DNA from: Chitinophagaceae bacterium
Lineage (GTDB): Bacteria > Bacteroidota > Bacteroidia > Chitinophagales > Chitinophagaceae
Length of the DNA stretch: 64,000 nt
NCBI GenBank assembly: GCA_023251255.1
Contig: JAHEZD010000012.1
Location: forward strand, 18,422 to 82,421
Direction: 5' to 3'
Shown: positions 1-64,000 of the stretch, one piece after another
How the letters are laid out: each line of letters begins with the position of its first letter
Position numbering within the stretch: the stretch's first letter is position 1
Notes under the pieces: model-generated
What the model saw: the letters and a program-made list of their open reading frames with translations, nothing else
Told to the model about the DNA's origin: nothing
The model's database searches: none
Position numbers and translations under genes: made by a program

Positions 1-337
1 CCACCACATCATCAATTTGGGAGTTCTGTGCTTTCAGGCTCACATTTACCGGCCCGGTAGGCTTACTGGTAAATTTCATTTCCACCGTTTCAAAACTCAC
101 AGAAGTAAAAACCAGTGAAAAATTGCTGCTGTTCTTTACTTTAATGGTAAAGGAACCATCCGCTTTTGTGGCCACCGCATTGGCCGTACCTTTTTCCGTT
201 ACGGTAACCCCTTCCATCGGGGCCTGCTTGTCGTCCTTTACGGAACCCTTAATGTCGGTAGTGGATTGTGCATACAAAGCGGTATGCAATAGAACGGAGA
301 GTACCAGACTACATAGGAGACGTAGTTTTCTTTTCAT
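1..337 (-). CDS. SusC/RagA-type TonB-linked outer membrane receptor, N-terminal fragment
   Basis: The gene runs off the left edge; only the first 112 residues are visible. The ATG at 337-335 opens a signal peptide (MKRKLRLLCS then a hydrophobic stretch ending LYAQ). A carboxypeptidase-regulatory-like beta-sandwich follows at about residues 28-105, with the typical GSVKD, P.EGVTV and ADGSF elements. This N-terminus is characteristic of SusC/RagA outer-membrane transporters, which import oligosaccharides or peptides together with a SusD lipoprotein and TonB energy. The plug, barrel and SusD partner would lie to the left. The ~1.2 kb upstream (to 1510) carries no gene, so this is probably the first gene of its transcription unit. 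Any other protein starting with this domain, such as a different TonB-dependent receptor, cannot be excluded from the fragment. Confidence 0.75.
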   Translation of the reverse strand, partial: MKRKLRLLCSLVLSVLLHTALYAQSTTDIKGSVKDDKQAPMEGVTVTEKGTANAVATKADGSFTIKVKNSSNFSLVFTSVSFETVEMKFTSKPTGPVNVSLKAQNSQIDDVV

Positions 338-1510
338 AAAGCAATCGTTTTTAGAAAGGAACTTTAAAAATATTCCCCAATCATTCAAGCAACAGAATGT
401 AGCAATCGGGAATTTGATACCACAAAATTGACAGTTTAATCCTGCCGCTAGGGGGGATTAATGAAAATGAATGGGTAGGATTTTGTAAAAGATGGGCTGT
501 AAACCATGTTTTTAGGCATAAAAACGGAAAAACCTACCCAGCCGCTGGTATTTTCCACCCCCATATTTCCCGACGGTCAACTATCCGTTCCTGTTCCATT
601 CCGGTGTGGTTACCGGTCCATTAATTGAAGGCTTGCCGACTAAGCAAAAAAGAAATAGTTAGCTGAATAACCAATATTTGCTTCGCAAAAAAGCACATTG
701 GACCTGCCTGCCAGTAGGTAGGATGACAGGTAACCACCAAGGGCTCTAAGGGCACTAAGTTAAAAAACTGCGTTTTCCCTTTGTGAACTTTATGCCTTTC
801 CCGAATGGTTCTATCGTGTGGACACATTTCTGCAAAACATGGAATGAAAACGATGGCTATCCATAATTTCTAAATAGTAACAACAAAATCAGCCGTCTAT
901 TGATTAATTCCCCTGCCGCCTAAACCCCACCTGCGTAAAATCATCTAAGCACCTCATCCGGTTCGGTTTCCGATGAAATCGGAAGTGCTCCCGTCCGCTA
1001 GGAAACGGGAGCAAAGAAGCGGGTGCAGTGCTTGAAAAGACAAACATCACCCATCCATGTGTGCAAGCAACCCGAAAATCTGAACCGTCAAACAGTAAAA
1101 CTCAGCGGGCCGCACTTAGGGCAGCGCTGGCCGGCAAAACAGGCGGAGCCATTGTGTTTGCCTAGCCTTTTTTGGTCCTTTTTGCGGCGATGGCAAAAAG
1201 GACAAAGCCCATTAGAACCACACTCCAGGTTTCTAGTGCAAAAGCTGGTTAAATGGAACGGCTAACCAAACCCAGTCCCGCATTACGTACCTAGAAACAA
1301 AGGGACAAGCACTAAAGTACAATTGAGGCTCACTCCTATCCGGTCAGCGGTTTTGGTTCCACAAAACCACTGGCGGCACTTTGGCCGCCCAACGTATTTT
1401 GTTCCATTTTTGAACATTCCGCCCAACAAAAAAGATGCGTTGGCTGCTTGCCCCTATCTTTATCGCTTTAACGTCCACTATACCCAATAACGTAACGCTT
1501 GAGCTTCTTC
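338..1510. other. Gene-free stretch between divergent genes
   Basis: No convincing coding sequence was found on either strand. Short open frames here lack signal peptides, recognisable motifs and sensible starts. The stretch contains low-value repeat-like text common between genes in Bacteroidota (an inverted CCTGCCTGCCAGTAGG block near 697 and a GGGCTCTAAGGGCACTAAG block near 740) and one strong hairpin at 1175-1203. It must hold the promoters of both the leftward receptor and the rightward histidine kinase, but I could not place a clear -7 box for either. Confidence 0.6.
1175..1203. other. Strong isolated hairpin (11-bp stem, 7-nt loop)
   Basis: GTCCTTTTTGC at 1175-1185 pairs perfectly with GCAAAAAGGAC at 1193-1203 around the loop GGCGATG. 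It lies in a gene-free stretch, so it has no obvious gene to terminate. It resembles widely dispersed intergenic hairpins in this phylum. Its function is unknown. Confidence 0.6.
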
Positions 1511-2728
1511 ATGGTCCATTCCCTGCTTTTACAATGGTGGCAATCCCGGCCTTACCGTGTTATATGGATACTTGTTCTGCTTGCTTGCCCACAAGTGTCC
1601 CCCGCCCAAATGGTGGACAGCAAGATCCAGCAGCAGCAGGAACGCCTGCTCAGCAAGAAGCAGCAGACCGAACTGTTAGTGCAGCAGCAGCAAAAAGCCC
1701 TATTGGAAAAACAGCGCTTGCAGTTGGCAGAGCAGGAAAAACACCTGCTGAGCATCCAGTACCAGCAAAAGCAGGACGAGTTCACCCACCAGCAGAAGGA
1801 ACAGGCATCCCTTCTCCAGAAAAACCAGTTGCAGGCAAAGTACGAGGCCTCCATCAAGGACAAGCAGATCAGCAGCCAGAAGGAATCACTGAGCTATAAC
1901 CACCGGTGGATATTCTTCCTCCTGATGCTCTCCCTATTGGTACTGGTCATTGCAGCCATCATTTTCGTCAACCACCGCAAAACCAAAAGGCTCAGCCAGT
2001 TGGTGCTTACCAAAAACAGGGAACTGGAACAGGTAAGCCTGGTAAAGGACCGTGTACTGGGCGTGGTGGGGCACGATATGCGGAGCCCATTGAACATGCT
2101 GCTGTCCTTTTCCCAACTATTGAAATACGGCAGTGTGCCCCCTGAAAAAATGGAGGGCTACCTGAACCAGTTGGAATCCACCCTGCACCATACTTCTTCC
2201 TTGATGGACAACCTGCTTTACTGGGCAGCCAGCCAAATGCAGGGGTACAAACCTGCTATCAATAAAGTCATGCTAACTACGGTGGCCGCAGATATGCTGA
2301 TGCTTAGCCAACCAATGGCCGATGGCAAAGAAGTGCACCTGACCAACACGATACCAGCCGATATAGCCGTATGGGCCGATGCAGACATGCTGGCCCTGGT
2401 ACTGCGCAACCTGGTGAACAATGCCATCAAGTTTTCCCCTACAGGCGGCAAGGGAAAAGTATCCATTGGTGCCGCAAGGGAAAACGAAGTGGTGGTCATC
2501 ACCGTTACGGACAATGGAGCAGGCATGAACGAAAGAAGCAGGCAGGAATTCAATGATACAGGCATGCAGTACACCGGCAGCACCATGGGCACGGGCCGCG
2601 AAAAAGGCATGGGCCTGGGCCTGCTGCTCTGCAAGACATTTATCCAGCTAATGAACGGTAAGATCATGGTGCACCAGCAGGAACAGCTTACTGGCTGCAC
2701 ATTTAAAATAGTATTGCCCCATGCGTAA
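1511..2728 (+). CDS. Membrane sensor histidine kinase with long Gln-rich coiled coil
   Basis: This 405-residue kinase autophosphorylates on histidine and passes the phosphate to a response regulator. From the ATG at 1511 it has a short hydrophobic N-terminus ending SPAQ (probable signal peptide), a Gln/Lys/Leu-rich coiled coil (about 40-125, presumably periplasmic), one membrane segment (about 133-153), a HisKA domain with the H-box GHDMRSPLN (His188) and a HATPase domain with N-box LVNNAIKFSP, DNGAGM and GMGLGLLLCK. A TTG four codons upstream is possible, but ATG is preferred. It lacks the TPR or propeller input domains common in this phylum; the coiled coil may be all that remains of a sensor region. 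No response regulator is adjacent. Its stop overlaps the start of the NHL/LamG protein by 8 nt, which implies co-translation. A LytTR regulator without a kinase lies at 46780. Confidence 0.9.
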   Translation: MVHSLLLQWWQSRPYRVIWILVLLACPQVSPAQMVDSKIQQQQERLLSKKQQTELLVQQQQKALLEKQRLQLAEQEKHLLSIQYQQKQDEFTHQQKEQASLLQKNQLQAKYEASIKDKQISSQKESLSYNHRWIFFLLMLSLLVLVIAAIIFVNHRKTKRLSQLVLTKNRELEQVSLVKDRVLGVVGHDMRSPLNMLLSFSQLLKYGSVPPEKMEGYLNQLESTLHHTSSLMDNLLYWAASQMQGYKPAINKVMLTTVAADMLMLSQPMADGKEVHLTNTIPADIAVWADADMLALVLRNLVNNAIKFSPTGGKGKVSIGAARENEVVVITVTDNGAGMNERSRQEFNDTGMQYTGSTMGTGREKGMGLGLLLCKTFIQLMNGKIMVHQQEQLTGCTFKIVLPHA

Positions 2729-4985
2729 CATGAACCCTTCCTTTCCCTCCGTTAAGCAAGGGCTGCTCCTACTGTGCCTATGGATACTGGGCTCCTCTAG
2801 GGGCGTTGGTCAACCACCTGCCATTTATTACGGCGCCTATAAACTGTTTACAAAGGACTCTGCCATCCAGCCCCTGGCAGCATTCAATGCAGGTGGGCCT
2901 GTACCGGCCAATACCTATACGGCCACCACTACATTGGGGGCCACTAACCCTTTATTGCGGTGGAAAAGCCCAGCGGCAATAGCCATAGCAGGCAATGGCA
3001 ATATCTATGTGGCAGACGACAAGGAGAACAGCATTACCCTAATAACCCCCAATGGCCAGGTGCACACCATCGTTGGCAAAGCCGCCAAAGGCAAAGCCAT
3101 ATTCAACGGGCCTTCGGGCATCGCCCTGGACAAGGAGGGCTGGCTGTACGTGGCAGACTGTTACAACCACCAGATAAAGAAGGTTTCCCCTACCGGCACG
3201 GTATCACTGCTAGCGGGAACCGGCAAACCTGGCCATGCCAATAATAGCAATGGGCTATTGGCCAGCTTCAACTACCCCGTAAGCCTGGCACTGGACACCG
3301 CTGGCAATGTGTACGTATCTGACGAGGGCAACCGCCAAATCAGGAAGATTACGCCCAGTGGTTCCGTAAGCACCCTGGCCGGTAGCGGTACCACCGGTTC
3401 ACAGGACCATAGCAATGGCCTGCTGGCTTCCTTTAACCAGCCCAATGGCATAGCCGTGGACAAGCAGGGCAATGTATTCGTAGCCGATCAATTGAACCAT
3501 AAAATCAGGAAGGTCAGCCCATCTGGTCAAGTGTCCACTTTTGCGGGCACAGGCCTAGCTGGCCTGGCCAACCAGCGCAATGGCAGCAGCGCCAGTTTCA
3601 ACCAGCCAAGGGGCATGGCCGTAGATGCCATTGGCAATGTGTATGTGGGCGATGTGGGCAACCACCAGATCCGGAAGATTACTGCCAATGGCGAAGTAAC
3701 CAGCTTTGCAGGCAGCGGAATAGCCGGGACCACAGATAATGAGGACGGTCTGCAGGCAGCCTTCTATTTCCCCAATGGGCTGGCAGTGGACAGCAAGGGC
3801 GATGTGTACGTGGCAGATTACCTCAATAGCTCCATCAGGAAGGTTACGGCAACGGGCTACAGTATTTTCCCCAATACGTTGCCTGCTGGCATCCGTTTCA
3901 ACAATACCACAGGCATGTTCAGTGGCAGGCCCCTGCAATGGCTGCCCGGGCAGGAATACACCGTCAGTGCCTATAACCTGCAGGGCAGCAGCACTACCAC
4001 CATGGGCATTGCCGTGTCCGCACAGCCGGGCAATGCCCTGCAATTTGATGGCTTTGATGACCTGGTTACCGTACCCAATGCCCCCAGTTTGAACCCTACT
4101 ACGGTAACCGTGGAAATGTGGGTACGGCCCAATCAAGACAATATGGGCTGCCGCTACCTACTGAAGCGCAACTCCCTCTCCCGGTTCGATGATGGCTATG
4201 CCATTGGCATGGACAGTAGCAACCGCTTCCAGGCCGTCATGGTTTCCGGCGATGGGGAAGCCAGCGGGCAGCGCTTTGTGAAGCAGTTGCAGCCCGCCGA
4301 CATGGGCAGGTGGTACCATGTGGCCGCCGTGTTCAGGGCAGACTCCATGCGCCTCTACGTAAATGCTGTGTTCCAGCGTGCTGTGGCTACCGGTTTCCCA
4401 TTAAGCCATGGCGTCAATGCGCTGTCGCTTGGTTTTGATAAATCGGCCACTTTCACAGCCGATGAAGTGCGTGTTTTCAATACGGACCGTTCCGCATCCG
4501 TTGCTGCTGATATGCTCAATACACTTCCCACCGATATGCCGGGCCTAGTGGCCTACTACAATTTCAATATGGGCAGCCCCAGTGGGCAGAACAGTGCCTA
4601 CACCAATCTATACGACCTGTCGCCCAATGCCAACCATGGCAAACTGCAGAACTTCCTCACCCTGAACGGCAACCAGTCCAATTGGGTGGAGAGCTATGCC
4701 ATGGTAGTGCCCGTGGCACAGGGAGCCACCCATATTACCACCACCGGGTTTACGGCCAATTGGCTGCCTCCCCATTTGGGCATGGCCGAAAATTATGTGC
4801 TGGACATTGCAGAAGATGCCCTGTTCACCAAACTGGTACACAGCATCAGCCTTATCCAGACCAATAAAGCGGTTGATGGCCTAAAACCCAATACTGTTTA
4901 CTATTATCGTGTAAGGGCCAATAAGCATTCCGTGGAGGGGCAGGGCGCTTATTCCAGTGTTGTACACGTGAAGACATTACTTTAG
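2721..4985 (+). CDS. Secreted NHL six-blade propeller / LamG / FN3-like protein
   Basis: This 754-residue exported protein has a hydrophobic signal ending near residue 31. Six NHL blades follow (about residues 77-380, each with a core like GNVYVADxxNxxIRK), then a short putative-Ig segment (PAGIRFNNTTGMFSGRP), a LamG/concanavalin-like domain (about 437-650, NALQFDGFDD, VEMWVRP) and a fibronectin-III-like C-terminus (NWVESYAM, TVYYYRVRANK). NHL propellers and LamG domains usually bind protein or carbohydrate; no catalytic motif is seen. The same four modules occur in a different order in the giant protein at 22593-46577, but this protein lacks the T9SS tail, so it probably stays in the periplasm or uses another route. 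The start ATG at 2721 overlaps the kinase stop; a second ATG lies at 2730. Tight coupling to a sensor kinase suggests a role in sensing or in the kinase's output. Confidence 0.88.
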   Translation: MRNMNPSFPSVKQGLLLLCLWILGSSRGVGQPPAIYYGAYKLFTKDSAIQPLAAFNAGGPVPANTYTATTTLGATNPLLRWKSPAAIAIAGNGNIYVADDKENSITLITPNGQVHTIVGKAAKGKAIFNGPSGIALDKEGWLYVADCYNHQIKKVSPTGTVSLLAGTGKPGHANNSNGLLASFNYPVSLALDTAGNVYVSDEGNRQIRKITPSGSVSTLAGSGTTGSQDHSNGLLASFNQPNGIAVDKQGNVFVADQLNHKIRKVSPSGQVSTFAGTGLAGLANQRNGSSASFNQPRGMAVDAIGNVYVGDVGNHQIRKITANGEVTSFAGSGIAGTTDNEDGLQAAFYFPNGLAVDSKGDVYVADYLNSSIRKVTATGYSIFPNTLPAGIRFNNTTGMFSGRPLQWLPGQEYTVSAYNLQGSSTTTMGIAVSAQPGNALQFDGFDDLVTVPNAPSLNPTTVTVEMWVRPNQDNMGCRYLLKRNSLSRFDDGYAIGMDSSNRFQAVMVSGDGEASGQRFVKQLQPADMGRWYHVAAVFRADSMRLYVNAVFQRAVATGFPLSHGVNALSLGFDKSATFTADEVRVFNTDRSASVAADMLNTLPTDMPGLVAYYNFNMGSPSGQNSAYTNLYDLSPNANHGKLQNFLTLNGNQSNWVESYAMVVPVAQGATHITTTGFTANWLPPHLGMAENYVLDIAEDALFTKLVHSISLIQTNKAVDGLKPNTVYYYRVRANKHSVEGQGAYSSVVHVKTLL

Positions 4986-5007
4986 TGGCAATATTTTACA
5001 TAAGGTA

Positions 5008-5676
5008 CTATTTTGGCGACCCTCCTTCTTTGCCCAAATAATCTTCAAAATTTTTATAGCTTTTAAAAACTGATAAGTAGGCTTTATACGTAGAATAATA
5101 ATACCGGCATTGCATAATTAGTTCACTTTCGTTACGATCCAACTTGCTGCATAACATATCATATTTTTCAACCTCCTTAATAAGTTCCTCGCACTCCTCA
5201 ATAGTTGCTCCGTTATCCCCATATAAAACACCTATTGGCAATTCATGAAGCGTATAGTCCAAATAATCCCTCGTCTTTCTTTCAGATAATTCAAGCAGTT
5301 CCTTATCATTAGGCGAAATACTTAATCCTTTTTCCAAAAGCGCCCAGCTTGAGTATTTGGTGTCTTTTGAATAGCCCTGATAACTTATTAGATGTTGGTC
5401 AAGTCTTAAAAGCGCTTTGATTGCTTCCACATTGTTTTGTTCCACATGGTCTGAAAGAATTGGATAAATTAACTTTCCGTAGAGTGGTTGTCGGATGATG
5501 ATTTCTTTAGCGATTAATTCGGAAAGCATGTACAAGATATCTGCTAGCGAAAAGTTTGCATTTACATCTATTCCTCCGCCATTAAAAAGATCCTCAATTT
5601 TTTTGTTCTTGTCGGATTTAATAAAGATCTTAGTCTCAATGTCTATATAACGCTGCAAAAAAGTCTCTTTGTTCAT
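5008..5676 (-). CDS. Hypothetical soluble protein, 222 aa
   Basis: I do not recognise a family. The protein is acidic to neutral, rich in Leu, Glu and Lys and probably all helical, with no signal peptide or membrane segment. I chose the ATG at 5676 (MNKETFLQRY) over a GTG at 5730 because the extra 18 residues (MAGGWKWLFLGDITNKHF) look non-native. The GTG would overlap the upstream gene's TAG stop, so it cannot be fully excluded. It lies 53 bp downstream of the membrane-protein gene on the same strand, likely in one transcript. It could be a regulatory or immunity-like protein, but nothing in the sequence shows this. Confidence 0.65.
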   Translation of the reverse strand: MNKETFLQRYIDIETKIFIKSDKNKKIEDLFNGGGIDVNANFSLADILYMLSELIAKEIIIRQPLYGKLIYPILSDHVEQNNVEAIKALLRLDQHLISYQGYSKDTKYSSWALLEKGLSISPNDKELLELSERKTRDYLDYTLHELPIGVLYGDNGATIEECEELIKEVEKYDMLCSKLDRNESELIMQCRYYYSTYKAYLSVFKSYKNFEDYLGKEGGSPK

Positions 5677-5729
5677 GAAATGTTTATTTGTAATATCACC
5701 TAAAAACAGCCATTTCCAACCACCTGCCA

Positions 5730-6260
5730 CTATTTGTCTTTAGTAAAGAAAATGCTTTCTCCACTATCAGGATCACCAATAATAAATTCTATCCTGTATC
5801 CCGAAAAGCTCCTGTCTATATGGGCCGGTGTAAATCCTGCATTGTCGCACTGGAAGGATATCTCGTTCAGTTCAAATTGCCAGTCCACAACATACTTCCC
5901 AGTTTCACAGATATCAATGTTTGGGGTGTGCGACAGGTAAAACGTTCCGTCAGGCCTGAATTCAAGCTTATATAAGTGGTATTGGCTTTTGGCAATAAGG
6001 CCACTTGCGCCAGTGATATGGTAAATGCCTACAAGGTCCTTATTGGTGGGCTTGGCGGTAAATGTATCATGGCAGGAATCATACAAAAAAGCAATGGCAG
6101 CTATGCCCAATGGAATACCCATCAATATAAGTCCCATTTTCCTAGTCGGGTTTCTTTTATCCTTTTTTGATAGCCCCATCATCAGCACGATGGCCCCTAT
6201 AATGAAGAGGGCAGCTAGTATAAACATCAGCAATAAAAAGCCTATTCCCATTAAATTCAT
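5730..6260 (-). CDS. Hypothetical two-helix membrane protein, 176 aa
   Basis: The N-terminal 27 residues (MNLMGIGFLLLMFILA...) form one membrane helix. A basic loop (KKDKRNPTRK) and a second helix (about 43-60) follow, then a ~115-residue soluble domain beginning after DSCHDTF. The soluble part (DLVGIYHITG, LEFRPDGTFYLSH, GKYVVDW) reads like a small lipocalin- or META-like beta barrel of the kind that measures a concentration-independent phenotype, with the GxY...F.pDGTF...GxW pattern seen in many uncharacterised Bacteroidota proteins. No specific function can be assigned. It is upstream of, and probably co-transcribed with, the 222-aa protein. Confidence 0.7.
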   Translation of the reverse strand: MNLMGIGFLLLMFILAALFIIGAIVLMMGLSKKDKRNPTRKMGLILMGIPLGIAAIAFLYDSCHDTFTAKPTNKDLVGIYHITGASGLIAKSQYHLYKLEFRPDGTFYLSHTPNIDICETGKYVVDWQFELNEISFQCDNAGFTPAHIDRSFSGYRIEFIIGDPDSGESIFFTKDK

Positions 6261-6310
6261 AGTCTGTAGTTGTATTTGTAAATCCTAACCCGCGGTCCTG
6301 TTCTTCCATG

Positions 6311-6338
6311 TGTCCTTCCGAGGATAGGAGGAACCTGC
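6311..6338. repeat. Dispersed repeat TCCTTCCGAsGATAGGAGGA
   Basis: The block here reappears almost identically at 8163-8190 (one base different) and in a shorter form at 8499-8516. All three lie between small genes of the AT-rich island. The core TCCTnTCG...GATAGGAGGA is partly self-complementary. Confidence 0.6.
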
Positions 6339-6342
6339 TCCG

Positions 6343-7125
6343 CTACATAGAAAACCGCTTCCAATTCCCCTTGCCCGTTTTTGTGGAATCCTCAGTCAGG
6401 TCCGTTATTTCAAACATCTCAAATTTGTTTTTGGACAATTTCCTTACCAAGCTGGAAAATGGTTTGTCATAAGTCATATAGTGCTGATCAAAAACAGACT
6501 GTCCTACCTGTCTCCAGTAATTATTCTTAAGTGTCCACACCAAAATGGATTTATAATGGCTTGCACAACTTGAATAGTATTGCCCAATTTCGGATACACC
6601 ATCTTCATCAATATCCCCAATAAGGAACAGGTTGCCTGGATGGCAGCAATAGGAATCTGTTTGAAGCCTTGGCAAACTGGTATCCGTGAAATAATAAGCT
6701 TCCCCATCCCAAGTATCTTCGTCACCAAACTTGCAGTAATTAAGTGGGGATAAAACAAACACCGAGCATTTCCTGCCCTTTCGAATATTCCCCAATGCCA
6801 ACAAGCCTTCAAAATTTTCGATTACTCCCTTTTTATCATACAACAAGGATGGGCATGTACCATTCTTATATTTTGTGAAATAGTATTTTAATACGTCCTT
6901 TTGTCCATAGAGAACGGAATCAGCAAAATATAACCAGTCAACTGAACTTACTTTTTGGGCATTTCTTGTATCCAAAGCGGGCGATGTGGTGACTGATTTG
7001 CTAGGGCTTGTAGGTACTTTAATGGGCTTATTCTTGCAAGAGGCAATCACTGAAATGATAAAACCTGTAAAAACAAGTTTCAACAAAAACACTACTTTAT
7101 CGAGGTACGAATAGGTCTTTTGCAT
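6343..7125 (-). CDS. Hypothetical lipoprotein, 260 aa
   Basis: From the ATG at 7125 the protein starts MQKTYSYLDK, followed by a hydrophobic stretch and the lipobox VIASC, so the mature protein is probably lipid-anchored at Cys30. A Ser/Thr/Pro-rich linker (PTSPSKSVTTSP) follows, then a domain with five further cysteines and an acidic DGVSEIGQYY segment. The longer frame from 7206 adds residues with no signal character, so I rejected it. The motif GDIDEDGVSEIG resembles the Ca-binding or FG-GAP-like loops of proteins reporting a device value, but I cannot name a family. It is isolated: the ParE gene begins about 300 bp upstream on the same strand. Confidence 0.68.
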   Translation of the reverse strand: MQKTYSYLDKVVFLLKLVFTGFIISVIASCKNKPIKVPTSPSKSVTTSPALDTRNAQKVSSVDWLYFADSVLYGQKDVLKYYFTKYKNGTCPSLLYDKKGVIENFEGLLALGNIRKGRKCSVFVLSPLNYCKFGDEDTWDGEAYYFTDTSLPRLQTDSYCCHPGNLFLIGDIDEDGVSEIGQYYSSCASHYKSILVWTLKNNYWRQVGQSVFDQHYMTYDKPFSSLVRKLSKNKFEMFEITDLTEDSTKTGKGNWKRFSM

Positions 7126-7420
7126 TTGTAATGGACATACATAGCCAGCCACAAGGTAGAACAAAAGTGCAATTGAATTAGCACTGCCTAATGGCAACCA
7201 TTCCAACTATGAGGACAGGGTACCCATTTCGCCACTATGCGGCTGAGAACATTGTATTACAAAGATTCTTTCCATTCCACCAAAACTTCCACTATTGCTT
7301 TTTAGGTGTTTGTAATGCGGCTATTGTTACTTGGTCACGATATGGAAGGGTCACTAGCATCCCTAATTTCTTGTCCGTGCAAATATTGCTGACAGGGTTA
7401 ATCTATTCGGCGGCAATGGC

Positions 7421-7723
7421 TTAATCATTGAGCCTGTTCTCTATATCCATTCGCTCATGTAAGATCCTGATTACCTCGATCGTTTCATTCAAGACCCTAT
7501 AAAAAATGAGATGGGATTTTACCTTTGACGCCCGATAGCCTTTTCTAACATGCTCCATTGATTTGCCACTACTGCTGTTCTTGCAGATATAATTGATTTC
7601 ATCGAATACCAGCTTATAATAGCGGTCCGCTTGGTTTACAGACCACTTCTCAGCCGTATACAGCCAGATTCCTTCCAAGTCAGCAACAGCTTTTTTGCTA
7701 ATAACAAATGGAAGGGATTTCAT
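7421..7723 (-). CDS. parE: ParE/RelE-family toxin
   Basis: This 100-residue basic protein has the ParE fold signature: an N-terminal strand (FVISKKAVADLEGIW), a helix with AEKWSVNQADRYY, a GYRASKVKSHLIFYRV strand pair and the C-terminal ILHERMDIENRL typical of ParE toxins. Members of this family poison DNA gyrase, while RelE relatives cleave mRNA on the ribosome; the sequence favours ParE. Its ATG (7723) overlaps the stop of the antitoxin gene in an ATGA arrangement, so expression is coupled and antitoxin is made first. All family landmarks are intact, so the toxin is probably functional. Confidence 0.88.
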   Translation of the reverse strand: MKSLPFVISKKAVADLEGIWLYTAEKWSVNQADRYYKLVFDEINYICKNSSSGKSMEHVRKGYRASKVKSHLIFYRVLNETIEVIRILHERMDIENRLND

Positions 7724-7962
7724 ACCAACTTACTGTGGAGCTTCTTTAAATGTACTTTCGGGTCAAAATTTTTATCCATCCCACTCTTCTCCCCATTAGC
7801 AAGGGCCTTATCAAGGTCCTTCATCTTCAGTTCCTCCGCCTCCAATAACCTTAATGCCGTTCTAATTACTTCGCTTGCAGAATTGTATTTGCCGGACGAA
7901 ACCTTAGTAGAAATGAATTCCTCAAAATGTTCGCCTAATAAAATGGATGTATTGCGTGCCAT
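7720..7962 (-). CDS. parD: ParD-family antitoxin
   Basis: This 80-residue protein has an N-terminal ribbon-helix-helix domain (MARNTSILLGEHFEEFI, GKYNSASEVIRTALRLLE), the DNA-binding and dimerisation fold of ParD antitoxins. A charged C-terminal tail (KSGMDKNFDPKVHLKKLH) would wrap the toxin. I chose the ATG at 7962: the open frame continues to 8163, but that extension translates an intergenic repeat (CLPAKAGSG). ParD normally neutralises ParE and represses the operon promoter, which should lie just upstream of 7962. The stop overlaps the toxin start by 4 nt. Confidence 0.88.
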   Translation of the reverse strand: MARNTSILLGEHFEEFISTKVSSGKYNSASEVIRTALRLLEAEELKMKDLDKALANGEKSGMDKNFDPKVHLKKLHSKLV

Positions 7963-8507
7963 GGGCTTTAACCTTTCCATAAAAGTACCAATAATTGGTA
8001 TTTCAGCAAAAATATCATCATCCGGTAGTAAGTCATTTGAAAAATAGGTCGTCAAGCCTGAGCCTGCCTTTGCCGGGAGGCAGGCTTGTTGAAGGCAGTT
8101 CCCGCACTCCGTTAGGCAGGGCAGGGTAACAACTTCCTTTGAGTAGCAATCCAACGAAGCCATGTCCTTCCGACGATAGGAGGAACCTGCCAGGCACCTG
8201 TACCAAAGCCCATCTCCCTACCACCGCCCGTCAGTTCCCACTCCGTTCGGGAGGACGGTAGCCCGTTGTCAACCACTTGCCACTGTTGAACAATGTTTGT
8301 TTGATTACAGTACAAATATGCGGTGGACGAAATGGGCGTTTTTTCGATTTTTATCGATTGTTTGCGATTTTTTGCGATTGTTTGTGATTTTTATTGATTG
8401 TTTGCGATTTTTTGCGATTTGCAGGGTGTCGAATTTCTTTTGCCTGCCTTGCCATCAACCATGCCCCCCACCGCTCGCTTTAAGCATCCTCCAACACGCC
8501 GACGATA
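7963..8507. other. Repeat-rich gene-free stretch upstream of parDE
   Basis: No gene is supported here. It holds an inverted GCCTGCCTttgccgggAGGCAGGC block (8053-8085), a copy of the GATAGGAGGAACCTGC repeat (8163-8190), a GGGAACTGACGG-like inverted block around 8225-8255 and an array of 10-bp phased T-tracts (8345-8424). Open frames crossing it are translations of repeats. Confidence 0.6.
8345..8424. repeat. Tandem 10-bp repeat of phased T-tracts
   Basis: Eight consecutive decamers of the form CGATTTTTAT / CGATTGTTTG / CGATTTTTTG run without gaps. The first four decamers are repeated as a 40-bp block by the next four, with a few substitutions. T-tracts recur once per helical turn, a pattern known to curve DNA. 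The array is not within a gene. Confidence 0.85.
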
Positions 8508-8640
8508 GGAGGAACCAGTTGCAAACTGGCTTTCATTGGAAATCCGTAGATAGCTTGGCACTTGGCTTCCGCTCAGCATCTACGGATAAGCCCGCTCTGG
8601 TTTGATAAGCAGTCTAAGAAGAGCGGGGCATGCTCTTTTT
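8508..8640. repeat. Dispersed double-hairpin repeat, copy 1
   Basis: The block begins with an AGTTGCAAACT palindrome, then contains CCGTAGAT (8544-8551) pairing with ATCTACGG (8578-8585) and CCCGCTC (8591-8597) pairing with GAGCGGG (8621-8627). A second, diverged copy in the same orientation lies at 10008-10140 with both hairpins preserved. The two copies bracket the two-gene cassette 8643-9978. Confidence 0.75.
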
Positions 8641-8642
8641 GC

Positions 8643-9311
8643 TCACCAAAACTCCCACCACTTTTTTTTCTTTGGCAAGTTCCATTCATTTTCACTGTAC
8701 TTTTTTTGCCGTTCATGGTAAGTACCGTTGTCTTTATACATCTTCCAGATGTCAACCGCTGGGGCTATATCAATTACCCTGTCCTTGTGTGTAATCACTT
8801 CAAAACCGTGCTCAATGTCCCAACGGCACCTGAAGTTCCATGTAACGTATGCCATTTCATCTCTTGAATCGTTACCAATACTGATGGTTTCAGGCCCTAT
8901 ATAGTTTTTGAAATCGAACGTTGCCGTAAGGGATGAAACGTTTGGAAAGTTAGGTTCTACTTGTTCCCAGGATGCATACTCATTAGCAAGTAAACGGGGA
9001 AATTCCCTTTTTAGGTTTTCTATGATGGAGTGTTTAATTCTCTCCTGATGTGCTACCTGATACAAGTAGGCATTTACCTGTTCCTGCGAAATGCGGCAAT
9101 TGTCCGCTGATGTAACGCCATCGCCAATCCATATATTGATCCTTCCATTGGTGACCACTTTGTCCGTTACCAGTTTGTAGGTATCATCGTACAAAAAGTA
9201 GCCTGTCCATGTGGCTAATTCTATGAAACCCTTTATTGCATAAAGAGGCTTCTTTCTGCTTCCAATATTTTCGATTTGGATAGTAGGTATTTGGCTATTT
9301 GCTATGTCCAT
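8643..9311 (-). CDS. Hypothetical protein, possibly DUF6985-like
   Basis: This 222-residue soluble protein has no signal peptide and an unusual Trp/Lys-rich C-terminus (LPKKKKWWEFW). The central to C-terminal part (EMAYVTWNFRCRWDIEHGFE then HKDRVIDI) resembles the WDxEHGxE...H.dRVi pattern of a domain of unknown function (DUF6985-type) found in many bacterial proteins beside polymorphic toxin or immunity genes. I am not certain of that family. The upstream half (YAIKGFIELATWTGYFLYDD) reads as beta-rich. It sits between two copies of a double-hairpin repeat together with the secreted protein gene at 9376. A role as an immunity protein is possible but unsupported by any adjacent toxin. Confidence 0.6.
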   Translation of the reverse strand: MDIANSQIPTIQIENIGSRKKPLYAIKGFIELATWTGYFLYDDTYKLVTDKVVTNGRINIWIGDGVTSADNCRISQEQVNAYLYQVAHQERIKHSIIENLKREFPRLLANEYASWEQVEPNFPNVSSLTATFDFKNYIGPETISIGNDSRDEMAYVTWNFRCRWDIEHGFEVITHKDRVIDIAPAVDIWKMYKDNGTYHERQKKYSENEWNLPKKKKWWEFW

Positions 9312-9375
9312 TTCACCAAGAATACTAAATGCTTCTGTTAGTTACAAATACTGGGGCCAATAAGTTTGCAGGCAC

Positions 9376-9978
9376 CTACTTTGCAACTGTAATTTCAGGC
9401 AAGGTAAACGTCCCAACTAAATTTATCAAGTTGTCCCTGTGTGCTTTTAAGTTTGGAAAGAATTTATCAATGTCATCTCCATAAGCCCGCTCACTAACTC
9501 CAAAAAGTAAAACAGCTTTCAGCCCATTTTTATCAACTACAGATTTGTAACGATAAACGTTTCTCTCCACCATGCTTACATATTTTCCGTCCGGCGTGTT
9601 TTCGCTAACTAAAAAGTCAAGCATCACTTGTCCGTCCTTCTCAAAAGTCTCATAATTCACAACTGGATTTGATGCTTTCATTTTTTTAAGTTCAGCAATC
9701 TTTGTAGCAACAACGTCTTTAAGCCTTGTATTGCCTGTACTAATTTCGAGCAAAATAAGTTTCTTAAATTTCTCGATTGTGTCGCCCTTTGCAAGATATT
9801 CTTGTTTATAGTAATTGTTTGTTGGGTGAGAAGTCCAAGCTAAATTATAAGAAGTTTTGTCAAAAGAAATTTGTTCTGCAACGCCTAAGTATTCTGTTGA
9901 TTTTGTTGTTTGTCCAAAGGCAAATGTTGTCAATAAAAGTCCAAGTAAAACTGTTGTGATTTTGTTTTTAAAATTCAT
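9376..9978 (-). CDS. Hypothetical secreted protein, 200 aa
   Basis: A clear signal peptide (MNFKNKITTVLLGLLL, cleavage near FAFGQ) precedes a ~178-residue mixed alpha/beta domain with no cysteines. The frame is intact from ATG to stop. Motifs such as KDGQVMLDFLVSE and SMVERNVYRYKS are typical of uncharacterised Bacteroidota exported proteins; I cannot assign a function. It is transcribed toward the DUF-like gene 64 bp downstream, and the pair is bracketed by direct copies of the double-hairpin repeat. Confidence 0.7.
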   Translation of the reverse strand: MNFKNKITTVLLGLLLTTFAFGQTTKSTEYLGVAEQISFDKTSYNLAWTSHPTNNYYKQEYLAKGDTIEKFKKLILLEISTGNTRLKDVVATKIAELKKMKASNPVVNYETFEKDGQVMLDFLVSENTPDGKYVSMVERNVYRYKSVVDKNGLKAVLLFGVSERAYGDDIDKFFPNLKAHRDNLINLVGTFTLPEITVAK

Positions 9979-10007
9979 TTTGGTTGTTGTTTAATTAGTG
10001 GTCGTCA

Positions 10008-10140
10008 AAACTTGTAGGCAGTTACAAACTGGCTTTCATTGGAAATCCGTAGATAGCTGTGCACATGGCTAACACTCGGAATCTACGGATAGCCCGCTTC
10101 GATTTTATATGCAATCTCACGAGAGCGGGGTCTCACCTGC
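10008..10140. repeat. Dispersed double-hairpin repeat, copy 2
   Basis: It matches copy 1 (8508-8640) over the palindrome AGTTACAAACT, the shared CTGGCTTTCATTGGAAATCC segment, the hairpin ATCCGTAGAT (10045-10054) with ATCTACGGAT (10081-10090), and CCCGCT (10093-10098) with AGCGGG (10124-10129). Loops differ between copies while stems are kept, suggesting selection on structure or a mobile origin. Confidence 0.75.
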
Positions 10141-10156
10141 CGAAATACCCATCATT

Positions 10157-10380
10157 AGAATTCCTCACTAAACAAGACTTGATCATCTTCAAAAATGTGC
10201 TCTTGGCCGAAACCAAAAAAAACTTATTACGCCTTCTACAATTAAAAAAATAAGTGGTTGAAATCCTATGAAGTACGAGATGATTTGCATATAATACCGG
10301 GAAGAATAGGAGGGAGCTTCTGCATGATGCGTATCGGTATATATTTGATGTTAATGAAAGTTCGAAGCTTTTTCGTTCAT
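10157..10380 (+). pseudogene. Decayed helix-turn-helix (excisionase/HTH_17-like) protein gene
   Basis: Three pieces of a ~95-residue Bacteroidota helix-turn-helix protein are readable in different frames. They are FLTKQDLIIFKNVLLAE followed by a stop at 10252, then KWLKSYEVRDDLHIIPG in another frame (about 10251-10302), then YIFDVNESSKLF near 10340-10375. In intact members the sequence runs (K)EDL..FK.ELL.EI, KWLKSYEVRKLLgISPGTL..LR, and IyyDv.eI.klL. The middle has lost the recognition-helix segment, and at least two frameshifts separate the pieces. Such proteins usually accompany mobile or conjugative elements, so this is probably a relic of one. The assignment rests on pattern memory, not on an alignment. 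Confidence 0.6.
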
Positions 10381-10385
10381 TAAGT

Positions 10386-11258
10386 TTATTTGCTGCGGCT
10401 TTGTCTTAAGAATTCCCTAGGAGATACTGCAGTGTGAGCCTTGAATACCCGCGAAAAATGAGACAGGCTGCCAAAGCCAACCTTTTCCGCAATTGCAGAA
10501 AAGGAAAGCTGACTCGACAGTATCAGATTTTGGGCACGTTCAACTCGCTTTTCACTGATAAAATCGGAAAACCATGTGCCGTAATGTCTCTCGAACATCC
10601 TCGAAAAATGTTCCGGGTTGTAACCGGCTCTTTGGGCCAAGAATTTTACAGTGAGAGGTTGTTCGATATTCAAGTGTATGTAACTGACCGCCTCCATGAT
10701 TGGTTCCGGGATATAGGAAGACAATGTTGGCTCTGCAATCGTAGTGCTGAGAAAACGAGATATCAGTTGTAGTAAGATGCCTTGTGTTTCTACGAACTGA
10801 TTGAGTTTTTGCGATTCATTATACTGCTGGTATTCTTTATAGAATATTTGTTTTTCGTAGAAACCTGGGTTGTCCGAGCGGTTTATACCGCGGCCAGGAT
10901 TGATTTCTAAAAGTCGGACAAAATTAGGCTGGTCGGTTGCTCTCGCGGGTACGCTCAATATCTTTCGTTTATCAACGAACATGGATGAGCCATCTGACGA
11001 TATTTCAAAAAGATGAACAAAGAATTGTTCCAAATTCGTTTTGCAATTCATATTACAAAGCGTGAAGCTTGGTATCATATATAAATGCCCCGGAACAAGC
11101 TTGTAAATGCCAGCAGCATCAGAAAGTTCGGCTTCACCTGAAGCAATATAATATAAGCGATGATACGGACTGATGACGTTTTTGTAATTCCATCGTTTAT
11201 CCAAACTTACATGATCTGCATTGAGCAATGAAAAGTTGCTTTTTAAAATATGGCGCAT
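10386..11258 (-). CDS. AraC-family transcriptional regulator (cupin + HTH)
   Basis: The 290-residue protein has an N-terminal cupin-like sensing domain (about 20-110, RLYYIASGEAEL, LVPGHLYMIPSF) and a C-terminal AraC DNA-binding domain with two helix-turn-helix units (about 185-285; LTVKFLAQRAGYNPEHFSRMF and SAIAEKVGFGSLSHFSRVFK). AraC proteins of this shape sense small molecules, often sugars, and activate adjacent catabolic genes. The gene is divergent from the secreted beta-helix gene at 11358, with only 99 bp between them; that gap contains a palindrome and a good -7 box. The regulator most likely controls the beta-helix gene and perhaps itself. Confidence 0.9.
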   Translation of the reverse strand: MRHILKSNFSLLNADHVSLDKRWNYKNVISPYHRLYYIASGEAELSDAAGIYKLVPGHLYMIPSFTLCNMNCKTNLEQFFVHLFEISSDGSSMFVDKRKILSVPARATDQPNFVRLLEINPGRGINRSDNPGFYEKQIFYKEYQQYNESQKLNQFVETQGILLQLISRFLSTTIAEPTLSSYIPEPIMEAVSYIHLNIEQPLTVKFLAQRAGYNPEHFSRMFERHYGTWFSDFISEKRVERAQNLILSSQLSFSAIAEKVGFGSLSHFSRVFKAHTAVSPREFLRQSRSK

Positions 11259-11267
11259 TCAATATCT

Positions 11268-11281
11268 GATTTGTGCAAATC
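11268..11281. promoter_or_regulatory. Candidate operator palindrome between divergent genes
   Basis: GATTTG-TG-CAAATC is a perfect 6+6 inverted repeat located 9 bp upstream of the AraC start codon and 40 bp upstream of the beta-helix -7 box. It is a plausible regulator site, but AraC proteins usually bind direct repeats, so the link is inferred from position only. Confidence 0.35.
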
Positions 11282-11320
11282 AAACTCTTTTTTATTAAAT
11301 ATTTTTATTTAAATCAACGC

Positions 11321-11328
11321 TAGCTTTG
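11321..11328 (+). promoter_or_regulatory. -7 promoter box of the beta-helix enzyme gene
   Basis: TAGCTTTG matches the Bacteroidota -7 consensus TAnnTTTG exactly. It would start transcription near 11335, giving a leader of about 23 nt before the ATG at 11358. No good TTTG -33 box is present at 19-21 bp upstream (the region is T-rich only), consistent with an activator-dependent promoter. Confidence 0.45.
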
Positions 11329-11357
11329 CCATCATATACCAATCATAAACCAGATTA

Positions 11358-13562
11358 ATGCCAATGAAACTGAAAATAAAAACATTGTTTAGCCTTGTGC
11401 TGTTGTGTGCTTATAGCTTACAAGCTCAAATAGTTGAAAAAATTATATACGTTGCAGATACTGGAAATGACAGCAATACGGGCACAGCACAGGCTCCCTT
11501 TAAAACTTTTGTACGTGCTCAGCAAGCTGCGAGAATTTTGACGCGGAAAAACAATTCAGTAACAGTTATGGTAAAGGGTGGTACTTATTATTTGTCTAGT
11601 CCGCTAAAATTCACCCCTGAGGATGGTGGGTCACTAAACACCCCTGTTGTCTATAAAACTTATCCAAATGAGAACGTTGTGATTAGTGGTGGTGTGAAAC
11701 TCAATACGAAATGGGAAACTTATTTTGGCAATATCAAAGTAGCGGATATTGGCAAAGGTTATAACTTCGATATGCTGTTTTTAAATGACGACAAGTTGCT
11801 TACCTTGGCAAGATACCCTAACTATGATGCGGATAAAATACCGTTGCAGGGATGTGCCAATATCAGCAGCCGTATAGCAGGCTGGCAAGACCCGGCAGGT
11901 GGGTTTATCAGGGCTATGCATGTAACAGGCTGGGGTGGGGAATCCTATAAGATAATTGGTAAAACAGGAGACAAATTGCAACTGCAATGGGTTGGTGACA
12001 ATAACAGAGGCAGCATCGCAAACCTGAACAGGCAGGTTGCAGAAAATATCTTTGAAGAACTGGATGCTCCAGGTGAGTGGTTTTACGATAAAAATACTGG
12101 AAAACTCTACCTTTATCCTTTGGTGGGAACTGATTTAGACAAAGCTTCGTTTACCGGTGCTATCAGCGAAGAACTTATAAAAATTGAAGGCACGCCTAAA
12201 CATAATGTATCGTACATCAGTTTTTCTGGATTTACATTCACCCATACACACAGGACACTTTTTACAAAACCTTATGAAGGCTTATCTCAAGGTGATTGGG
12301 CGGTAGCAAGGGCTGGAACAGTCTTTATGAGCAATTCAGATCATATAGATGTAAAGGATTGTAATTTTGTTAACATAGGTGGTAACGGAATATTTATAAG
12401 CGGACGTAATCATCATAATACGATCAGCGGATGTGATTTTGTACATCTAGGTGCTACTGCTATTGCGGTAGTGGGATTGCCTTCTTCTACATGGTATTAC
12501 TGTACATGGTCAAATAATAAACAATTGCCTGGTAATCTGACCAATGAAGGACCCGCAAGCGAAGATTATCCGAGAAATATCACTATTCGGAACTGTTACA
12601 TGTTTGATAATGGAATGTTCGAAAAACAAACCGCAGCGGTATTGATATCCATGAGCCAAGAGGTCACTGTTAGTCATTGTACGGCTCATTACGGCCCACG
12701 TTCAGGTATCAATATTGAGGACGGAACTTTTGGCGGTCACACAATAGAATACAATACTATATTCGATGAAGTGCGAGAAACCAGTGATCATGGTCCCTTC
12801 AATTCATGGGGACGTGATAGATGGTGGGGACGAAGCAAAGGTGAAGATTCAAGAAGATATGCTTTGCTGGACGCTGTTAAACCGAATACAATCCGCAATA
12901 ACTTGTTTTATAATCCGCCGGGTCATGCCTCTTATGGTATCGACCTTGATGATGGCTCGACAAACTATATTATATACAACAATCTTCTCGTAAATTGTGG
13001 ATTTAAATCCCAACTTGGGTTTAACCATATGATTACAAACAACATCATAGTGAATGCGTTGGCAACATTTCATCAATGGGTTTTGCCTGATATGCAAAAA
13101 ACGGTTGCCCATAACATTTTTGTAAACAAGACCCCATATTACTGTCGTACTCGTGATTTTATGCCAAATACGGGTTTGATAGATAGTAATGTTTTTTGGA
13201 ACCATGGTGATCCGGTCATCTTGCAGATCGACGCAGGAAAAGGATCGGGTGGCAAAATCAGTGCGTCTCCAACTTGGGAAAAATATAAACTCGACCAGCA
13301 TTCGATAACGGCCGATCCACTTTTCTTGAACGAGTCTACTGGCCAATACATTGTTAATGCAGGTTCGCCTGCTTTGAAACTTGGTTTTAAGAATATACCT
13401 ATGAACGAGTTTGGAAAGCCGGGCTATCCGGTACCTTTTGGATTTGAATTGACAAAGAGTGATCTGCCTGTAGGACGTTTTGCACAGTATCAGCTAAACA
13501 CTAATAAGCAAAAGCCAAAAAATGACGAAAAAGTTGATCTTGGCCCACTCGACGTTCCATGA
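11358..13562 (+). CDS. Secreted right-handed beta-helix enzyme, probable glycosidase
   Basis: The 734-residue protein starts with a signal peptide (MPMKLKIKTLFSLVLLC, cleavage after LQAQ). After a cap region opening YVADTGNDSNTGTAQAPFKT and the strand VMVKGGTYYLSSPLKF, it folds into a long right-handed parallel beta-helix; repeated turns are visible as IDVKDCNFVNIG, HNTISGCDFVHLG, ITIRNCYMFDNG and VTVSHCTAHYG. This N-terminal pattern and the motif SDHGPFNSWGRDRWW resemble GH141/GH120-type beta-helix glycosidases (fucosidase or xylan-directed enzymes in characterised cases), but a polysaccharide lyase remains possible. It has no T9SS tail, so the mature enzyme is probably periplasmic or outer-membrane-associated. 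ATG codons occur at 11358 and 11364; either works. The divergent AraC gene next door is the likely regulator. No transporter accompanies it. Confidence 0.8.
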   Translation: MPMKLKIKTLFSLVLLCAYSLQAQIVEKIIYVADTGNDSNTGTAQAPFKTFVRAQQAARILTRKNNSVTVMVKGGTYYLSSPLKFTPEDGGSLNTPVVYKTYPNENVVISGGVKLNTKWETYFGNIKVADIGKGYNFDMLFLNDDKLLTLARYPNYDADKIPLQGCANISSRIAGWQDPAGGFIRAMHVTGWGGESYKIIGKTGDKLQLQWVGDNNRGSIANLNRQVAENIFEELDAPGEWFYDKNTGKLYLYPLVGTDLDKASFTGAISEELIKIEGTPKHNVSYISFSGFTFTHTHRTLFTKPYEGLSQGDWAVARAGTVFMSNSDHIDVKDCNFVNIGGNGIFISGRNHHNTISGCDFVHLGATAIAVVGLPSSTWYYCTWSNNKQLPGNLTNEGPASEDYPRNITIRNCYMFDNGMFEKQTAAVLISMSQEVTVSHCTAHYGPRSGINIEDGTFGGHTIEYNTIFDEVRETSDHGPFNSWGRDRWWGRSKGEDSRRYALLDAVKPNTIRNNLFYNPPGHASYGIDLDDGSTNYIIYNNLLVNCGFKSQLGFNHMITNNIIVNALATFHQWVLPDMQKTVAHNIFVNKTPYYCRTRDFMPNTGLIDSNVFWNHGDPVILQIDAGKGSGGKISASPTWEKYKLDQHSITADPLFLNESTGQYIVNAGSPALKLGFKNIPMNEFGKPGYPVPFGFELTKSDLPVGRFAQYQLNTNKQKPKNDEKVDLGPLDVP

Positions 13563-14017
13563 TAAATAAATGTGAGTTTTGGATACCAGTTCTTCGAGAT
13601 GTTCTTTCAAGGCATCCCGAAGTATCATAAAATGGATATTCATCCAAAATATCTACTCGCCAATTAATTGAATTTTTTTTCATGTATTCATCCTCTCCTT
13701 CTTATCGGCATGGTGTCTTACCTGCCGAAATTTTTCCATCACTAGAAAAGTAAAGAACCATCATTGCGAAGCATATAACTATCTGCTCATGCCGTTTTTT
13801 TGCGAGGCACGAAGCAATCTGCCCTTCAAAACCATAAAATGCCTACTCTTTCACACAGTTCATGCTACCGTTTCTGCTTCTTTTTGTCGTGTTGTTGTCC
13901 GTATATGTTGCAGAGTTTTGGCACGTTGGCTTGGTGGCTCTTTTGCTGTTTTTTGTTTGGCTTTGTGTGCCTTGCAAATATGCCTGAATTGATGCGTTGG
14001 TTAATTATAATAAAAGA
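13563..14017. other. Gene-free stretch with repeat fragments
   Basis: No supported gene. A 60-residue minus-strand frame (13501-13683) overlaps the end of the beta-helix gene and has no recognisable features. The block TTACCTGCCGAAATTTTTCC (from 13718) repeats part of the DNA at 10131-10160, and TTTGCGAGGCACGAAGCAATCTGCC (about 13799-13823) is a reverse-oriented copy of the GCAGATTGCTTCG... intergenic repeat clustered at 21.9-22.1 kb. Confidence 0.55.
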
Positions 14018-14040
14018 AGCAACCTCACTTAGAGGTTGCT
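14018..14040 (-). terminator. Rho-independent terminator of the detoxification cluster
   Basis: AGCAACCTC (14018-14026) pairs with GAGGTTGCT (14032-14040) around a 5-nt loop. Read leftward, the stem is followed by TCTTTTATT. It lies 36 bp beyond the aldo/keto reductase stop. Confidence 0.8.
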
Positions 14041-14075
14041 TTAGTAAAATGTTGATCCTTCAATTATTTTATTTA

Positions 14076-15020
14076 TTACATCATCGGCTTTTCCCAAGCC
14101 CCTTTTGTATTAACGCCTGTTTTTTTAGCTAAGTTTTCCAACACTTTTATTTCTTCATCAGTCAAAACAATTTTAGAGCCTGCAATGGCATCCTGCACCT
14201 GTGTTATCTTTGTTACGCCAATGATGGGTAAAGTGTGTTTGGCTATTGCCCAGGCAATGGCTATTTGGGCAGCAGAAGCGTTTCTGCTTTTCCCTATTTC
14301 TTTCATTGCATTTGTTAATTCTTCTAATTGTGGAAGAAATTGATTATAGGTATTGGCCCTGCCACTTCCTTCAGGTAAAGGATTTTGTACATTGTATTTG
14401 CCGCTTAATGCACCTTGCTCCAATACCATGTACGCAAAGAAAGCAATGCCATTGGTTTTACAGTAATCTAAAATGCCTGCATCTTCCGAGGAACGGTATA
14501 ACAAACTATAATGATTTTGTACAGCAGCAATAGTAAATCCTTCCTTTGCTAAAATGCTGTTGGCTGTTTTAATTTCATCTAGGTTATGGTTAGATACGCC
14601 TACATTTTTTACTTTTCCGCTTTTTAATAAAGGAATTAATTGGGGTGTCCACCTTTCAACATCCGTTGGGTTATGAATCCAATAAATATCTATATAATCT
14701 ACACCCAAACGCTCAAAACTGCTTTGCAGCATTGCTTCGGAAGAATTGTTATATTGGTTGGCAAGTTGCGGGGTAAATTTTGTAGAAAGTAAGACCTGCT
14801 CTCTCTGGTATTTTTTTACGAACTCTCCTAAGATAGTTTCTGAACTACCCATACCATAAGCAGCAGCCGTATCCCAAAGATTCAACCCTTGTTTCATGGC
14901 TTCATCAAATACTGAACTCAAATCTGCCACAGTCAGGTTGTTGCCAAAAACTTGGTCTCCACCTGCAAAACCGCTTCCCCAGGACCAGGTGCCTAATGCT
15001 ATTGAAGGTAAATTTTTCAT
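14076..15020 (-). CDS. Aldo/keto reductase
   Basis: The 314-residue cytoplasmic protein is a full-length TIM-barrel aldo/keto reductase that reduces aldehydes or ketones with NADPH. The catalytic tetrad is visible: Asp50 (NLWDTAAAYG), Tyr55, Lys81 (LLSTKFTP) and His116 (YWIHNP). The C-terminal cofactor-phosphate-binding element reads IIGVTKITQV. It is the last gene of a leftward unit after the small isomerase-like gene and the DJ-1 gene, and is followed by a terminator. In this context, among DJ-1, flavodoxin and hydrolase genes, removal of reactive carbonyls is plausible. Substrate is not readable from the sequence. Confidence 0.9.
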   Translation of the reverse strand: MKNLPSIALGTWSWGSGFAGGDQVFGNNLTVADLSSVFDEAMKQGLNLWDTAAAYGMGSSETILGEFVKKYQREQVLLSTKFTPQLANQYNNSSEAMLQSSFERLGVDYIDIYWIHNPTDVERWTPQLIPLLKSGKVKNVGVSNHNLDEIKTANSILAKEGFTIAAVQNHYSLLYRSSEDAGILDYCKTNGIAFFAYMVLEQGALSGKYNVQNPLPEGSGRANTYNQFLPQLEELTNAMKEIGKSRNASAAQIAIAWAIAKHTLPIIGVTKITQVQDAIAGSKIVLTDEEIKVLENLAKKTGVNTKGAWEKPMM

Positions 15021-15102
15021 CTTTTATTTTTAATTGGGTTTAAATAAAATATTGCGGATACAAGAATTGTTTTTAAAACTTGTACCCACAGTTATTTATT
15101 TT

Positions 15103-15774
15103 TTATGCTAATAACTTAACCAACTCTTCTCCAACGCTGGCGGCAGATTGTGGGTTTTGCCCTGTAATTACACGACCATCTACTTGTACATTGTTTGACC
15201 AATTAGGCGAATTGTGATGAATAGCACCATTGGCAATTAATGCATCGGCAAGTAAGAACGGCACTATGTGCGTTGACTGTACTTCCTCTTCTTCTCCATT
15301 GGTAAATGCAGCTACATTTTTACCCTTTACTAAATAAGAACCGTCACTTAGTTTTACATTAACCAATGCTGCCGGACCATGGCAAACTGCTGACACAATT
15401 TTGCCAGATTCATAAAACTCAGGAACTAATTTTAATACAGCTGGGCTATTAGGAAAGTCCCACATGGTGCCATGACCACCTGCAAAAAAGATGGCATCGT
15501 AATCAGAAACCTTTGCATCATCTAATTTAATGGTGTTGGCAATGGCATTGCGAAAATCTTCTCTGCCAAGATATTTTGCAATTACAGGGTCGCTCATATC
15601 TTCCAAACCATCGGTGGGTGCCGCACCGCCTTTTATAGATGCAATAGTAACTTCTATACCGCTTGCTTCTAATTTCTCCAGGGGATGTGTTACTTCTGCT
15701 AAATTAAATCCCGTAGGTATTCCTGTTTCTCCTTTTACGTTACAACTTGTAACTACAAATAATGCTTTTTTCAT
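15103..15774 (-). CDS. DJ-1/PfpI-family protein (Hsp31-like type 1 glutamine amidotransferase fold)
   Basis: The 223-residue protein has the nucleophile elbow SAVCHGPAAL with Cys131-His132, and an upstream acidic residue Glu27 in NLAEVTHP that completes the DJ-1/Hsp31 active site. The GG-rich loop FFAGGHGTMWDFP and the tail VDGRVITGQNPQSA are those of the Hsp31-like branch. Members convert methylglyoxal to lactate without cofactor (glyoxalase III) or repair/chaperone proteins; which applies here is not decidable. It is 20 bp downstream of the small isomerase-like gene and 82 bp upstream of the aldo/keto reductase, forming one transcript driven from the promoter at 16095-16141. Confidence 0.9.
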   Translation of the reverse strand: MKKALFVVTSCNVKGETGIPTGFNLAEVTHPLEKLEASGIEVTIASIKGGAAPTDGLEDMSDPVIAKYLGREDFRNAIANTIKLDDAKVSDYDAIFFAGGHGTMWDFPNSPAVLKLVPEFYESGKIVSAVCHGPAALVNVKLSDGSYLVKGKNVAAFTNGEEEEVQSTHIVPFLLADALIANGAIHHNSPNWSNNVQVDGRVITGQNPQSAASVGEELVKLLA

Positions 15775-15794
15775 TTTACTGTTAAATATTGTTT

Positions 15795-16052
15795 TTAGAA
15801 ATTTTGGTCGGCTACTGCGTAGTCAATTTGGTTGAAGTGCGGATACAATGGAAATGATGCTATTCTTGCTTTTACTTCATCTAAGGCTAAACCATTGAAT
15901 ACAAGTACTGCTCCTGCTGAACCGTCCTTGATGTACAAGTGTTCTAATACGCCTTCTTTTTTAAGTGCTTCCACTTTTGCAAATTCTTTTGGTAAAACTT
16001 CCTGGATGTTTTCAACTTTACCCAATACAGTGCTTACGATTATCTTACTCAT
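15795..16052 (-). CDS. Small ferredoxin-like-fold protein (muconolactone isomerase/YciI-like)
   Basis: This 85-residue protein has the size and beta-alpha-beta pattern of a dimeric ferredoxin-like barrel: MSKIIVSTVL, a Lys/Glu-rich helix (LPKEFAKVEALKKEG), HLYIKDGSAGAVLVF, a second helix (ALDEVKARIASFP), and PHFNQIDYAV. This matches muconolactone delta-isomerase-like and YciI-like proteins, which act on small aromatic lactones or are of unknown function. It is the first gene of a three-gene unit (with DJ-1 and aldo/keto reductase). A shared regulatory element lies about 74 bp upstream. Confidence 0.72.
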   Translation of the reverse strand: MSKIIVSTVLGKVENIQEVLPKEFAKVEALKKEGVLEHLYIKDGSAGAVLVFNGLALDEVKARIASFPLYPHFNQIDYAVADQNF

Positions 16053-16094
16053 TTTTTTAAATTTTAAATTGTTGATTATTGGTTTTTTGATAAC

Positions 16095-16141
16095 GCAAAG
16101 TTGCTATCAAACTTTGCCTCCGCTATTGTATAAGACGGTTA
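16095..16141 (-). promoter_or_regulatory. Shared promoter/operator element, site A
   Basis: The 16-bp motif TTGTATAAGACGGTTA (16126-16141, plus-strand reading) sits 25 bp from GCAAAG (16095-16100). Read leftward, GCAAAG is the end of a -7-like box CAACTTTG. The same arrangement with the same 25-bp spacer occurs at 17690-17736 and 20751-20797. It lies in the gap between the hydrolase stop and the isomerase-like start and would drive that start. Confidence 0.7.
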
Positions 16142-16168
16142 AATGTTTAGCGTTTTGAAAAAATGTTT

Positions 16169-17080
16169 CTATAATACTTTGAAAAAATCTGCCATTTTAT
16201 TTACTGCTTGTTCTACATATTCAGGAATGTCATACATGGCAATATGAGTAGCTCCATCTACAATAAACAATTCCTTTTTACCGTTCGCAAGTTCATAAGC
16301 CTGTTCGCTCCAAAATTTTGTATCAGCTATACTGCCCGCTATTATCAAAAGTGGTTGTGTAAGAAAATCGCTTAGGTAATCAAATACTGAGAACGTAGTC
16401 ATCTTGTCTAAACTTGTGAAAAGGAAACGACCTTTTGAATTGGGGTGCTGCCCTCTTGTCGTTCTATAGTAATCATATCCTTCACGCAACATTACAGGAG
16501 TTTGTTCATTTATATCTTCAAACTTTTCCGGCACAAAGGGAACATACATCGGCTCAGCTCCATTAGCCTCTGCCGTTCTTTGGTGTCTCACAAATTCAAG
16601 CGACTTAATTAGTTCTGAAGCAGGCATAACTACACCAAATTGGTTTCTTACAGCTTCTCCCATCGGTGTTCCGCTTACAGTAGCTACTGCTTTAAATCTC
16701 CTTTCTGTTTGAGCTACGCTCCATGTATAGCCACCCCCTGCACAAATACCATACACCCCCATTCTTTCAGTATCAACATAAGGAAGTGTAGTTAAAAAAT
16801 CTGCTGCACAACGGGCATCTTCAACCCTTACTGACGGGTCTTCCAGCAAACGTGGTTCACCTTCACTTGCTCCCTGATGCGATGAATCGTAAACCAAAAC
16901 TACATAACCGTGTTGTGATAGTTTTTCAGCATATAAGCCAATTGTTTGTTCTTTTACACCACCGGCAGGATGAATACCAACCAACGCAGGATATTTTTTA
17001 TTTTCATCAAACCCTTCGGGTAAATGAAGATTTGCGGCAAGTTTATTTGCCCTGTTTTTAAATGTTACTGACTTTGTCAT
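16169..17080 (-). CDS. Alpha/beta hydrolase with cysteine nucleophile (dienelactone hydrolase-like)
   Basis: The 303-residue cytoplasmic enzyme has the alpha/beta-hydrolase fold. The oxyanion region reads VGIHPAGG. The nucleophile elbow is YGICAGGGYT, with Cys113 in place of the usual serine, as in dienelactone hydrolases. Asp253 (GSIADTKFW) and His279 (DGATHIAMYD) complete a triad. Its length exceeds the ~235 residues of classic dienelactone hydrolase; the extra part is an insertion (about 160-225) likely forming a lid. Family members hydrolyse lactones or esters. It is 27 bp downstream of the flavodoxin gene and forms a two-gene unit with it, behind the promoter at 17690-17736. Confidence 0.82.
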   Translation of the reverse strand: MTKSVTFKNRANKLAANLHLPEGFDENKKYPALVGIHPAGGVKEQTIGLYAEKLSQHGYVVLVYDSSHQGASEGEPRLLEDPSVRVEDARCAADFLTTLPYVDTERMGVYGICAGGGYTWSVAQTERRFKAVATVSGTPMGEAVRNQFGVVMPASELIKSLEFVRHQRTAEANGAEPMYVPFVPEKFEDINEQTPVMLREGYDYYRTTRGQHPNSKGRFLFTSLDKMTTFSVFDYLSDFLTQPLLIIAGSIADTKFWSEQAYELANGKKELFIVDGATHIAMYDIPEYVEQAVNKMADFFKVL

Positions 17081-17107
17081 TTTATTGATTTGTTTTATTG
17101 TTAAAAA

Positions 17108-17668
17108 TTAATTGAACCTTAGTACCATATCCGCAACTCTTTTACCAAGAACCTCTCCAGTTAACATGTCGCCTTCTGCCATAGGAATATTGTCAGTTGA
17201 TTGTGCAATTGCACCTGCCCATGCTCCTAAGCGGTTTATTCCATTGGGGTCATAGTGTGTTTCTCCTAAACTTATCCAAATCATCCCATGTTGCATGGCA
17301 AGTGTGTTCATGTATTGCATGGTGTTGAATTTGTCGCCAGCAGGTGTGCCTGAAACGGTGAAGCCAGTCGCTAATTTGTCTTTCCATTTCCCGGCAAACC
17401 AACTGCCTACGGAAGCATCAGCAAATGCTTTGAACTGTGCTGATATGCCACCCATATAAGTAGCCGTTCCGAAAATAATTGCATCGCTGCTATCAAGTGT
17501 GGTAAACACTTCATCGTTTTGGTAGCGACCATCAATGATGTCTTTGCTATTAATAGCAATTAAATTGGATATAATTCCTTCAACTTTTGATGCCCCTTTG
17601 TTAACTGATTGAGCTAATTGGGTAGTATGTCCCGAGCCGCTGAAATAAATTATTGATACTGTCTTCAT
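17108..17668 (-). CDS. Flavodoxin-family NAD(P)H-dependent oxidoreductase (WrbA-like)
   Basis: The 186-residue protein opens with an FMN phosphate-binding loop YFSGSGHTTQLA and continues with the flavodoxin pattern: IIFGTATYMGG around the isoalloxazine ring, KWKDKLATGFTVSGTP and a late GINRLGAWAGA loop. These match the WrbA-like group, which reduces quinones by two electrons. It starts a two-gene unit with the hydrolase. A shared regulatory motif lies 53 bp upstream of its start codon, and a terminator for the preceding unit lies further upstream. Confidence 0.88.
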   Translation of the reverse strand: MKTVSIIYFSGSGHTTQLAQSVNKGASKVEGIISNLIAINSKDIIDGRYQNDEVFTTLDSSDAIIFGTATYMGGISAQFKAFADASVGSWFAGKWKDKLATGFTVSGTPAGDKFNTMQYMNTLAMQHGMIWISLGETHYDPNGINRLGAWAGAIAQSTDNIPMAEGDMLTGEVLGKRVADMVLRFN

Positions 17669-17689
17669 TTTTATTTATTAAAATTCACT

Positions 17690-17736
17690 GCAAAGATGAT
17701 AAGCTTTGATGCTATAACTCTTGTATAAAACGGCTA
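17690..17736 (-). promoter_or_regulatory. Shared promoter/operator element, site B
   Basis: TTGTATAAAACGGCTA (17721-17736) is separated by exactly 25 bp from GCAAAG (17690-17695), whose leftward reading gives the -7-like CATCTTTG. It matches site A at 14 of 16 motif positions and continues with TTGTTTA, as site A continues with ATGTTTA. Predicted transcription start is near 17684, 16 nt before the flavodoxin ATG. Confidence 0.75.
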
Positions 17737-17761
17737 TTTGTTTAAGCTGTAGAAACAAAAA

Positions 17762-17787
17762 AAGCTATCCCTAAACAGGGATAGCTT
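17762..17787 (-). terminator. Rho-independent terminator after the ABM-domain gene
   Basis: AAGCTATCCCT (17762-17772) pairs perfectly with AGGGATAGCTT (17777-17787) around a 4-nt loop. Read leftward it is followed by TTTTTTGTTTC. It closes the unit that ends at 17808 and insulates the flavodoxin promoter. Confidence 0.9.
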
Positions 17788-17807
17788 GAATGCAACCAGT
17801 AATTTCT

Positions 17808-18191
17808 TTACTTTATGCCAATAGGTATTACATCAATCAATTCAAGCGATTTTACCATGTGCTCAACTGTGGCTTTGTATTTTTTAAAATGGCTTGTTTG
17901 TATGTGTGCCTTATACGCATCCACATTTGCATAGGTTTCTAATATGGTTATATGGGTTAGATTATTTTTATCGTAAACGGCTGAATATGCCAATACCCCT
18001 TTTTCCTCCAATTTCAATGCTGCTTTCATCTGTTCTTTTAAAGCTATCATGTATGGTTCTAATTGCGAACTGTCAACCGTAATTTTAGCAATACGCATAT
18101 AGTTATTGAACGATTGGGCAGCCATCTTATTTGAAAACATTAATGACATCAGCAATGCAGTTATGATTGTTACGATTGATTTTGATTTCAT
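17808..18191 (-). CDS. Exported antibiotic-biosynthesis-monooxygenase (ABM) domain protein
   Basis: A 26-residue signal peptide (ends KMAAQ) precedes a ~100-residue ABM fold: IAKITVDSSQLEPYMIAL, LEEKGVLAYSAVYDK, ITILETYANVDAYKAHI and HFKKYKATVEHMV. Cytoplasmic relatives (YgiN-like quinol monooxygenases) oxidise quinols or small aromatics without cofactor; an exported version is less usual and suggests a periplasmic substrate. Gene order: 14 bp downstream of the SDR gene and followed by a strong terminator, so it ends the first unit of the cluster. Confidence 0.8.
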   Translation of the reverse strand: MKSKSIVTIITALLMSLMFSNKMAAQSFNNYMRIAKITVDSSQLEPYMIALKEQMKAALKLEEKGVLAYSAVYDKNNLTHITILETYANVDAYKAHIQTSHFKKYKATVEHMVKSLELIDVIPIGIK

Positions 18192-18205
18192 AATTGATGA
18201 TTATT

Positions 18206-18928
18206 TTAAGGGTTCATTCTTTTGAAAATACCCTGCAATTGTTCCGGACCGGCTTTGGATAACATTTCGCTAAGTCCAAAAGTCAATTCGTTTTTACCTT
18301 CTTTCATTTGCTGAAAAATGGCATCTATAAAAGCACTAACCGGTGGATGCTCGTTGTGCAAACCGGTACCACCAAGGTCAGTATTCAATGCAGGCGGAAT
18401 TACTTCTATTACTTCAATGTTTTTTTGGTGAAGTAAATACCTTAATGATAATGTTAAGGAGTGAAAAAACGCTTTTGTACCGCAATATACCGGTACTTTG
18501 GTAAGCGGTGAAAATGCTAATGCCGATGTTACATTGATTACAGTATCTAAACTATCAAGCTGAGTAAACAATGTAATTAAATGCAATGGTGCTAACACAT
18601 TAATGGTTATTTCATTTTGTGCCTTTTCGTAAAAATCTTTATCTGTTGGGTGCATCCAGGTTTGAATGCCTGCATTGTTTACCAGTATATTCAAATCGCT
18701 GTGGTTGGCGGCCACCCAATTATAAAGTTCAATACGGTCTACCTCATTTGCTAAATCGCAAACCTTAGTAATTACAGCAGGATGCTTATCCGACACTTCT
18801 TTTAGTACATTTTGTCTTCTGCCGCAAATTATTACAGTGTTTCCTTCTTGCAAAAATCGTTCTGTAAGACCTAAACCGATGCCAGTGGCACCACCGGTAA
18901 TTAAAATTTTGTTTCCTGATACTTTCAT
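18206..18928 (-). CDS. Short-chain dehydrogenase/reductase (DltE-like)
   Basis: The 240-residue cytoplasmic enzyme has the SDR landmarks: the nucleotide loop TGGATGIG (11-18), NNAG (84-87), catalytic Ser135 (NVTSALAF), and Tyr148/Lys152 (VYCGTK). The Arg-rich turn CGRRQNVLK after strand 2 favours NADPH. Sequence flavour (VINVTSALAFSPLTKVPVY, ALNTDLGG) is that of the DltE-like group of Bacteroidota SDRs. Substrate unknown. It lies 41 bp downstream of the amidohydrolase gene in one transcript. Confidence 0.88.
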   Translation of the reverse strand: MKVSGNKILITGGATGIGLGLTERFLQEGNTVIICGRRQNVLKEVSDKHPAVITKVCDLANEVDRIELYNWVAANHSDLNILVNNAGIQTWMHPTDKDFYEKAQNEITINVLAPLHLITLFTQLDSLDTVINVTSALAFSPLTKVPVYCGTKAFFHSLTLSLRYLLHQKNIEVIEVIPPALNTDLGGTGLHNEHPPVSAFIDAIFQQMKEGKNELTFGLSEMLSKAGPEQLQGIFKRMNP

Positions 18929-18969
18929 TTTTTTATTTTTTGTTTATATTTTATGCATCATATTAAAAT

Positions 18970-19992
18970 TTAAAACCTTAGTAATTTTTCGGCATTTTTA
19001 TATGCAATTTTTTCTTTGTCTTCGTTCGATACAGATGCTGTTTCAAGAAAGCCTCTTGTATTTTTATCAATTAAAAAAGGGTAGTCGCCTGAATAAATTA
19101 TTCTGTCTGCCCCAATCTCGGATATAGCAAATTTTAATTGTGCTTCCGAAAACAAACCACTTGGTGTAATGTAAATATTACTTTTGTAATAGTCAGAAAT
19201 TTTGCGGTTCAATGTTAGTGTTTTACTTAGTTGGTCATCCAAACGATTTAAGTAAAATGGAACTAACTCTCCCCAATGCCCCGAAATTAATTGCAACTTA
19301 GGCAGCTTATCAAAAATACCGGATGCAATAAACCTGATGATGGCAATGCCTGAATCTATATGCCAACCATAACCTGCAGAAGCAAACATAGCCCCTGCCA
19401 CAGCCAGCCAATTAGCACTTTGATAGTAATGCTCTGCTATGTTTTTCTGAATAGTGGCAGGATGTATGTATAACGGTACATTCAATTCTTCAGCTTTAGA
19501 GAAGACGGATAAAAATTCCGGTTCATCAAAAAAGCGACCATTGAAAGTGCCAGAAAGCATCGCCCCTTTTAAGCCCAATTGCTTTACGGCTCTTTCAAGT
19601 TCCTGAACAGATGCGTTTGCATCAGCAAGTGGCAAAATCGCAAAGCCCGAAAATCTATCAGGGTGCAATTTTATGAGCCGTGCTAATTCATTATTCGCTT
19701 CCTGGCAAAGTTCTATTGCTAATGTTTTGTCGGTAATGTTTTGTGGACTTCCTGCTCCATAAGAAAGAACTTGCATTGTAATGCCACTTTCGTTCATAAA
19801 CTTTATTCTGGGTTCTCCCACATCTTCTATGTCGTCAAGAGTCGGTAGTACAATTTTCATCAATTCTTTTTGAACAGCATCATTGCCCGTTGCTCCGCCA
19901 TTCTGTTTTGCATTAAAGGCTGCTACTCTTTGGGAAATATTACCAAGAACAAAATGTTCCTCTATTGTGATAATTTTTTTAACCGGGTTCAT
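18970..19992 (-). CDS. Amidohydrolase-family protein (ACMSD-like decarboxylase/hydrolase)
   Basis: From the ATG at 19992 (MNPVKKIITIEEHF) the protein is 340 residues with the TIM-barrel pattern of the amidohydrolase-2 family. Metal-site elements visible are EEHF at the first strand, PLYIHPA, LISGHWGE and YSGDYPF near the end. Relatives decarboxylate aromatic acids such as ACMS or resorcylate, or hydrolyse cyclic substrates. In-frame upstream DNA encodes a signal peptide interrupted by a TGA (separate entry), so today's protein probably starts at 19992 (or TTG 20019) and stays in the cytoplasm. It follows the channel gene closely and precedes the SDR. Confidence 0.85.
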   Translation of the reverse strand: MNPVKKIITIEEHFVLGNISQRVAAFNAKQNGGATGNDAVQKELMKIVLPTLDDIEDVGEPRIKFMNESGITMQVLSYGAGSPQNITDKTLAIELCQEANNELARLIKLHPDRFSGFAILPLADANASVQELERAVKQLGLKGAMLSGTFNGRFFDEPEFLSVFSKAEELNVPLYIHPATIQKNIAEHYYQSANWLAVAGAMFASAGYGWHIDSGIAIIRFIASGIFDKLPKLQLISGHWGELVPFYLNRLDDQLSKTLTLNRKISDYYKSNIYITPSGLFSEAQLKFAISEIGADRIIYSGDYPFLIDKNTRGFLETASVSNEDKEKIAYKNAEKLLRF

Positions 19993-20019
19993 GTTTTGAT
20001 ACAATTTGTTTTGTGCCAA

Positions 20020-20091
20020 AAGTGGCGAGGCTTTGAAAAAAGAACCTGCTCCTAATAAGCCTGTTGAAATTCAAAATTGCTTTCTGTCCAT
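20020..20091 (-). pseudogene. Signal-peptide leader of the amidohydrolase interrupted by TGA
   Basis: Reading left from the ATG at 20091-20089 gives MDRKQF, a TGA stop (20073-20071), then ISTGLLGAGSFFKASPLLAQ in frame with the amidohydrolase. Apart from the stop, this is a regular export signal with an MDRKxF start (Tat- or Sec-like) and an AxA-like cleavage region. The ATG lies 13 bp after the channel-gene stop, the right spacing for an operon gene. Possible readings: a real nonsense mutation, a base-call error (for example TTA or TTG read as TGA), or recoding. Confidence 0.75.
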
Positions 20092-20104
20092 CTGGTAATT
20101 TTTG

Positions 20105-20731
20105 CTATCTTTTTCTTTTTGAAAGCAATGCCAGTGCATAATTCAACTGTATCAACACCAATAAACCAATGCTGATGTAGGCATTTATAAAACAAAACAA
20201 GGCAGCAATGGTGTATAAAGTTTGCGATTCAATAATCCGTGCTTTAATATTTTTAGTTACTGTCTTTTCTTCGTCTCCTTCTATGGCAATAAGTGTGTGT
20301 TTCCGGGCATAGTACCAATTTAAACCTAAAATTTGCCCTAACAAACTAAGGTTTAACCAATAGAGAAAAATTGAAAATTTGAAATGGATGTACTCACTCA
20401 AAAATGCCGTAGTGAATGGCATGATAGAGATTGCCAACAGAAAAAAAAGATTTATCCAGTTTAAATTTCTGTCGCTCTTTTCAATGTAATGAAATTGTGT
20501 GGACTGTGCCAACCAGTAAATTCCCATCGTAATAAAACTCAGGAAATAAGTAAGCAGCTTAGGGGCTAAATTTAGAAATGTATGGAGTAAATCTGTTTCT
20601 GTATGTACTAATGTATTTACAGGAACTTTTAAATCCAACGCCAAAAATGTAAGAGCAATGGCAAACACACCATCGCTGATGGCTTCTATTCTTTGTAACC
20701 TGAATCCTGAAATGGAATTGTATTTATTCAT
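20105..20731 (-). CDS. TMEM175-like (DUF1211) potassium channel
   Basis: The 208-residue integral membrane protein has about six hydrophobic helices. The first helix carries the family signature as RIEAISDGVFAIALTFLAL (R...xSDGxFAIAxT), corresponding to the RxxxFSD motif lining the pore of TMEM175 channels. Bacterial members form tetrameric K+-selective channels in the inner membrane. In this cluster it is the first gene downstream of the AraC regulator and just behind promoter element C, so it is likely expressed with the detoxification genes. K+ flux is a known response partner in electrophile stress, but that link here is inference. Confidence 0.85.
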   Translation of the reverse strand: MNKYNSISGFRLQRIEAISDGVFAIALTFLALDLKVPVNTLVHTETDLLHTFLNLAPKLLTYFLSFITMGIYWLAQSTQFHYIEKSDRNLNWINLFFLLAISIMPFTTAFLSEYIHFKFSIFLYWLNLSLLGQILGLNWYYARKHTLIAIEGDEEKTVTKNIKARIIESQTLYTIAALFCFINAYISIGLLVLIQLNYALALLSKRKR

Positions 20732-20757
20732 TTTTTGCCAAAAAATTATGGCAAAAA
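20732..20757. other. Hairpin abutting the channel start codon
   Basis: TTTTTGCCA (20732-20740) pairs with TGGCAAAAA (20749-20757) around an 8-nt loop, directly against the start codon of the channel gene. It overlaps the -7-like part of element C. It could be a weak terminator of the AraC transcript or a translation-control structure. Confidence 0.5.
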
Positions 20758-20797
20758 TCGTTACAGTTCGGGGTAAATGAATTGTACAAAACGGCTA
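20751..20797 (-). promoter_or_regulatory. Shared promoter/operator element, site C
   Basis: TTGTACAAAACGGCTA (20782-20797) is 25 bp from GCAAAA (20751-20756), exactly the arrangement of sites A and B. The motif lies inside the last codons of the AraC gene and 51 bp upstream of the channel start, close to the 53 bp seen for the flavodoxin gene. Confidence 0.65.
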
Positions 20798-21546
20798 TTC
20801 TTCAAAATCATCGTAGCGGAAATGCCGAACATCCGTTTGAAAAAACGGTTGAAATGCGCCTGATCGGTAAAGCCATATTGCAAAGAAGCATCAAAGAAAG
20901 ATTGGTTGCCTTGTATAACTGCTCTAAGCACTGCTTTGATTCGCTTCCAAAGAACATATTGGGAGAAGGGGACTTCTACCTGTTCCAAAAACAAATGGCG
21001 GGTTCTTTCGGGAGATAGATAAATATGATTGGCAACTTTTTCTAAGGTTAGGCTTTCAGCGATATTTTCATTAATGAAATTTCTTGCTTTGCTTACCCGC
21101 TCATCCATTTTTTCGGAAGGGATGAAATAAACTGAATGGCTGAATATGTCGTACAATAAATTATCTGAAAGGATTTTTATTTCGGCAGTAGAAAGATTGT
21201 CTTTTGAAAAATCATTTTTTAACTGCTCCATACGTTCTTTGGTTAAGATGGTTTCAATGTCAATAAAAATTTCTTTGTCCAAAATTCTTTTAAGTTGCTT
21301 TCCTAAAAAACTTTTACTTTCTACATAATAAACCAAAAAAGTGCCGACAGGGGCAGTGCAGGAATGTTTAGTGTATTTATCAATGATAAACCCTCTCAGA
21401 TTTTTATAGTGCTTTTCTTCAATCACACTATCGTAAGTATATTTTGTGCTTACCACAATCTGGTAGCAGCTATGATAATGCACATCTACGATAGAAATAT
21501 CGGTGTAGAAGCACATTACGTTGGTGGTATCTAAAGTAACTGTCAT
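20761..21546 (-). CDS. AraC-family transcriptional regulator of the detoxification cluster
   Basis: From the ATG at 21546 (MTVTLDTTNVMCF) the protein has 261 residues: an N-terminal sensing domain with cupin-like features (VDVHYHSCYQIVVS) and a C-terminal AraC DNA-binding domain (about 170-255; LTLEKVANHIYLSPERTRHLF and FDASLQYGFTDQAHFNRFFKRMFG). A longer frame starts with GTG at 21591, but a perfect -7 box TATATTTG (21598-21591) overlaps that codon, so the shorter start fits better. It heads ten co-directional genes. A motif shared by three promoters in the cluster, including one in its own 3' end, is the obvious candidate for its binding site; its own promoter lacks that motif. Confidence 0.88.
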   Translation of the reverse strand: MTVTLDTTNVMCFYTDISIVDVHYHSCYQIVVSTKYTYDSVIEEKHYKNLRGFIIDKYTKHSCTAPVGTFLVYYVESKSFLGKQLKRILDKEIFIDIETILTKERMEQLKNDFSKDNLSTAEIKILSDNLLYDIFSHSVYFIPSEKMDERVSKARNFINENIAESLTLEKVANHIYLSPERTRHLFLEQVEVPFSQYVLWKRIKAVLRAVIQGNQSFFDASLQYGFTDQAHFNRFFKRMFGISATMILKNSRFVQFIYPEL

Positions 21547-21590
21547 TTTAGGATATGCGTATTTGCATTTATCTGATTTAGAAATTATCA

Positions 21591-21598
21591 CAAATATA
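21591..21598 (-). promoter_or_regulatory. -7 promoter box of the AraC regulator
   Basis: Read leftward, TATATTTG matches TAnnTTTG exactly. It predicts a start near 21584 and a ~38-nt leader before the ATG at 21546. No clear -33 TTTG is seen. Confidence 0.45.
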
Positions 21599-21639
21599 GT
21601 TGTTGGCAGTTGATACAGTTGCGACTGATGATTTTTGAG

Positions 21640-22180
21640 ATACAGAGGATTAGTCTTCGCGTTATTATTTCCTTCGCTTCTCCTTCGTACCTCCTTCGCC
21701 CCTGCTTCGGTGGTCCTTCGGTAGGGCTTCGGTCGGCACCGAAGCGGTACCGAACATGGACCGAAGGAGTACCGAACAAGGACCGAAGGAGGTTCGGTAA
21801 ACTAACGGTTGTTTATAGGGATATTGGTCGTCATCCGATAACTATCGGATGACGGCCGCCTGCAGATGAGTATGTACTCTTTAAAGGGATAATCGCTCCG
21901 TAGGGTAATGCAGATTGCTTCGCTAGGGCTCGCAATGACGGCCTGCGTGAGGAGGTGCATTTTTCATAAGGTATGCCCTCCGTAGGCAGTGCAGATTGCT
22001 TTGCTTCGTTCCTCGCAACTCCTCGCATCCGATAGTTATCGGATGACGGCCGCCGCGGAGGATGCTGCCTTCGTAGGGATGCAGATTGCTTCATGCTTCG
22101 CAATGACGAAGAAGATTGCTTCGCTTGGGCTCGCAATGACGGCCCGACACAAAAATGCCCCCTGCTTATCACAAGGGGCA
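21640..22180. repeat. Cluster of REP-like intergenic repeats
   Basis: No gene is supported. The left part is built from CCGAAGGA/TCCTTCGG units in both orientations (about 21672-21795). The right part has four variants of GCAGATTGCTTCG...CGCAATGACGG (about 21908, 21991, 22080, 22112). Two copies of the near-palindrome ATCCGATA-AC/GT-TATCGGAT lie at about 21835-21852 and 22027-22044, each followed by GACGGCCGCC. The palindrome core recurs at 51946-51962, and a reverse GCAATCTGC block lies near 13810. Confidence 0.75.
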
Positions 22181-22185
22181 TCCCA

Positions 22186-22374
22186 TTATTTCTTCCTGTT
22201 TCCTTTTACCTTCCTGATGCCGTACCCTACCCCGGCGGCCACCAATAAGGACAGCCCGCCATCAATGGGCACATCATCCGCCGGGAGGTCATCACCGTCT
22301 ATGGCCAATGCCTTGAGGGAAAGGAGGCAGGTAAACAACATGACCATCCCCATTATTCTATATGCTTTTTTCAT
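22186..22374 (-). CDS. PID-CTERM protein-sorting domain protein, 62 aa
   Basis: From the ATG at 22374 (MKKAYRIMGM) the peptide has a signal sequence cleaved near LKALA, an acidic spacer (IDGDDLPADDV), and the C-terminal tripartite tail PIDGGLSLLVAAGVGYG followed by basic RKVKGNRKK. That tail is the PID-CTERM type found on small Bacteroidota proteins and thought to be recognised by a dedicated sorting protease. There is almost no passenger, so the protein may be a surface peptide or a substrate marker. The longer start at 22431 would begin inside a MITE-like repeat and was rejected. It lies 219 bp from the 3' end of the giant T9SS protein gene on the same strand. Confidence 0.8.
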   Translation of the reverse strand: MKKAYRIMGMVMLFTCLLSLKALAIDGDDLPADDVPIDGGLSLLVAAGVGYGIRKVKGNRKK

Positions 22375-22396
22375 TTGATTGTTCTTTTGTATTAAG

Positions 22397-22540
22397 ATTG
22401 ACGTTACGTAAAAATTTAATACTGATATCAAGGCCTGCTCCAGCTATTCGGGATTGAGCCTGTCGAAACCTGTTTGGAACCAAAATCGCCTTCGAGCGCC
22501 TCAGGCTGACATGATTCCTTACTATTTACGTTACATCAGT
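22397..22540. mobile_element. MITE-like element, copy 1
   Basis: The left end ATTGACGTTACGTAAAAAT and the inverted right end (ACTGATGTAACGTAAATAG when reversed) resemble the 19-bp terminal inverted repeats of the element at 52678-52853 (16 and 15 of 19 matches). The interior also matches that element in the opposite orientation (TCGGGATTGAG, TGTCGAAACCT, CTTCGAGnGCnTCAGGCTGA). It carries no gene. Confidence 0.7.
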
Positions 22541-22592
22541 TACTGATTAAAAACCACGCTTCCTGCCTATGGGGCCGGAAGCGTGGCAATGG

Positions 22593-25500
22593 TTATTGCT
22601 TCACTATTTTCACTGTTTCCTTGGTGCCATTAGTACTGGTTACTTCCAGCATATAGATGCCCGTGATCATGGTGGACATGTTGATGCTGTTGCTACCGGC
22701 GGCTGCTTTTTGCTGGGCCACTACCCTTCCCCTCAGGTCCATCATCTTCAAGGTGTAGGTGCCCGCTGCCTGTGGCAGTTCCACTTTCAGCAGGTCCTTT
22801 ACAGGATTGGGATATACCCTGATAGCTGTGGGCACTACCGTAACCGGTACCGCTACTGCCTGCTTGGTGAACACGACCTTGAACCTGCCCGCTCCCCTGG
22901 TGGCGGAGTCACTGGTATTTACCGTGAAGGCGTATTCAGGATTGCTGTTCATGAACTGGACAGTATGGGTGTACTGGTCTATCAGGTAGATGTTGGCACC
23001 TGCAAAGCCTGCATAACCGGAGAAGTTCAGTTTGAACTGGCCGTTGGCCGTACTGGCCACATTAAGCGCCACCGTATCGTTGATAAAGTTCAACGGTCTG
23101 GTGTTGATGGCCATGCCCTTGGTACCCTTGATGGATTTCAGGTTCTGGCTGCCCGTGTTCATGGATTCTATATCATCTGCATTCAACTGCTCCGTTGTGC
23201 CATTGTTGGCAAACTGCAGAATGATTTCATCTGCCTTGGCACCGCTGGCCAGTATGTACCCTATCCGCAACATATTGGGGTTGGACTGTGTCCTGAAGTA
23301 ACCGTTGTTGGCAATATTCGTTTTCTGCCCTTCATTGAAACCAAGCGTAATGTTGGCACCCGGTACGGCACCCTTAATAAAGATGGCCTGACCGTTTGCT
23401 ATCACATCGCCCTTGGTATCGTCCAGCCCCGTGTTGCCGCCCGTGAACGTACTACCGTTCCAGTAAGCATAGTTGCCCACGCTGTTCTGCGGTCCGTAAA
23501 TGGCGTAGCTGTTGCCAATGGCGGCAGGGTTATCGGCCTTCAGTTGTGCAAAGCTCACCTCACTTGGGTAAGGGTTACCGATCATCAGGTAGTTATCGTT
23601 TGCCACCGTGGCATCGCCATTATTGGTATAGGTAATATTGAAGCTGCCCATGTTCCTGTTGGCATTGCTCAATGTACCAGCAGCCATCATGACCGCATCG
23701 CTGGTGTACAGCACGGTTCCGTCCAGTAGGGAACAGCCAAGGCTGCGTGGCCCGCGGATGTTCATACGGTAGCCATTGCCCGGTGCAAGGTTCTGCGTAT
23801 TGGTACCCAGTACAGATGCCCATCTGGTACCCGTAAGCTTGCTGCCATCGTACATAAACATGGAGCCAGCATTGGTAGCCGTGGCATCAAAGCCATTGCT
23901 GTTCGGTGACAGTGCAGGGCAAACCGTTCCACCCGTACCTGCACCGGTAATATGTACCTGCTGCTGCCATGCGGCGGCAATGCTTTGGTTGAAAGGGGAA
24001 GCTACCAAGCTCCAGGTCCTGGCTGGCTTGGCCGGCACAAAACGCTGCTGCACAAAGTTGCCCGTACCATAGGTGAAAGTGCCCGCTACCGGTGCTATGC
24101 GTGCGGTAGCTGCTGCGGTGGACAGTAATATGATATTGCTATTGCCTAGGTGCAGGTTACCAGCAGTGGAGGTCAATGTGCCACTGATGCTGATGCTGCT
24201 GCCCAGTACCACACCGCCCGTGCTGTTAATGGTCACATTCTTCACAGCCGTCATGGTGCCCAAGGCAGCCGTCTGTACGGTGCTGCCGTTGAATTCCAGG
24301 CTACCGGCCGTGGCCGTGATGGAACCGCTATTGGCTATGTTGCCAGCTACTTTCAATGTACCTGTAATGGTGAGGCTGGCGCCAGTTTCTACGGTGATGT
24401 TCCTTACGGACTGTGTGCCGGTAAGTACAGGCATATTGGTGGCCGTGGCCAGGATGGTGGCATCGGAAGTACCTGTAGGTACACCATTGCACCAGTTGGA
24501 CAGATCTGTCCAAACATTGCTGCTGGTGCCTGTCCAGCTACCATTGGCTTTTACGTTCACCACTGCAGTGGCAGTGGATGAGCAGCCACCATTGCTTACG
24601 GTGTAAGTGATGGTGGCACTGCCCGCACCGGTGGCGGTAACCAGACCTGTGCTGCTGTTAATGGAGGCAACGGATGCATTGCTGCTGCTCCATGCACCAT
24701 TAGGTGTAGTGCTGCTGAGCGTATTGGTGGAACCGAAGCAGAGTACCGTATTATTGGTAATGGCTGCCACTACTGGGTAACTGTTTACGGTTACGGTAGT
24801 GCTGGCCGTATTGCTGCAGGTGCCATTACTAACGGTATAGGTAATGGTGGCCGTGCCGCCCGTTACGCCTGTTACTTCGCCCGTGCTGCTGTTAACGGTA
24901 GCTATATTGGTGGCACTGCTGCTCCATGCACCGCCAGTGGTGGTACTGGACAAAGTGGTGGCCGCTCCTGCACATACCGTAGTGGTGCCCGTAATGGCAG
25001 CAACCGTTGGCGTGGCAGGCTGTGCACTGATGGTGCCCGTGGCCGCTACTGAAATGCAGCCTGCGCCCGTTTTGGAAGTGATGCTATAGGATGCACCTGC
25101 GGCAATGCCCGTAAATACCCCGGTGGTATTGGTGTAAGTGGTGCCATCACTGCTGAACGTTAATCCTGTTAGGGACGAGGTTACACTGATGGTGGCCGTA
25201 GCCGTGGTGCAGGTGGGTTGCGCAATGCTAACAGTAGGTGCAGCGGGCGGTGCCGGTGCGCTGCTGATGGTACCCGTGGCCGCTGACGAAATACAGCCCG
25301 ATGCATTCCTGCTGGTAATGCTGTACGTACTGCCTGCGGTCAATCCTGCAAACACGCCTGTGGTATTGGTGTAGGTGCTGCCATCGCTGCTGAACGTTAG
25401 GCCCGTGGTGCCCGATATTACCGTTACCGTGGCCGTAGCCGTGGTGCAGGTAGGCTGCGTTACGCTTACCACTGGTGTAAACGGTGCACCCGGTTGTGCA

Positions 25501-28500
25501 TTGATGGTACCGGTAGCTGCGGTAGATACGCAGCCACTGGCATTCTTTGCGGTAATGCTGTAGGATGTACCCGCAGCTATATTGCTGAACACGCCCGTAG
25601 TATTGGTATAGGTGCTGCCATCACTGCTGAAGGTCAGTCCAGTGATGGTGGAAGTAACGGTAATGGTGGCCGTAGCCGTGGCACAGGTAGGTTGCGTTAC
25701 GTTAACCGTTGGTACGGCTGGTACGGCAGGCTGCGCATCGATGGTACCGGATACAGCGGCAGAAACGCATCCTGCACTGCTGGTAGTGGTAACACTGTAG
25801 GCAGAACCTGCTGCCAGGTTAGCAAACACCCCTGTGGAATTGATAAAGGTGGTGCCATTGCTTACCAGGGTAAAGCTGGCTGCCCCTGCCGATGTTACGG
25901 TAATGCTGGCAGTAGCGGTGGTACAGGTGGGCTGCACAATGCTTACCGCAGGCGTAACCGGTGTAACTGGCTGGGCATTCACTGTGCCCGTGGCCGCTGT
26001 GGAAATACAGCCGCTGGCGTTCCTAGCAGTAATGCTGTAGGATGAACCTGCCGCAAGGCCTGCAAACACGCCCGTGGTATTGGTATAGGTGGTACCGTCA
26101 CTGCTGAACGTGAATCCAGTTAATGCGGAAGTCACTGTCACCGTGGCTGTTGCCAAACCACAGGTAGGCTGCGTTACGCTTACGGTAGGTGCAGCAGGTG
26201 TAGAAGGCTGTGCATTGATAGTGCCAGTGGCTGCTATGGAAATGCATCCAGCGGTATTCTTTGCAGTGATGCTGTAGGTGGAACCTGCAGCCATGCCCGT
26301 GAATATACCGGTGGTATTGGTGTAGGTAGTGCCATCATTGCTGAACGTAAATCCAGTTAATGAGGAGGTCACTGTAACCGTTGCAGTAGCTGTGGCACAG
26401 GTAGGCTGTGCAATGCTCACCGTTGGTGCAGCGGGTGCTGCCGGTTGTGCATTCACTGTACCTGTTGCTGCGGTGGAAATACAACCGCTTGCGTTCTTGG
26501 CGGTGATGCTGTAGGACGAACCTGCGGCAATGCCAGGGAACACCCCTGTTGTATTGCTATAATCCGTGCCATCCTTACTGAAGGTCAATCCAGTGGTGGA
26601 GGATGTAACGGTTACGGTGGCTGTTGCCACTGTACAAGTAGGTTGTGTTACGCTTACGGTAGGTACCGTAGGTGTGGCTGGCTGTGCGTTGATGCTGCCT
26701 GTGGCTGCTGTGGAAATACAGCCGCTGGCATTCCTGGCAGTGATGCTGTAAGATGAACCTGCCGCCAAGCCAGTGAATATGCCCGTGGTATTGGTATAGG
26801 TAGTACCATCACTGCTGAAGGTTAATCCAGTCAATGCGGAAGTTACTGTAACCGTAGCCGTAGCGGTAGAGCAGGTAGGCTGCGTTACGCTTACGGTAGG
26901 TGCAGTAGGTGTAGCTGGCTGTGCATTGATGCTGCCAGTAACTGCTGCGGAAATACAACCGCTTGCATTCTTAGCTGTGATGCTGTAGATGGAACCTGCA
27001 GCTATGCCCGTGAATATACCGGTGGTATTGGTGTAGGTAGTGCCATCATTGCTGAACGTAAATCCAGTTAATGAGGAAGTCACTGTAACCGTGGCCGTAG
27101 CTGTGGCACAGGTAGGCTGTGTTACGCTTACTGTAGGTACAGCAGGCGTAGCTGGCTGTGCATTGATGGTGCCTGTTGTGGCAGTGGACACACATCCCCC
27201 ACTATTGGTGGTGGTTACGCTGTAAGCGGAACCTGCCGCCAGGTTGCTGAACACACCCGTTGAATTGATAAAAGTGGTGCCATCGCTTACCAGTGTGAAG
27301 CTGGTGGCCCCTGTGGAGGTAACGGTCATGCTGGCCGTTGCCACTGCACAGGTAGGCTGCGTTACATTGACTGACGGTGTACCGGGTGCCAATGGCTGCA
27401 CGTTCACTGTACCGGTTGCTGCTGCCGATATGCAGCCCGCTACCGATTTGGCCGTGATGCTGTAGGCCGCTCCTGCTGCTACCGTAAACACGCCGGTGGT
27501 ATTGGTATAAGTGGTGCCATCACTGCTGAAAGTGAGGCCAGTTAAGCTTGAAGTAACCGTTACCGTAGCCGTAGCGGTGGAGCAGGTAGGCTGTGTTACC
27601 GACACTGTTGGAACAGCAGGCACAGTTGGTTGTGCATTCACTGTGCCCGTTGCTGCAGCCGATATGCAGCCCGCAGTGGTTTTGGCAGTGATGCTGTAGG
27701 CCGAACCTGCTGCTGCGGTAAACACGCCAGTTGTATTGGTATAGGTAGTACCATCATTGCTGAAGGTCAAACCTGTTAGTGACGAAGTAACCGTGATGGT
27801 AGCTGTTGCTGTGCCACAGGTTGGCTGCGTTACGCTAACCGTAGGCACGGCAGGTGTAGCAGGCTGTGCATTGATGCTGCCCGTGGCCGCTACGGAAATA
27901 CAACCGCTTGCATTCCTGGCAGTGATGCCGAAGGTGGTGCCTGCAGCTACTGTGAAGATGCCCGTGGTATTGGTATAGGTGGTACCATCATTGCTGAAGG
28001 TCAAACCTGTTAAGGAGGAAGTAACGGTTACAGTGGCCGTAGCTACCGCACAGGTAGGCTGTGTTACACTAACCGTAGGTGCTGCTGGTGTAGCAGGCTG
28101 TACATCCACCGTTCCAGTTGCCGTAGCGGATGTGCATCCTGCGGCGCTGGTGGTGGTTACACTGTAGGCAGCACCGGCTGCAATGTTGTTGAATATACCA
28201 GTGGCATTGGTGAACGTGGTTCCGTCAATGACCAATGAATAGCTGCTGGCCCCAGTGGATACCACTTTGATGCTGGCCGTAGCTACTGCGCAGGTTGGCT
28301 GTGTTACCGTTACCGTTGGCGTACTTGGTGTAGGAGGTTGTGCATTCACCGTTCCGGCTGCTGCGCTGGATACGCAACCATCACTGTTCCTGGCAGTAAT
28401 GCTGTAGGCGGTTCCTGCCGCTACGGTAAACACGCCCGTTGTATTGGTGTACATGGTACCATCACTGCTGAAGGTCAATCCTGCCGTGGCAGAGGTAACC

Positions 28501-31500
28501 GTTACCGTGGCAGTGGCACTGGCGCAGGTAGGCTGTACAATGCTTACGGTAGGTGCAGCAGGTGCGGCCTTGAAGGCGTTCACCACGATGGATGCCGATG
28601 CGGAACAGTTGCTGCTGCTGATCACTTTTACGTAATAGGTGCCGCTGGTGCTTACCGGATTGGTTACTGCTGCCGTAAGGGCCGGGTTGGAATAGTATTC
28701 AACCGTTAACCCTGTGGTGCTGCTGGTAATGCCCGTGCTCAAGTTAGCCGTGAGTGCGCCGCAAACAGGTGTTACCGCTTGTGTGGTTACCACAGGCAGG
28801 GCATTGACGGTGATGACTGCCGTGCCGCTCTGCGCTTGGGCATTGGTATTGTTGTCTGCCACACTGATCAGCGTATAGTTAAATGTACCTGCTGCACCCG
28901 TAGGTGCCGCTACCGTTACCGAACTGCCAGTAGTGGTGGTTACCGTTTGGTTGGAACCACTGTTTATTTTGTAGGTGAACGTATAAGGTGCTATGCCATT
29001 GGCCCCAGTGAACGTAACAGTAGGTGCGGTGCCGTTCAGGCACACGCCTGCTGTTCCTGCAATGGAGGCCGTAGGCTGTATGAAGGTAAAGCCTGCCAAG
29101 GAAGCGGTGATGCCTGCCTTAACCACCGATACGCTTCCAGAAGTGCCTGCTGCTACCACTGCCGTAATACTGGTAGGGGAAACTACGGTAAACGAGGTTG
29201 CCGCCGTGCCGCCGAAACTTACACTGCTTACGCCCGTGAAGTTGGTACCCGTAATGGTAACCGTTTGGCCAGCGCTGGCACTGGTGGGCAAGAAGGAAGT
29301 GATGGTTGGTTCTGCCACCACTGCTATGCTTACGGTGGTGGTGCTGGTACCGGCCGCATTGCTGGCAGTGATGCTGTAGGCCGTGGCTGCCGTTTCCACT
29401 GTTGGGGTACCGGAAATGGTACCTGTGGCACCGTCCAGGGTCAAGCCGGCAGGTAATGGCATATTGAGGTTGTAACCGGTTACCTTAATGGTACGTATCC
29501 TGTCATTGCCCAAATCTGCTACATATACATTGCCTGCATTGTCTGCCAGTATACCGGCAGGGCTGTTGAACTTGGCCGCCGCACCCGTACCGTCTGTGGT
29601 ACCTGCACTGCTGCCCGCTACAGTGGTCACAACGCCTGTGGCCGTGGCCACCTTCCTTATTTTATTGTTGTTCTGATCGGTTACGTACACATTGCCGATA
29701 CCGTCAAATGATACATCCACCGGATTGTCAAATCCAGCTGCTGTACCCGTGCCATCGGTAGCATTTGCCGTGCCGCTACCTGCCAGTGTGGTTACCACGC
29801 CTGTGCTGATCACTATTTTGCGTATCCTGTTATTGTACTGGTCTGCTATGTACAGGTTGCCGTTGCCATCGTAGGTAACGCCAGAAGGGTTGCTGAAACT
29901 GGCAGCCGTTCCCGTGCCGTTTACAAAGCTGGCACTGCTGTTGCCAGCCAAAGTGCTTACCAGACCGGAGCTGATGATTACCTTACGGATCCTGTTGTTA
30001 TTGGCATCGGCCACATATACACTGGAACCATCGGTGGCTATACCAATAGGGCTGCTGAAATTGGCGGATGTACCGCTGCCATCTGCAAAGCCATCGGTAC
30101 CGTTACCGGCCAAGGTACTTACTGCACCAGTGGCTATCACTATTTTGCGTATCCTGTTGTTCAATTGGTCAGACACATATAGGTTGCCCAATTTATCTGC
30201 CACGATACCAGTGGGATAGTTGAAGCTGGCTGCTGCGCCCGTACCATCTGCAAATGCATCGGTACCGCTACCGGCCAGTGTGCTCACTGCACCGGTACTG
30301 ATGACCACTTTCCTTATTTTATGGTTGTAGTAATCTGCTATGTACAGGTTGCCTGCCCCATCTGCTGCCACACCGTAAGGGTGGCCAAATGTAGCGGCCG
30401 TACCTGTGCCGTTTGCCGAACCATAGGTGCTGCCAGCCAATGTGGTGGTGGCACCATAGGTGGACGACGGAATGGTACCGCCCGTATTTACGGGTGACAA
30501 TGCTGCAATGGCCGTACCTGTAGTGTAGGCCTGTGGACCCGCATAGGTAATGCTCGGTGCCGTCATCATGGTAAAGCCAGCCAGAGTGGCCGTGCCGCCC
30601 GGTGTGATGACTACCACACTGCCCGATGAACCCACCCCTACCGTGGCCTTGATGCTTGTACCGGAAATAACGGTATAGGCAGCCGGTGTACCGCCAAATG
30701 TTACGGAGGTAGTACCCGTGAACCCTGTTCCGGTAATGATCACTGTTTGCCCTGCGCCTACGGAGGTTGGGGTAAAGGAAGTGATGGTGGGCACTGGAAG
30801 CACTACGCTGATGTTTACCGTAGCAGTAGACGTGCCTATATTATTGGTGGCCGTAACCGTATAGTCGGCAGCAGGTGTAACAACGGTTGGTGTACCTGTT
30901 ATGGTACCAGTGGTGCCATCAAAGCTCAAGCCTGTGGGCAATGCTGGTGTAATGCTGTAGCCCAGTAGGCTGACCTTGCGGATACGGTGGTTGCTCTGGT
31001 CGGCCACATATAAATAGCCGTCCCCGCCCAATGCTACACTGTAGGGATTGTTAAAAGAAGCGGTAGCAGCAGCGCCGTCCACAAAAGTAGCATTGCCATT
31101 ACCTGCTACCGTGGTTACTGCGCCCGTTGAAATCACTATTTTGCGGATGCGGTGGTTGTTCTGGTCTGCCACATACAAATTGCCCGACCCATCTGCTGTT
31201 ATGCCTGCCGGATTGTAGAAACTGGCAGCCGTGCCCGTTCCGTCTGCAAAGCTTGCATTGCCACTACCTGCCACGGTAGTTACCGTACCGGTACTGATAA
31301 CAATCTTCCTGATACGCTGGTAGCTCTGCTCCGTTACGTATACATTGCCTCCATCATAGGCTATGCCCATTGGGCTGCTGAAACCTGTTGAAAAGGTAGT
31401 TACGGCACCTGTGGCTATTGCTACCTTGCGTATGCTGCCATTGCTCTGATCGGCTGCATACAGGTTGCCAGAACCGTCATAAGCAATGCCCTGTAGGCCA

Positions 31501-34500
31501 TAGAAGCTGGCATTGCTGCCCGTACCATCATTGGAACCGGGATAGTAATTGCCACCTGCAAGCGTGGTTACCACACCTGTAGCTATGACAACCTTACGGA
31601 TGGCGAAGTAGGACTGGTAATATCCATTGCCCTGCGTAACGTACAGGTTGCCTGCACCGTCCAGTGCCAGGCCATGGGGGTAGTAGAAATAGGCATTGGT
31701 GCCCGTGCCATCCTGCTGCGAAGCAGTGCCCGCACTGCCCGCAAGTGTTGTGGTAACGCCTGTAGCAATGACTATCTTACGGATGATATGGTTATTGTAA
31801 TCGGCCACATAAACGTTGGTACCGTCTGATACCACGCCCTGTGGATTATAGAAACTGGCGGCAGTTCCGTTACCATTGGTGGAACTTGCGTTACCGCTGC
31901 CGGCCAATGTGCTTACCACGCCTAAATTGATAGCAGGCACGGAACCGCCCGTATTCGTAGGCGTTAGCGCCGCTATGGCTGTATTGGTAGTGTATACCTG
32001 CGGTGTTGTATAAGTGATAGCGGGTGCCAATAACAATGTAAAGCCGGCCAAGGTAGCCGTACCACCGGAAGTGGTCACTGTTACGCTACCTGTGGCACCT
32101 GCGCCTATGATAGCGGTAATGCTGGTACCGGAGTTAACCGTATAGGATGCCGCAGCCGTACCGCCAAAAGTGACGGCAGTAACTGCGTAGAAATTCGTAC
32201 CGGTAATTGTAACCGTTTGTGCAGCACCTGCACTGGTGGGCGTAAAGGAAGTGATGGTAGGTGCCGCAGGGGTTACTGCAATACTTACCGTAGCTGTTCC
32301 TGTTCCTACCGTGCTGGTACCGGTAACGGTGTACACCGTAGCCAAAGAACCAGTGGTGGGCGTGCCGCTGAAAGTACCCGTGGTACCATCAAAGCTCAAA
32401 CCTGCTGGCAAGGTGGTGGGGCTGATGCTGTAACCTACCAGTCCTATTTTGCGGATCCGCTGGTTGCCCTGGTCGGCCACGTACAAATAGCCGGCTCCGT
32501 CTACCGCAACACCATAGGGACTGGAGAATGAAGCTGCAGCAGCGGCACCATCTGCAAATGCATTCGTGCCATTGCCTGCCAAAGTGCTCACTGCACCCGA
32601 TGCAATCACTATTTTGCGGATGCGCTGGTTGTTCAGGTCGGCTATGTACAGGTTGCCCAAACCGTCGGCCACGATGCCCGTGGGGGCGTAAAAATTGGCC
32701 GCCGTGCCCGTGCCATCGGCAAAGCTTGCACTGCCGCTGCCCGCTAACGTAGTTACCACATTGGTGGATGCAACTATCTTGCGGATGCGGTGGTTGTTCT
32801 GGTCGGCCACATACAGGTTGCCGCCATCATAGGCAATGCCCGTTGGGCTGAAGAAGGTAGCATTGGTACCTGTACCGTCACCAAACGATGAGCTGCCATT
32901 GCCTGCCACGGTGGTTACTGCACCTGTGGATATGACTATTTTGCGGATGCGGTGGTTGTTCTGGTCGGCCACGTACAAATTGCCTGCACCGTCATAGGTA
33001 ATGCCCTGCGGAGCATAGAAAGAGGCACTGCCACCCGTGCCGTCACCATACGAAGGATAGTAACTGCCACCTGCCAGGGTGGTTACCGCGCCCGTGGCTA
33101 TCACTATTTTGCGTACTGCGCAATAGTAATAATCCCCTTGGGTAACATATAAATTACCTGCACCGTCCAGTGCCAGGCTATGTGGATTATAGAAATACGC
33201 ATTGGTGCCCGTGCCATCCTGCAGCGAAGCAGAACCTGCACTGCCTGCCAACGTAGTGGTAACGCCCGTGGCTATCACTATTTTACGGATGACCTGGTTA
33301 TTGTAATCTGCCACGTACACGTTGGTGCCGTCGGAAACCACTCCCTGCGGACTGTTGAAATAGGCCGATGTGCCCGTACCGTTCTGGAAGCTTTGGCTGC
33401 TGCCTGCCAATGTGCTTACCGCACCTAGGGTTATGGCTGGCACTGCACCACCAGTACTGATGGGAGCCAATGCCGCAATAGCTGTACCCGCTGGATAGGT
33501 TTGTGGGCCTGCATAAGTGAAAGCTGGCGGCAATAACAAAGTAAAGCCTGCCAAGGTAGCCGTACCGCCCGTGGTGGTTACTGCTACGCTGCCCGTGGTA
33601 CCCGATGCTACTACCGCTGTAATGCTAGTAGGCGAAACAACGGTGTAGGAAGTAGCTGCGGTGCCACCAAAACTTACTCCGGTTACTGTGGAGAAGTTGG
33701 TACCGGTTATGGTAACCGTTTGTCCCGCACCTGCACTGGTAGGCGTAAAGGAAGTAACGGTAGGTGTTTGGGGAATTACCGTAATGTTAACGGTTGCGGT
33801 ACCGGTACCCACTGAATTGATTGCCGTAACGGTATAATTGGCACCCAAGGTACCCGTAGTAGGCGTACCGCTGATAACCCCTGTAAGGTTACTGAAACTC
33901 AATCCTGCCGGCAATGTTGGGGTAATGGTATAACCACCCAAACCTATTTTGCGGATGCGGTTATTGTACTGGTCGGCCACGTAGAGGTAGCCCGCTCCAT
34001 CTATGGCTACACCAAAAGGACCGTTGAATGAGGCAGTGGTAGCTGTACCATCCACAAAAGCACCAGTACCGTTACCTGCTAGGGTAGTTACTGTACCAGT
34101 GCTGATGACTACCTTACGGATACGTTGGTTGTTCAGGTCTGCCACATATAAACTGCCGGAACCATCTGCCACAATACCTGTGGGGCTGTAAAAATTGGCT
34201 GCACTGCCTGTGCCGTCTGCAAAGTTAGCGCTGCCACTACCTGCTAAAGTAGTTACCACACTTGTAGCGATAACTATTTTACGGATGCGGTGGTTGTTCT
34301 GGTCGGCCACATATAAGCTGCCGCCATCGTAAGTAATGCCCATTGGGCTATAGAAATAAGCAGCCGTACCCGTGCCATCACCAAAACCTGCATTGCCATT
34401 ACCGGCGATGGTGGTTACGGTGCCTGTGGCAATGACTATTTTACGGATGCGGTGGTTATTTTGGTCGGCCACATATAGGTTGCCTGCGCCATCATACGTA

Positions 34501-37500
34501 ATGCCTTGAGGTATATAGAAGTAAGCATTGGAACCTGTGCCATCCTGAGAACCAGGGTAGAAACTGCCCCCTGCAAGCGTGGTTACCGCACCCGTGGCAA
34601 TCACGATCTTCCGCACACTGCAATAGTAGTAGTCACCTTGGGTCACATACAAATTGCCTGCACCATCCAGTGCCAGTGCATGTGGATAATAGAAGTACGC
34701 ATTGGTACCCGTGCCATCCTGATTGGAGGCATTGCCTGCACTACCTGCCAAAGTGGTGGTAACACCTGTAGCAATGACTATTTTACGGATTACATGGTTG
34801 CTATAATCTGCCACGTACACATTGGTACCATCGGATACCACACCCTGTGGATTGTTGAAATAGGCCGATGTGCCCGTACCGTCCTGGAAGCTTTGGCTGC
34901 TGCCTGCCAAAGTAGTCACTACACCAGCAGCTACTGCAGATACTGCACCGCCTGTATTGGTAGGTGCCAGGTCCGTAATGGCCGTGCCAGCGGTATAGGT
35001 TTGCGGGGTGGCATAAGTAATGGAAGGAGCTATCAAGAAGGTATATCCAGCCAAGGTGGCCGTACCGCCCGTGGTGGTTACTGATACGCTGCCCGTGGTG
35101 CCGGCAGCAATCACTGCTGTGATGCTGGTACCGGAATTCACTGTATAGGAAGCCGCTGCCGTGCCTCCAAAAGTTACGCTGGATACTGTATAGAAGTTGG
35201 TACCCGTTATGGTTACCGTTTGACCTGCACCTGCACTGGTTGGTGTAAAGGAAGCAATGGTTGGTGTAGCCGGCACTACAGTAATGCTTACTGTAGCGGT
35301 GGCGGCACCAGCCGCATTGGTACCTGTTATGGTATAAGTGGCAGCCAAGGCACCTGTGGTAGGTGTACCGCTAATGGTACCCGTGGTGGCACTGAAACTT
35401 AAACCTGCAGGCAATATGCCACTGATACTGTAACCCGTAACATTAATTTTCCGGATGCGGTTATTGTAGAAATCGCCAATGTAGAGATTGCCGGCATCCA
35501 TCACCATTCCGTTGGGGGCGTTGAAAGAGGCGGCCGTGCCTGTACCATCTGTAAAGGTTCCGCTTCCACTACCTGCAAATGTGGTTACATCGCCCGTGGC
35601 CAGCACTACCTTACGTATGCGTTGGTTACTATTGTCTGCCACATATAAATTGCCCACACCATCTGATGCCACACCTGTAGGGTTGTAGAAAGATGCAGCA
35701 GTGCCCGTGCCATCTGCAAAGGCGGCTGTAGCATTTCCGGCAATGGTGGTTACCACACCTGTGCTTGCAACAATTTTGCGGATGCGGTTATTGTTGAAAT
35801 CCGTGATATATATATTGCCGGCATCATAGGTGATACCTGCTGGATTATAGAAATTGGCGGCCGTGCCCGTGCCGTCCGCAAATGCGGCGGTGCCGCTTCC
35901 TGCTACAGTGGTTACCACGCCCGTGGCAATCACTATTTTGCGGATACGGTGGTTCTGGTAATCCGTTACATACAGGTTGCCTGCGCCATCACCCACAATG
36001 CCATAAGGATTATTGAATGACGCACCTGTTCCTGTGCCATCTGCAAAAGCTGCGCTCCCATTTCCTGCAAGCGTGGTTACCAGACCTGTGGCCACCACTA
36101 TTTTACGGATACGGTTATTGTTTCCATCTGCTACATACAAATTCCCGGCACCATCCAATGCCACACTGCGTGGGTAGTAAAAAGAGGCAGATGTACCGGT
36201 ACCATCCTGGAAACCGGCACTGCCATTGCCTGCAAGGGTGGTAACCACACCTGTAGCAATGACTATTTTACGGATGCGGTGATTGCCATAATCGGCCAGG
36301 TACAAATTGGCACCATCCGAAGCCATGCCAGATGGGTTATTGAAAGAGGCTGATGTACCTGTGCCATCCCCAAAGGTCTGCGCACCGCTACCAGCCAGGG
36401 TAGTTACCACGCCCGGCGTAGCGACTGGTATGGCACCACCGGTAGTGGTTGGGGCCAAACTGGTGATAGCTGTGCCTGCACTGTACGATTGCGGACCTGC
36501 GTAAGTAAACGCTGGTGGCAGCAGGAAGGTAAAGCCGGCCAATGTGGCGGTACCGCCATTGTTGACAACCGTTATGCTGCCCGTGGTACCAGCAGCAACA
36601 ACTGCTGTAATGCTTGTAGCGGAAACCACCGTAAATGAAGTGGCAGCCGTGCCACCAAAAGCCACACTGGATACTGCATTGAAATTGGTACCTGTAATGG
36701 TTACCGTTTGGCCAGCACCTGCACTTGTTGGACTGAACGAGGTAATGGTGGGAACGGCCGCTGTAACGGCAATGCTTTGCGTAGCAGTGCCCGTGCCCGC
36801 ACTGTTGGATGCACTAACGGTATAGCTTGTAGCCAAACTGCCCACGGTTGGCGTACCACTGATCGTACCCGTGGAACCGCTGATGCTTAAACCTGCAGGC
36901 AATGCTGGCGTGATGCCGTAACCATATACGCCTACTTTGCGAATACGGTTATTGTTGCCATCGCCCACATATAAGTAACCTGCTACATCTGTAGCAAGTC
37001 CATAAGGATTGTAAAAAGAGGCGGTGGTAGGTACGCCATCCACAAAAGTGGCGGTACCGTTGCCTGCCAATGTGGTTACCACAGCTGTGGCCACCACTAT
37101 CTTGCGGATACGGTTATTGTCGCCTACATATACATTGCCCATACCGTCATAAGCGATGGAAATAGGGTTGGAGAAAAGTGCTGCTGTGCCTGTGCCATCT
37201 GCATAGCCAGAAGAACTACCGGCCAGCGTGGTTACTGCACCAGTAGCAACAACTATTTTGCGGATGCGGTTATTGCCACCGTCTGCCACATACAAATTGC
37301 CTGCGCCATCATAAGTTATGGCCCGTGGATTGCTGAAAGCTGCTGCTGTGCCTGTGCCATCTGCAAAAGCGGCTGAGCCCGTACCTGCTACAGTAGTTAC
37401 AACGCCAGTGGAAATAACTATTTTACGGATACGGCTGGAACCATAATCTGTTACATATAAGTTGCCAGCGCCATCCGCTACAATGCCCGAAGGATTGTAG

Positions 37501-40500
37501 AAAGTAGCTGCAGTACCTGTTCCGTCCACAGAAGTACTTGAACCACTGCCGGCCAATGTAGTTACCGCACCCGTGGAAATAACCACTTTGCGGATACGGT
37601 TATTGCTGTAATCTGCTACATATAAATTGGTGCCATCTATGGCTACACCGGAAGGGAAATTGAAGTAAGCAGCAGTACCTGTACCGTCCTGGAAGGCGGC
37701 ACTGCCCTGACCGGCCAAGGCAGTTACCGCACCAGTGGAAATAACCACTTTGCGGATACGGTTATTGCTGGCATCTGCCACGTATAAATTGGTACCGTCC
37801 GATACGATGCCCTTGGGCTGGTTAAAGTAAGCAGCCGCACCTGTACCGTCCTGGAAAGCGGCACTGCCCTGACCAGCCAATGTGCTTACTGTACCCAAAC
37901 TGATAGCTGGTACCGCTGAACCCGTATTGGTGGGTGTCAATGCAGTGATGGCCGTACCAATGGTATAGGTTTGTGCTGTAGTATAACTGATGACCGGAGG
38001 TGACGACAGCGTAAAGCCTGCCAATGTAGCCGTACCGCCCAAAGTGGTAACGCTTACACTGCCGGATGTACCTGCGCCTACCGTAGCGGTAATGCTGGCA
38101 GTACTGTTCACCACAAAGTTGATAGCAGCCGTGCCGCCAAAGCTTACTGCGGTAACTGCGCTGAAATTGGTACCTGTAATGGTTACGTTCTGTGAGGCTC
38201 CTGCACTTGTGGGCGTGAAGGAGGTAACAGTAGGTGCAGCAGGCACTATTGCTATGCTTACCGTAGTGCTGTTGGAACCAACACTATTAGCAGCGGTAAC
38301 CGTAAATATTTTCGCTATGCTGCCCGTAGTGGGCGTACCACTGAAAGTACCAGTGGTGGCATCAAAACTTAAACCCGCAGGTAAAGTGGTGGGGCTGATA
38401 CTATAACCTACCAATCCTATTTTGCGGATGCGGTGGTTATTCTGATCGGCCACATACAAGTAACCGGTACCGTCCACTGCTACACCATACGGATTGTTGA
38501 AAGAAGCGGTAGTGGCTGCACCGTCCACAAAAGTGGCCGTGCCGCTACCTGCTTGTGTAGTTACTACGCCTGTATTGATGACTATCTTACGGATGCGGTT
38601 ATTGTTCATGTCGGCCAAATACAAATTGCCCGAACCGTCTGCCACAATTCCCGTTGGGTTGTAAAAGTTGGCTGCCGTACCTGTGCCATCTACAAAGCTT
38701 GCCGTGCCGCTGCCTGCCAGGGTGGTTACTGCGCCGGTACTGATTACTATTTTGCGGATTCTTTGGTTGCCCTGATCTGCTACATATAAATTGCCCCCAT
38801 CGTAAGCAATACCTGTTGGGTTATAGAAAGTAGCAGCAGTGCCGATTCCATCGGCAAAACTTGTACTGCCATTGCCTGCCACGGTGGTTACCGTGCCTGT
38901 GGCAATGACTATTTTACGGATGCGCTGGTTGGTCTGGTCGGCCACATACAGGTTGCCTGCACCATCATAGGTGATGCCCTGCAGTCCATAGAATGAGGCA
39001 CTTGTACCCGTACCATCATTGCTGCCCGGATTAACAGCACCTGCCAATGTGGTTACCACAGCAGTGGAAAGCACAATCTTCCTGATGGTGCAATAACTGT
39101 AACTGCCCTGGGTCACATATAGGTTACCTGCACCATCTAGCGCCAATGAATGCGGGTAATAGAAATAGGCACTGGCACCGGTGCCGTCCTGGTTACCGCT
39201 ATTGCCTGCACTGCCAGCCAATGTGGTGGTTACGCCTGTAGCTATGACTATCTTACGGATGGTATGGTTGTTATAATCTGCCACATATACATTGGTACCG
39301 TCTGATACCACACCCTGTGGACTGTAGAAACTGGCCCCTGTGCCTGTGCCATTGCCGGAGCTTGCACTACCGCTACCAGCCAAAGTACTTACAACACCCA
39401 AGGTAGCCACCGGTACCGTGCCGCCTGTATTGGTGGGTACCAAAGCAGTGATGGCTGTACTTACAGGATAACTTTGCGGTGTGGCATAACTGATAGCTGG
39501 TGCCAATAATAAGGTAAACCCTGCCAAGGTAGCTGTGCCACCAGTGGTGGTAACTGCCACACTACCTGTGGCACCTGCACCTAATATGGCAGTAATGGAA
39601 GTAGGGGAAACAACATTATAAGATGCCACTGCAATGCCGCCAACAGTTACACCTGTAACTGCGGCAAAGTTGGTACCTGTAATGGTAATGGACTGGCCCG
39701 CACCAACTGAGGTTGGTGTAAAGGATGTGATAGTGGGTGCAAGTGGTGTAACGGCAATACTGATGCTTGTAGTACTGGTACCGATACTGTTCACTGCTTT
39801 TACTGTGTAGCTAGTAGCTAACTGTCCCAATGTGGGCGTACCACTGATCGTACCCGTAGTACCATCAAAGCTCAAACCTGCTGGCAAGGTGGTGGGGCTG
39901 ATGCTGTAACCTACCAGTCCTACCTTGCGGATCCGCTGGTTGCCCTGATCGGCCACGTACAAATAACCGGCTCCATCCAATGCCACACCATAGGGACTGG
40001 AGAATGAAGCTGCAGCAGCGGCACCATCTGCAAATGCATTTGTGCCATTGCCTGCCAAAGTGCTCACTGCACCCGATGCAACCACTATTTTGCGGATTCT
40101 CTGGTTGTTCATGTCTGCTATGTACAGGTTGCCCGAACCGTCGGCCACAATACCTGCGGGGCTATAAAAATTGGCCGCAGTGCCCGTACCATCGGCAAAG
40201 CTTGCACTGCCACTGCCCGCTAACGTAGTTACCACATTGGTGGACACCACTATTTTGCGGATGCGGTGGTTGTTCTGGTCGGCCACATACAGGTTGCCCC
40301 CATCATAGGTAATACCTGTTGGACTATAGAAATAGGCAGCCGTGCCTGTGCCATCACCAAAAGTTGCATTACCGTTACCGGCTATAGTGGTTACCGTACC
40401 TGTGGCTATGACTATTTTGCGGATGCGGTGGTTGTTCTGGTCGGCCACGTACAGATTGCCTGCACCGTCATACGTAATGCCCTGCGGAGCATAGAAAGAG

Positions 40501-43500
40501 GCGCTGCCGCCCGTGCCGTCACCATAGGAAGGATAGTAACTGCCGCCTGCCAGGGTGGTTACCGCGCCCGTGGCTATCACTATCTTGCGTACTGCGCAAT
40601 AGTAATAGTCACCTTGGGTAACATATAAATTACCTGCACCGTCCAGTGCCAGGCTATGTGGATTATAGAAATACGCATTGGTGCCCGTGCCATCCTGATT
40701 GGAAGCAGTACCTGCACTGCCTGCCAACGTAGTGGTAACACCAGTAGCAATGACTATTTTACGGATGACCTGGTTATTGTAATCTGCCACGTACACGTTG
40801 GTACCGTCGGAAACCACTCCCTGTGGATTGTTGAAATAGGCCGATGTGCCCGTACCGTTCTGGAAGCTTTGGCTGCTGCTGCCTGCCAATGTGCTTACCG
40901 TACCGTAACTAACTGCTGGCACTATACCACCAGTATTGGTAGGAGCCAAAGCGGTAATGGCCGTACCTGCTAAATAAGTTTGCGGGGTAACATAACTGAT
41001 GTTTGGCGCTGTGAGCATGGTAAAGCCGGCCAAGGTAGCCGTGCCGCCTGCTGTGGTTACTACCACGCTGCCATCTGCACCAGCGCCCACAATAGCTGTA
41101 ATGCTTGTGGTGGAGTTCACCGTATAGGAAACGGCTGCCGTGCCACCGAAGCTCACAGCAGTTACCAATGAAAAGTTGGTACCTGTTATGGTAACGGTCT
41201 GGTTAGGGCCTACCGATACGGGTGAGAAAGAGGTAATGGTGGGCGTTGCGGGTGTTACCGCAATGCTTACCGTGGTGGTACTTGCGCCAACGCTGTTCAC
41301 ACCTGTAATGGTATAGACAGTAGCTGCTGAGCCTACTGTTGGTGTACCGGAAATAATACCGGTAGCGATATCAAAGCTTAAGCCTGCTGGCAATGTTGGG
41401 GTAATGGTATAACCTGCCAAACCTATTTGGCGTATACGCTGGTTACTTTGATCCGCTACATACAAGTAGCCTGCCCCATCTACTGCTACTCCATAAGGAT
41501 TATTGAATGAGGCAGTGGTAGCTGTACCATCCACAAAAGTAGCGGTACCGTTACCGGACAATGTGGTTACTGCACCTGATGAAACCGCTATTTTACGTAT
41601 ACGGTGATTGCTTTGGTCAGCCACATACAAACTGCCCGAACCATCTGCCACTATGCCTGCTGGGTTATTGAAGCTGGCTGCTGCACCTGTGCCATCTACA
41701 AAGGTGGCATTACTGTTGCCTGCCAGTGTAGTTACAACGCTTGTGCCCACTACAATCTTGCGGATACGCTGATTGTTCTGATCGGCCACATACAGGTTGC
41801 CTGCATCATAGGCAATGCCTATTGGGCTGTTGAATAAAGTAGACGTACCGGTGCCATCAATGAAACCGGAACTATTGGTAGTGCCTGCTATAGTAGATAC
41901 CGTACCGGAGCTGATAACGATTTTGCGGATGGTATGATTGTTCTTATCTACCACATATAAATTGCCTGCACCATCATAGGTAATGCCCTGAGGTGAATAG
42001 AAAGAAGCATTGGTGCCCGTACCGTTCTGACTGCCCGGGTAATAATTACCGCCTGCCAATGTGGTTACCGCACCTGTGGCAATCACTATTTTGCGTACAG
42101 CACAATAGTAGTAGTCACCTTGGGTAACGTATAAATTGCCTGCGCCATCCAAGGCTAGTGAATGCGGACTATAGAAATAGGCATTGGTGCCCGTGCCATC
42201 CTGCTGCGAGGCATTCCCTGCACTGCCCGCCAATGTGGTGGTAACACCAGTAGCTATCACTATTTTCCTGATGATATGGTTATTGTAATCTGCCACGTAT
42301 ACATTGGTGCCATCCGATACCACGCCTTGCGGGCTGCTAAAAGTGGCAGCCGTACCCGTGCCGTTACTGGAACCCGAATTGCCGCTACCGGCCAAAGTGC
42401 TTACCGTACCAAGTGAGGCTGCGGATATGGCACCGCCCGTATTGGTGGGTGCCAGTGGCGTAATGGCTGTATTGCCCAAGTAGGTTTGTGGACCTGCATA
42501 GGCTATAACAGGTGCTGTTAATAAAGTGAAGCCTGCCAAGGTGCCTGTGCCGCCAGTGGTGGTTACCGATACACTACCAGTGGTTCCAGTGGCAACGACT
42601 GCCGTGATACTGGTAGCGGAAACCACATTAAATGAAGTGGCCGCTGTACCGCCAAAGCTTACTGCAGTTACCGTGGAAAAGTTGGTACCTGTTATGGTAA
42701 CCGTTCTGCCCGCGCCTCCTGCTGTTGGCGTAAAGGAAGTAACGGTAGGTGCAGCAGGAATCACTTCTATGTTTACCACTGTTGTGCTGCTGCCAACACC
42801 ATTGGCTGCTGTAACAGTATAGTTGGCTGCCAGTGTACCAACGGTTGGTGTGCCACTAATGACACCTGTGGTGCCATCAAAACTCAGGCCTGCTGGCAAT
42901 GCTGGACTAATGCTGTAACCTACCAAACCAATCTTGCGTATACGGTTATTACCTTGATCGGCTACGTACAAATAGCCTGACCCATCCACTGCTACACTGT
43001 AAGGATTGTAAAAAGAAGCGGTAGCTGCGGTACCATCTGCGAAAGTAGCAGTGCCATTGCCAGCTAATGTGGTTACCACACCTGATGAAATGACAATTTT
43101 ACGTATACGTTGATTACTTTGATCTGCCACATATAAATTGCCCGAACCATCTGCCACAATACCTGATGGGCTGTTAAAACTGGCTGCAGCACCTGTGCCG
43201 TTCGCAAAAGCGGCATTACCATTACCGGCTATGGTAGACACCACGCCGGTAGCAATCACTATTTTGCGGATACGTTGGTTGTTCTGGTCGGCTACATATA
43301 AATTACCCCCATCGTAGCTAATGCCCGATGGCGTGGAGAAAGACGATGATGTACCGGTACCGTCTGCAAAAGCGGAACTTCCACTACCCGCTACTGTTGA
43401 AACAGCACCCGTAGCAATGACTATTTTACGGATGCGGTTATTGCTCCTGTCTGCCACATACAAATTGCCTGCACCATCATAGGTAATACCCTGAGGGCCA

Positions 43501-46500
43501 TAGAAGTAAGCATTGGGGCCCGTGCCATCCTGATAGGTGGGATAGTAATTGCCACCTGCCAAGGTGGTTACCGCGCCCGTGGCAATCACTATTTTGCGTA
43601 CAGCGCAATAGTAGTAGTCACCTTGGGTAACATATAAATTACCTGTGCCATCCAGTGCCAGTGCATGCGGGTTATAAAAATAGGCATTGGTGCCCGTGCC
43701 ATCCTGCTGTGAAGCAGTACCCGCATTACCTGCCAACGTGGTGGTAACACCTGTAGCAATGACTATTTTACGGATGACATGGTTATTGTAATCTGCCACA
43801 TAGATATTGGTGCCATCGGATACTACCCCTTGAGGGTTGTTGAAATAGGCCGATGTGCCCGTACCGTTCTGGAAGCTTTGGTTGCTGCCTGCCAATGTGC
43901 TTACTGCACCATAATTCACTGCTGGTACCGCACCACCTGTATTGGTGGGCGACAGTGCAGTGATAGCAGATCCCGTAACTGTATAGGATTGGGGTGTTGT
44001 ATAGGTTATTGCAGGTGGAATCAGGAAGGTAAAGCCAGCCAAGGTGGCTGTGCCCAACACCGTGGTAACAGTTACGCTACCTGTGGTGCCTGCGGCTACC
44101 GTTGCAGAAATAAGGGTTTCCGAAAGCACAGTATAAGAAGTGGCGGGTGTACCACCAAAGCCCACACCTGTTACTGCGGAGAAATTGGTACCTGCTATCA
44201 ATACGGTTTGCCCTGCACCTGCACTGGTTGGCGAAAAGGAGCCAATGGCAGGTAGACCTGCATTGACAGTAATGTTAATGGTAGCGGAAACGCTGCCCGC
44301 ATTGTTATTGGCGGTAACCGTATATGTTGTGGCAACGGAGGTAACCGCAGGTGTGCCGCTGATGATACCTGTGGTGCCATCAAAACTCAACCCTGCAGGT
44401 AATGCCGGGCTAATGGAATAGCCCACGATGCCCACCTTACGGATACGCTGGTTACCTTGGTCTGCTATATATAAATTACCTGCACCATCTACAGCCACAC
44501 CAACCGGACTGTTGAAAGTAGCAGTGCTGGCATCACCATCTGCAAAAGTGGTACTGCCTGTTCCTACAAAACTGGTTACTTCCGAGGTAGACAAAACAAT
44601 CTTGCGTATGCGCTGGTTGTTCTGGTCCGCCACGTATAAATTATTGGCACCATCAAACACTACTCCAACAGGTCCACTAAATGTAGCGGATGTACCTGTG
44701 CCATTGTTACTGCCACCATTGCCATTGCCCGCCACCGTAGTTACCACGCCTGTAGCAATGACTATTTTACGTATGCGGTTATTGTTCTGGTCGGCCACGT
44801 ACAAATTGCCCAGCCCATCGGTAGTGATGCCCATGGGCGAATTGAAGCTGGCTGCTGTACCTGTGCCATCGGCAAAAGTACCGCTGCCACTACCTGCAAG
44901 AATGGTTACATCACCAGTGGACAGTACCATTTTGCTTACATAGTTATTGTACTGACTGGTGAAATACAGGTTACCGCCATCGTACACGATTCCGGTAGGG
45001 TAACCAATGCTGGCGCTGGTACCGTTGCCATTTGCTGTATTGCTATTGCCATTTCCTGCAATGGTGGTAACCACACCTGTGGCTATCACTATTTTACGGA
45101 TACGGTTATTGCTAAAATCTGCTACGTATAAATTGCCTGCACCATCCAGTGCGAGTGCCCTGGGGTTGTTGAAGTAGGCCGATGTTCCCGTGCCATCTCC
45201 AAAAGCATTGTATCCCTGGCCTGCCAATGTGGTTACCACGCCTGTGGCTATTATTATTTTACGGATGCGGTGGTTGGATTGGTCTGCCACATAGAGGTTA
45301 GTGCCGTCCGACACCATGCCGTATGGATTATAGAAATTGGCTGCTGTGCCTGTACCGTCCTGGAAGCTGGCTGTTCCGTTACCTGCTAGGGTACTCACCG
45401 TACCATATACTACTGCTGGCACGGCTCCGCCCGTATTGGTGGGCGTTAATGCTGTAATAGCAGTTCCGGAAGTATAGGTTTGGGGTGTGGCATAACTGAT
45501 GGCCGGTAATATGAAGATGGTCCTGGCACTTTGTACGGCTGAGTAAATGCCCTGCCCTGCAACTGAAGTCTTGTTGGCCCTAACCCGGTAATAATAGGTA
45601 ACGCCACTGGATAGCCCAGTAATGGACTGTGAAGTACCCGTTACGGACAGTGCATTGTAACCCGTGAGGATGGACGCACCAAAAGTGGAGCTCGTAGCCA
45701 CATCCAATAAATAATTGGTAGCGGTACCAATGGTAGGGGCATTCCAATTAGCGGTGAAGCTGGTAGAAGCCACGTTGGTAGCAGCAGTGGTTACTGCTGT
45801 TACCATGGCATAACTTTCTACCCAGTTGGAAACATTATTGGCCAGGTCAAAACCGTGCAATGTTCCTGTATTGGCATTGCTGGTACGGTCGGTCAGGGTA
45901 TTGATACCGGTATTTACATCACCTGCCGTTCCCTGTTCAAAACTATAGTAAGCTACCAAATTGGGGTTGGACAATGGGTTGATGGTATTGGCCATATCGG
46001 CTGCTACCTGTGCGGTCCTGTCCGTTTTGAATATCCGCAGTTCATCCATGGAAAAGTTGGCCAATGTGCTGAAGTCCGATGTGCCGCCAATGGTAATGGC
46101 ACCGGTACTGTAGTCCAGTGCAAACCCTGTGGACGCAGTTTGCTGCAGCACACCATTTACATATAAGGAAACACTGGTAGAAGTAAACATGGCTGCTACA
46201 TGGTACCATGTACCTGCACTGTAGGCTGCCAATTGCGTTGCCTTGGCCTGCGTGCCCGATCCGGAAGAGGCTGCGGCAGAAAACTTCCCATTGTCCAAGT
46301 AAATGGAGTAGGATTCATTATTGGACACCCCTGCTCCCCTACTGTTCAATTTCAGTACAATAGGTATGCTGCCCGTGGTGGTCAAGGGTCTCACCCAAGC
46401 TTCTACCGTAGCGGTTGCAGGTTTTAAACTGGTGGCATCCGGTATGGTTACATAGTCTTTTGTACCATCAAAGTTCAGGGCATTGCCCTGCGCATTTGAT

Positions 46501-46577
46501 GCAACATTAACAGTAACCAAAGCCAGTAAAACAAAAAGCAAGCGGGAAAAACCTGCAAAGGGTAAGAATGATCTCAT
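22593..46577 (-). CDS. Giant T9SS-exported repeat protein, 7,994 aa (LamG, FN3, 66 NHL blades, TIG, Cys repeats)
   Basis: One uninterrupted frame of 23,985 bp encodes a ~0.8 MDa surface or released protein. Order: signal peptide (1-30), LamG domain (about 31-245; NALNFDGTKDYV, VEAWVRP), FN3-like domain (about 250-350), eleven ~500-residue modules (353-5833) each of six NHL blades, a putative-Ig segment (PAGLSFD.TTG.ISGTPT) and an IPT/TIG domain (AGQTVTITGTNF), two SprB-like Ig segments (5834-6000), fifteen ~79-residue repeats starting PTVSVTQPTC (6000-7186), two BIG2-like domains (to 7330), a T9SS-associated region, and a type A sorting domain (from YPNP near 7916; ends ETVKIVKQ). No catalytic motif is seen; propellers and LamG suggest ligand or glycan binding, so adhesion or gliding is plausible. 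Codon use is uniform, GC is higher than in the flanks. A LytTR regulator gene is divergent 202 bp away. Modular recombination is evident. Confidence 0.93.
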   Translation of the reverse strand: MRSFLPFAGFSRLLFVLLALVTVNVASNAQGNALNFDGTKDYVTIPDATSLKPATATVEAWVRPLTTTGSIPIVLKLNSRGAGVSNNESYSIYLDNGKFSAAASSGSGTQAKATQLAAYSAGTWYHVAAMFTSTSVSLYVNGVLQQTASTGFALDYSTGAITIGGTSDFSTLANFSMDELRIFKTDRTAQVAADMANTINPLSNPNLVAYYSFEQGTAGDVNTGINTLTDRTSNANTGTLHGFDLANNVSNWVESYAMVTAVTTAATNVASTSFTANWNAPTIGTATNYLLDVATSSTFGASILTGYNALSVTGTSQSITGLSSGVTYYYRVRANKTSVAGQGIYSAVQSARTIFILPAISYATPQTYTSGTAITALTPTNTGGAVPAVVYGTVSTLAGNGTASFQDGTGTAANFYNPYGMVSDGTNLYVADQSNHRIRKIIIATGVVTTLAGQGYNAFGDGTGTSAYFNNPRALALDGAGNLYVADFSNNRIRKIVIATGVVTTIAGNGNSNTANGNGTSASIGYPTGIVYDGGNLYFTSQYNNYVSKMVLSTGDVTILAGSGSGTFADGTGTAASFNSPMGITTDGLGNLYVADQNNNRIRKIVIATGVVTTVAGNGNGGSNNGTGTSATFSGPVGVVFDGANNLYVADQNNQRIRKIVLSTSEVTSFVGTGSTTFADGDASTATFNSPVGVAVDGAGNLYIADQGNQRIRKVGIVGYSISPALPAGLSFDGTTGIISGTPAVTSVATTYTVTANNNAGSVSATINITVNAGLPAIGSFSPTSAGAGQTVLIAGTNFSAVTGVGFGGTPATSYTVLSETLISATVAAGTTGSVTVTTVLGTATLAGFTFLIPPAITYTTPQSYTVTGSAITALSPTNTGGAVPAVNYGAVSTLAGSNQSFQNGTGTSAYFNNPQGVVSDGTNIYVADYNNHVIRKIVIATGVTTTLAGNAGTASQQDGTGTNAYFYNPHALALDGTGNLYVTQGDYYYCAVRKIVIATGAVTTLAGGNYYPTYQDGTGPNAYFYGPQGITYDGAGNLYVADRSNNRIRKIVIATGAVSTVAGSGSSAFADGTGTSSSFSTPSGISYDGGNLYVADQNNQRIRKIVIATGVVSTIAGNGNAAFANGTGAAASFNSPSGIVADGSGNLYVADQSNQRIRKIVISSGVVTTLAGNGTATFADGTAATASFYNPYSVAVDGSGYLYVADQGNNRIRKIGLVGYSISPALPAGLSFDGTTGVISGTPTVGTLAANYTVTAANGVGSSTTVVNIEVIPAAPTVTSFTPTAGGAGRTVTITGTNFSTVTAVSFGGTAATSFNVVSATSITAVVATGTTGSVSVTTTGGTGTLAGFTLLTAPVIAYAGPQTYLGNTAITPLAPTNTGGAISAASLGTVSTLAGSGNSGSSNGTGTAATFSSPQGVVSDGTNVYVADYNNHIIRKIVIATGVTTTLAGSAGNASQQDGTGTNAYFYSPHSLALDGAGNLYVTQGDYYYCAVRKIVIATGAVTTLAGGNYYPGSQNGTGTNASFYSPQGITYDGAGNLYVVDKNNHTIRKIVISSGTVSTIAGTTNSSGFIDGTGTSTLFNSPIGIAYDAGNLYVADQNNQRIRKIVVGTSVVTTLAGNSNATFVDGTGAAASFNNPAGIVADGSGSLYVADQSNHRIRKIAVSSGAVTTLSGNGTATFVDGTATTASFNNPYGVAVDGAGYLYVADQSNQRIRQIGLAGYTITPTLPAGLSFDIATGIISGTPTVGSAATVYTITGVNSVGASTTTVSIAVTPATPTITSFSPVSVGPNQTVTITGTNFSLVTAVSFGGTAAVSYTVNSTTSITAIVGAGADGSVVVTTAGGTATLAGFTMLTAPNISYVTPQTYLAGTAITALAPTNTGGIVPAVSYGTVSTLAGSSSQSFQNGTGTSAYFNNPQGVVSDGTNVYVADYNNQVIRKIVIATGVTTTLAGSAGTASNQDGTGTNAYFYNPHSLALDGAGNLYVTQGDYYYCAVRKIVIATGAVTTLAGGSYYPSYGDGTGGSASFYAPQGITYDGAGNLYVADQNNHRIRKIVIATGTVTTIAGNGNATFGDGTGTAAYFYSPTGITYDGGNLYVADQNNHRIRKIVVSTNVVTTLAGSGSASFADGTGTAANFYSPAGIVADGSGNLYIADMNNQRIRKIVVASGAVSTLAGNGTNAFADGAAAAASFSSPYGVALDGAGYLYVADQGNQRIRKVGLVGYSISPTTLPAGLSFDGTTGTISGTPTLGQLATSYTVKAVNSIGTSTTSISIAVTPLAPTITSFTPTSVGAGQSITITGTNFAAVTGVTVGGIAVASYNVVSPTSITAILGAGATGSVAVTTTGGTATLAGFTLLLAPAISYATPQSYPVSTAITALVPTNTGGTVPVATLGVVSTLAGSGSASSGNGTGTGASFYSPQGVVSDGTNVYVADYNNHTIRKIVIATGVTTTLAGSAGNSGNQDGTGASAYFYYPHSLALDGAGNLYVTQGSYSYCTIRKIVLSTAVVTTLAGAVNPGSNDGTGTSASFYGLQGITYDGAGNLYVADQTNQRIRKIVIATGTVTTVAGNGSTSFADGIGTAATFYNPTGIAYDGGNLYVADQGNQRIRKIVISTGAVTTLAGSGTASFVDGTGTAANFYNPTGIVADGSGNLYLADMNNNRIRKIVINTGVVTTQAGSGTATFVDGAATTASFNNPYGVAVDGTGYLYVADQNNHRIRKIGLVGYSISPTTLPAGLSFDATTGTFSGTPTTGSIAKIFTVTAANSVGSNSTTVSIAIVPAAPTVTSFTPTSAGASQNVTITGTNFSAVTAVSFGGTAAINFVVNSTASITATVGAGTSGSVSVTTLGGTATLAGFTLSSPPVISYTTAQTYTIGTAITALTPTNTGSAVPAISLGTVSTLAGQGSAAFQDGTGAAAYFNQPKGIVSDGTNLYVADASNNRIRKVVISTGAVTALAGQGSAAFQDGTGTAAYFNFPSGVAIDGTNLYVADYSNNRIRKVVISTGAVTTLAGSGSSTSVDGTGTAATFYNPSGIVADGAGNLYVTDYGSSRIRKIVISTGVVTTVAGTGSAAFADGTGTAAAFSNPRAITYDGAGNLYVADGGNNRIRKIVVATGAVTTLAGSSSGYADGTGTAALFSNPISIAYDGMGNVYVGDNNRIRKIVVATAVVTTLAGNGTATFVDGVPTTASFYNPYGLATDVAGYLYVGDGNNNRIRKVGVYGYGITPALPAGLSISGSTGTISGTPTVGSLATSYTVSASNSAGTGTATQSIAVTAAVPTITSFSPTSAGAGQTVTITGTNFNAVSSVAFGGTAATSFTVVSATSITAVVAAGTTGSITVVNNGGTATLAGFTFLLPPAFTYAGPQSYSAGTAITSLAPTTTGGAIPVATPGVVTTLAGSGAQTFGDGTGTSASFNNPSGMASDGANLYLADYGNHRIRKIVIATGVVTTLAGNGSAGFQDGTGTSASFYYPRSVALDGAGNLYVADGNNNRIRKIVVATGLVTTLAGNGSAAFADGTGTGASFNNPYGIVGDGAGNLYVTDYQNHRIRKIVIATGVVTTVAGSGTAAFADGTGTAANFYNPAGITYDAGNIYITDFNNNRIRKIVASTGVVTTIAGNATAAFADGTGTAASFYNPTGVASDGVGNLYVADNSNQRIRKVVLATGDVTTFAGSGSGTFTDGTGTAASFNAPNGMVMDAGNLYIGDFYNNRIRKINVTGYSISGILPAGLSFSATTGTISGTPTTGALAATYTITGTNAAGAATATVSITVVPATPTIASFTPTSAGAGQTVTITGTNFYTVSSVTFGGTAAASYTVNSGTSITAVIAAGTTGSVSVTTTGGTATLAGYTFLIAPSITYATPQTYTAGTAITDLAPTNTGGAVSAVAAGVVTTLAGSSQSFQDGTGTSAYFNNPQGVVSDGTNVYVADYSNHVIRKIVIATGVTTTLAGSAGNASNQDGTGTNAYFYYPHALALDGAGNLYVTQGDYYYCSVRKIVIATGAVTTLAGGSFYPGSQDGTGSNAYFYIPQGITYDGAGNLYVADQNNHRIRKIVIATGTVTTIAGNGNAGFGDGTGTAAYFYSPMGITYDGGSLYVADQNNHRIRKIVIATSVVTTLAGSGSANFADGTGSAANFYSPTGIVADGSGSLYVADLNNQRIRKVVISTGTVTTLAGNGTGAFVDGTATTASFNGPFGVAIDGAGYLYVADQYNNRIRKIGLGGYTITPTLPAGLSFSNLTGVISGTPTTGTLGANYTVTAINSVGTGTATVNITVIPQTPTVTSFTPTSAGAGQTVTITGTNFSTVTGVSFGGTAATSYTVVSPTSITAVVASGTTGSVAVTTTGGTATLAGFTLLLPPAFTYAGPQTYPAGTAIAALAPISTGGAVPAITLGAVSTLAGSSQSFQNGTGTSAYFNSPQGVVSDGTNVYVADYNNQVIRKIVIATGVTTTLAGSAGSASLQDGTGTNAYFYNPHSLALDGAGNLYVTQGDYYYCAVRKIVIATGAVTTLAGGSYYPSYGDGTGGSASFYAPQGITYDGAGNLYVADQNNHRIRKIVISTGAVTTVAGNGSSSFGDGTGTNATFFSPTGIAYDGGNLYVADQNNHRIRKIVASTNVVTTLAGSGSASFADGTGTAANFYAPTGIVADGLGNLYIADLNNQRIRKIVIASGAVSTLAGNGTNAFADGAAAAASFSSPYGVAVDGAGYLYVADQGNQRIRKIGLVGYSISPTTLPAGLSFDGTTGTFSGTPTTGSLATVYTVTGTSTVGTGTATVSIAVTPAAPTITSFTPTSAGAAQTVTITGTNFYAVTAVTFGGTAAASYTVNSGTSITAIIGAGATGSVTVTTSGGTATLAGFTLLLAPAITYTTPQVYTTNTAIAALTPTNTGGSVPAINLGVVSTLAGSGNASSTNGNGTAASFYNPQGVVSDGTNVYVADYNNHIIRKIVIATGVTTTLAGSAGTASQQDGTGTNAYFYYPHGLALDGAGNLYVTQGNGYYQSYFAIRKVVIATGVVTTLAGGNYYPGSNDGTGSNASFYGLQGIAYDGSGNLYAADQSNGSIRKVAIATGAVTTFSTGFSSPMGIAYDGGNVYVTEQSYQRIRKIVISTGTVTTVAGSGNASFADGTGTAASFYNPAGITADGSGNLYVADQNNHRIRKIVISTGAVTTVAGNGNATFVDGAAATASFNNPYSVALGGDGYLYVADQSNHRIRKVSLLGYSITPALPTGLSFDGTTGTITGTPTVVTPAADYTVTATNNIGTSTATVNISVVLPVPTITSFTPTSVGAGQTVIITGTGFTGTTSVTFGGTPAAYTVISGTSIKATVGVGSSGSVVVITPGGTATLAGFTMMTAPSITYAGPQAYTTGTAIAALSPVNTGGTIPSSTYGATTTLAGSTYGSANGTGTAATFGHPYGVAADGAGNLYIADYYNHKIRKVVISTGAVSTLAGSGTDAFADGTGAAASFNYPTGIVADKLGNLYVSDQLNNRIRKIVIATGAVSTLAGNGTDGFADGSGTSANFSSPIGIATDGSSVYVADANNNRIRKVIISSGLVSTLAGNSSASFVNGTGTAASFSNPSGVTYDGNGNLYIADQYNNRIRKIVISTGVVTTLAGSGTANATDGTGTAAGFDNPVDVSFDGIGNVYVTDQNNNKIRKVATATGVVTTVAGSSAGTTDGTGAAAKFNSPAGILADNAGNVYVADLGNDRIRTIKVTGYNLNMPLPAGLTLDGATGTISGTPTVETAATAYSITASNAAGTSTTTVSIAVVAEPTITSFLPTSASAGQTVTITGTNFTGVSSVSFGGTAATSFTVVSPTSITAVVAAGTSGSVSVVKAGITASLAGFTFIQPTASIAGTAGVCLNGTAPTVTFTGANGIAPYTFTYKINSGSNQTVTTTTGSSVTVAAPTGAAGTFNYTLISVADNNTNAQAQSGTAVITVNALPVVTTQAVTPVCGALTANLSTGITSSTTGLTVEYYSNPALTAAVTNPVSTSGTYYVKVISSSNCSASASIVVNAFKAAPAAPTVSIVQPTCASATATVTVTSATAGLTFSSDGTMYTNTTGVFTVAAGTAYSITARNSDGCVSSAAAGTVNAQPPTPSTPTVTVTQPTCAVATASIKVVSTGASSYSLVIDGTTFTNATGIFNNIAAGAAYSVTTTSAAGCTSATATGTVDVQPATPAAPTVSVTQPTCAVATATVTVTSSLTGLTFSNDGTTYTNTTGIFTVAAGTTFGITARNASGCISVAATGSINAQPATPAVPTVSVTQPTCGTATATITVTSSLTGLTFSNDGTTYTNTTGVFTAAAGSAYSITAKTTAGCISAAATGTVNAQPTVPAVPTVSVTQPTCSTATATVTVTSSLTGLTFSSDGTTYTNTTGVFTVAAGAAYSITAKSVAGCISAAATGTVNVQPLAPGTPSVNVTQPTCAVATASMTVTSTGATSFTLVSDGTTFINSTGVFSNLAAGSAYSVTTTNSGGCVSTATTGTINAQPATPAVPTVSVTQPTCATATATVTVTSSLTGFTFSNDGTTYTNTTGIFTGIAAGSIYSITAKNASGCISAAVTGSINAQPATPTAPTVSVTQPTCSTATATVTVTSALTGLTFSSDGTTYTNTTGIFTGLAAGSSYSITARNASGCISTAATGSINAQPATPTVPTVSVTQPTCTVATATVTVTSSTTGLTFSKDGTDYSNTTGVFPGIAAGSSYSITAKNASGCISTAATGTVNAQPAAPAAPTVSIAQPTCATATATVTVTSSLTGFTFSNDGTTYTNTTGIFTGMAAGSTYSITAKNTAGCISIAATGTINAQPSTPAAPTVSVTQPTCGLATATVTVTSALTGFTFSSDGTTYTNTTGVFAGLAAGSSYSITARNASGCISTAATGTVNAQPVTPVTPAVSIVQPTCTTATASITVTSAGAASFTLVSNGTTFINSTGVFANLAAGSAYSVTTTSSAGCVSAAVSGTIDAQPAVPAVPTVNVTQPTCATATATITVTSTITGLTFSSDGSTYTNTTGVFSNIAAGTSYSITAKNASGCVSTAATGTINAQPGAPFTPVVSVTQPTCTTATATVTVISGTTGLTFSSDGSTYTNTTGVFAGLTAGSTYSITSRNASGCISSAATGTISSAPAPPAAPTVSIAQPTCTTATATISVTSSLTGLTFSSDGTTYTNTTGVFTGIAAGASYSITSKTGAGCISVAATGTISAQPATPTVAAITGTTTVCAGAATTLSSTTTGGAWSSSATNIATVNSSTGEVTGVTGGTATITYTVSNGTCSNTASTTVTVNSYPVVAAITNNTVLCFGSTNTLSSTTPNGAWSSSNASVASINSSTGLVTATGAGSATITYTVSNGGCSSTATAVVNVKANGSWTGTSSNVWTDLSNWCNGVPTGTSDATILATATNMPVLTGTQSVRNITVETGASLTITGTLKVAGNIANSGSITATAGSLEFNGSTVQTAALGTMTAVKNVTINSTGGVVLGSSISISGTLTSTAGNLHLGNSNIILLSTAAATARIAPVAGTFTYGTGNFVQQRFVPAKPARTWSLVASPFNQSIAAAWQQQVHITGAGTGGTVCPALSPNSNGFDATATNAGSMFMYDGSKLTGTRWASVLGTNTQNLAPGNGYRMNIRGPRSLGCSLLDGTVLYTSDAVMMAAGTLSNANRNMGSFNITYTNNGDATVANDNYLMIGNPYPSEVSFAQLKADNPAAIGNSYAIYGPQNSVGNYAYWNGSTFTGGNTGLDDTKGDVIANGQAIFIKGAVPGANITLGFNEGQKTNIANNGYFRTQSNPNMLRIGYILASGAKADEIILQFANNGTTEQLNADDIESMNTGSQNLKSIKGTKGMAINTRPLNFINDTVALNVASTANGQFKLNFSGYAGFAGANIYLIDQYTHTVQFMNSNPEYAFTVNTSDSATRGAGRFKVVFTKQAVAVPVTVVPTAIRVYPNPVKDLLKVELPQAAGTYTLKMMDLRGRVVAQQKAAAGSNSINMSTMITGIYMLEVTSTNGTKETVKIVKQ
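25020..28580 (-). repeat. Fifteen tandem ~237-bp repeats in the giant gene
   Basis: Each ~79-residue unit runs PTVSVTQPTC.TATATVTVTS..TGLTFS.DGT.YTNTTGVF...YSIT...GC.S.A.TGT..AQP. Two cysteines (in QPTC and in GCxS) are kept in essentially every unit, suggesting one disulfide per domain. Three units (numbers 2, 6 and 12 from the N-terminus) use a variant core with TSFTLVSDGTTFINSTG. The repeat is coding and is not a CRISPR array. Confidence 0.92.
29080..45520 (-). repeat. Eleven tandem ~1.5-kb modules (NHL propeller + Ig + TIG)
   Basis: Module starts, from the N-terminus, are near 45510, 44022, 42522, 41015, 39506, 38005, 36516, 35032, 33530, 32030 and 30565; spacing is 1,465-1,509 bp. Each begins with P.ISY.TPQTY..GTAITAL.PTNTGG, has six NHL blades (D..GNLYVADQ.N.RIRKIV), and ends with a TIG domain. 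Seven modules (2, 3, 4, 5, 8, 9, 10) carry a modified second blade with TQGDYYYC or a variant; four (1, 6, 7, 11) do not. Confidence 0.92.
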
Positions 46578-46728
46578 AAAGTGTTCAGTAAAGAGTTAAT
46601 CGAAAAAGCAAGGGTGCTTTGGGTGAAGATGCCAACCAAACAAGCAGCGGGGAAACTTAATTGATGAACAGGCCATGCCAGTAGATAACAGCTCCATTTG
46701 GGTAGACGTAAAAAACGTGGCCAACTGA

Positions 46729-46762
46729 TTTGCCTCCAATAACCACCCAACCTATATATTTA
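46729..46762 (+). promoter_or_regulatory. Candidate promoter of the LytTR regulator
   Basis: TTTG at 46729-46732 and TATATTTA at 46755-46762 resemble the Bacteroidota -33/-7 pair, with a 22-bp spacer (19-21 is usual) and one mismatch in the -7 box. The predicted leader before the ATG at 46780 would be about 11 nt. No promoter for the leftward giant gene was recognised in this 202-bp gap. Confidence 0.35.
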
Positions 46763-46779
46763 CAAAAATCCAGTGCGGT

Positions 46780-47553
46780 ATGTACAAATGTGTGGTCATA
46801 GACGATAACATGATAGAAAGGGATGCGATGCTAATGCACCTGTCCAGATTGAAAAACATTAAGGTAATAGCAGAGTGTGCCGATGGCCTATCTGCTTTGG
46901 ATGTGCTGAAGGAACAGAAGGTGGACATTGTTTTTTCGGATATTGACATGCCCGAACTAACAGGCATTGGCCTGCTCAAAAGCCTGAAGAACCCTCCTGT
47001 GTTTATCTTCATCAGCTCTTACAGCGAGTATGCGGTGGAAAGCTTCCACCTGGACGTGATAGACTATATTGTAAAACCGGCCAGTTTTGAAAGGTTGCTG
47101 AAAGCCATAAACAAGGCCATTGAATACATTGAGCTCAAGAAAAAAGCCAATACACCTGCCTCTGTAACGGAAAGCATTGCTTCTACTGAACCCTTTGTGA
47201 GAACGGTAAATGCCGAGGAGTATTTCTATATCAAGGAAACCTCAGGCCATACCAAATTGCAGATGGCCGATGTGCTGTTTGTGGAAAGCATGGGCGACTT
47301 CTCCAAGTTCCACACCATACAGGGCCAGAAACATATTGTGCTCATCAGCTTGAAGAACATCGAAAAACAGCTCCCTAACAAAATATTCAAGCGCGTGCAC
47401 AAACAGTATATCATTAACCTGCTGCATATTGTATCCATAGCTCCAGCAGACATTATCCTTACCAATCTCCATACTGTTCCCCTCAGCAATGCCTACCGGC
47501 AGGACCTGCTGGAAACAGCAGTGGACAGTAAGACCCTGAAGCGTTTTGGCTGA
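46780..47553 (+). CDS. LytTR-family response regulator
   Basis: The 257-residue protein has an N-terminal receiver domain (about 3-118) with the acidic pair DD (8-9), phospho-acceptor Asp54 (VFSDIDMPEL), Ser in ISSYSEYA and Lys in IVKPASFERLL. A linker leads to a C-terminal LytTR DNA-binding domain (about 145-250; DVLFVESMGDFSKFHT, FKRVHKQYIINL). LytTR regulators normally pair with a kinase of the neighbouring gene, but the next gene downstream is a hybrid regulator with its own receiver and HTH. The only unpaired kinase in the window is at 1511. The gene is divergent from the giant surface-protein gene and is its best candidate regulator. Confidence 0.92.
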   Translation: MYKCVVIDDNMIERDAMLMHLSRLKNIKVIAECADGLSALDVLKEQKVDIVFSDIDMPELTGIGLLKSLKNPPVFIFISSYSEYAVESFHLDVIDYIVKPASFERLLKAINKAIEYIELKKKANTPASVTESIASTEPFVRTVNAEEYFYIKETSGHTKLQMADVLFVESMGDFSKFHTIQGQKHIVLISLKNIEKQLPNKIFKRVHKQYIINLLHIVSIAPADIILTNLHTVPLSNAYRQDLLETAVDSKTLKRFG

Positions 47554-47727
47554 ACCACCATCCTATTGCAAGTATATGTTTGAGCCGCTCCTGCACCACA
47601 AAACCCAGCAGTCCTCCTTACAGGTAAAGGGCGAAGTTGCAGGGGAAACCAGTGAATTAATGTACAATTCCTCCGGTTCAGCCAGATAAATATATCTTTA
47701 TCGCCTTCTATCCCATAGAACGCTGCT

Positions 47728-50700
47728 ATGATTGTTCTGCAAAAACTGTTCAGGTACCTTTTTACCGTTACCGTATCATTGGTCTGTACCCAGTCAATTA
47801 TTGGGCAAAATATCCTTTTCAGGCACCTGACAGTGGAGAATGGCCTGTCGCAAAATGCCGTAATGGCCATTGCCCAGGACAAGCGTGGCTTTTTATGGCA
47901 TGGCACACGCTATGGACTGAACAGGTATGATGGCACCCATTTCAAGGTATACAAGAACAGCCCCAATAACAACAACAGCATTTCCGATAACCTGATCAAT
48001 GCACTGCTCGTTGATGATGAAGGCATTCTTTGGGTGGGCACTTCCAATGGACTGAACAAGTACAACGCTGAGAAGGATGAATTCGAAAGGATTGTAGCCA
48101 ATCCTTCCGACAAAGGCAGTTTGAACAATAGTTCCATCAACTGTATTTACCAGGACAGCAAGAAGCATATCTGGATCGGGACAAAGAATGGCCTCAACTT
48201 GCTGATTGACAAGAAAGGCAATAGGTTCCAATCAACTTTTGGCACGAAGCAGGACCCGATTGGCAATTATATCAGGATCATTTTTGAGAGTTATGATGGC
48301 AATTTATGGGTGGGTACCTCCACGGAACTGATTGAAATGAGTGCAGCCAAAGGTACTTACCAGTACCGCAGTTTCCGCCATGACGAAAAGGATGCTGCTA
48401 GCCTGAGCGCAGATTATGTGACTTCCATTGTGGAAGATAGCAAACATAATTTATGGGTGGGCACTTTGCATGATGGTATCAACCTATACAACAAGGCCAG
48501 CAATTCCTTTACGCGCTTCTATCAAAATACCAGTAGCTCATCCCCCATCATCCACAATAATATCAGGAAGATGATGCTGGACAAGGATGGTAAGATCTGG
48601 ATCGGCACACAGGATGGCCTGAGCATCTTCGATCCAATAACAAAGCAGAGCATTTCCTACCAACATGACCCTGAAGTAGGTACCAGCCTCACCAATAATT
48701 CCATCCACAGCATTTTCCAGGATGTACATGGCACTATCTGGATCGGCACTTACCATGGTGGCATCAATATGGCCTATTCCTACACCACCCCTTTTACCAT
48801 TTACCAGAACAAACGTTTACCATCCAGCCTCAGCAGCAATATAGTGAGTTCAATCGTGGAAGATGGTAGCCACAATCTATGGATTGGTACGGAAGGGGGT
48901 GGCCTGAATTATTTCAATAGAAGCGATGGCAAGTTCACCAGTTACAAATACAACCCCAATGATAGCAGCAGTATCAGCAGCAACCTTATCAAGATTGTTT
49001 ACAAAGACAAGGTCGGCAATATATGGATTGGCACTTCCTATAGTGGGGGACTGAATCTATTGGACCCATCCACCAAAAAGTTCAGGCACTTCTCAGTTGA
49101 AAGGAGCAGTAAGGAAACGGTGAGCTTTGATGAGGTGGTGGCTTTATTGGAGGACAGTAAAGGCAATATGTGGGTGGGATCGCAAAGCGGGCTGACACAG
49201 TTGAAGAAACGCAATGGCCAATTTGAAACACATACCTCATTGGTTACCTGGGAGAACAAGCTCCACAGGAAAAATATCAATGTGCTGTTTGAGGATTCGC
49301 AGAAGAACCTATGGATTGGCACTTCTGCTGGCCTCCATCTATTGAGGAACAATAGTGACAGTGTAATTACTTATTTGAAGAATGATGCAAGCAGTTCAAA
49401 CCTCCAATCTGACTTCATCAATTGCATGATTGAAGACAGTAAGGGCAGGATCTGGATAGGCACCTATTATGGTGGCATTAGCCTGTACAATGCAGCCACA
49501 AATAATTTCACCACATTTACTGATAAGGAAGGCCTGCCCAATAACAATGTAATGGGCATATTGGAAGATGCTGCCAATAACCTATGGTTGAGCACGGACA
49601 ATGGCCTGTCCAAGTTCAACCTACTTGATAAGAGTTTCAAGAACTACACCACCAGCGATGGACTGGCGGGCAATAAGTTCAACAACAACTCCTTCTTCAA
49701 GGACAGCAAGGGGGAAATGTTTTTTGGGGGGAACAATGGACTTACGGCTTTTGTTCCTAACAAAATCGGGACGAATAAATATGTGGCCCCGCTTGTCTTT
49801 ACCGGATTGAAATTATTTGGCAATGAGGTAGGCATCAACCAGGAAGACCAACTGCTGGCACAGGATATCAACTCCACCAAGGAAATCGTGTTCAAGCATG
49901 ACCAGAATATCTTCACCATTGATTTTGCACTGCTCAATTATATCAAACCTGAGAAGAACAGATATGCCTACAAATTGGAGGGCTTCGATAAGAACTGGAA
50001 CTATGTAAGTACCACATCTGCTACATACAACAACCTTCCGGCAGGCAATTATACGTTCTTGGTAAAAGCGGCCAATAATGACGGAGTGTGGACAGCGGCC
50101 CCTACCAGTATCCAAATAAAGATACTGCCGCCACTTTGGAAAACATGGTGGGCCTATTGCATTTACATCATTGCCATAGCTGCCATTGTTTTTTTCTTCC
50201 TCCGTTTCTTATGGATGAGGGAGCTTTTTAAACGCGAACATGAACTGCAGCAGTTCAAGTTGAATTTCTTCACCAATATATCACATGAAATAAGAACACA
50301 CCTCACCCTCATTTCAGGACCTGTGGAGAAGCTGTTGGCAAGTATCAAAGAAGAAGGCTTTGCCAGGAAGCAATTGCAGCATGTGAAGAGCAATGCAGAC
50401 CGTTTGCTGAACCTGGTAAGTGAACTGATGGACTTCAGGAAAGCAGAAACCAATAACCTCCCCTTGCACGTAACACAGGAGAACATCGTTCCCTTCCTTG
50501 AAGAAATACATAGTGCCTTCCATGAAATGGCTGTTGCAAGGAATATCAGAATACCTTTTATTGCGATTAACAAAAACATTGAAGTGTATTTCGATAAAAG
50601 GCAGATGGAAAAAGTAGTGTTCAACCTGCTTACCAATGCCTTCAAGTTCACGCCCGATGGTGGCAATATTTCCATTGAAGTGCTGGACAGGAAGAACGAA

Positions 50701-51804
50701 GTGTCCATTAAAATCATGGATGATGGAAAAGGCATTGCCCCTGAGAACCTGAAGAGATTGTTTGCCAATTTCTTCCAAGTGAATGATGACCAATCCAATA
50801 ATACGGGTTATGGTATTGGCCTGGCCCTATCAAAAAGCATCGTGGAGCTGCACAAAGGGGAACTGACCGTTGAGAGCGACCTAGCAAGCGAAAAAGGAAA
50901 TGGCCATACCACTTTCACGGTAACACTGTTAAAGGGCAAGGAACATTTCAATGCAGAACAATTACTTGGGGAAGGGAAGGAAACAGCCTCATTTGTGGAG
51001 CATGCCACAGCTATCATGGTTGACGGAACCGACATGGAAGAAGCCATCAAGAAACCGGTTGTTTTATTGGTGGAAGACAATGATGAACTGAGGGCCTTTA
51101 TCAATGAATCATTGAGCAACCAATACACCATTGTGGAAAGCATCAATGGTTTGGCAGGTATGGAAACGGCCCTTGAACATATACCGGACCTGATTATCAG
51201 CGATGTGATGATGCCGGAAATGGATGGCCTCACCATGGCAAAGAAACTACGAACAGACGAGCGCAGCAACCATATACCCATCATATTGCTCACAGCAAAA
51301 GCTTCATCCGAAAACCAGTTGGAAGGGTTGGAAACAGGTGCGGAAGCTTATATCACCAAACCTTTCAGCATCAAAGTGCTGGAACTCCATGCCCGTAACC
51401 TTATTGCTTCACGGGTGGCCATGCGGCAAAAATTCAGCCGCCAGGTAATGCTTGAGCCCAGGCATACGCCCATCAATACCGTGGAGGAGGATTTCCTGAA
51501 CAAGGTCATGCTGATCATTGATGAACATATGGATGACCCGGAATTTGGCGTGGCCATGCTTTCCACAAAAGTGGCCATGAGCCAGCCAATACTTTACAAG
51601 AAATTGAAGGCCCTGACCGATATGTCCGTAAACGATTTCATCAAGTCCATACGGTTGAAGAAAGCAGCCTACCTACTGCAGCAGAAACAGATGACGGTAT
51701 ATGAAATAGCCTATGCAGTAGGGTACAATGACCGCAAATATTTCAGTCAGGAATTCAAGAAACAGTTTGGCAAAACCCCAAGCGACTACGCGCAGGGGGA
51801 ATAA
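47728..51804 (+). CDS. Hybrid two-component system regulator (Reg_prop sensor, kinase, receiver, AraC HTH)
   Basis: The 1,358-residue protein is a complete one-protein signalling chain in the inner membrane. After a signal-like N-terminus come 14 ligand-binding propeller repeats (cores such as ILWVGTSNGLNKY, residues ~60-690), consistent with two seven-bladed propellers, a Y_Y_Y domain (about 715-800), one membrane helix (about 808-830), HisKA (His853 in SHEIRTHLT), HATPase (NLLTNAFKFTPDGG, DDGKGI, GYGIGLALSK), receiver (about 1111-1230, Asp1159 in ISDVMMPEMD, Lys in YITKPFS) and an AraC-type HTH (about 1275-1355). Such regulators bind oligosaccharides in the periplasm and activate polysaccharide-utilisation genes. 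The H-box has His where Pro is usual (RTHL, not RTPL). It is convergent with the glycosidase operon at 52-64 kb, its likely target. Confidence 0.93.
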   Translation: MIVLQKLFRYLFTVTVSLVCTQSIIGQNILFRHLTVENGLSQNAVMAIAQDKRGFLWHGTRYGLNRYDGTHFKVYKNSPNNNNSISDNLINALLVDDEGILWVGTSNGLNKYNAEKDEFERIVANPSDKGSLNNSSINCIYQDSKKHIWIGTKNGLNLLIDKKGNRFQSTFGTKQDPIGNYIRIIFESYDGNLWVGTSTELIEMSAAKGTYQYRSFRHDEKDAASLSADYVTSIVEDSKHNLWVGTLHDGINLYNKASNSFTRFYQNTSSSSPIIHNNIRKMMLDKDGKIWIGTQDGLSIFDPITKQSISYQHDPEVGTSLTNNSIHSIFQDVHGTIWIGTYHGGINMAYSYTTPFTIYQNKRLPSSLSSNIVSSIVEDGSHNLWIGTEGGGLNYFNRSDGKFTSYKYNPNDSSSISSNLIKIVYKDKVGNIWIGTSYSGGLNLLDPSTKKFRHFSVERSSKETVSFDEVVALLEDSKGNMWVGSQSGLTQLKKRNGQFETHTSLVTWENKLHRKNINVLFEDSQKNLWIGTSAGLHLLRNNSDSVITYLKNDASSSNLQSDFINCMIEDSKGRIWIGTYYGGISLYNAATNNFTTFTDKEGLPNNNVMGILEDAANNLWLSTDNGLSKFNLLDKSFKNYTTSDGLAGNKFNNNSFFKDSKGEMFFGGNNGLTAFVPNKIGTNKYVAPLVFTGLKLFGNEVGINQEDQLLAQDINSTKEIVFKHDQNIFTIDFALLNYIKPEKNRYAYKLEGFDKNWNYVSTTSATYNNLPAGNYTFLVKAANNDGVWTAAPTSIQIKILPPLWKTWWAYCIYIIAIAAIVFFFLRFLWMRELFKREHELQQFKLNFFTNISHEIRTHLTLISGPVEKLLASIKEEGFARKQLQHVKSNADRLLNLVSELMDFRKAETNNLPLHVTQENIVPFLEEIHSAFHEMAVARNIRIPFIAINKNIEVYFDKRQMEKVVFNLLTNAFKFTPDGGNISIEVLDRKNEVSIKIMDDGKGIAPENLKRLFANFFQVNDDQSNNTGYGIGLALSKSIVELHKGELTVESDLASEKGNGHTTFTVTLLKGKEHFNAEQLLGEGKETASFVEHATAIMVDGTDMEEAIKKPVVLLVEDNDELRAFINESLSNQYTIVESINGLAGMETALEHIPDLIISDVMMPEMDGLTMAKKLRTDERSNHIPIILLTAKASSENQLEGLETGAEAYITKPFSIKVLELHARNLIASRVAMRQKFSRQVMLEPRHTPINTVEEDFLNKVMLIIDEHMDDPEFGVAMLSTKVAMSQPILYKKLKALTDMSVNDFIKSIRLKKAAYLLQQKQMTVYEIAYAVGYNDRKYFSQEFKKQFGKTPSDYAQGE

Positions 51805-52172
51805 AAGGTGAATCAGTACCGCTTCCAAGGATTATCCCCAAAGTCGTTATTGCGAACAAGGTGAATCAATCTTTACCTCCGGCTAGATGGTAATTTAGGC
51901 AGTTTTCAGTAGTGATCTATCTTGAATAGTTGAGTGTCAGCCTGTCCCGGATAACTATCGGGATTGTCGAAGGCGGCTTTCTATCGTAATTCTAATTCGG
52001 TTTCGACAAACCTGCCTTTGCTGGCGGCAGGCTCAACCCCGATGGAAACTTGGGGCAGGCTCTGACAATATTTCAAAATGAGTCACTCCCCGGATTTTTG
52101 TTATCTCTTTCCAATTGACATTTCAGTTGCTTTTGGGAAATACGACAGTAACAGTAGTAGTTTGTTTCTACA
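51805..52172. other. Convergent intergenic stretch with REP-like palindrome
   Basis: No gene. CCCGGATAACTATCGGG (51946-51962) shares its core with the palindromes near 21840 and 22035. CCTGCCTttgctggcGGCAGG (from about 52010) is an inverted repeat similar to the one near 8060. No classic terminator with a T-run was found for the regulator gene. Confidence 0.5.
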
Positions 52173-52658
52173 CTAAGCTGCTACTTTCTCCGCATCCTGT
52201 TCATCCATCTTCGTTACAGCCAACATAGCAGCATACCCTTTTACGAAGTATTGCCAAAGTACCATCCCTGCACCCACAATAACAATGTTCTTCATGATGT
52301 ACTGCCCCAGTAAAGTGAAGCCATAGGGCTGGTGCCCAAATGTTTTTTCAGGGAAGAATATAAAAGGTGTGAACGTAAAGAACATATGAACAAACATCAG
52401 TAATAGTGTTGGTTTCATCCAAAGCCTGCATATCAGCAATAAGCCAATGGCACATTCCGAAACAGCCAACATAACCAACGACAACTGCTTGGGCAAAACA
52501 TGGAAAGTAATGATGTTGATCGTATCAATGGCCAGTTTTTCTGCGGGGCTATAGCTATGAAAGAATTTCAGGAAACCAAACCAGCAATAGATGACACCAA
52601 TGCAGATACTGAGTATATGTATGGCAGGGAACCTTTGCTTATTGGATGGATTTTTCAT
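52173..52658 (-). CDS. DoxX-like four-helix membrane protein
   Basis: From the ATG at 52658 (MKNPSNKQRF) the 161-residue protein has four membrane helices and the DoxX-type opening GVIYCWFGFLKFFHSYSP, followed by PKQLSLVMLAVSECAIGLLL and a conserved FTPFIFFPEKTFG loop. The DoxX/YkgB-like family is poorly understood; some members act in redox balance. The longer frame to 52934 only translates a MITE-like element. It is the last leftward gene after the glycosidase operon, 326 bp downstream of it, with the element in between; whether it belongs to that transcript is uncertain. Confidence 0.75.
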   Translation of the reverse strand: MKNPSNKQRFPAIHILSICIGVIYCWFGFLKFFHSYSPAEKLAIDTINIITFHVLPKQLSLVMLAVSECAIGLLLICRLWMKPTLLLMFVHMFFTFTPFIFFPEKTFGHQPYGFTLLGQYIMKNIVIVGAGMVLWQYFVKGYAAMLAVTKMDEQDAEKVAA

Positions 52659-52677
52659 GTAGCTCAATAATTTAATC

Positions 52678-52853
52678 ACTGATGTTACGCAAAGATTGTG
52701 GGATGATGTCAGCCTGATGCCCTCGAAGGCAATCTGGTTTCCAAATAGGTTTCGACAACACTTCGACAAGCTCAGTGTGACATTCCTCAATCCCGATGAA
52801 AATATCGAGACAGGCTCTGACATCAGTATTTGACATTTTTGCGTAACATCAGT
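52678..52853. mobile_element. MITE-like element, copy 2
   Basis: The 176-bp element has 19-bp terminal inverted repeats, ACTGATGTTACGCAAAGAT (52678-52696) and its inverse at 52835-52853, with one mismatch. Flanks TAATC and TAACC could be a 5-bp target duplication with one difference. The interior matches copy 1 at 22397-22540 in reverse orientation. It sits 19 bp upstream of the DoxX-like start codon and may supply or block its promoter. No coding capacity. Confidence 0.78.
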
Positions 52854-52984
52854 TAACCAGTTACAGGTTCTGTCTGTGACTGGCACTTTGAGCAAACGTT
52901 CAATGGACTGTAAAAAAAAATTCACCGCTTCCATAAAAATGAATGGGGTTCACTGTTCAACCAACAGGGATATGTGTTCAAAAC

Positions 52985-54457
52985 TTATTTTTTTATAGCT
53001 GCAACTTTTGTTGGAAAAGCAGACTGGCCCATTAAATTAGTTATTGCTAGGCCCGTTACATTGTTGCTTTCCAAAACATGCGCAAAATAGGATGGCCTAT
53101 TACTGCCCCATAATACCGAACAATTATTAACATTAAGGGAGCCTGCCGTATCAAAATAAAACCCTGATGTAGGCGCTTTTACAATGCCTTCCAGCATACT
53201 TGGACGGCGGTCGTACACCCCACCAGCAATATTCGTCGTTTTATTGATTTGCAGGTCAACATTATCAAAATGGATACCCGTTATTTTGTCCTTTGTTTCA
53301 GCACTTACATACACCCCATTCTCGCTGCGGCATTTAATATTGCTGAAGAAAATGTCGCTCACGTTGCCAACCTTGCCTTCCGTAGCGCCTTTGGGAAAAC
53401 GCCAGTTGGCATCCTTGTTATTGGCCTTAGCCCTGCGGTAAGCCGTTACATAAATAGGTTCTGACTTGCCCCACCAAACATCTGAGAAGAGATGGGAGTC
53501 TATCACAAAATTGGAGAATACCACATCTGTTACGGTTCCCTCATCCCTGTTCTGGATACCGATACCACGGTTACTTTTGGTAATGATACAGTTATTGAAG
53601 ACAATATGGCGGATACTGTCCATATTTTCAGAGCCAATCTTTACGGCACAGCTTCTTGAGGTCATGGTGCAGTTGCTGACTGTGATATTTTCACAAACAC
53701 CAAATTCCTCAAATTCCCTCCTGTTCTTTAAGCAGATACAATCATCACCTGATTCTATGTAGCAGTTGGTGATGCGGACATTCTTACTATGGTCCAAATC
53801 AATGCCATCGCTGTTCCTTACTTTAAGGCTATTGAGCAAAGTAATATTTGAAATGGCCACATCATCACAGCCCACCAAATGCACTGTCCAATAGGCGGAG
53901 TTACGGATCGTAAGGTCTTTGATGCGGATATTCTTCCCACCAACAATGGTCAGTACATGCGGCCTAGGGTCTATGATGTTGAAAGGCTTCAATACATAGG
54001 AATCTTCCAGTTCAGCTCCCATAAAGGAGATACCGTTCCCGTCAATAGTGCCACTACCTGCAATGGTTACATTGACCAAATTCTCGCCGCCAATCCAAAT
54101 GGTGCCCTCCCCTTTGTTGTTACGGAAAGCGCTTTGGGTATAAACATGTTCATCAGGGTTCGCCAATAGTTTTGCATTGGCTTCCACATGCAGTTCCACA
54201 AAAGACTTCAAGTCAAAAGGTCCAGTTAAAAAAGTTATGCCAGCAGGTACCACTACCCTCCCGCCGCCTGCTGCATGGCAGGCATCAATGGCTTTTTGAA
54301 TGGCTTTGGCATCGTCTGTTTTACCATCACCAACAGCTCCATACTGCTTTATGTTGAACAGGTTATTTTCCTGTGCGTAAACAACATTTGCGCACAATAC
54401 AATACTGCAGCACAAGGCAGTAATGGTTCTTCTCCTAACAATATATCTCTTCAACAT
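52985..54457 (-). CDS. Glycoside hydrolase family 28-like (polygalacturonase fold), first copy
   Basis: The 490-residue secreted protein has a signal peptide (ends VVYAQ), the pectinase-type start FNIKQYGAVGDGKTDDA, and a right-handed beta-helix. GH28 catalytic landmarks NSDGIDLD and SGDDCICLK give the expected Asp residues. The next canonical motif, GHG, is replaced by SRSCAVKIGS, and the RIK region reads RGIGIQN. Family members hydrolyse galacturonan or rhamnogalacturonan linkages with inversion. Without the usual histidine, specificity may differ from polygalacturonase. It is the last enzyme gene of the operon, 5 bp after the GH92 gene, with tight spacing implying co-transcription. Confidence 0.85.
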   Translation of the reverse strand: MLKRYIVRRRTITALCCSIVLCANVVYAQENNLFNIKQYGAVGDGKTDDAKAIQKAIDACHAAGGGRVVVPAGITFLTGPFDLKSFVELHVEANAKLLANPDEHVYTQSAFRNNKGEGTIWIGGENLVNVTIAGSGTIDGNGISFMGAELEDSYVLKPFNIIDPRPHVLTIVGGKNIRIKDLTIRNSAYWTVHLVGCDDVAISNITLLNSLKVRNSDGIDLDHSKNVRITNCYIESGDDCICLKNRREFEEFGVCENITVSNCTMTSRSCAVKIGSENMDSIRHIVFNNCIITKSNRGIGIQNRDEGTVTDVVFSNFVIDSHLFSDVWWGKSEPIYVTAYRRAKANNKDANWRFPKGATEGKVGNVSDIFFSNIKCRSENGVYVSAETKDKITGIHFDNVDLQINKTTNIAGGVYDRRPSMLEGIVKAPTSGFYFDTAGSLNVNNCSVLWGSNRPSYFAHVLESNNVTGLAITNLMGQSAFPTKVAAIKK

Positions 54458-54462
54458 AGCAT

Positions 54463-56745
54463 CTATTTATTGGTGGTCAATGAAGATGGTCTATTTTCAG
54501 TTTTGCTCCCCCAATTAGTGGGCGCATCCTGTAACCATATTTCCAATTTACCGCCACTGGTGAACAAGGAATGATTGATATAATTTCTATTGTACAAGCT
54601 ACCATTCAACAATACCTTACTGATGTAGGGCGAAGCAGTGGAAGCTTTATGGCAAATAATATCTAGCTGTTTGTTATTGGGCAATATAATAGTTACAGCA
54701 TCGAAGATCGGCGAACACAGAAGATATTCATTGGACACAGGGTCCAAAGGATAAAAACCCATTGCAGCAAACACATACCAAGCACTCATTTGCCCAGCAT
54801 CATCATTGCCACCCAATCCGCCTGCACCATCACTGTATTCATTTTGCAAAATAGCCCTGACTGCTTTTTGCGTTTTATAGGGAGAAGCCGTGTAATTGTA
54901 CATGAACGGAACCTGGTGCCCCGGTTCATTGCCATGCCAGTACTCATTCTTTGCAAACAGGCTGTCCAATTGGGTTTCAAGCACCTTTGCTCCACCCATT
55001 AGCTTGGCAAGACCAGCAACATCCTGCGGCACATAAAAAGTATATTGACGGGGCGTACCTTCTGTTATGTATGCCTCCCGTTTGTCTGCATGAAAATCCT
55101 CAGACCATTTGCCATTGGCATAACGACCACGCACCATACCAACCGAACCATCAAAAACATTTTTGTAGTTGAAAGAGCGTTGATGCAGTTCCTGGTAATC
55201 ATCCATTTTGTTCAGGCCCCTTGCCACCATGCTCAATGCATAATCATCATAAGCGTATTCCAATGTTCGGCTTACCTGTTCCTTCTTATGGAAAGCCTCC
55301 TGCACACTATCTTCCATTGGAATGAAACCATATTGCAGGTAGGAAGGCAAGGCACGCCTACCCATGCCATTGATATAATCCTTAGTCGATGCCGTTTCAA
55401 AAGCATTTTTACGCATGAGATTGTATGCGCTGTTCACATCATAATCACGGATGCCTTTTGTATAAGCCGATGCTATAAAAGCAGTAGTATGGTCACCAAT
55501 CATCGCTGCTGTGTAATTGTTCCAACATGGAAAGATGGGCAGCCAGCCACCTTGCTCCCCTTTTAAAATCAATGACTGTACAAATTGATTGGCAAGCTTA
55601 GGTTGCAATATTTCCAACAAAGGCAACTGTGCCCTGTAGATATCCCACATGGAGAAATCATCGTAGTAATTGCCGTTTATCTTTTTCAACGCATAGCTAC
55701 CTGCAAACTTTGGGTAGCTGCCATCCATATCATTGAACAAACGTGGATGCTGCATGGTATGGTACAGACTGGTATAAAAGACCCGCTTCACTTTTTCATT
55801 TGCTGTTGCAACGGTTATTTGGCCCAAAGCCTTTTGCCAGGTGGACCTAGCATTATCCATAATGGCTTTGAAGTCCCAATTGGGCATCTCATACCGCAGG
55901 TTTTGTTTGGCACCTTCCATGCTACTGAAAGAAGTCCCCATCCGTATTCTTAGCTGTTCCCCCTTATGCAGGTAAAAGCCAAGATAGCCACCGCCTTCTT
56001 TTTTATTTAAAATGCTATCTGCTGGATAAATAGTTGCCTCACTGAAGGTACCACCATTGCTTGCCAGTCTTTCAAATTGAATGAAGAAATAACCGCTGAA
56101 GCCAGCAGGTTTTCCCCAACCTTGATAGATGCGATGGGCCGGATTGTAGCCATACACTTCACTTTTAGCAACATCCACTTTCACAAACCCTTCATTGTAA
56201 TCGCTATTGGGTGTAATGAGCAGAAACAGGCTATCATCTTGCTGCATGGTGAACTGCATCATGCCGCAACGCAGTGTTGAAGTAATTTCTGATGTGAGAT
56301 GGATAGTAGGCAAATCCAACTTGTAATAATGTGGTGACGTTGTTTCATTGTCATGGGAAAAGGGAACAGTTACGCCTATTCTCAACTTGCCTGTAACCGG
56401 CATGATGGTGACACTTCCATAATCCTGCGTGCAGGAGCCGCTAAGCCAATGCGTGGCGCGGAAACCACTCAGCAAACTGTCCTTATAGAAGTAAGGAGGT
56501 ATACACTTATTCTCTGTCAAACGTGTTTGTGGCGTAAACTGTGTCATGCCAAAAGGCAGGCCTACAGATGGAATGGTATTGGCATTTTTTTCACTGCCGG
56601 CTTCGCTGTGCTTGGTAGCATTCACCGTTGTAGATGGTGCCGTACCAGATAAAGGTTGCACATACTTCACCAGGTCCTGTGCATGAATTGGACCTGATAG
56701 AATTGTACACAAAACCGCAAGGAGCAAACAGTCCATTTTCCTCAT
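54463..56745 (-). CDS. GH92-family alpha-mannosidase, first copy
   Basis: The 760-residue secreted enzyme (signal ends GPIHAQ) has the GH92 N-terminal beta-sandwich (LVKYVQPLSGT, NTIPSVGLPFGMTQFTPQT) and the C-terminal (alpha/alpha)6 domain. Motifs WLPIFPCWNNYTAAMIGDH, NEPGHQVPFMYNYTASPYKT and GGNDDAGQMSAWYVFAAMGF carry the conserved acid, base and Ca2+-site residues. GH92 enzymes are Ca2+-dependent inverting exo-alpha-mannosidases. This copy belongs to a subgroup beginning without the usual PFIGTGGHGH motif. Its start overlaps the stop of the second GH28 gene by 4 nt (ATGA). Confidence 0.88.
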   Translation of the reverse strand: MRKMDCLLLAVLCTILSGPIHAQDLVKYVQPLSGTAPSTTVNATKHSEAGSEKNANTIPSVGLPFGMTQFTPQTRLTENKCIPPYFYKDSLLSGFRATHWLSGSCTQDYGSVTIMPVTGKLRIGVTVPFSHDNETTSPHYYKLDLPTIHLTSEITSTLRCGMMQFTMQQDDSLFLLITPNSDYNEGFVKVDVAKSEVYGYNPAHRIYQGWGKPAGFSGYFFIQFERLASNGGTFSEATIYPADSILNKKEGGGYLGFYLHKGEQLRIRMGTSFSSMEGAKQNLRYEMPNWDFKAIMDNARSTWQKALGQITVATANEKVKRVFYTSLYHTMQHPRLFNDMDGSYPKFAGSYALKKINGNYYDDFSMWDIYRAQLPLLEILQPKLANQFVQSLILKGEQGGWLPIFPCWNNYTAAMIGDHTTAFIASAYTKGIRDYDVNSAYNLMRKNAFETASTKDYINGMGRRALPSYLQYGFIPMEDSVQEAFHKKEQVSRTLEYAYDDYALSMVARGLNKMDDYQELHQRSFNYKNVFDGSVGMVRGRYANGKWSEDFHADKREAYITEGTPRQYTFYVPQDVAGLAKLMGGAKVLETQLDSLFAKNEYWHGNEPGHQVPFMYNYTASPYKTQKAVRAILQNEYSDGAGGLGGNDDAGQMSAWYVFAAMGFYPLDPVSNEYLLCSPIFDAVTIILPNNKQLDIICHKASTASPYISKVLLNGSLYNRNYINHSLFTSGGKLEIWLQDAPTNWGSKTENRPSSLTTNK

Positions 56746-58355
56746 AATATACGAATTTCTTTTCCCGTTTTGGTTCCCAGTTCAATACCCTGCAACGACT
56801 TATCCCTCACGTTCTTCAGCACCATCACTGGCAAGGCGTTCTTCACAGGAATATGGATACCGTTCAATTGCAGCCCGTTCACGTCATCAAACACCATGGC
56901 AGTCCTAAAATCATCCTTTTTGTACAACAGCAGCTTTATGTTCTTCATCTGCAACCCCTCCACATGCCTTACAAACAGGCCCCAGGAGGGCAGTTCGCCA
57001 AACATGGAGAACTCAGGATAGTCTTTCTCCGCTTCTGTAATCAGGTGCAAAGAATCCAACGGAAAACAATTCACCTGTTTGCTGGCCCCACCTTCATAGC
57101 TGATGCTGATATTTTCCAGTACTACGTTCTTAACAGGGTGGTTGGGCAGGCCACCAATAGCAGAAGGAAATACATTGTGCTCATAGATAATGGCGGTAGG
57201 GTCCTTGGAAGAATGGTTCCAGGGCGATACGCTGATAACCTTTTTACCATCAGGCACAATACCTTTCGGGTACTTCAATAAAGGCCCTTCCATTTCATAC
57301 CCTGCATCGGGTTTGCCCAATGGCACTTCCACCGTTACATCTTTGATGAAGATGTTCTTGATGGAAGAATACACCGCATCCTCATTCCTATGACCCGATT
57401 TTATAAAGATGGCATTGCCGGTATTCTTTGCCCTAACATTTCTAATGTCCACATTCTCCAAAAAGCCGCCATCAACGGTTTCAATGGCAATGGCTGAACG
57501 GTAGGTATCGTACACTGTTAAATTGCGTACCGTGATATTTTTAAAGCCACCCAATGAACCTGTGCCTATTTTAAAAGCATTGGCGCTTGAACGCAACGTA
57601 CAATTATCAATATAGATACTATCGCAATAGTCATTACGCCTTGCTGACTTCAAGCAAATGGCATCATCGGCAGCATTAATGAAGGAATTGGTGATACGCA
57701 CATTTTTACAATCAACAATATCAATACCGTCATTGTTCCAATAAGCAGTACTTTCCAGTTTAATGCTATCTATAGTTAGGTTCCTGCAACGTTCATAATG
57801 CGTTACCCAACTGGAGGCATCCTTGCAGGTAATACCTGTAATCTCAATATTGCTGCATTCTTCGAAATAGAAAAGATTGGTCCTTGTGTTTTCTTCAGGG
57901 CGTTTGGTTTTCCAATCCTTGGAGGTTAGGGTACCTTCTTCCAACCGTTTAAAAATATCTTTCACCACTTCACGCCCCTGTCCATCAATCGTGCCTTTAC
58001 CTGTAATGGAAATATGATGTTGTTTCACTGCAACAATCAGTGATGGACGTTTCACACCATCATAATCCTTACGCTTACTGCTCCCCTGAATTACAGCCCC
58101 GTTTGATAAATGCAATTCCACTCCAGACCTCAATTCAATGCTACCTGTAATAAATATTCCTTTAGGCACCACAACTGTTCCACCTCCATTTCTTGAGGCT
58201 TCATCAATGGCTTGTTGAATGAATGCTGCGTTATTGGTTGCGCCATTAGCAATAGCACCAAATGCAGTGATATTGTATGTTTTCTGCTGACCAAAAGCAG
58301 TGGCCAAGAACACAGAAAACAACAAGGATAAAACAGTATATTTCATAGTGGGCAA
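56742..58355 (-). CDS. Glycoside hydrolase family 28-like, second copy
   Basis: The 537-residue secreted protein (signal ends TAFGQ; ATG at 58355, alternative at 58346) opens with YNITAFGAIANGATNNAA and a GGGTVVVPKG strand typical of GH28 beta-helices. Catalytic-region motifs are NNDGIDIVDC and AADDAICLKS; the GHG position reads ANAFKIGTGSLGG. It is about 45 residues longer than the first copy, with a distinct region around 330-450 (EMEGPLLKYPKG, VSPWNHSSKD). It is not a recent duplicate of the first copy. Spacing: 3 bp after the second GH92 gene and 4-nt overlap with the first. Confidence 0.83.
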   Translation of the reverse strand: MPTMKYTVLSLLFSVFLATAFGQQKTYNITAFGAIANGATNNAAFIQQAIDEASRNGGGTVVVPKGIFITGSIELRSGVELHLSNGAVIQGSSKRKDYDGVKRPSLIVAVKQHHISITGKGTIDGQGREVVKDIFKRLEEGTLTSKDWKTKRPEENTRTNLFYFEECSNIEITGITCKDASSWVTHYERCRNLTIDSIKLESTAYWNNDGIDIVDCKNVRITNSFINAADDAICLKSARRNDYCDSIYIDNCTLRSSANAFKIGTGSLGGFKNITVRNLTVYDTYRSAIAIETVDGGFLENVDIRNVRAKNTGNAIFIKSGHRNEDAVYSSIKNIFIKDVTVEVPLGKPDAGYEMEGPLLKYPKGIVPDGKKVISVSPWNHSSKDPTAIIYEHNVFPSAIGGLPNHPVKNVVLENISISYEGGASKQVNCFPLDSLHLITEAEKDYPEFSMFGELPSWGLFVRHVEGLQMKNIKLLLYKKDDFRTAMVFDDVNGLQLNGIHIPVKNALPVMVLKNVRDKSLQGIELGTKTGKEIRIL

Positions 58356-58358
58356 TTG

Positions 58359-60674
58359 CTAGAATTTACTGGTTGACAATGAAGGCGGCAATACAATTGA
58401 ACCCCAGATAGATGGTTTGCTATCCATCTCCAGTATCAATACGCCACCTTTGGAAACATCTTCATGTTCTATCCAACTTTGCTGAAAGGGTTTGCCATTC
58501 AATGTGGCAGACTTGATATAAGTATTTTTATCGGACAGGTTATTGGCCTTGATTACAAAGTCCTTACCGTTCTCCTGATGGATAACCGTTTGCTTATAAG
58601 TGGGTGAATTGATCAGGTAATAAGACTGTCCTGCATTGGGATAAAGGCCCATCAAATGGAAAGCCAACCAGGAAGACATAGCCCCACTATCATCGTTGCC
58701 CGGGATACCGCTATGTGATGTGTTGTAGTTCTTAGCGATGATTTGCTTGATACGGGTGCTGCTTAAATCCGGCCTGCCAATCCAATGGTACAGGTTAGGT
58801 GTGAGGAACGAAGGTTCGTTGCCAACATTATAGAGTTCCCTGTCAAATAATGTATTTAAGCGTTTCTCGAACGCTTCCTTACCACCAGATTTTTTTATCA
58901 ATGCAGCCACATCATGCGGTACGGACAACGAATATTCCCAACTGCTGGCCTCATAAAAGAAACCGCACCACCAGCAAACGCAGATGGGCCAATCTTGGGC
59001 CAATGGCGTATACCTAATATAACTTGCACGCCCATTGCCCACATCACATTGAATACTATCTATCCATTTACCAGAAGCATCTTTGGGCATAATAAAACCT
59101 TTACTGCCATTGTCTTCAATGGGCCGCCACAGGTTTTGCCAGTTGCTGGCTTGTTTAAAAAAGCGATGGTATTCACCCATTCGGTTCAGGCCCTTGGCCA
59201 CAGTTGCCAAACAGTAATCATCGTAAGCATATTCCAATGTACGGTTGCCGGCTCGGACAAAATGGTTGCTTACATAGCCGATTGAATTATAGTCAGTCAA
59301 TCCACCCCTACCTTCCTTCTCCTCATTCCCCCCCGGTGGTATGGTGGCATCTTTTAACATGGCTTCCAGTGCCAAACTATAGTTAATGCCTTTGAGCTTT
59401 TTTACATACGCATCGGCAATCAGTACCTCCGCATTGGATCCCCCCTGTGTTCGTCCATTGCAGTTGCCACTCCGTGCATCTGGCATATAACCTTCTCGTT
59501 GGTAGATCTGCAGCAATGCATTGACTATAGCTACTTGACGGGATTCATTGATTAACGTAATGAGTGGATGCGAAGAACGGTAAGTATCCCAAATAGCATA
59601 GAAATCATCGTAATAGGGCTGTCCATTTTCCCATAAAGGATTTTCATTGGTCCTATCAACAGGCATCAACATCGTATGGTACAATGCGGTGTAAAACATG
59701 GTCTTCTGTTCATTGGAAGCATCTTTGTCAATCTCTATCCTGCCCAATAAATTGTCCCATGTAGCCTGTGTTTCCTGCATGGTTCTTTCAAAGTTCCAAT
59801 GCGGGATTTCAGCGTCCATATTCTGTTTTGCTTTTAATGTGCTGATATACGAGATGCCGATCTTCATTTCTATGGTATCACTTTGCAAGGCTTCAAAGAA
59901 CAGCATGGCCCCTGTTTTCTTTCCTTCATCAAACTGTATCTTTTCCCCTTCAAACAACTGTTCGCCTTTCCACGTTTTGAAGGTGGTAAACGGATGATTG
60001 AAGGTAGCATGGAAATAAACGGTATAGGCAGCACCATTGTTCCAGCCACCACGGATCCTACTATAGCCTTTTACCTCATTGCTGGAAACAATCTCCATTT
60101 CAGAACCCACAAACTGCTGTGCTTCCCTTGCATCAGGTATGGGCTTCTCCCCTAAGAATTCGCCTGCATCTATCTTGATCGACTTCCTGTTTTTATTGTT
60201 GAAAACAAAACGGTAAAAAGCGGCTTTGGGCGATACGGTAATTTCTGTTTTGATATTGTGCTTGTTCAGCAGGACACTGTAATAACCTGTGTTTGCTGTT
60301 TCATTGCTCCGCAAGGATTCCTGTTTAATCGTTTCATCATTACCACCAAAAGGCATTACGGAAATGTTGCCATATTTGGGGCCACCACCTGTACCACTAA
60401 CATGGACCTGGCTAAAGCCATAAACCGCCTTATCAGCATCGGATGAATAGCCGCTATTGGAGGTCTTAAGGTTATCTGGCCCCGGCTTTACCATACCATA
60501 AGGACAGGATGGCCCTATAAAAATATGCCCATCCCCTTCTGAACCTATGAATGGGTCAATGTATTGATGATAGCTTTGAGCCTGTGCAAACTGTATAAAA
60601 ATACAAGCAGCAATTACCATTTTGGCCATTCTGTTATTGGAGCCCATACAAAACTTGCTACTTAGCCATTTCAT
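58359..60674 (-). CDS. GH92-family alpha-mannosidase, second copy
   Basis: From the ATG at 60674 (MKWLSSKFCM) the 771-residue protein has a signal region ending FAQAQ, then the canonical GH92 opening YIDPFIGSEGDGHIFIGPSCPYGMVKPGPDN. Further motifs are YYDDFYAIWDTYRSSHPL, GYMPDARSGNCNGRTQGGSN, NEPSFLTPNLYHWIG and GIPGNDDSGAMSSWLAFHLMG. The open frame extends to a TTG at 60701, overlapping the GH2 stop; ATG is preferred. Compared with the other GH92 it keeps the classic N-terminus, so the two probably act on different linkages or acceptor contexts. Confidence 0.88.
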   Translation of the reverse strand: MKWLSSKFCMGSNNRMAKMVIAACIFIQFAQAQSYHQYIDPFIGSEGDGHIFIGPSCPYGMVKPGPDNLKTSNSGYSSDADKAVYGFSQVHVSGTGGGPKYGNISVMPFGGNDETIKQESLRSNETANTGYYSVLLNKHNIKTEITVSPKAAFYRFVFNNKNRKSIKIDAGEFLGEKPIPDAREAQQFVGSEMEIVSSNEVKGYSRIRGGWNNGAAYTVYFHATFNHPFTTFKTWKGEQLFEGEKIQFDEGKKTGAMLFFEALQSDTIEMKIGISYISTLKAKQNMDAEIPHWNFERTMQETQATWDNLLGRIEIDKDASNEQKTMFYTALYHTMLMPVDRTNENPLWENGQPYYDDFYAIWDTYRSSHPLITLINESRQVAIVNALLQIYQREGYMPDARSGNCNGRTQGGSNAEVLIADAYVKKLKGINYSLALEAMLKDATIPPGGNEEKEGRGGLTDYNSIGYVSNHFVRAGNRTLEYAYDDYCLATVAKGLNRMGEYHRFFKQASNWQNLWRPIEDNGSKGFIMPKDASGKWIDSIQCDVGNGRASYIRYTPLAQDWPICVCWWCGFFYEASSWEYSLSVPHDVAALIKKSGGKEAFEKRLNTLFDRELYNVGNEPSFLTPNLYHWIGRPDLSSTRIKQIIAKNYNTSHSGIPGNDDSGAMSSWLAFHLMGLYPNAGQSYYLINSPTYKQTVIHQENGKDFVIKANNLSDKNTYIKSATLNGKPFQQSWIEHEDVSKGGVLILEMDSKPSIWGSIVLPPSLSTSKF

Positions 60675-60690
60675 GGAATCAGTTATTAGA

Positions 60691-63795
<3,105 letters not shown>

Positions 63796-63810
63796 TTAAG
63801 TTCAGTATTA

Positions 63811-64000
63811 CTATTGATGTTCAATGATCGAACGGTATTTATGGTGCAGTGCTTTGGCTGTTTCAACGGGATTGCCCGTTGTTATTGTTGGATAATCCTT
63901 ACGCTGGTTTACCCATTTCCATTCCCACTGGGCAATCTCTTTTTGAAAAGCCGCCACATCCACTTCCTTCCCTGCAAGCATTGCAGCACCCAGCTCTTGG
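63811..64000 (-). CDS. C-terminal fragment of a probable GH89 alpha-N-acetylglucosaminidase
   Basis: Only the last 62 codons are in the window; the stop is at 63813-63811. The residues EIAQWEWKWVNQRKDYP and GNPVETAKALHHKY match the end of GH89 enzymes: human NAGLU ends with a [20 protein letters not shown] segment of the same layout. GH89 enzymes remove alpha-linked N-acetylglucosamine. The identification rests on this short pattern and could be wrong. It is upstream of the GH2 gene on the same strand, so the operon begins outside the window. Confidence 0.5.
   Translation of the reverse strand, partial: QELGAAMLAGKEVDVAAFQKEIAQWEWKWVNQRKDYPTITTGNPVETAKALHHKYRSIIEHQ

Follow-up and report, generated by a model that had tools for sequence, protein, structure and literature searches.

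The stretch of DNA analysed here (the window, 64,000 nucleotides) carries on its minus strand, at positions 22593-46577, an open reading frame of 23,985 bp which begins with ATG and encodes a protein of 7,994 amino acids; its 7,994 codons are free of stops and frameshifts, and stops are present on the plus strand of the same interval. The coordinates and both lengths are exactly those of the initial annotation, which did not give the strand. In a Pfam search the protein matched NHL, TEN_NHL, He_PIG, TIG, Laminin_G_3 and fn3 above cut-off, and Por_Secre_tail at its C-terminal end, with NHL scores of up to 436 bits per piece of 2,000 residues; the ScyF model (NF035926) reached at most 266.7 bits per piece, under its curated cut-off of 350. 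Both the NHL and the TIG similarity on which the initial annotation depended were thus found, and its account of a LamG/FN3 N-terminus, of TIG and Ig modules, and of a T9SS tail is confirmed by Pfam and NCBIfam. From the N- to the C-terminus the order is LamG, FN3, eleven propeller units, 15 repeats that each contain two Cys, and finally the T9SS type A tail. The features are as follows (all on the minus strand):

22593..46577 (-): whole gene, 7,994 aa (open frame and translation)
46491..46577 (-): predicted signal peptide, residues 1-29, with Gln as predicted first mature residue (by eye)
46008..46469 (-): LamG-like domain (Laminin_G_3), residues 37-190 (Pfam, 93.6 bits)
45567..45782 (-): FN3 domain, residues 266-337 (Pfam, 26.6 bits, cut-off 25)
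44013..45503 (-): unit 1, consisting of half-Ig A, six NHL blades, half-Ig B and TIG
42510..44012 (-): unit 2, Tyr-rich loop type
41004..42509 (-): unit 3, also of the Tyr-rich loop type
39498..41003 (-): unit 4, Tyr-rich loop type; folded by AlphaFold2
40596..40616 (-): Tyr-rich loop of blade 2 in unit 4, as an example, residues 1988-1994
37995..39497 (-): unit 5, Tyr-rich loop type without the second Tyr motif
36513..37994 (-): unit 6
35025..36512 (-): unit 7
33525..35024 (-): unit 8, Tyr-rich loop type
32022..33524 (-): unit 9, also with the Tyr-rich loop; nearest to unit 4 (87% amino acid identity, dS 0.47)
30555..32021 (-): unit 10, Tyr-rich loop type; loop longer, one blade short
29064..30554 (-): unit 11, which diverges most
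28560..29063 (-): two Ig/PKD-like domains, residues 5839-6006 (Pfam below cut-off; Ig_7 20.2 bits, cut-off 27.3)
25005..28559 (-): 15 beta-sandwich repeats, each with two Cys and 78-80 aa long, residues 6007-7191
24552..25004 (-): two Ig-like domains (Ig_NUP210_16th / Big_2), residues 7192-7342 (Pfam; limits by eye)
22818..24551 (-): C-terminal region ahead of the sorting signal, residues 7343-7920
22596..22817 (-): T9SS type A sorting domain, residues 7921-7994 (TIGR04183)

Cleavage of the signal peptide is predicted before Gln, in agreement with the Q-rule of Bacteroidetes as outlined in PMC10653852. The 15 Cys-paired repeats that had been claimed are real, as there are 15 PTC motifs spaced 78-80 residues apart and two Cys in each repeat. 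For a piece of 333 residues in the C-terminal region (23200-24200) Pfam gave no match at E<=1.

The giant gene is flanked on one side by a LytTR response regulator, a hybrid two-component regulator (HTCS) with a propeller of its own, and genes for GH28, GH92 and GH2 enzymes. Over 47728-63777 the hybrid regulator is followed by GH28, GH92, GH28, GH92-like (by eye) and GH2, a content that would fit a pectin-type degradation cluster; a SusC/SusD pair was not noticed beside it. The link between the giant gene and this polysaccharide cluster is weak, because the adjoining regulator genes are not conserved beside the relatives of the giant gene. The LytTR gene gave only distant matches in the vicinity of the relatives of the giant gene, and a regulatory link through it was dropped. 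Neither promoters nor terminators were detected in scans of 46540-46800. GC at fourfold sites is 0.50 in the giant gene, near that of the flanking sugar-enzyme genes (0.45-0.50), and on this ground a horizontal origin judged by composition was rejected; the high overall GC of the gene is due to its amino acids. The window also contains a paralogue of 754 residues (2721-4985, plus strand), in which a single split-Ig propeller comes before a LamG-FN3 part, the opposite order to that of the giant protein, with 44% identity to the latter over the 340 residues of LamG-FN3; a T9SS tail was not found in it. The paralogue shares 8 bp with the end of a histidine kinase gene (1499-2728, plus strand), and may therefore be co-expressed with this sensor kinase. 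Fourfold-site GC is 0.67-0.68 in the kinase-paralogue pair, 0.61-0.67 in the regulators beyond the giant gene, and 0.22-0.46 in seven genes sampled on both strands of 5008-20019, a region that is perhaps a later insertion splitting one locus.

The number of blades was determined with a profile built from the giant protein's own blades, which found exactly 66 NHL blades, six in each of eleven propellers; splitting the sequence with a regular expression gave 69 pieces, three of which are due to spurious cuts, and thus also 11 x 6. Both counts in the initial annotation are therefore correct. Each unit consists of a half-Ig A of about 33 residues, six blades (about 330 residues), a half-Ig B of about 57 residues, and a TIG domain of about 80 residues, with half A ahead of the propeller and half B behind it in all eleven units. 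While an Ig domain had been described as following each propeller, this holds only for most of the domain: the first third precedes the propeller, and the Ig is split around it. He_PIG matches start only at profile positions 29-35, at the end of the propeller; when the two halves were joined by hand, the start moved to positions 8-9. In none of the four units tested did joining improve the score (49.0, 42.9, 37.0 and 44.5 bits joined, versus 50.3, 43.5, 38.1 and 45.4 bits for half B alone). With the joined halves as query, uninterrupted Ig domains were found in 8 out of the 58 related genomes; the matches are stronger in six (G032, G042, G024, G046, G010 and G019; 42.9-77.9 bits, 45-63% identity) and weak in two (G023 and G006). 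Since uninterrupted homologues exist and the order of half A, six blades and half B is constant, the propeller looks to be an insertion that separates the third from the fourth strand of an Ig domain, a reading that draws on these two observations and not on the Pfam score. An AlphaFold2 model of one unit (56 aligned sequences; mean pLDDT 95.8, pTM 0.87) has strands in both halves, at about residues 2-3, 8-11 and 19-23 in half A and at 365-369 and 409-419 in half B, and we infer that half A is paired with half B in space. The propeller of the model matches solved NHL propellers with Z up to 46.6; these matches (VIA-align and Foldseek) mainly span residues 30-368 of the unit model, with families for the flanking domains still possible.

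The units are 57-87% identical to each other in protein and 59-85% in DNA. In all 54 of the 55 unit pairs for which the values could be computed dN is smaller than dS (median dS 1.65, mean dN 0.26; these NG86 estimates are rough, as dS is near saturation), and purifying selection between units is supported. The earlier argument that the lack of stops in such repetitive DNA points to selection thus acquires a firmer basis. In a tree with 45 homologous units from 17 other loci the eleven units form one clade (support 99/88, with the bootstrap flagged as not fully settled), and 48 of the 66 blades are most similar to the blade at the equal position of another unit. It follows from the dN/dS values, the identity range, the single clade and the position-matched blades that whole six-blade units were multiplied long ago within this lineage and then retained by selection.

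The propellers had been proposed to present many identical binding sites along a fibre. This is too strong for units that differ at 13-43% of positions; what stands is that the one candidate site that was found is common to seven of them. Propellers normally have their b-c and d-a loops on the same face. In seven of the eleven units the b-c loop of the second blade is rich in Tyr, and in six of these the d-a loop that comes next also contains Tyr/Phe-Tyr-Pro; the patch is absent from the other four propellers, and none of the 45 homologous units compared, from other Bacteroidota proteins with serial propellers in Ig domains, has two or more aromatics in this loop. As the seven units form one clade (support 100/99), their sequences suggest that the Tyr-rich candidate site was gained once and then multiplied. 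Where the loops are identical (five units), synonymous differences occur in 18 of 70 codon pairs, a modest number, and the sameness of the loops may reflect selection plus, for part of it, partial gene conversion. Six of the propellers carry a lone Cys in the Tyr-rich loop (residues 991, 1492, 1994, 2496, 3986 and 4486, within 33525-43625), which is unusual for an exported protein; a cross-link or a metal site is possible.

Export is predicted to proceed through the T9SS, with the giant protein as a type A cargo. The TIGR04183 tail scores 49.4 bits (53.8 bits when the last 120 residues are searched alone; cut-off 23), and the type B model TIGR04131 was not reported for it at E<=0.01. The genome encodes a SprA-type translocon gene (SprA_N, 516 bits), three PorV-family genes over cut-off, and, adjoining one of these, a gene with a PorU-type sortase match of 78.6 bits, below the cut-off of 420; 123 type A (Por_Secre_tail) matches and 38 type B tails were counted in it.

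In order to find out how far this layout extends, we refer to a scan of GTDB genomes in which 585 stretches matched the search pattern and 518 encoded relatives, of which the best 80 were kept, giving 78 loci. These contain 58 units running from half A to half B, of which 48 have six blades, 7 have five, 1 has four and 2 have twelve, with the proviso that the counts use profiles from the giant protein and blades may be missed. The 48 six-bladed units sit in 17 loci, all from Bacteroidota as judged by their titles. As to complete frames, Mucilaginibacter pedocola has one of 6,163 residues with 12 units, M. glaciei one of 4,373 residues with 8 units, and Chitinophaga alhagiae two of 1,415 and 1,408 residues with 3 units each. 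The three species share with the giant protein the repetition of half-Ig A, usually six NHL blades, and half-Ig B, and a T9SS tail; M. pedocola differs in its 12 units, in a type B tail, and in that TIG was not detected, and M. glaciei in having TIG in only 4 of its 8 units. The Cys repeats and the LamG-FN3 part were not found by phmmer in the Bacteroidota loci compared at that stage. In Ignavibacteria and Kapabacteria (L120, L121 and L123) proteins of 5,500-6,000 residues contain six or seven propellers of six blades each, which alternate with TIG, and the one tail tested is of type A; they differ in that half-Ig flanks were not detected and in that they have runs of TIG domains on the C-terminal side. 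All eight C-terminal ends of relatives that were tested score over the T9SS cut-off, five as type A and three as type B. Among the proteins examined, the giant protein is the longest with serial NHL propellers, and M. pedocola has more units.

The modelled unit was also compared to known structures. The Bacteroides TIG-NHL 'auxiliary nutrient binding proteins' (PDB 3tc9 and 4hw6) and 3hrp have the NHL fold (Z 32.1, 31.6 and 36.4) and match in sequence, but their chains are some 400-430 residues long, contain one propeller match each, and lack serial units. Teneurin and teneurin-like NHL domains are likewise similar (Pfam TEN_NHL matches; 9ifo, Z 39.2), but Pfam reported neither a Rhs/YD shell nor a toxin part in the giant protein. 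Serial propellers nested in Ig domains were not described in the literature that was searched, which included few subscription papers and no preprints. The initial statement that no characterised system has this architecture agrees with that search; the layout is not unique, however, as it recurs in 17 Bacteroidota loci and reaches 12 units in the M. pedocola protein, and by sequence it is a recurrent class. Propellers, TIG domains, Ig stalks and giant T9SS adhesins are all known; serial propellers in Ig domains are present in the databases and apparently undescribed. Of nine genomes from the same genus four (G002, G004, G005 and G006) match one unit and, among the matches listed, G005 and G006 have it in frames of 540 residues. 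In an even draw of 395 genomes from the phylum, of which at most 3 candidates per genome were scored in a first look, 201 match the unit profile, many through TIG only, so that this figure is not a count of serial propellers.

These results can be interpreted in terms of a secreted, surface-anchored fibre, a fibrillar adhesin or a device for glycan capture, in which the propellers would be lateral pendants; judged from sequence and models, we put the chances of this reading slightly above even. The chain of Ig and TIG domains would form a continuous load-bearing rod and the propellers would hang off its side. Because both ends of each propeller return to one Ig, a pull along the fibre should bypass the propellers, which on grounds of geometry only could still bind while the fibre is under load. 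In this picture the cell-proximal stalk would consist of the C-terminal Cys repeats, and the LamG/FN3 end would be the distal tip, with PorU/PorV-type processing fixing the protein to the surface. The Tyr-rich patch on seven propellers could hold a sugar chain and so provide many weak contacts, the target being possibly a plant-type polysaccharide, because the neighbouring cluster encodes GH28, GH92 and GH2 enzymes. Long stalk proteins with TIG stalks are described as typical of fibrillar adhesins in PMC9210967; the length, the TIG stalks and the sorting tail of such proteins are all present here, and the adhesive activity is putative.

According to another hypothesis, the protein is a structural coat or a biofilm-matrix component, in which the propellers are no more than stable spacers or make protein-protein contacts, without a specific ligand. 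Its composition (low charge, rich in Thr, Ala, Gly and Ser), the divergence of the units, with no site common to all eleven, and the arrangement of the same modules in other orders in the Ignavibacteria relatives would all suit such a role; this tenet is challenged by the Tyr patch, which apparently arose once and was retained in seven units, and by the LamG domain, which has a lectin-type fold, and we regard it as unlikely. Alternatively, the protein could be a SprB-like adhesin driven across the surface by the gliding motor. In favour of this, the genome that encodes the giant T9SS cargo also has SprA and 38 type B tails, and three of the eight relatives tested have type B signals at their ends. 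However, the giant protein's own tail is of type A, a class thought in the account of PMC11205867 to be anchored via PorV/PorU rather than PorP/SprF, and no SprB repeat model was reported at E<=0.01; we consider gliding improbable.

A comparison with GhpA, which forms the grappling hooks of Aureispira (PDB 9flp and seven more entries), raises the further possibility of a prey- or cell-catching fibre, a T9SS-exported hook that grips other cells. Like the giant protein, GhpA is a giant Bacteroidota T9SS protein with beta-sandwich stalk domains, and grappling hooks are described as heptamers of a T9SS-secreted protein (PMC11205867). Two consecutive Cys repeats are modelled as beta-sandwiches (mean pLDDT 93.1; 77.3-93.1 over five models), whose best matches among solved structures are fragments of GhpA: Foldseek places them first to seventh and ninth (E 3.7e-7 to 6.5e-6), and they make up five of the VIA-align top six (Z 9.4 to 8.3). 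In sequence, too, GhpA is matched by the C-terminal 2,156 residues, at E 6.1e-20. That last match is heavily composition-biased (its best stretch has 37.3 bits after a bias of 106.5), the Z values barely exceed those of unrelated FN3/Ig tandems (7.4-8.6), and GhpA was matched at E<=1 neither by seven Cys repeats alone nor by a profile of 14 repeat pairs; it is also absent among the best 60 of 65 matches of the NHL unit profile. GhpA differs further in its 5,898 residues and its heptameric state, without a clear sequence relation over the Cys repeats. Since the repeat-only sequence searches failed, kinship with GhpA through these repeats was rejected, leaving an analogy of design only, and we see only a slim chance that the giant protein acts as a hook of this kind.

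Finally, the quality of the assembly is also a matter of concern, as the source genome is a draft of 188 contigs, the gene is repetitive, and the count of eleven units is that of this assembly. The longest exact repeat inside the giant gene is of 86 bp, and exact repeats of at least 40 bp form 12 pairs, so that ordinary short reads could resolve it. This, together with the smaller dN in 54 of 54 computable unit pairs, makes an assembly artefact unlikely; the DNA identity of 59-85% between units, with synonymous sites saturated, the uninterrupted frame, and the occurrence of a matching layout in unrelated assemblies leave very little room for units that were joined or multiplied wrongly in assembly or annotation.

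Returning to the surface fibre with pendant propellers, its broadest version would be a widespread and as yet undescribed class of T9SS fibres, with one propeller nested per Ig as an off-load pendant, in which a patch invented once and now present in seven copies makes a multivalent glycan-binding cable; we propose this tentatively, and regard it as rather doubtful in its entirety. If the pendant reading is right, the giant adhesins known from bacteria would gain a recurrent architecture, and nesting each binding domain in a load-bearing Ig would let a fibre carry many of them serially without their being pulled apart. Mucilaginibacter, Ignavibacteria and Kapabacteria deserve attention in this respect, as such genes are expanded there and, according to the literature search, unstudied. 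The genome of M. pedocola contains further long multi-propeller frames, of 4,274 and 2,918 residues, and the unit profile is matched 170, 177 and 186 times in three Ignavibacteria/Kapabacteria genomes (G451, G449 and G450), in which NHL-TIG proteins are greatly expanded. A different giant protein, encoded by an open frame of 7,930 residues with at least 4 NHL-like blades, is found in a genome of the same order (L100, G043:C5).
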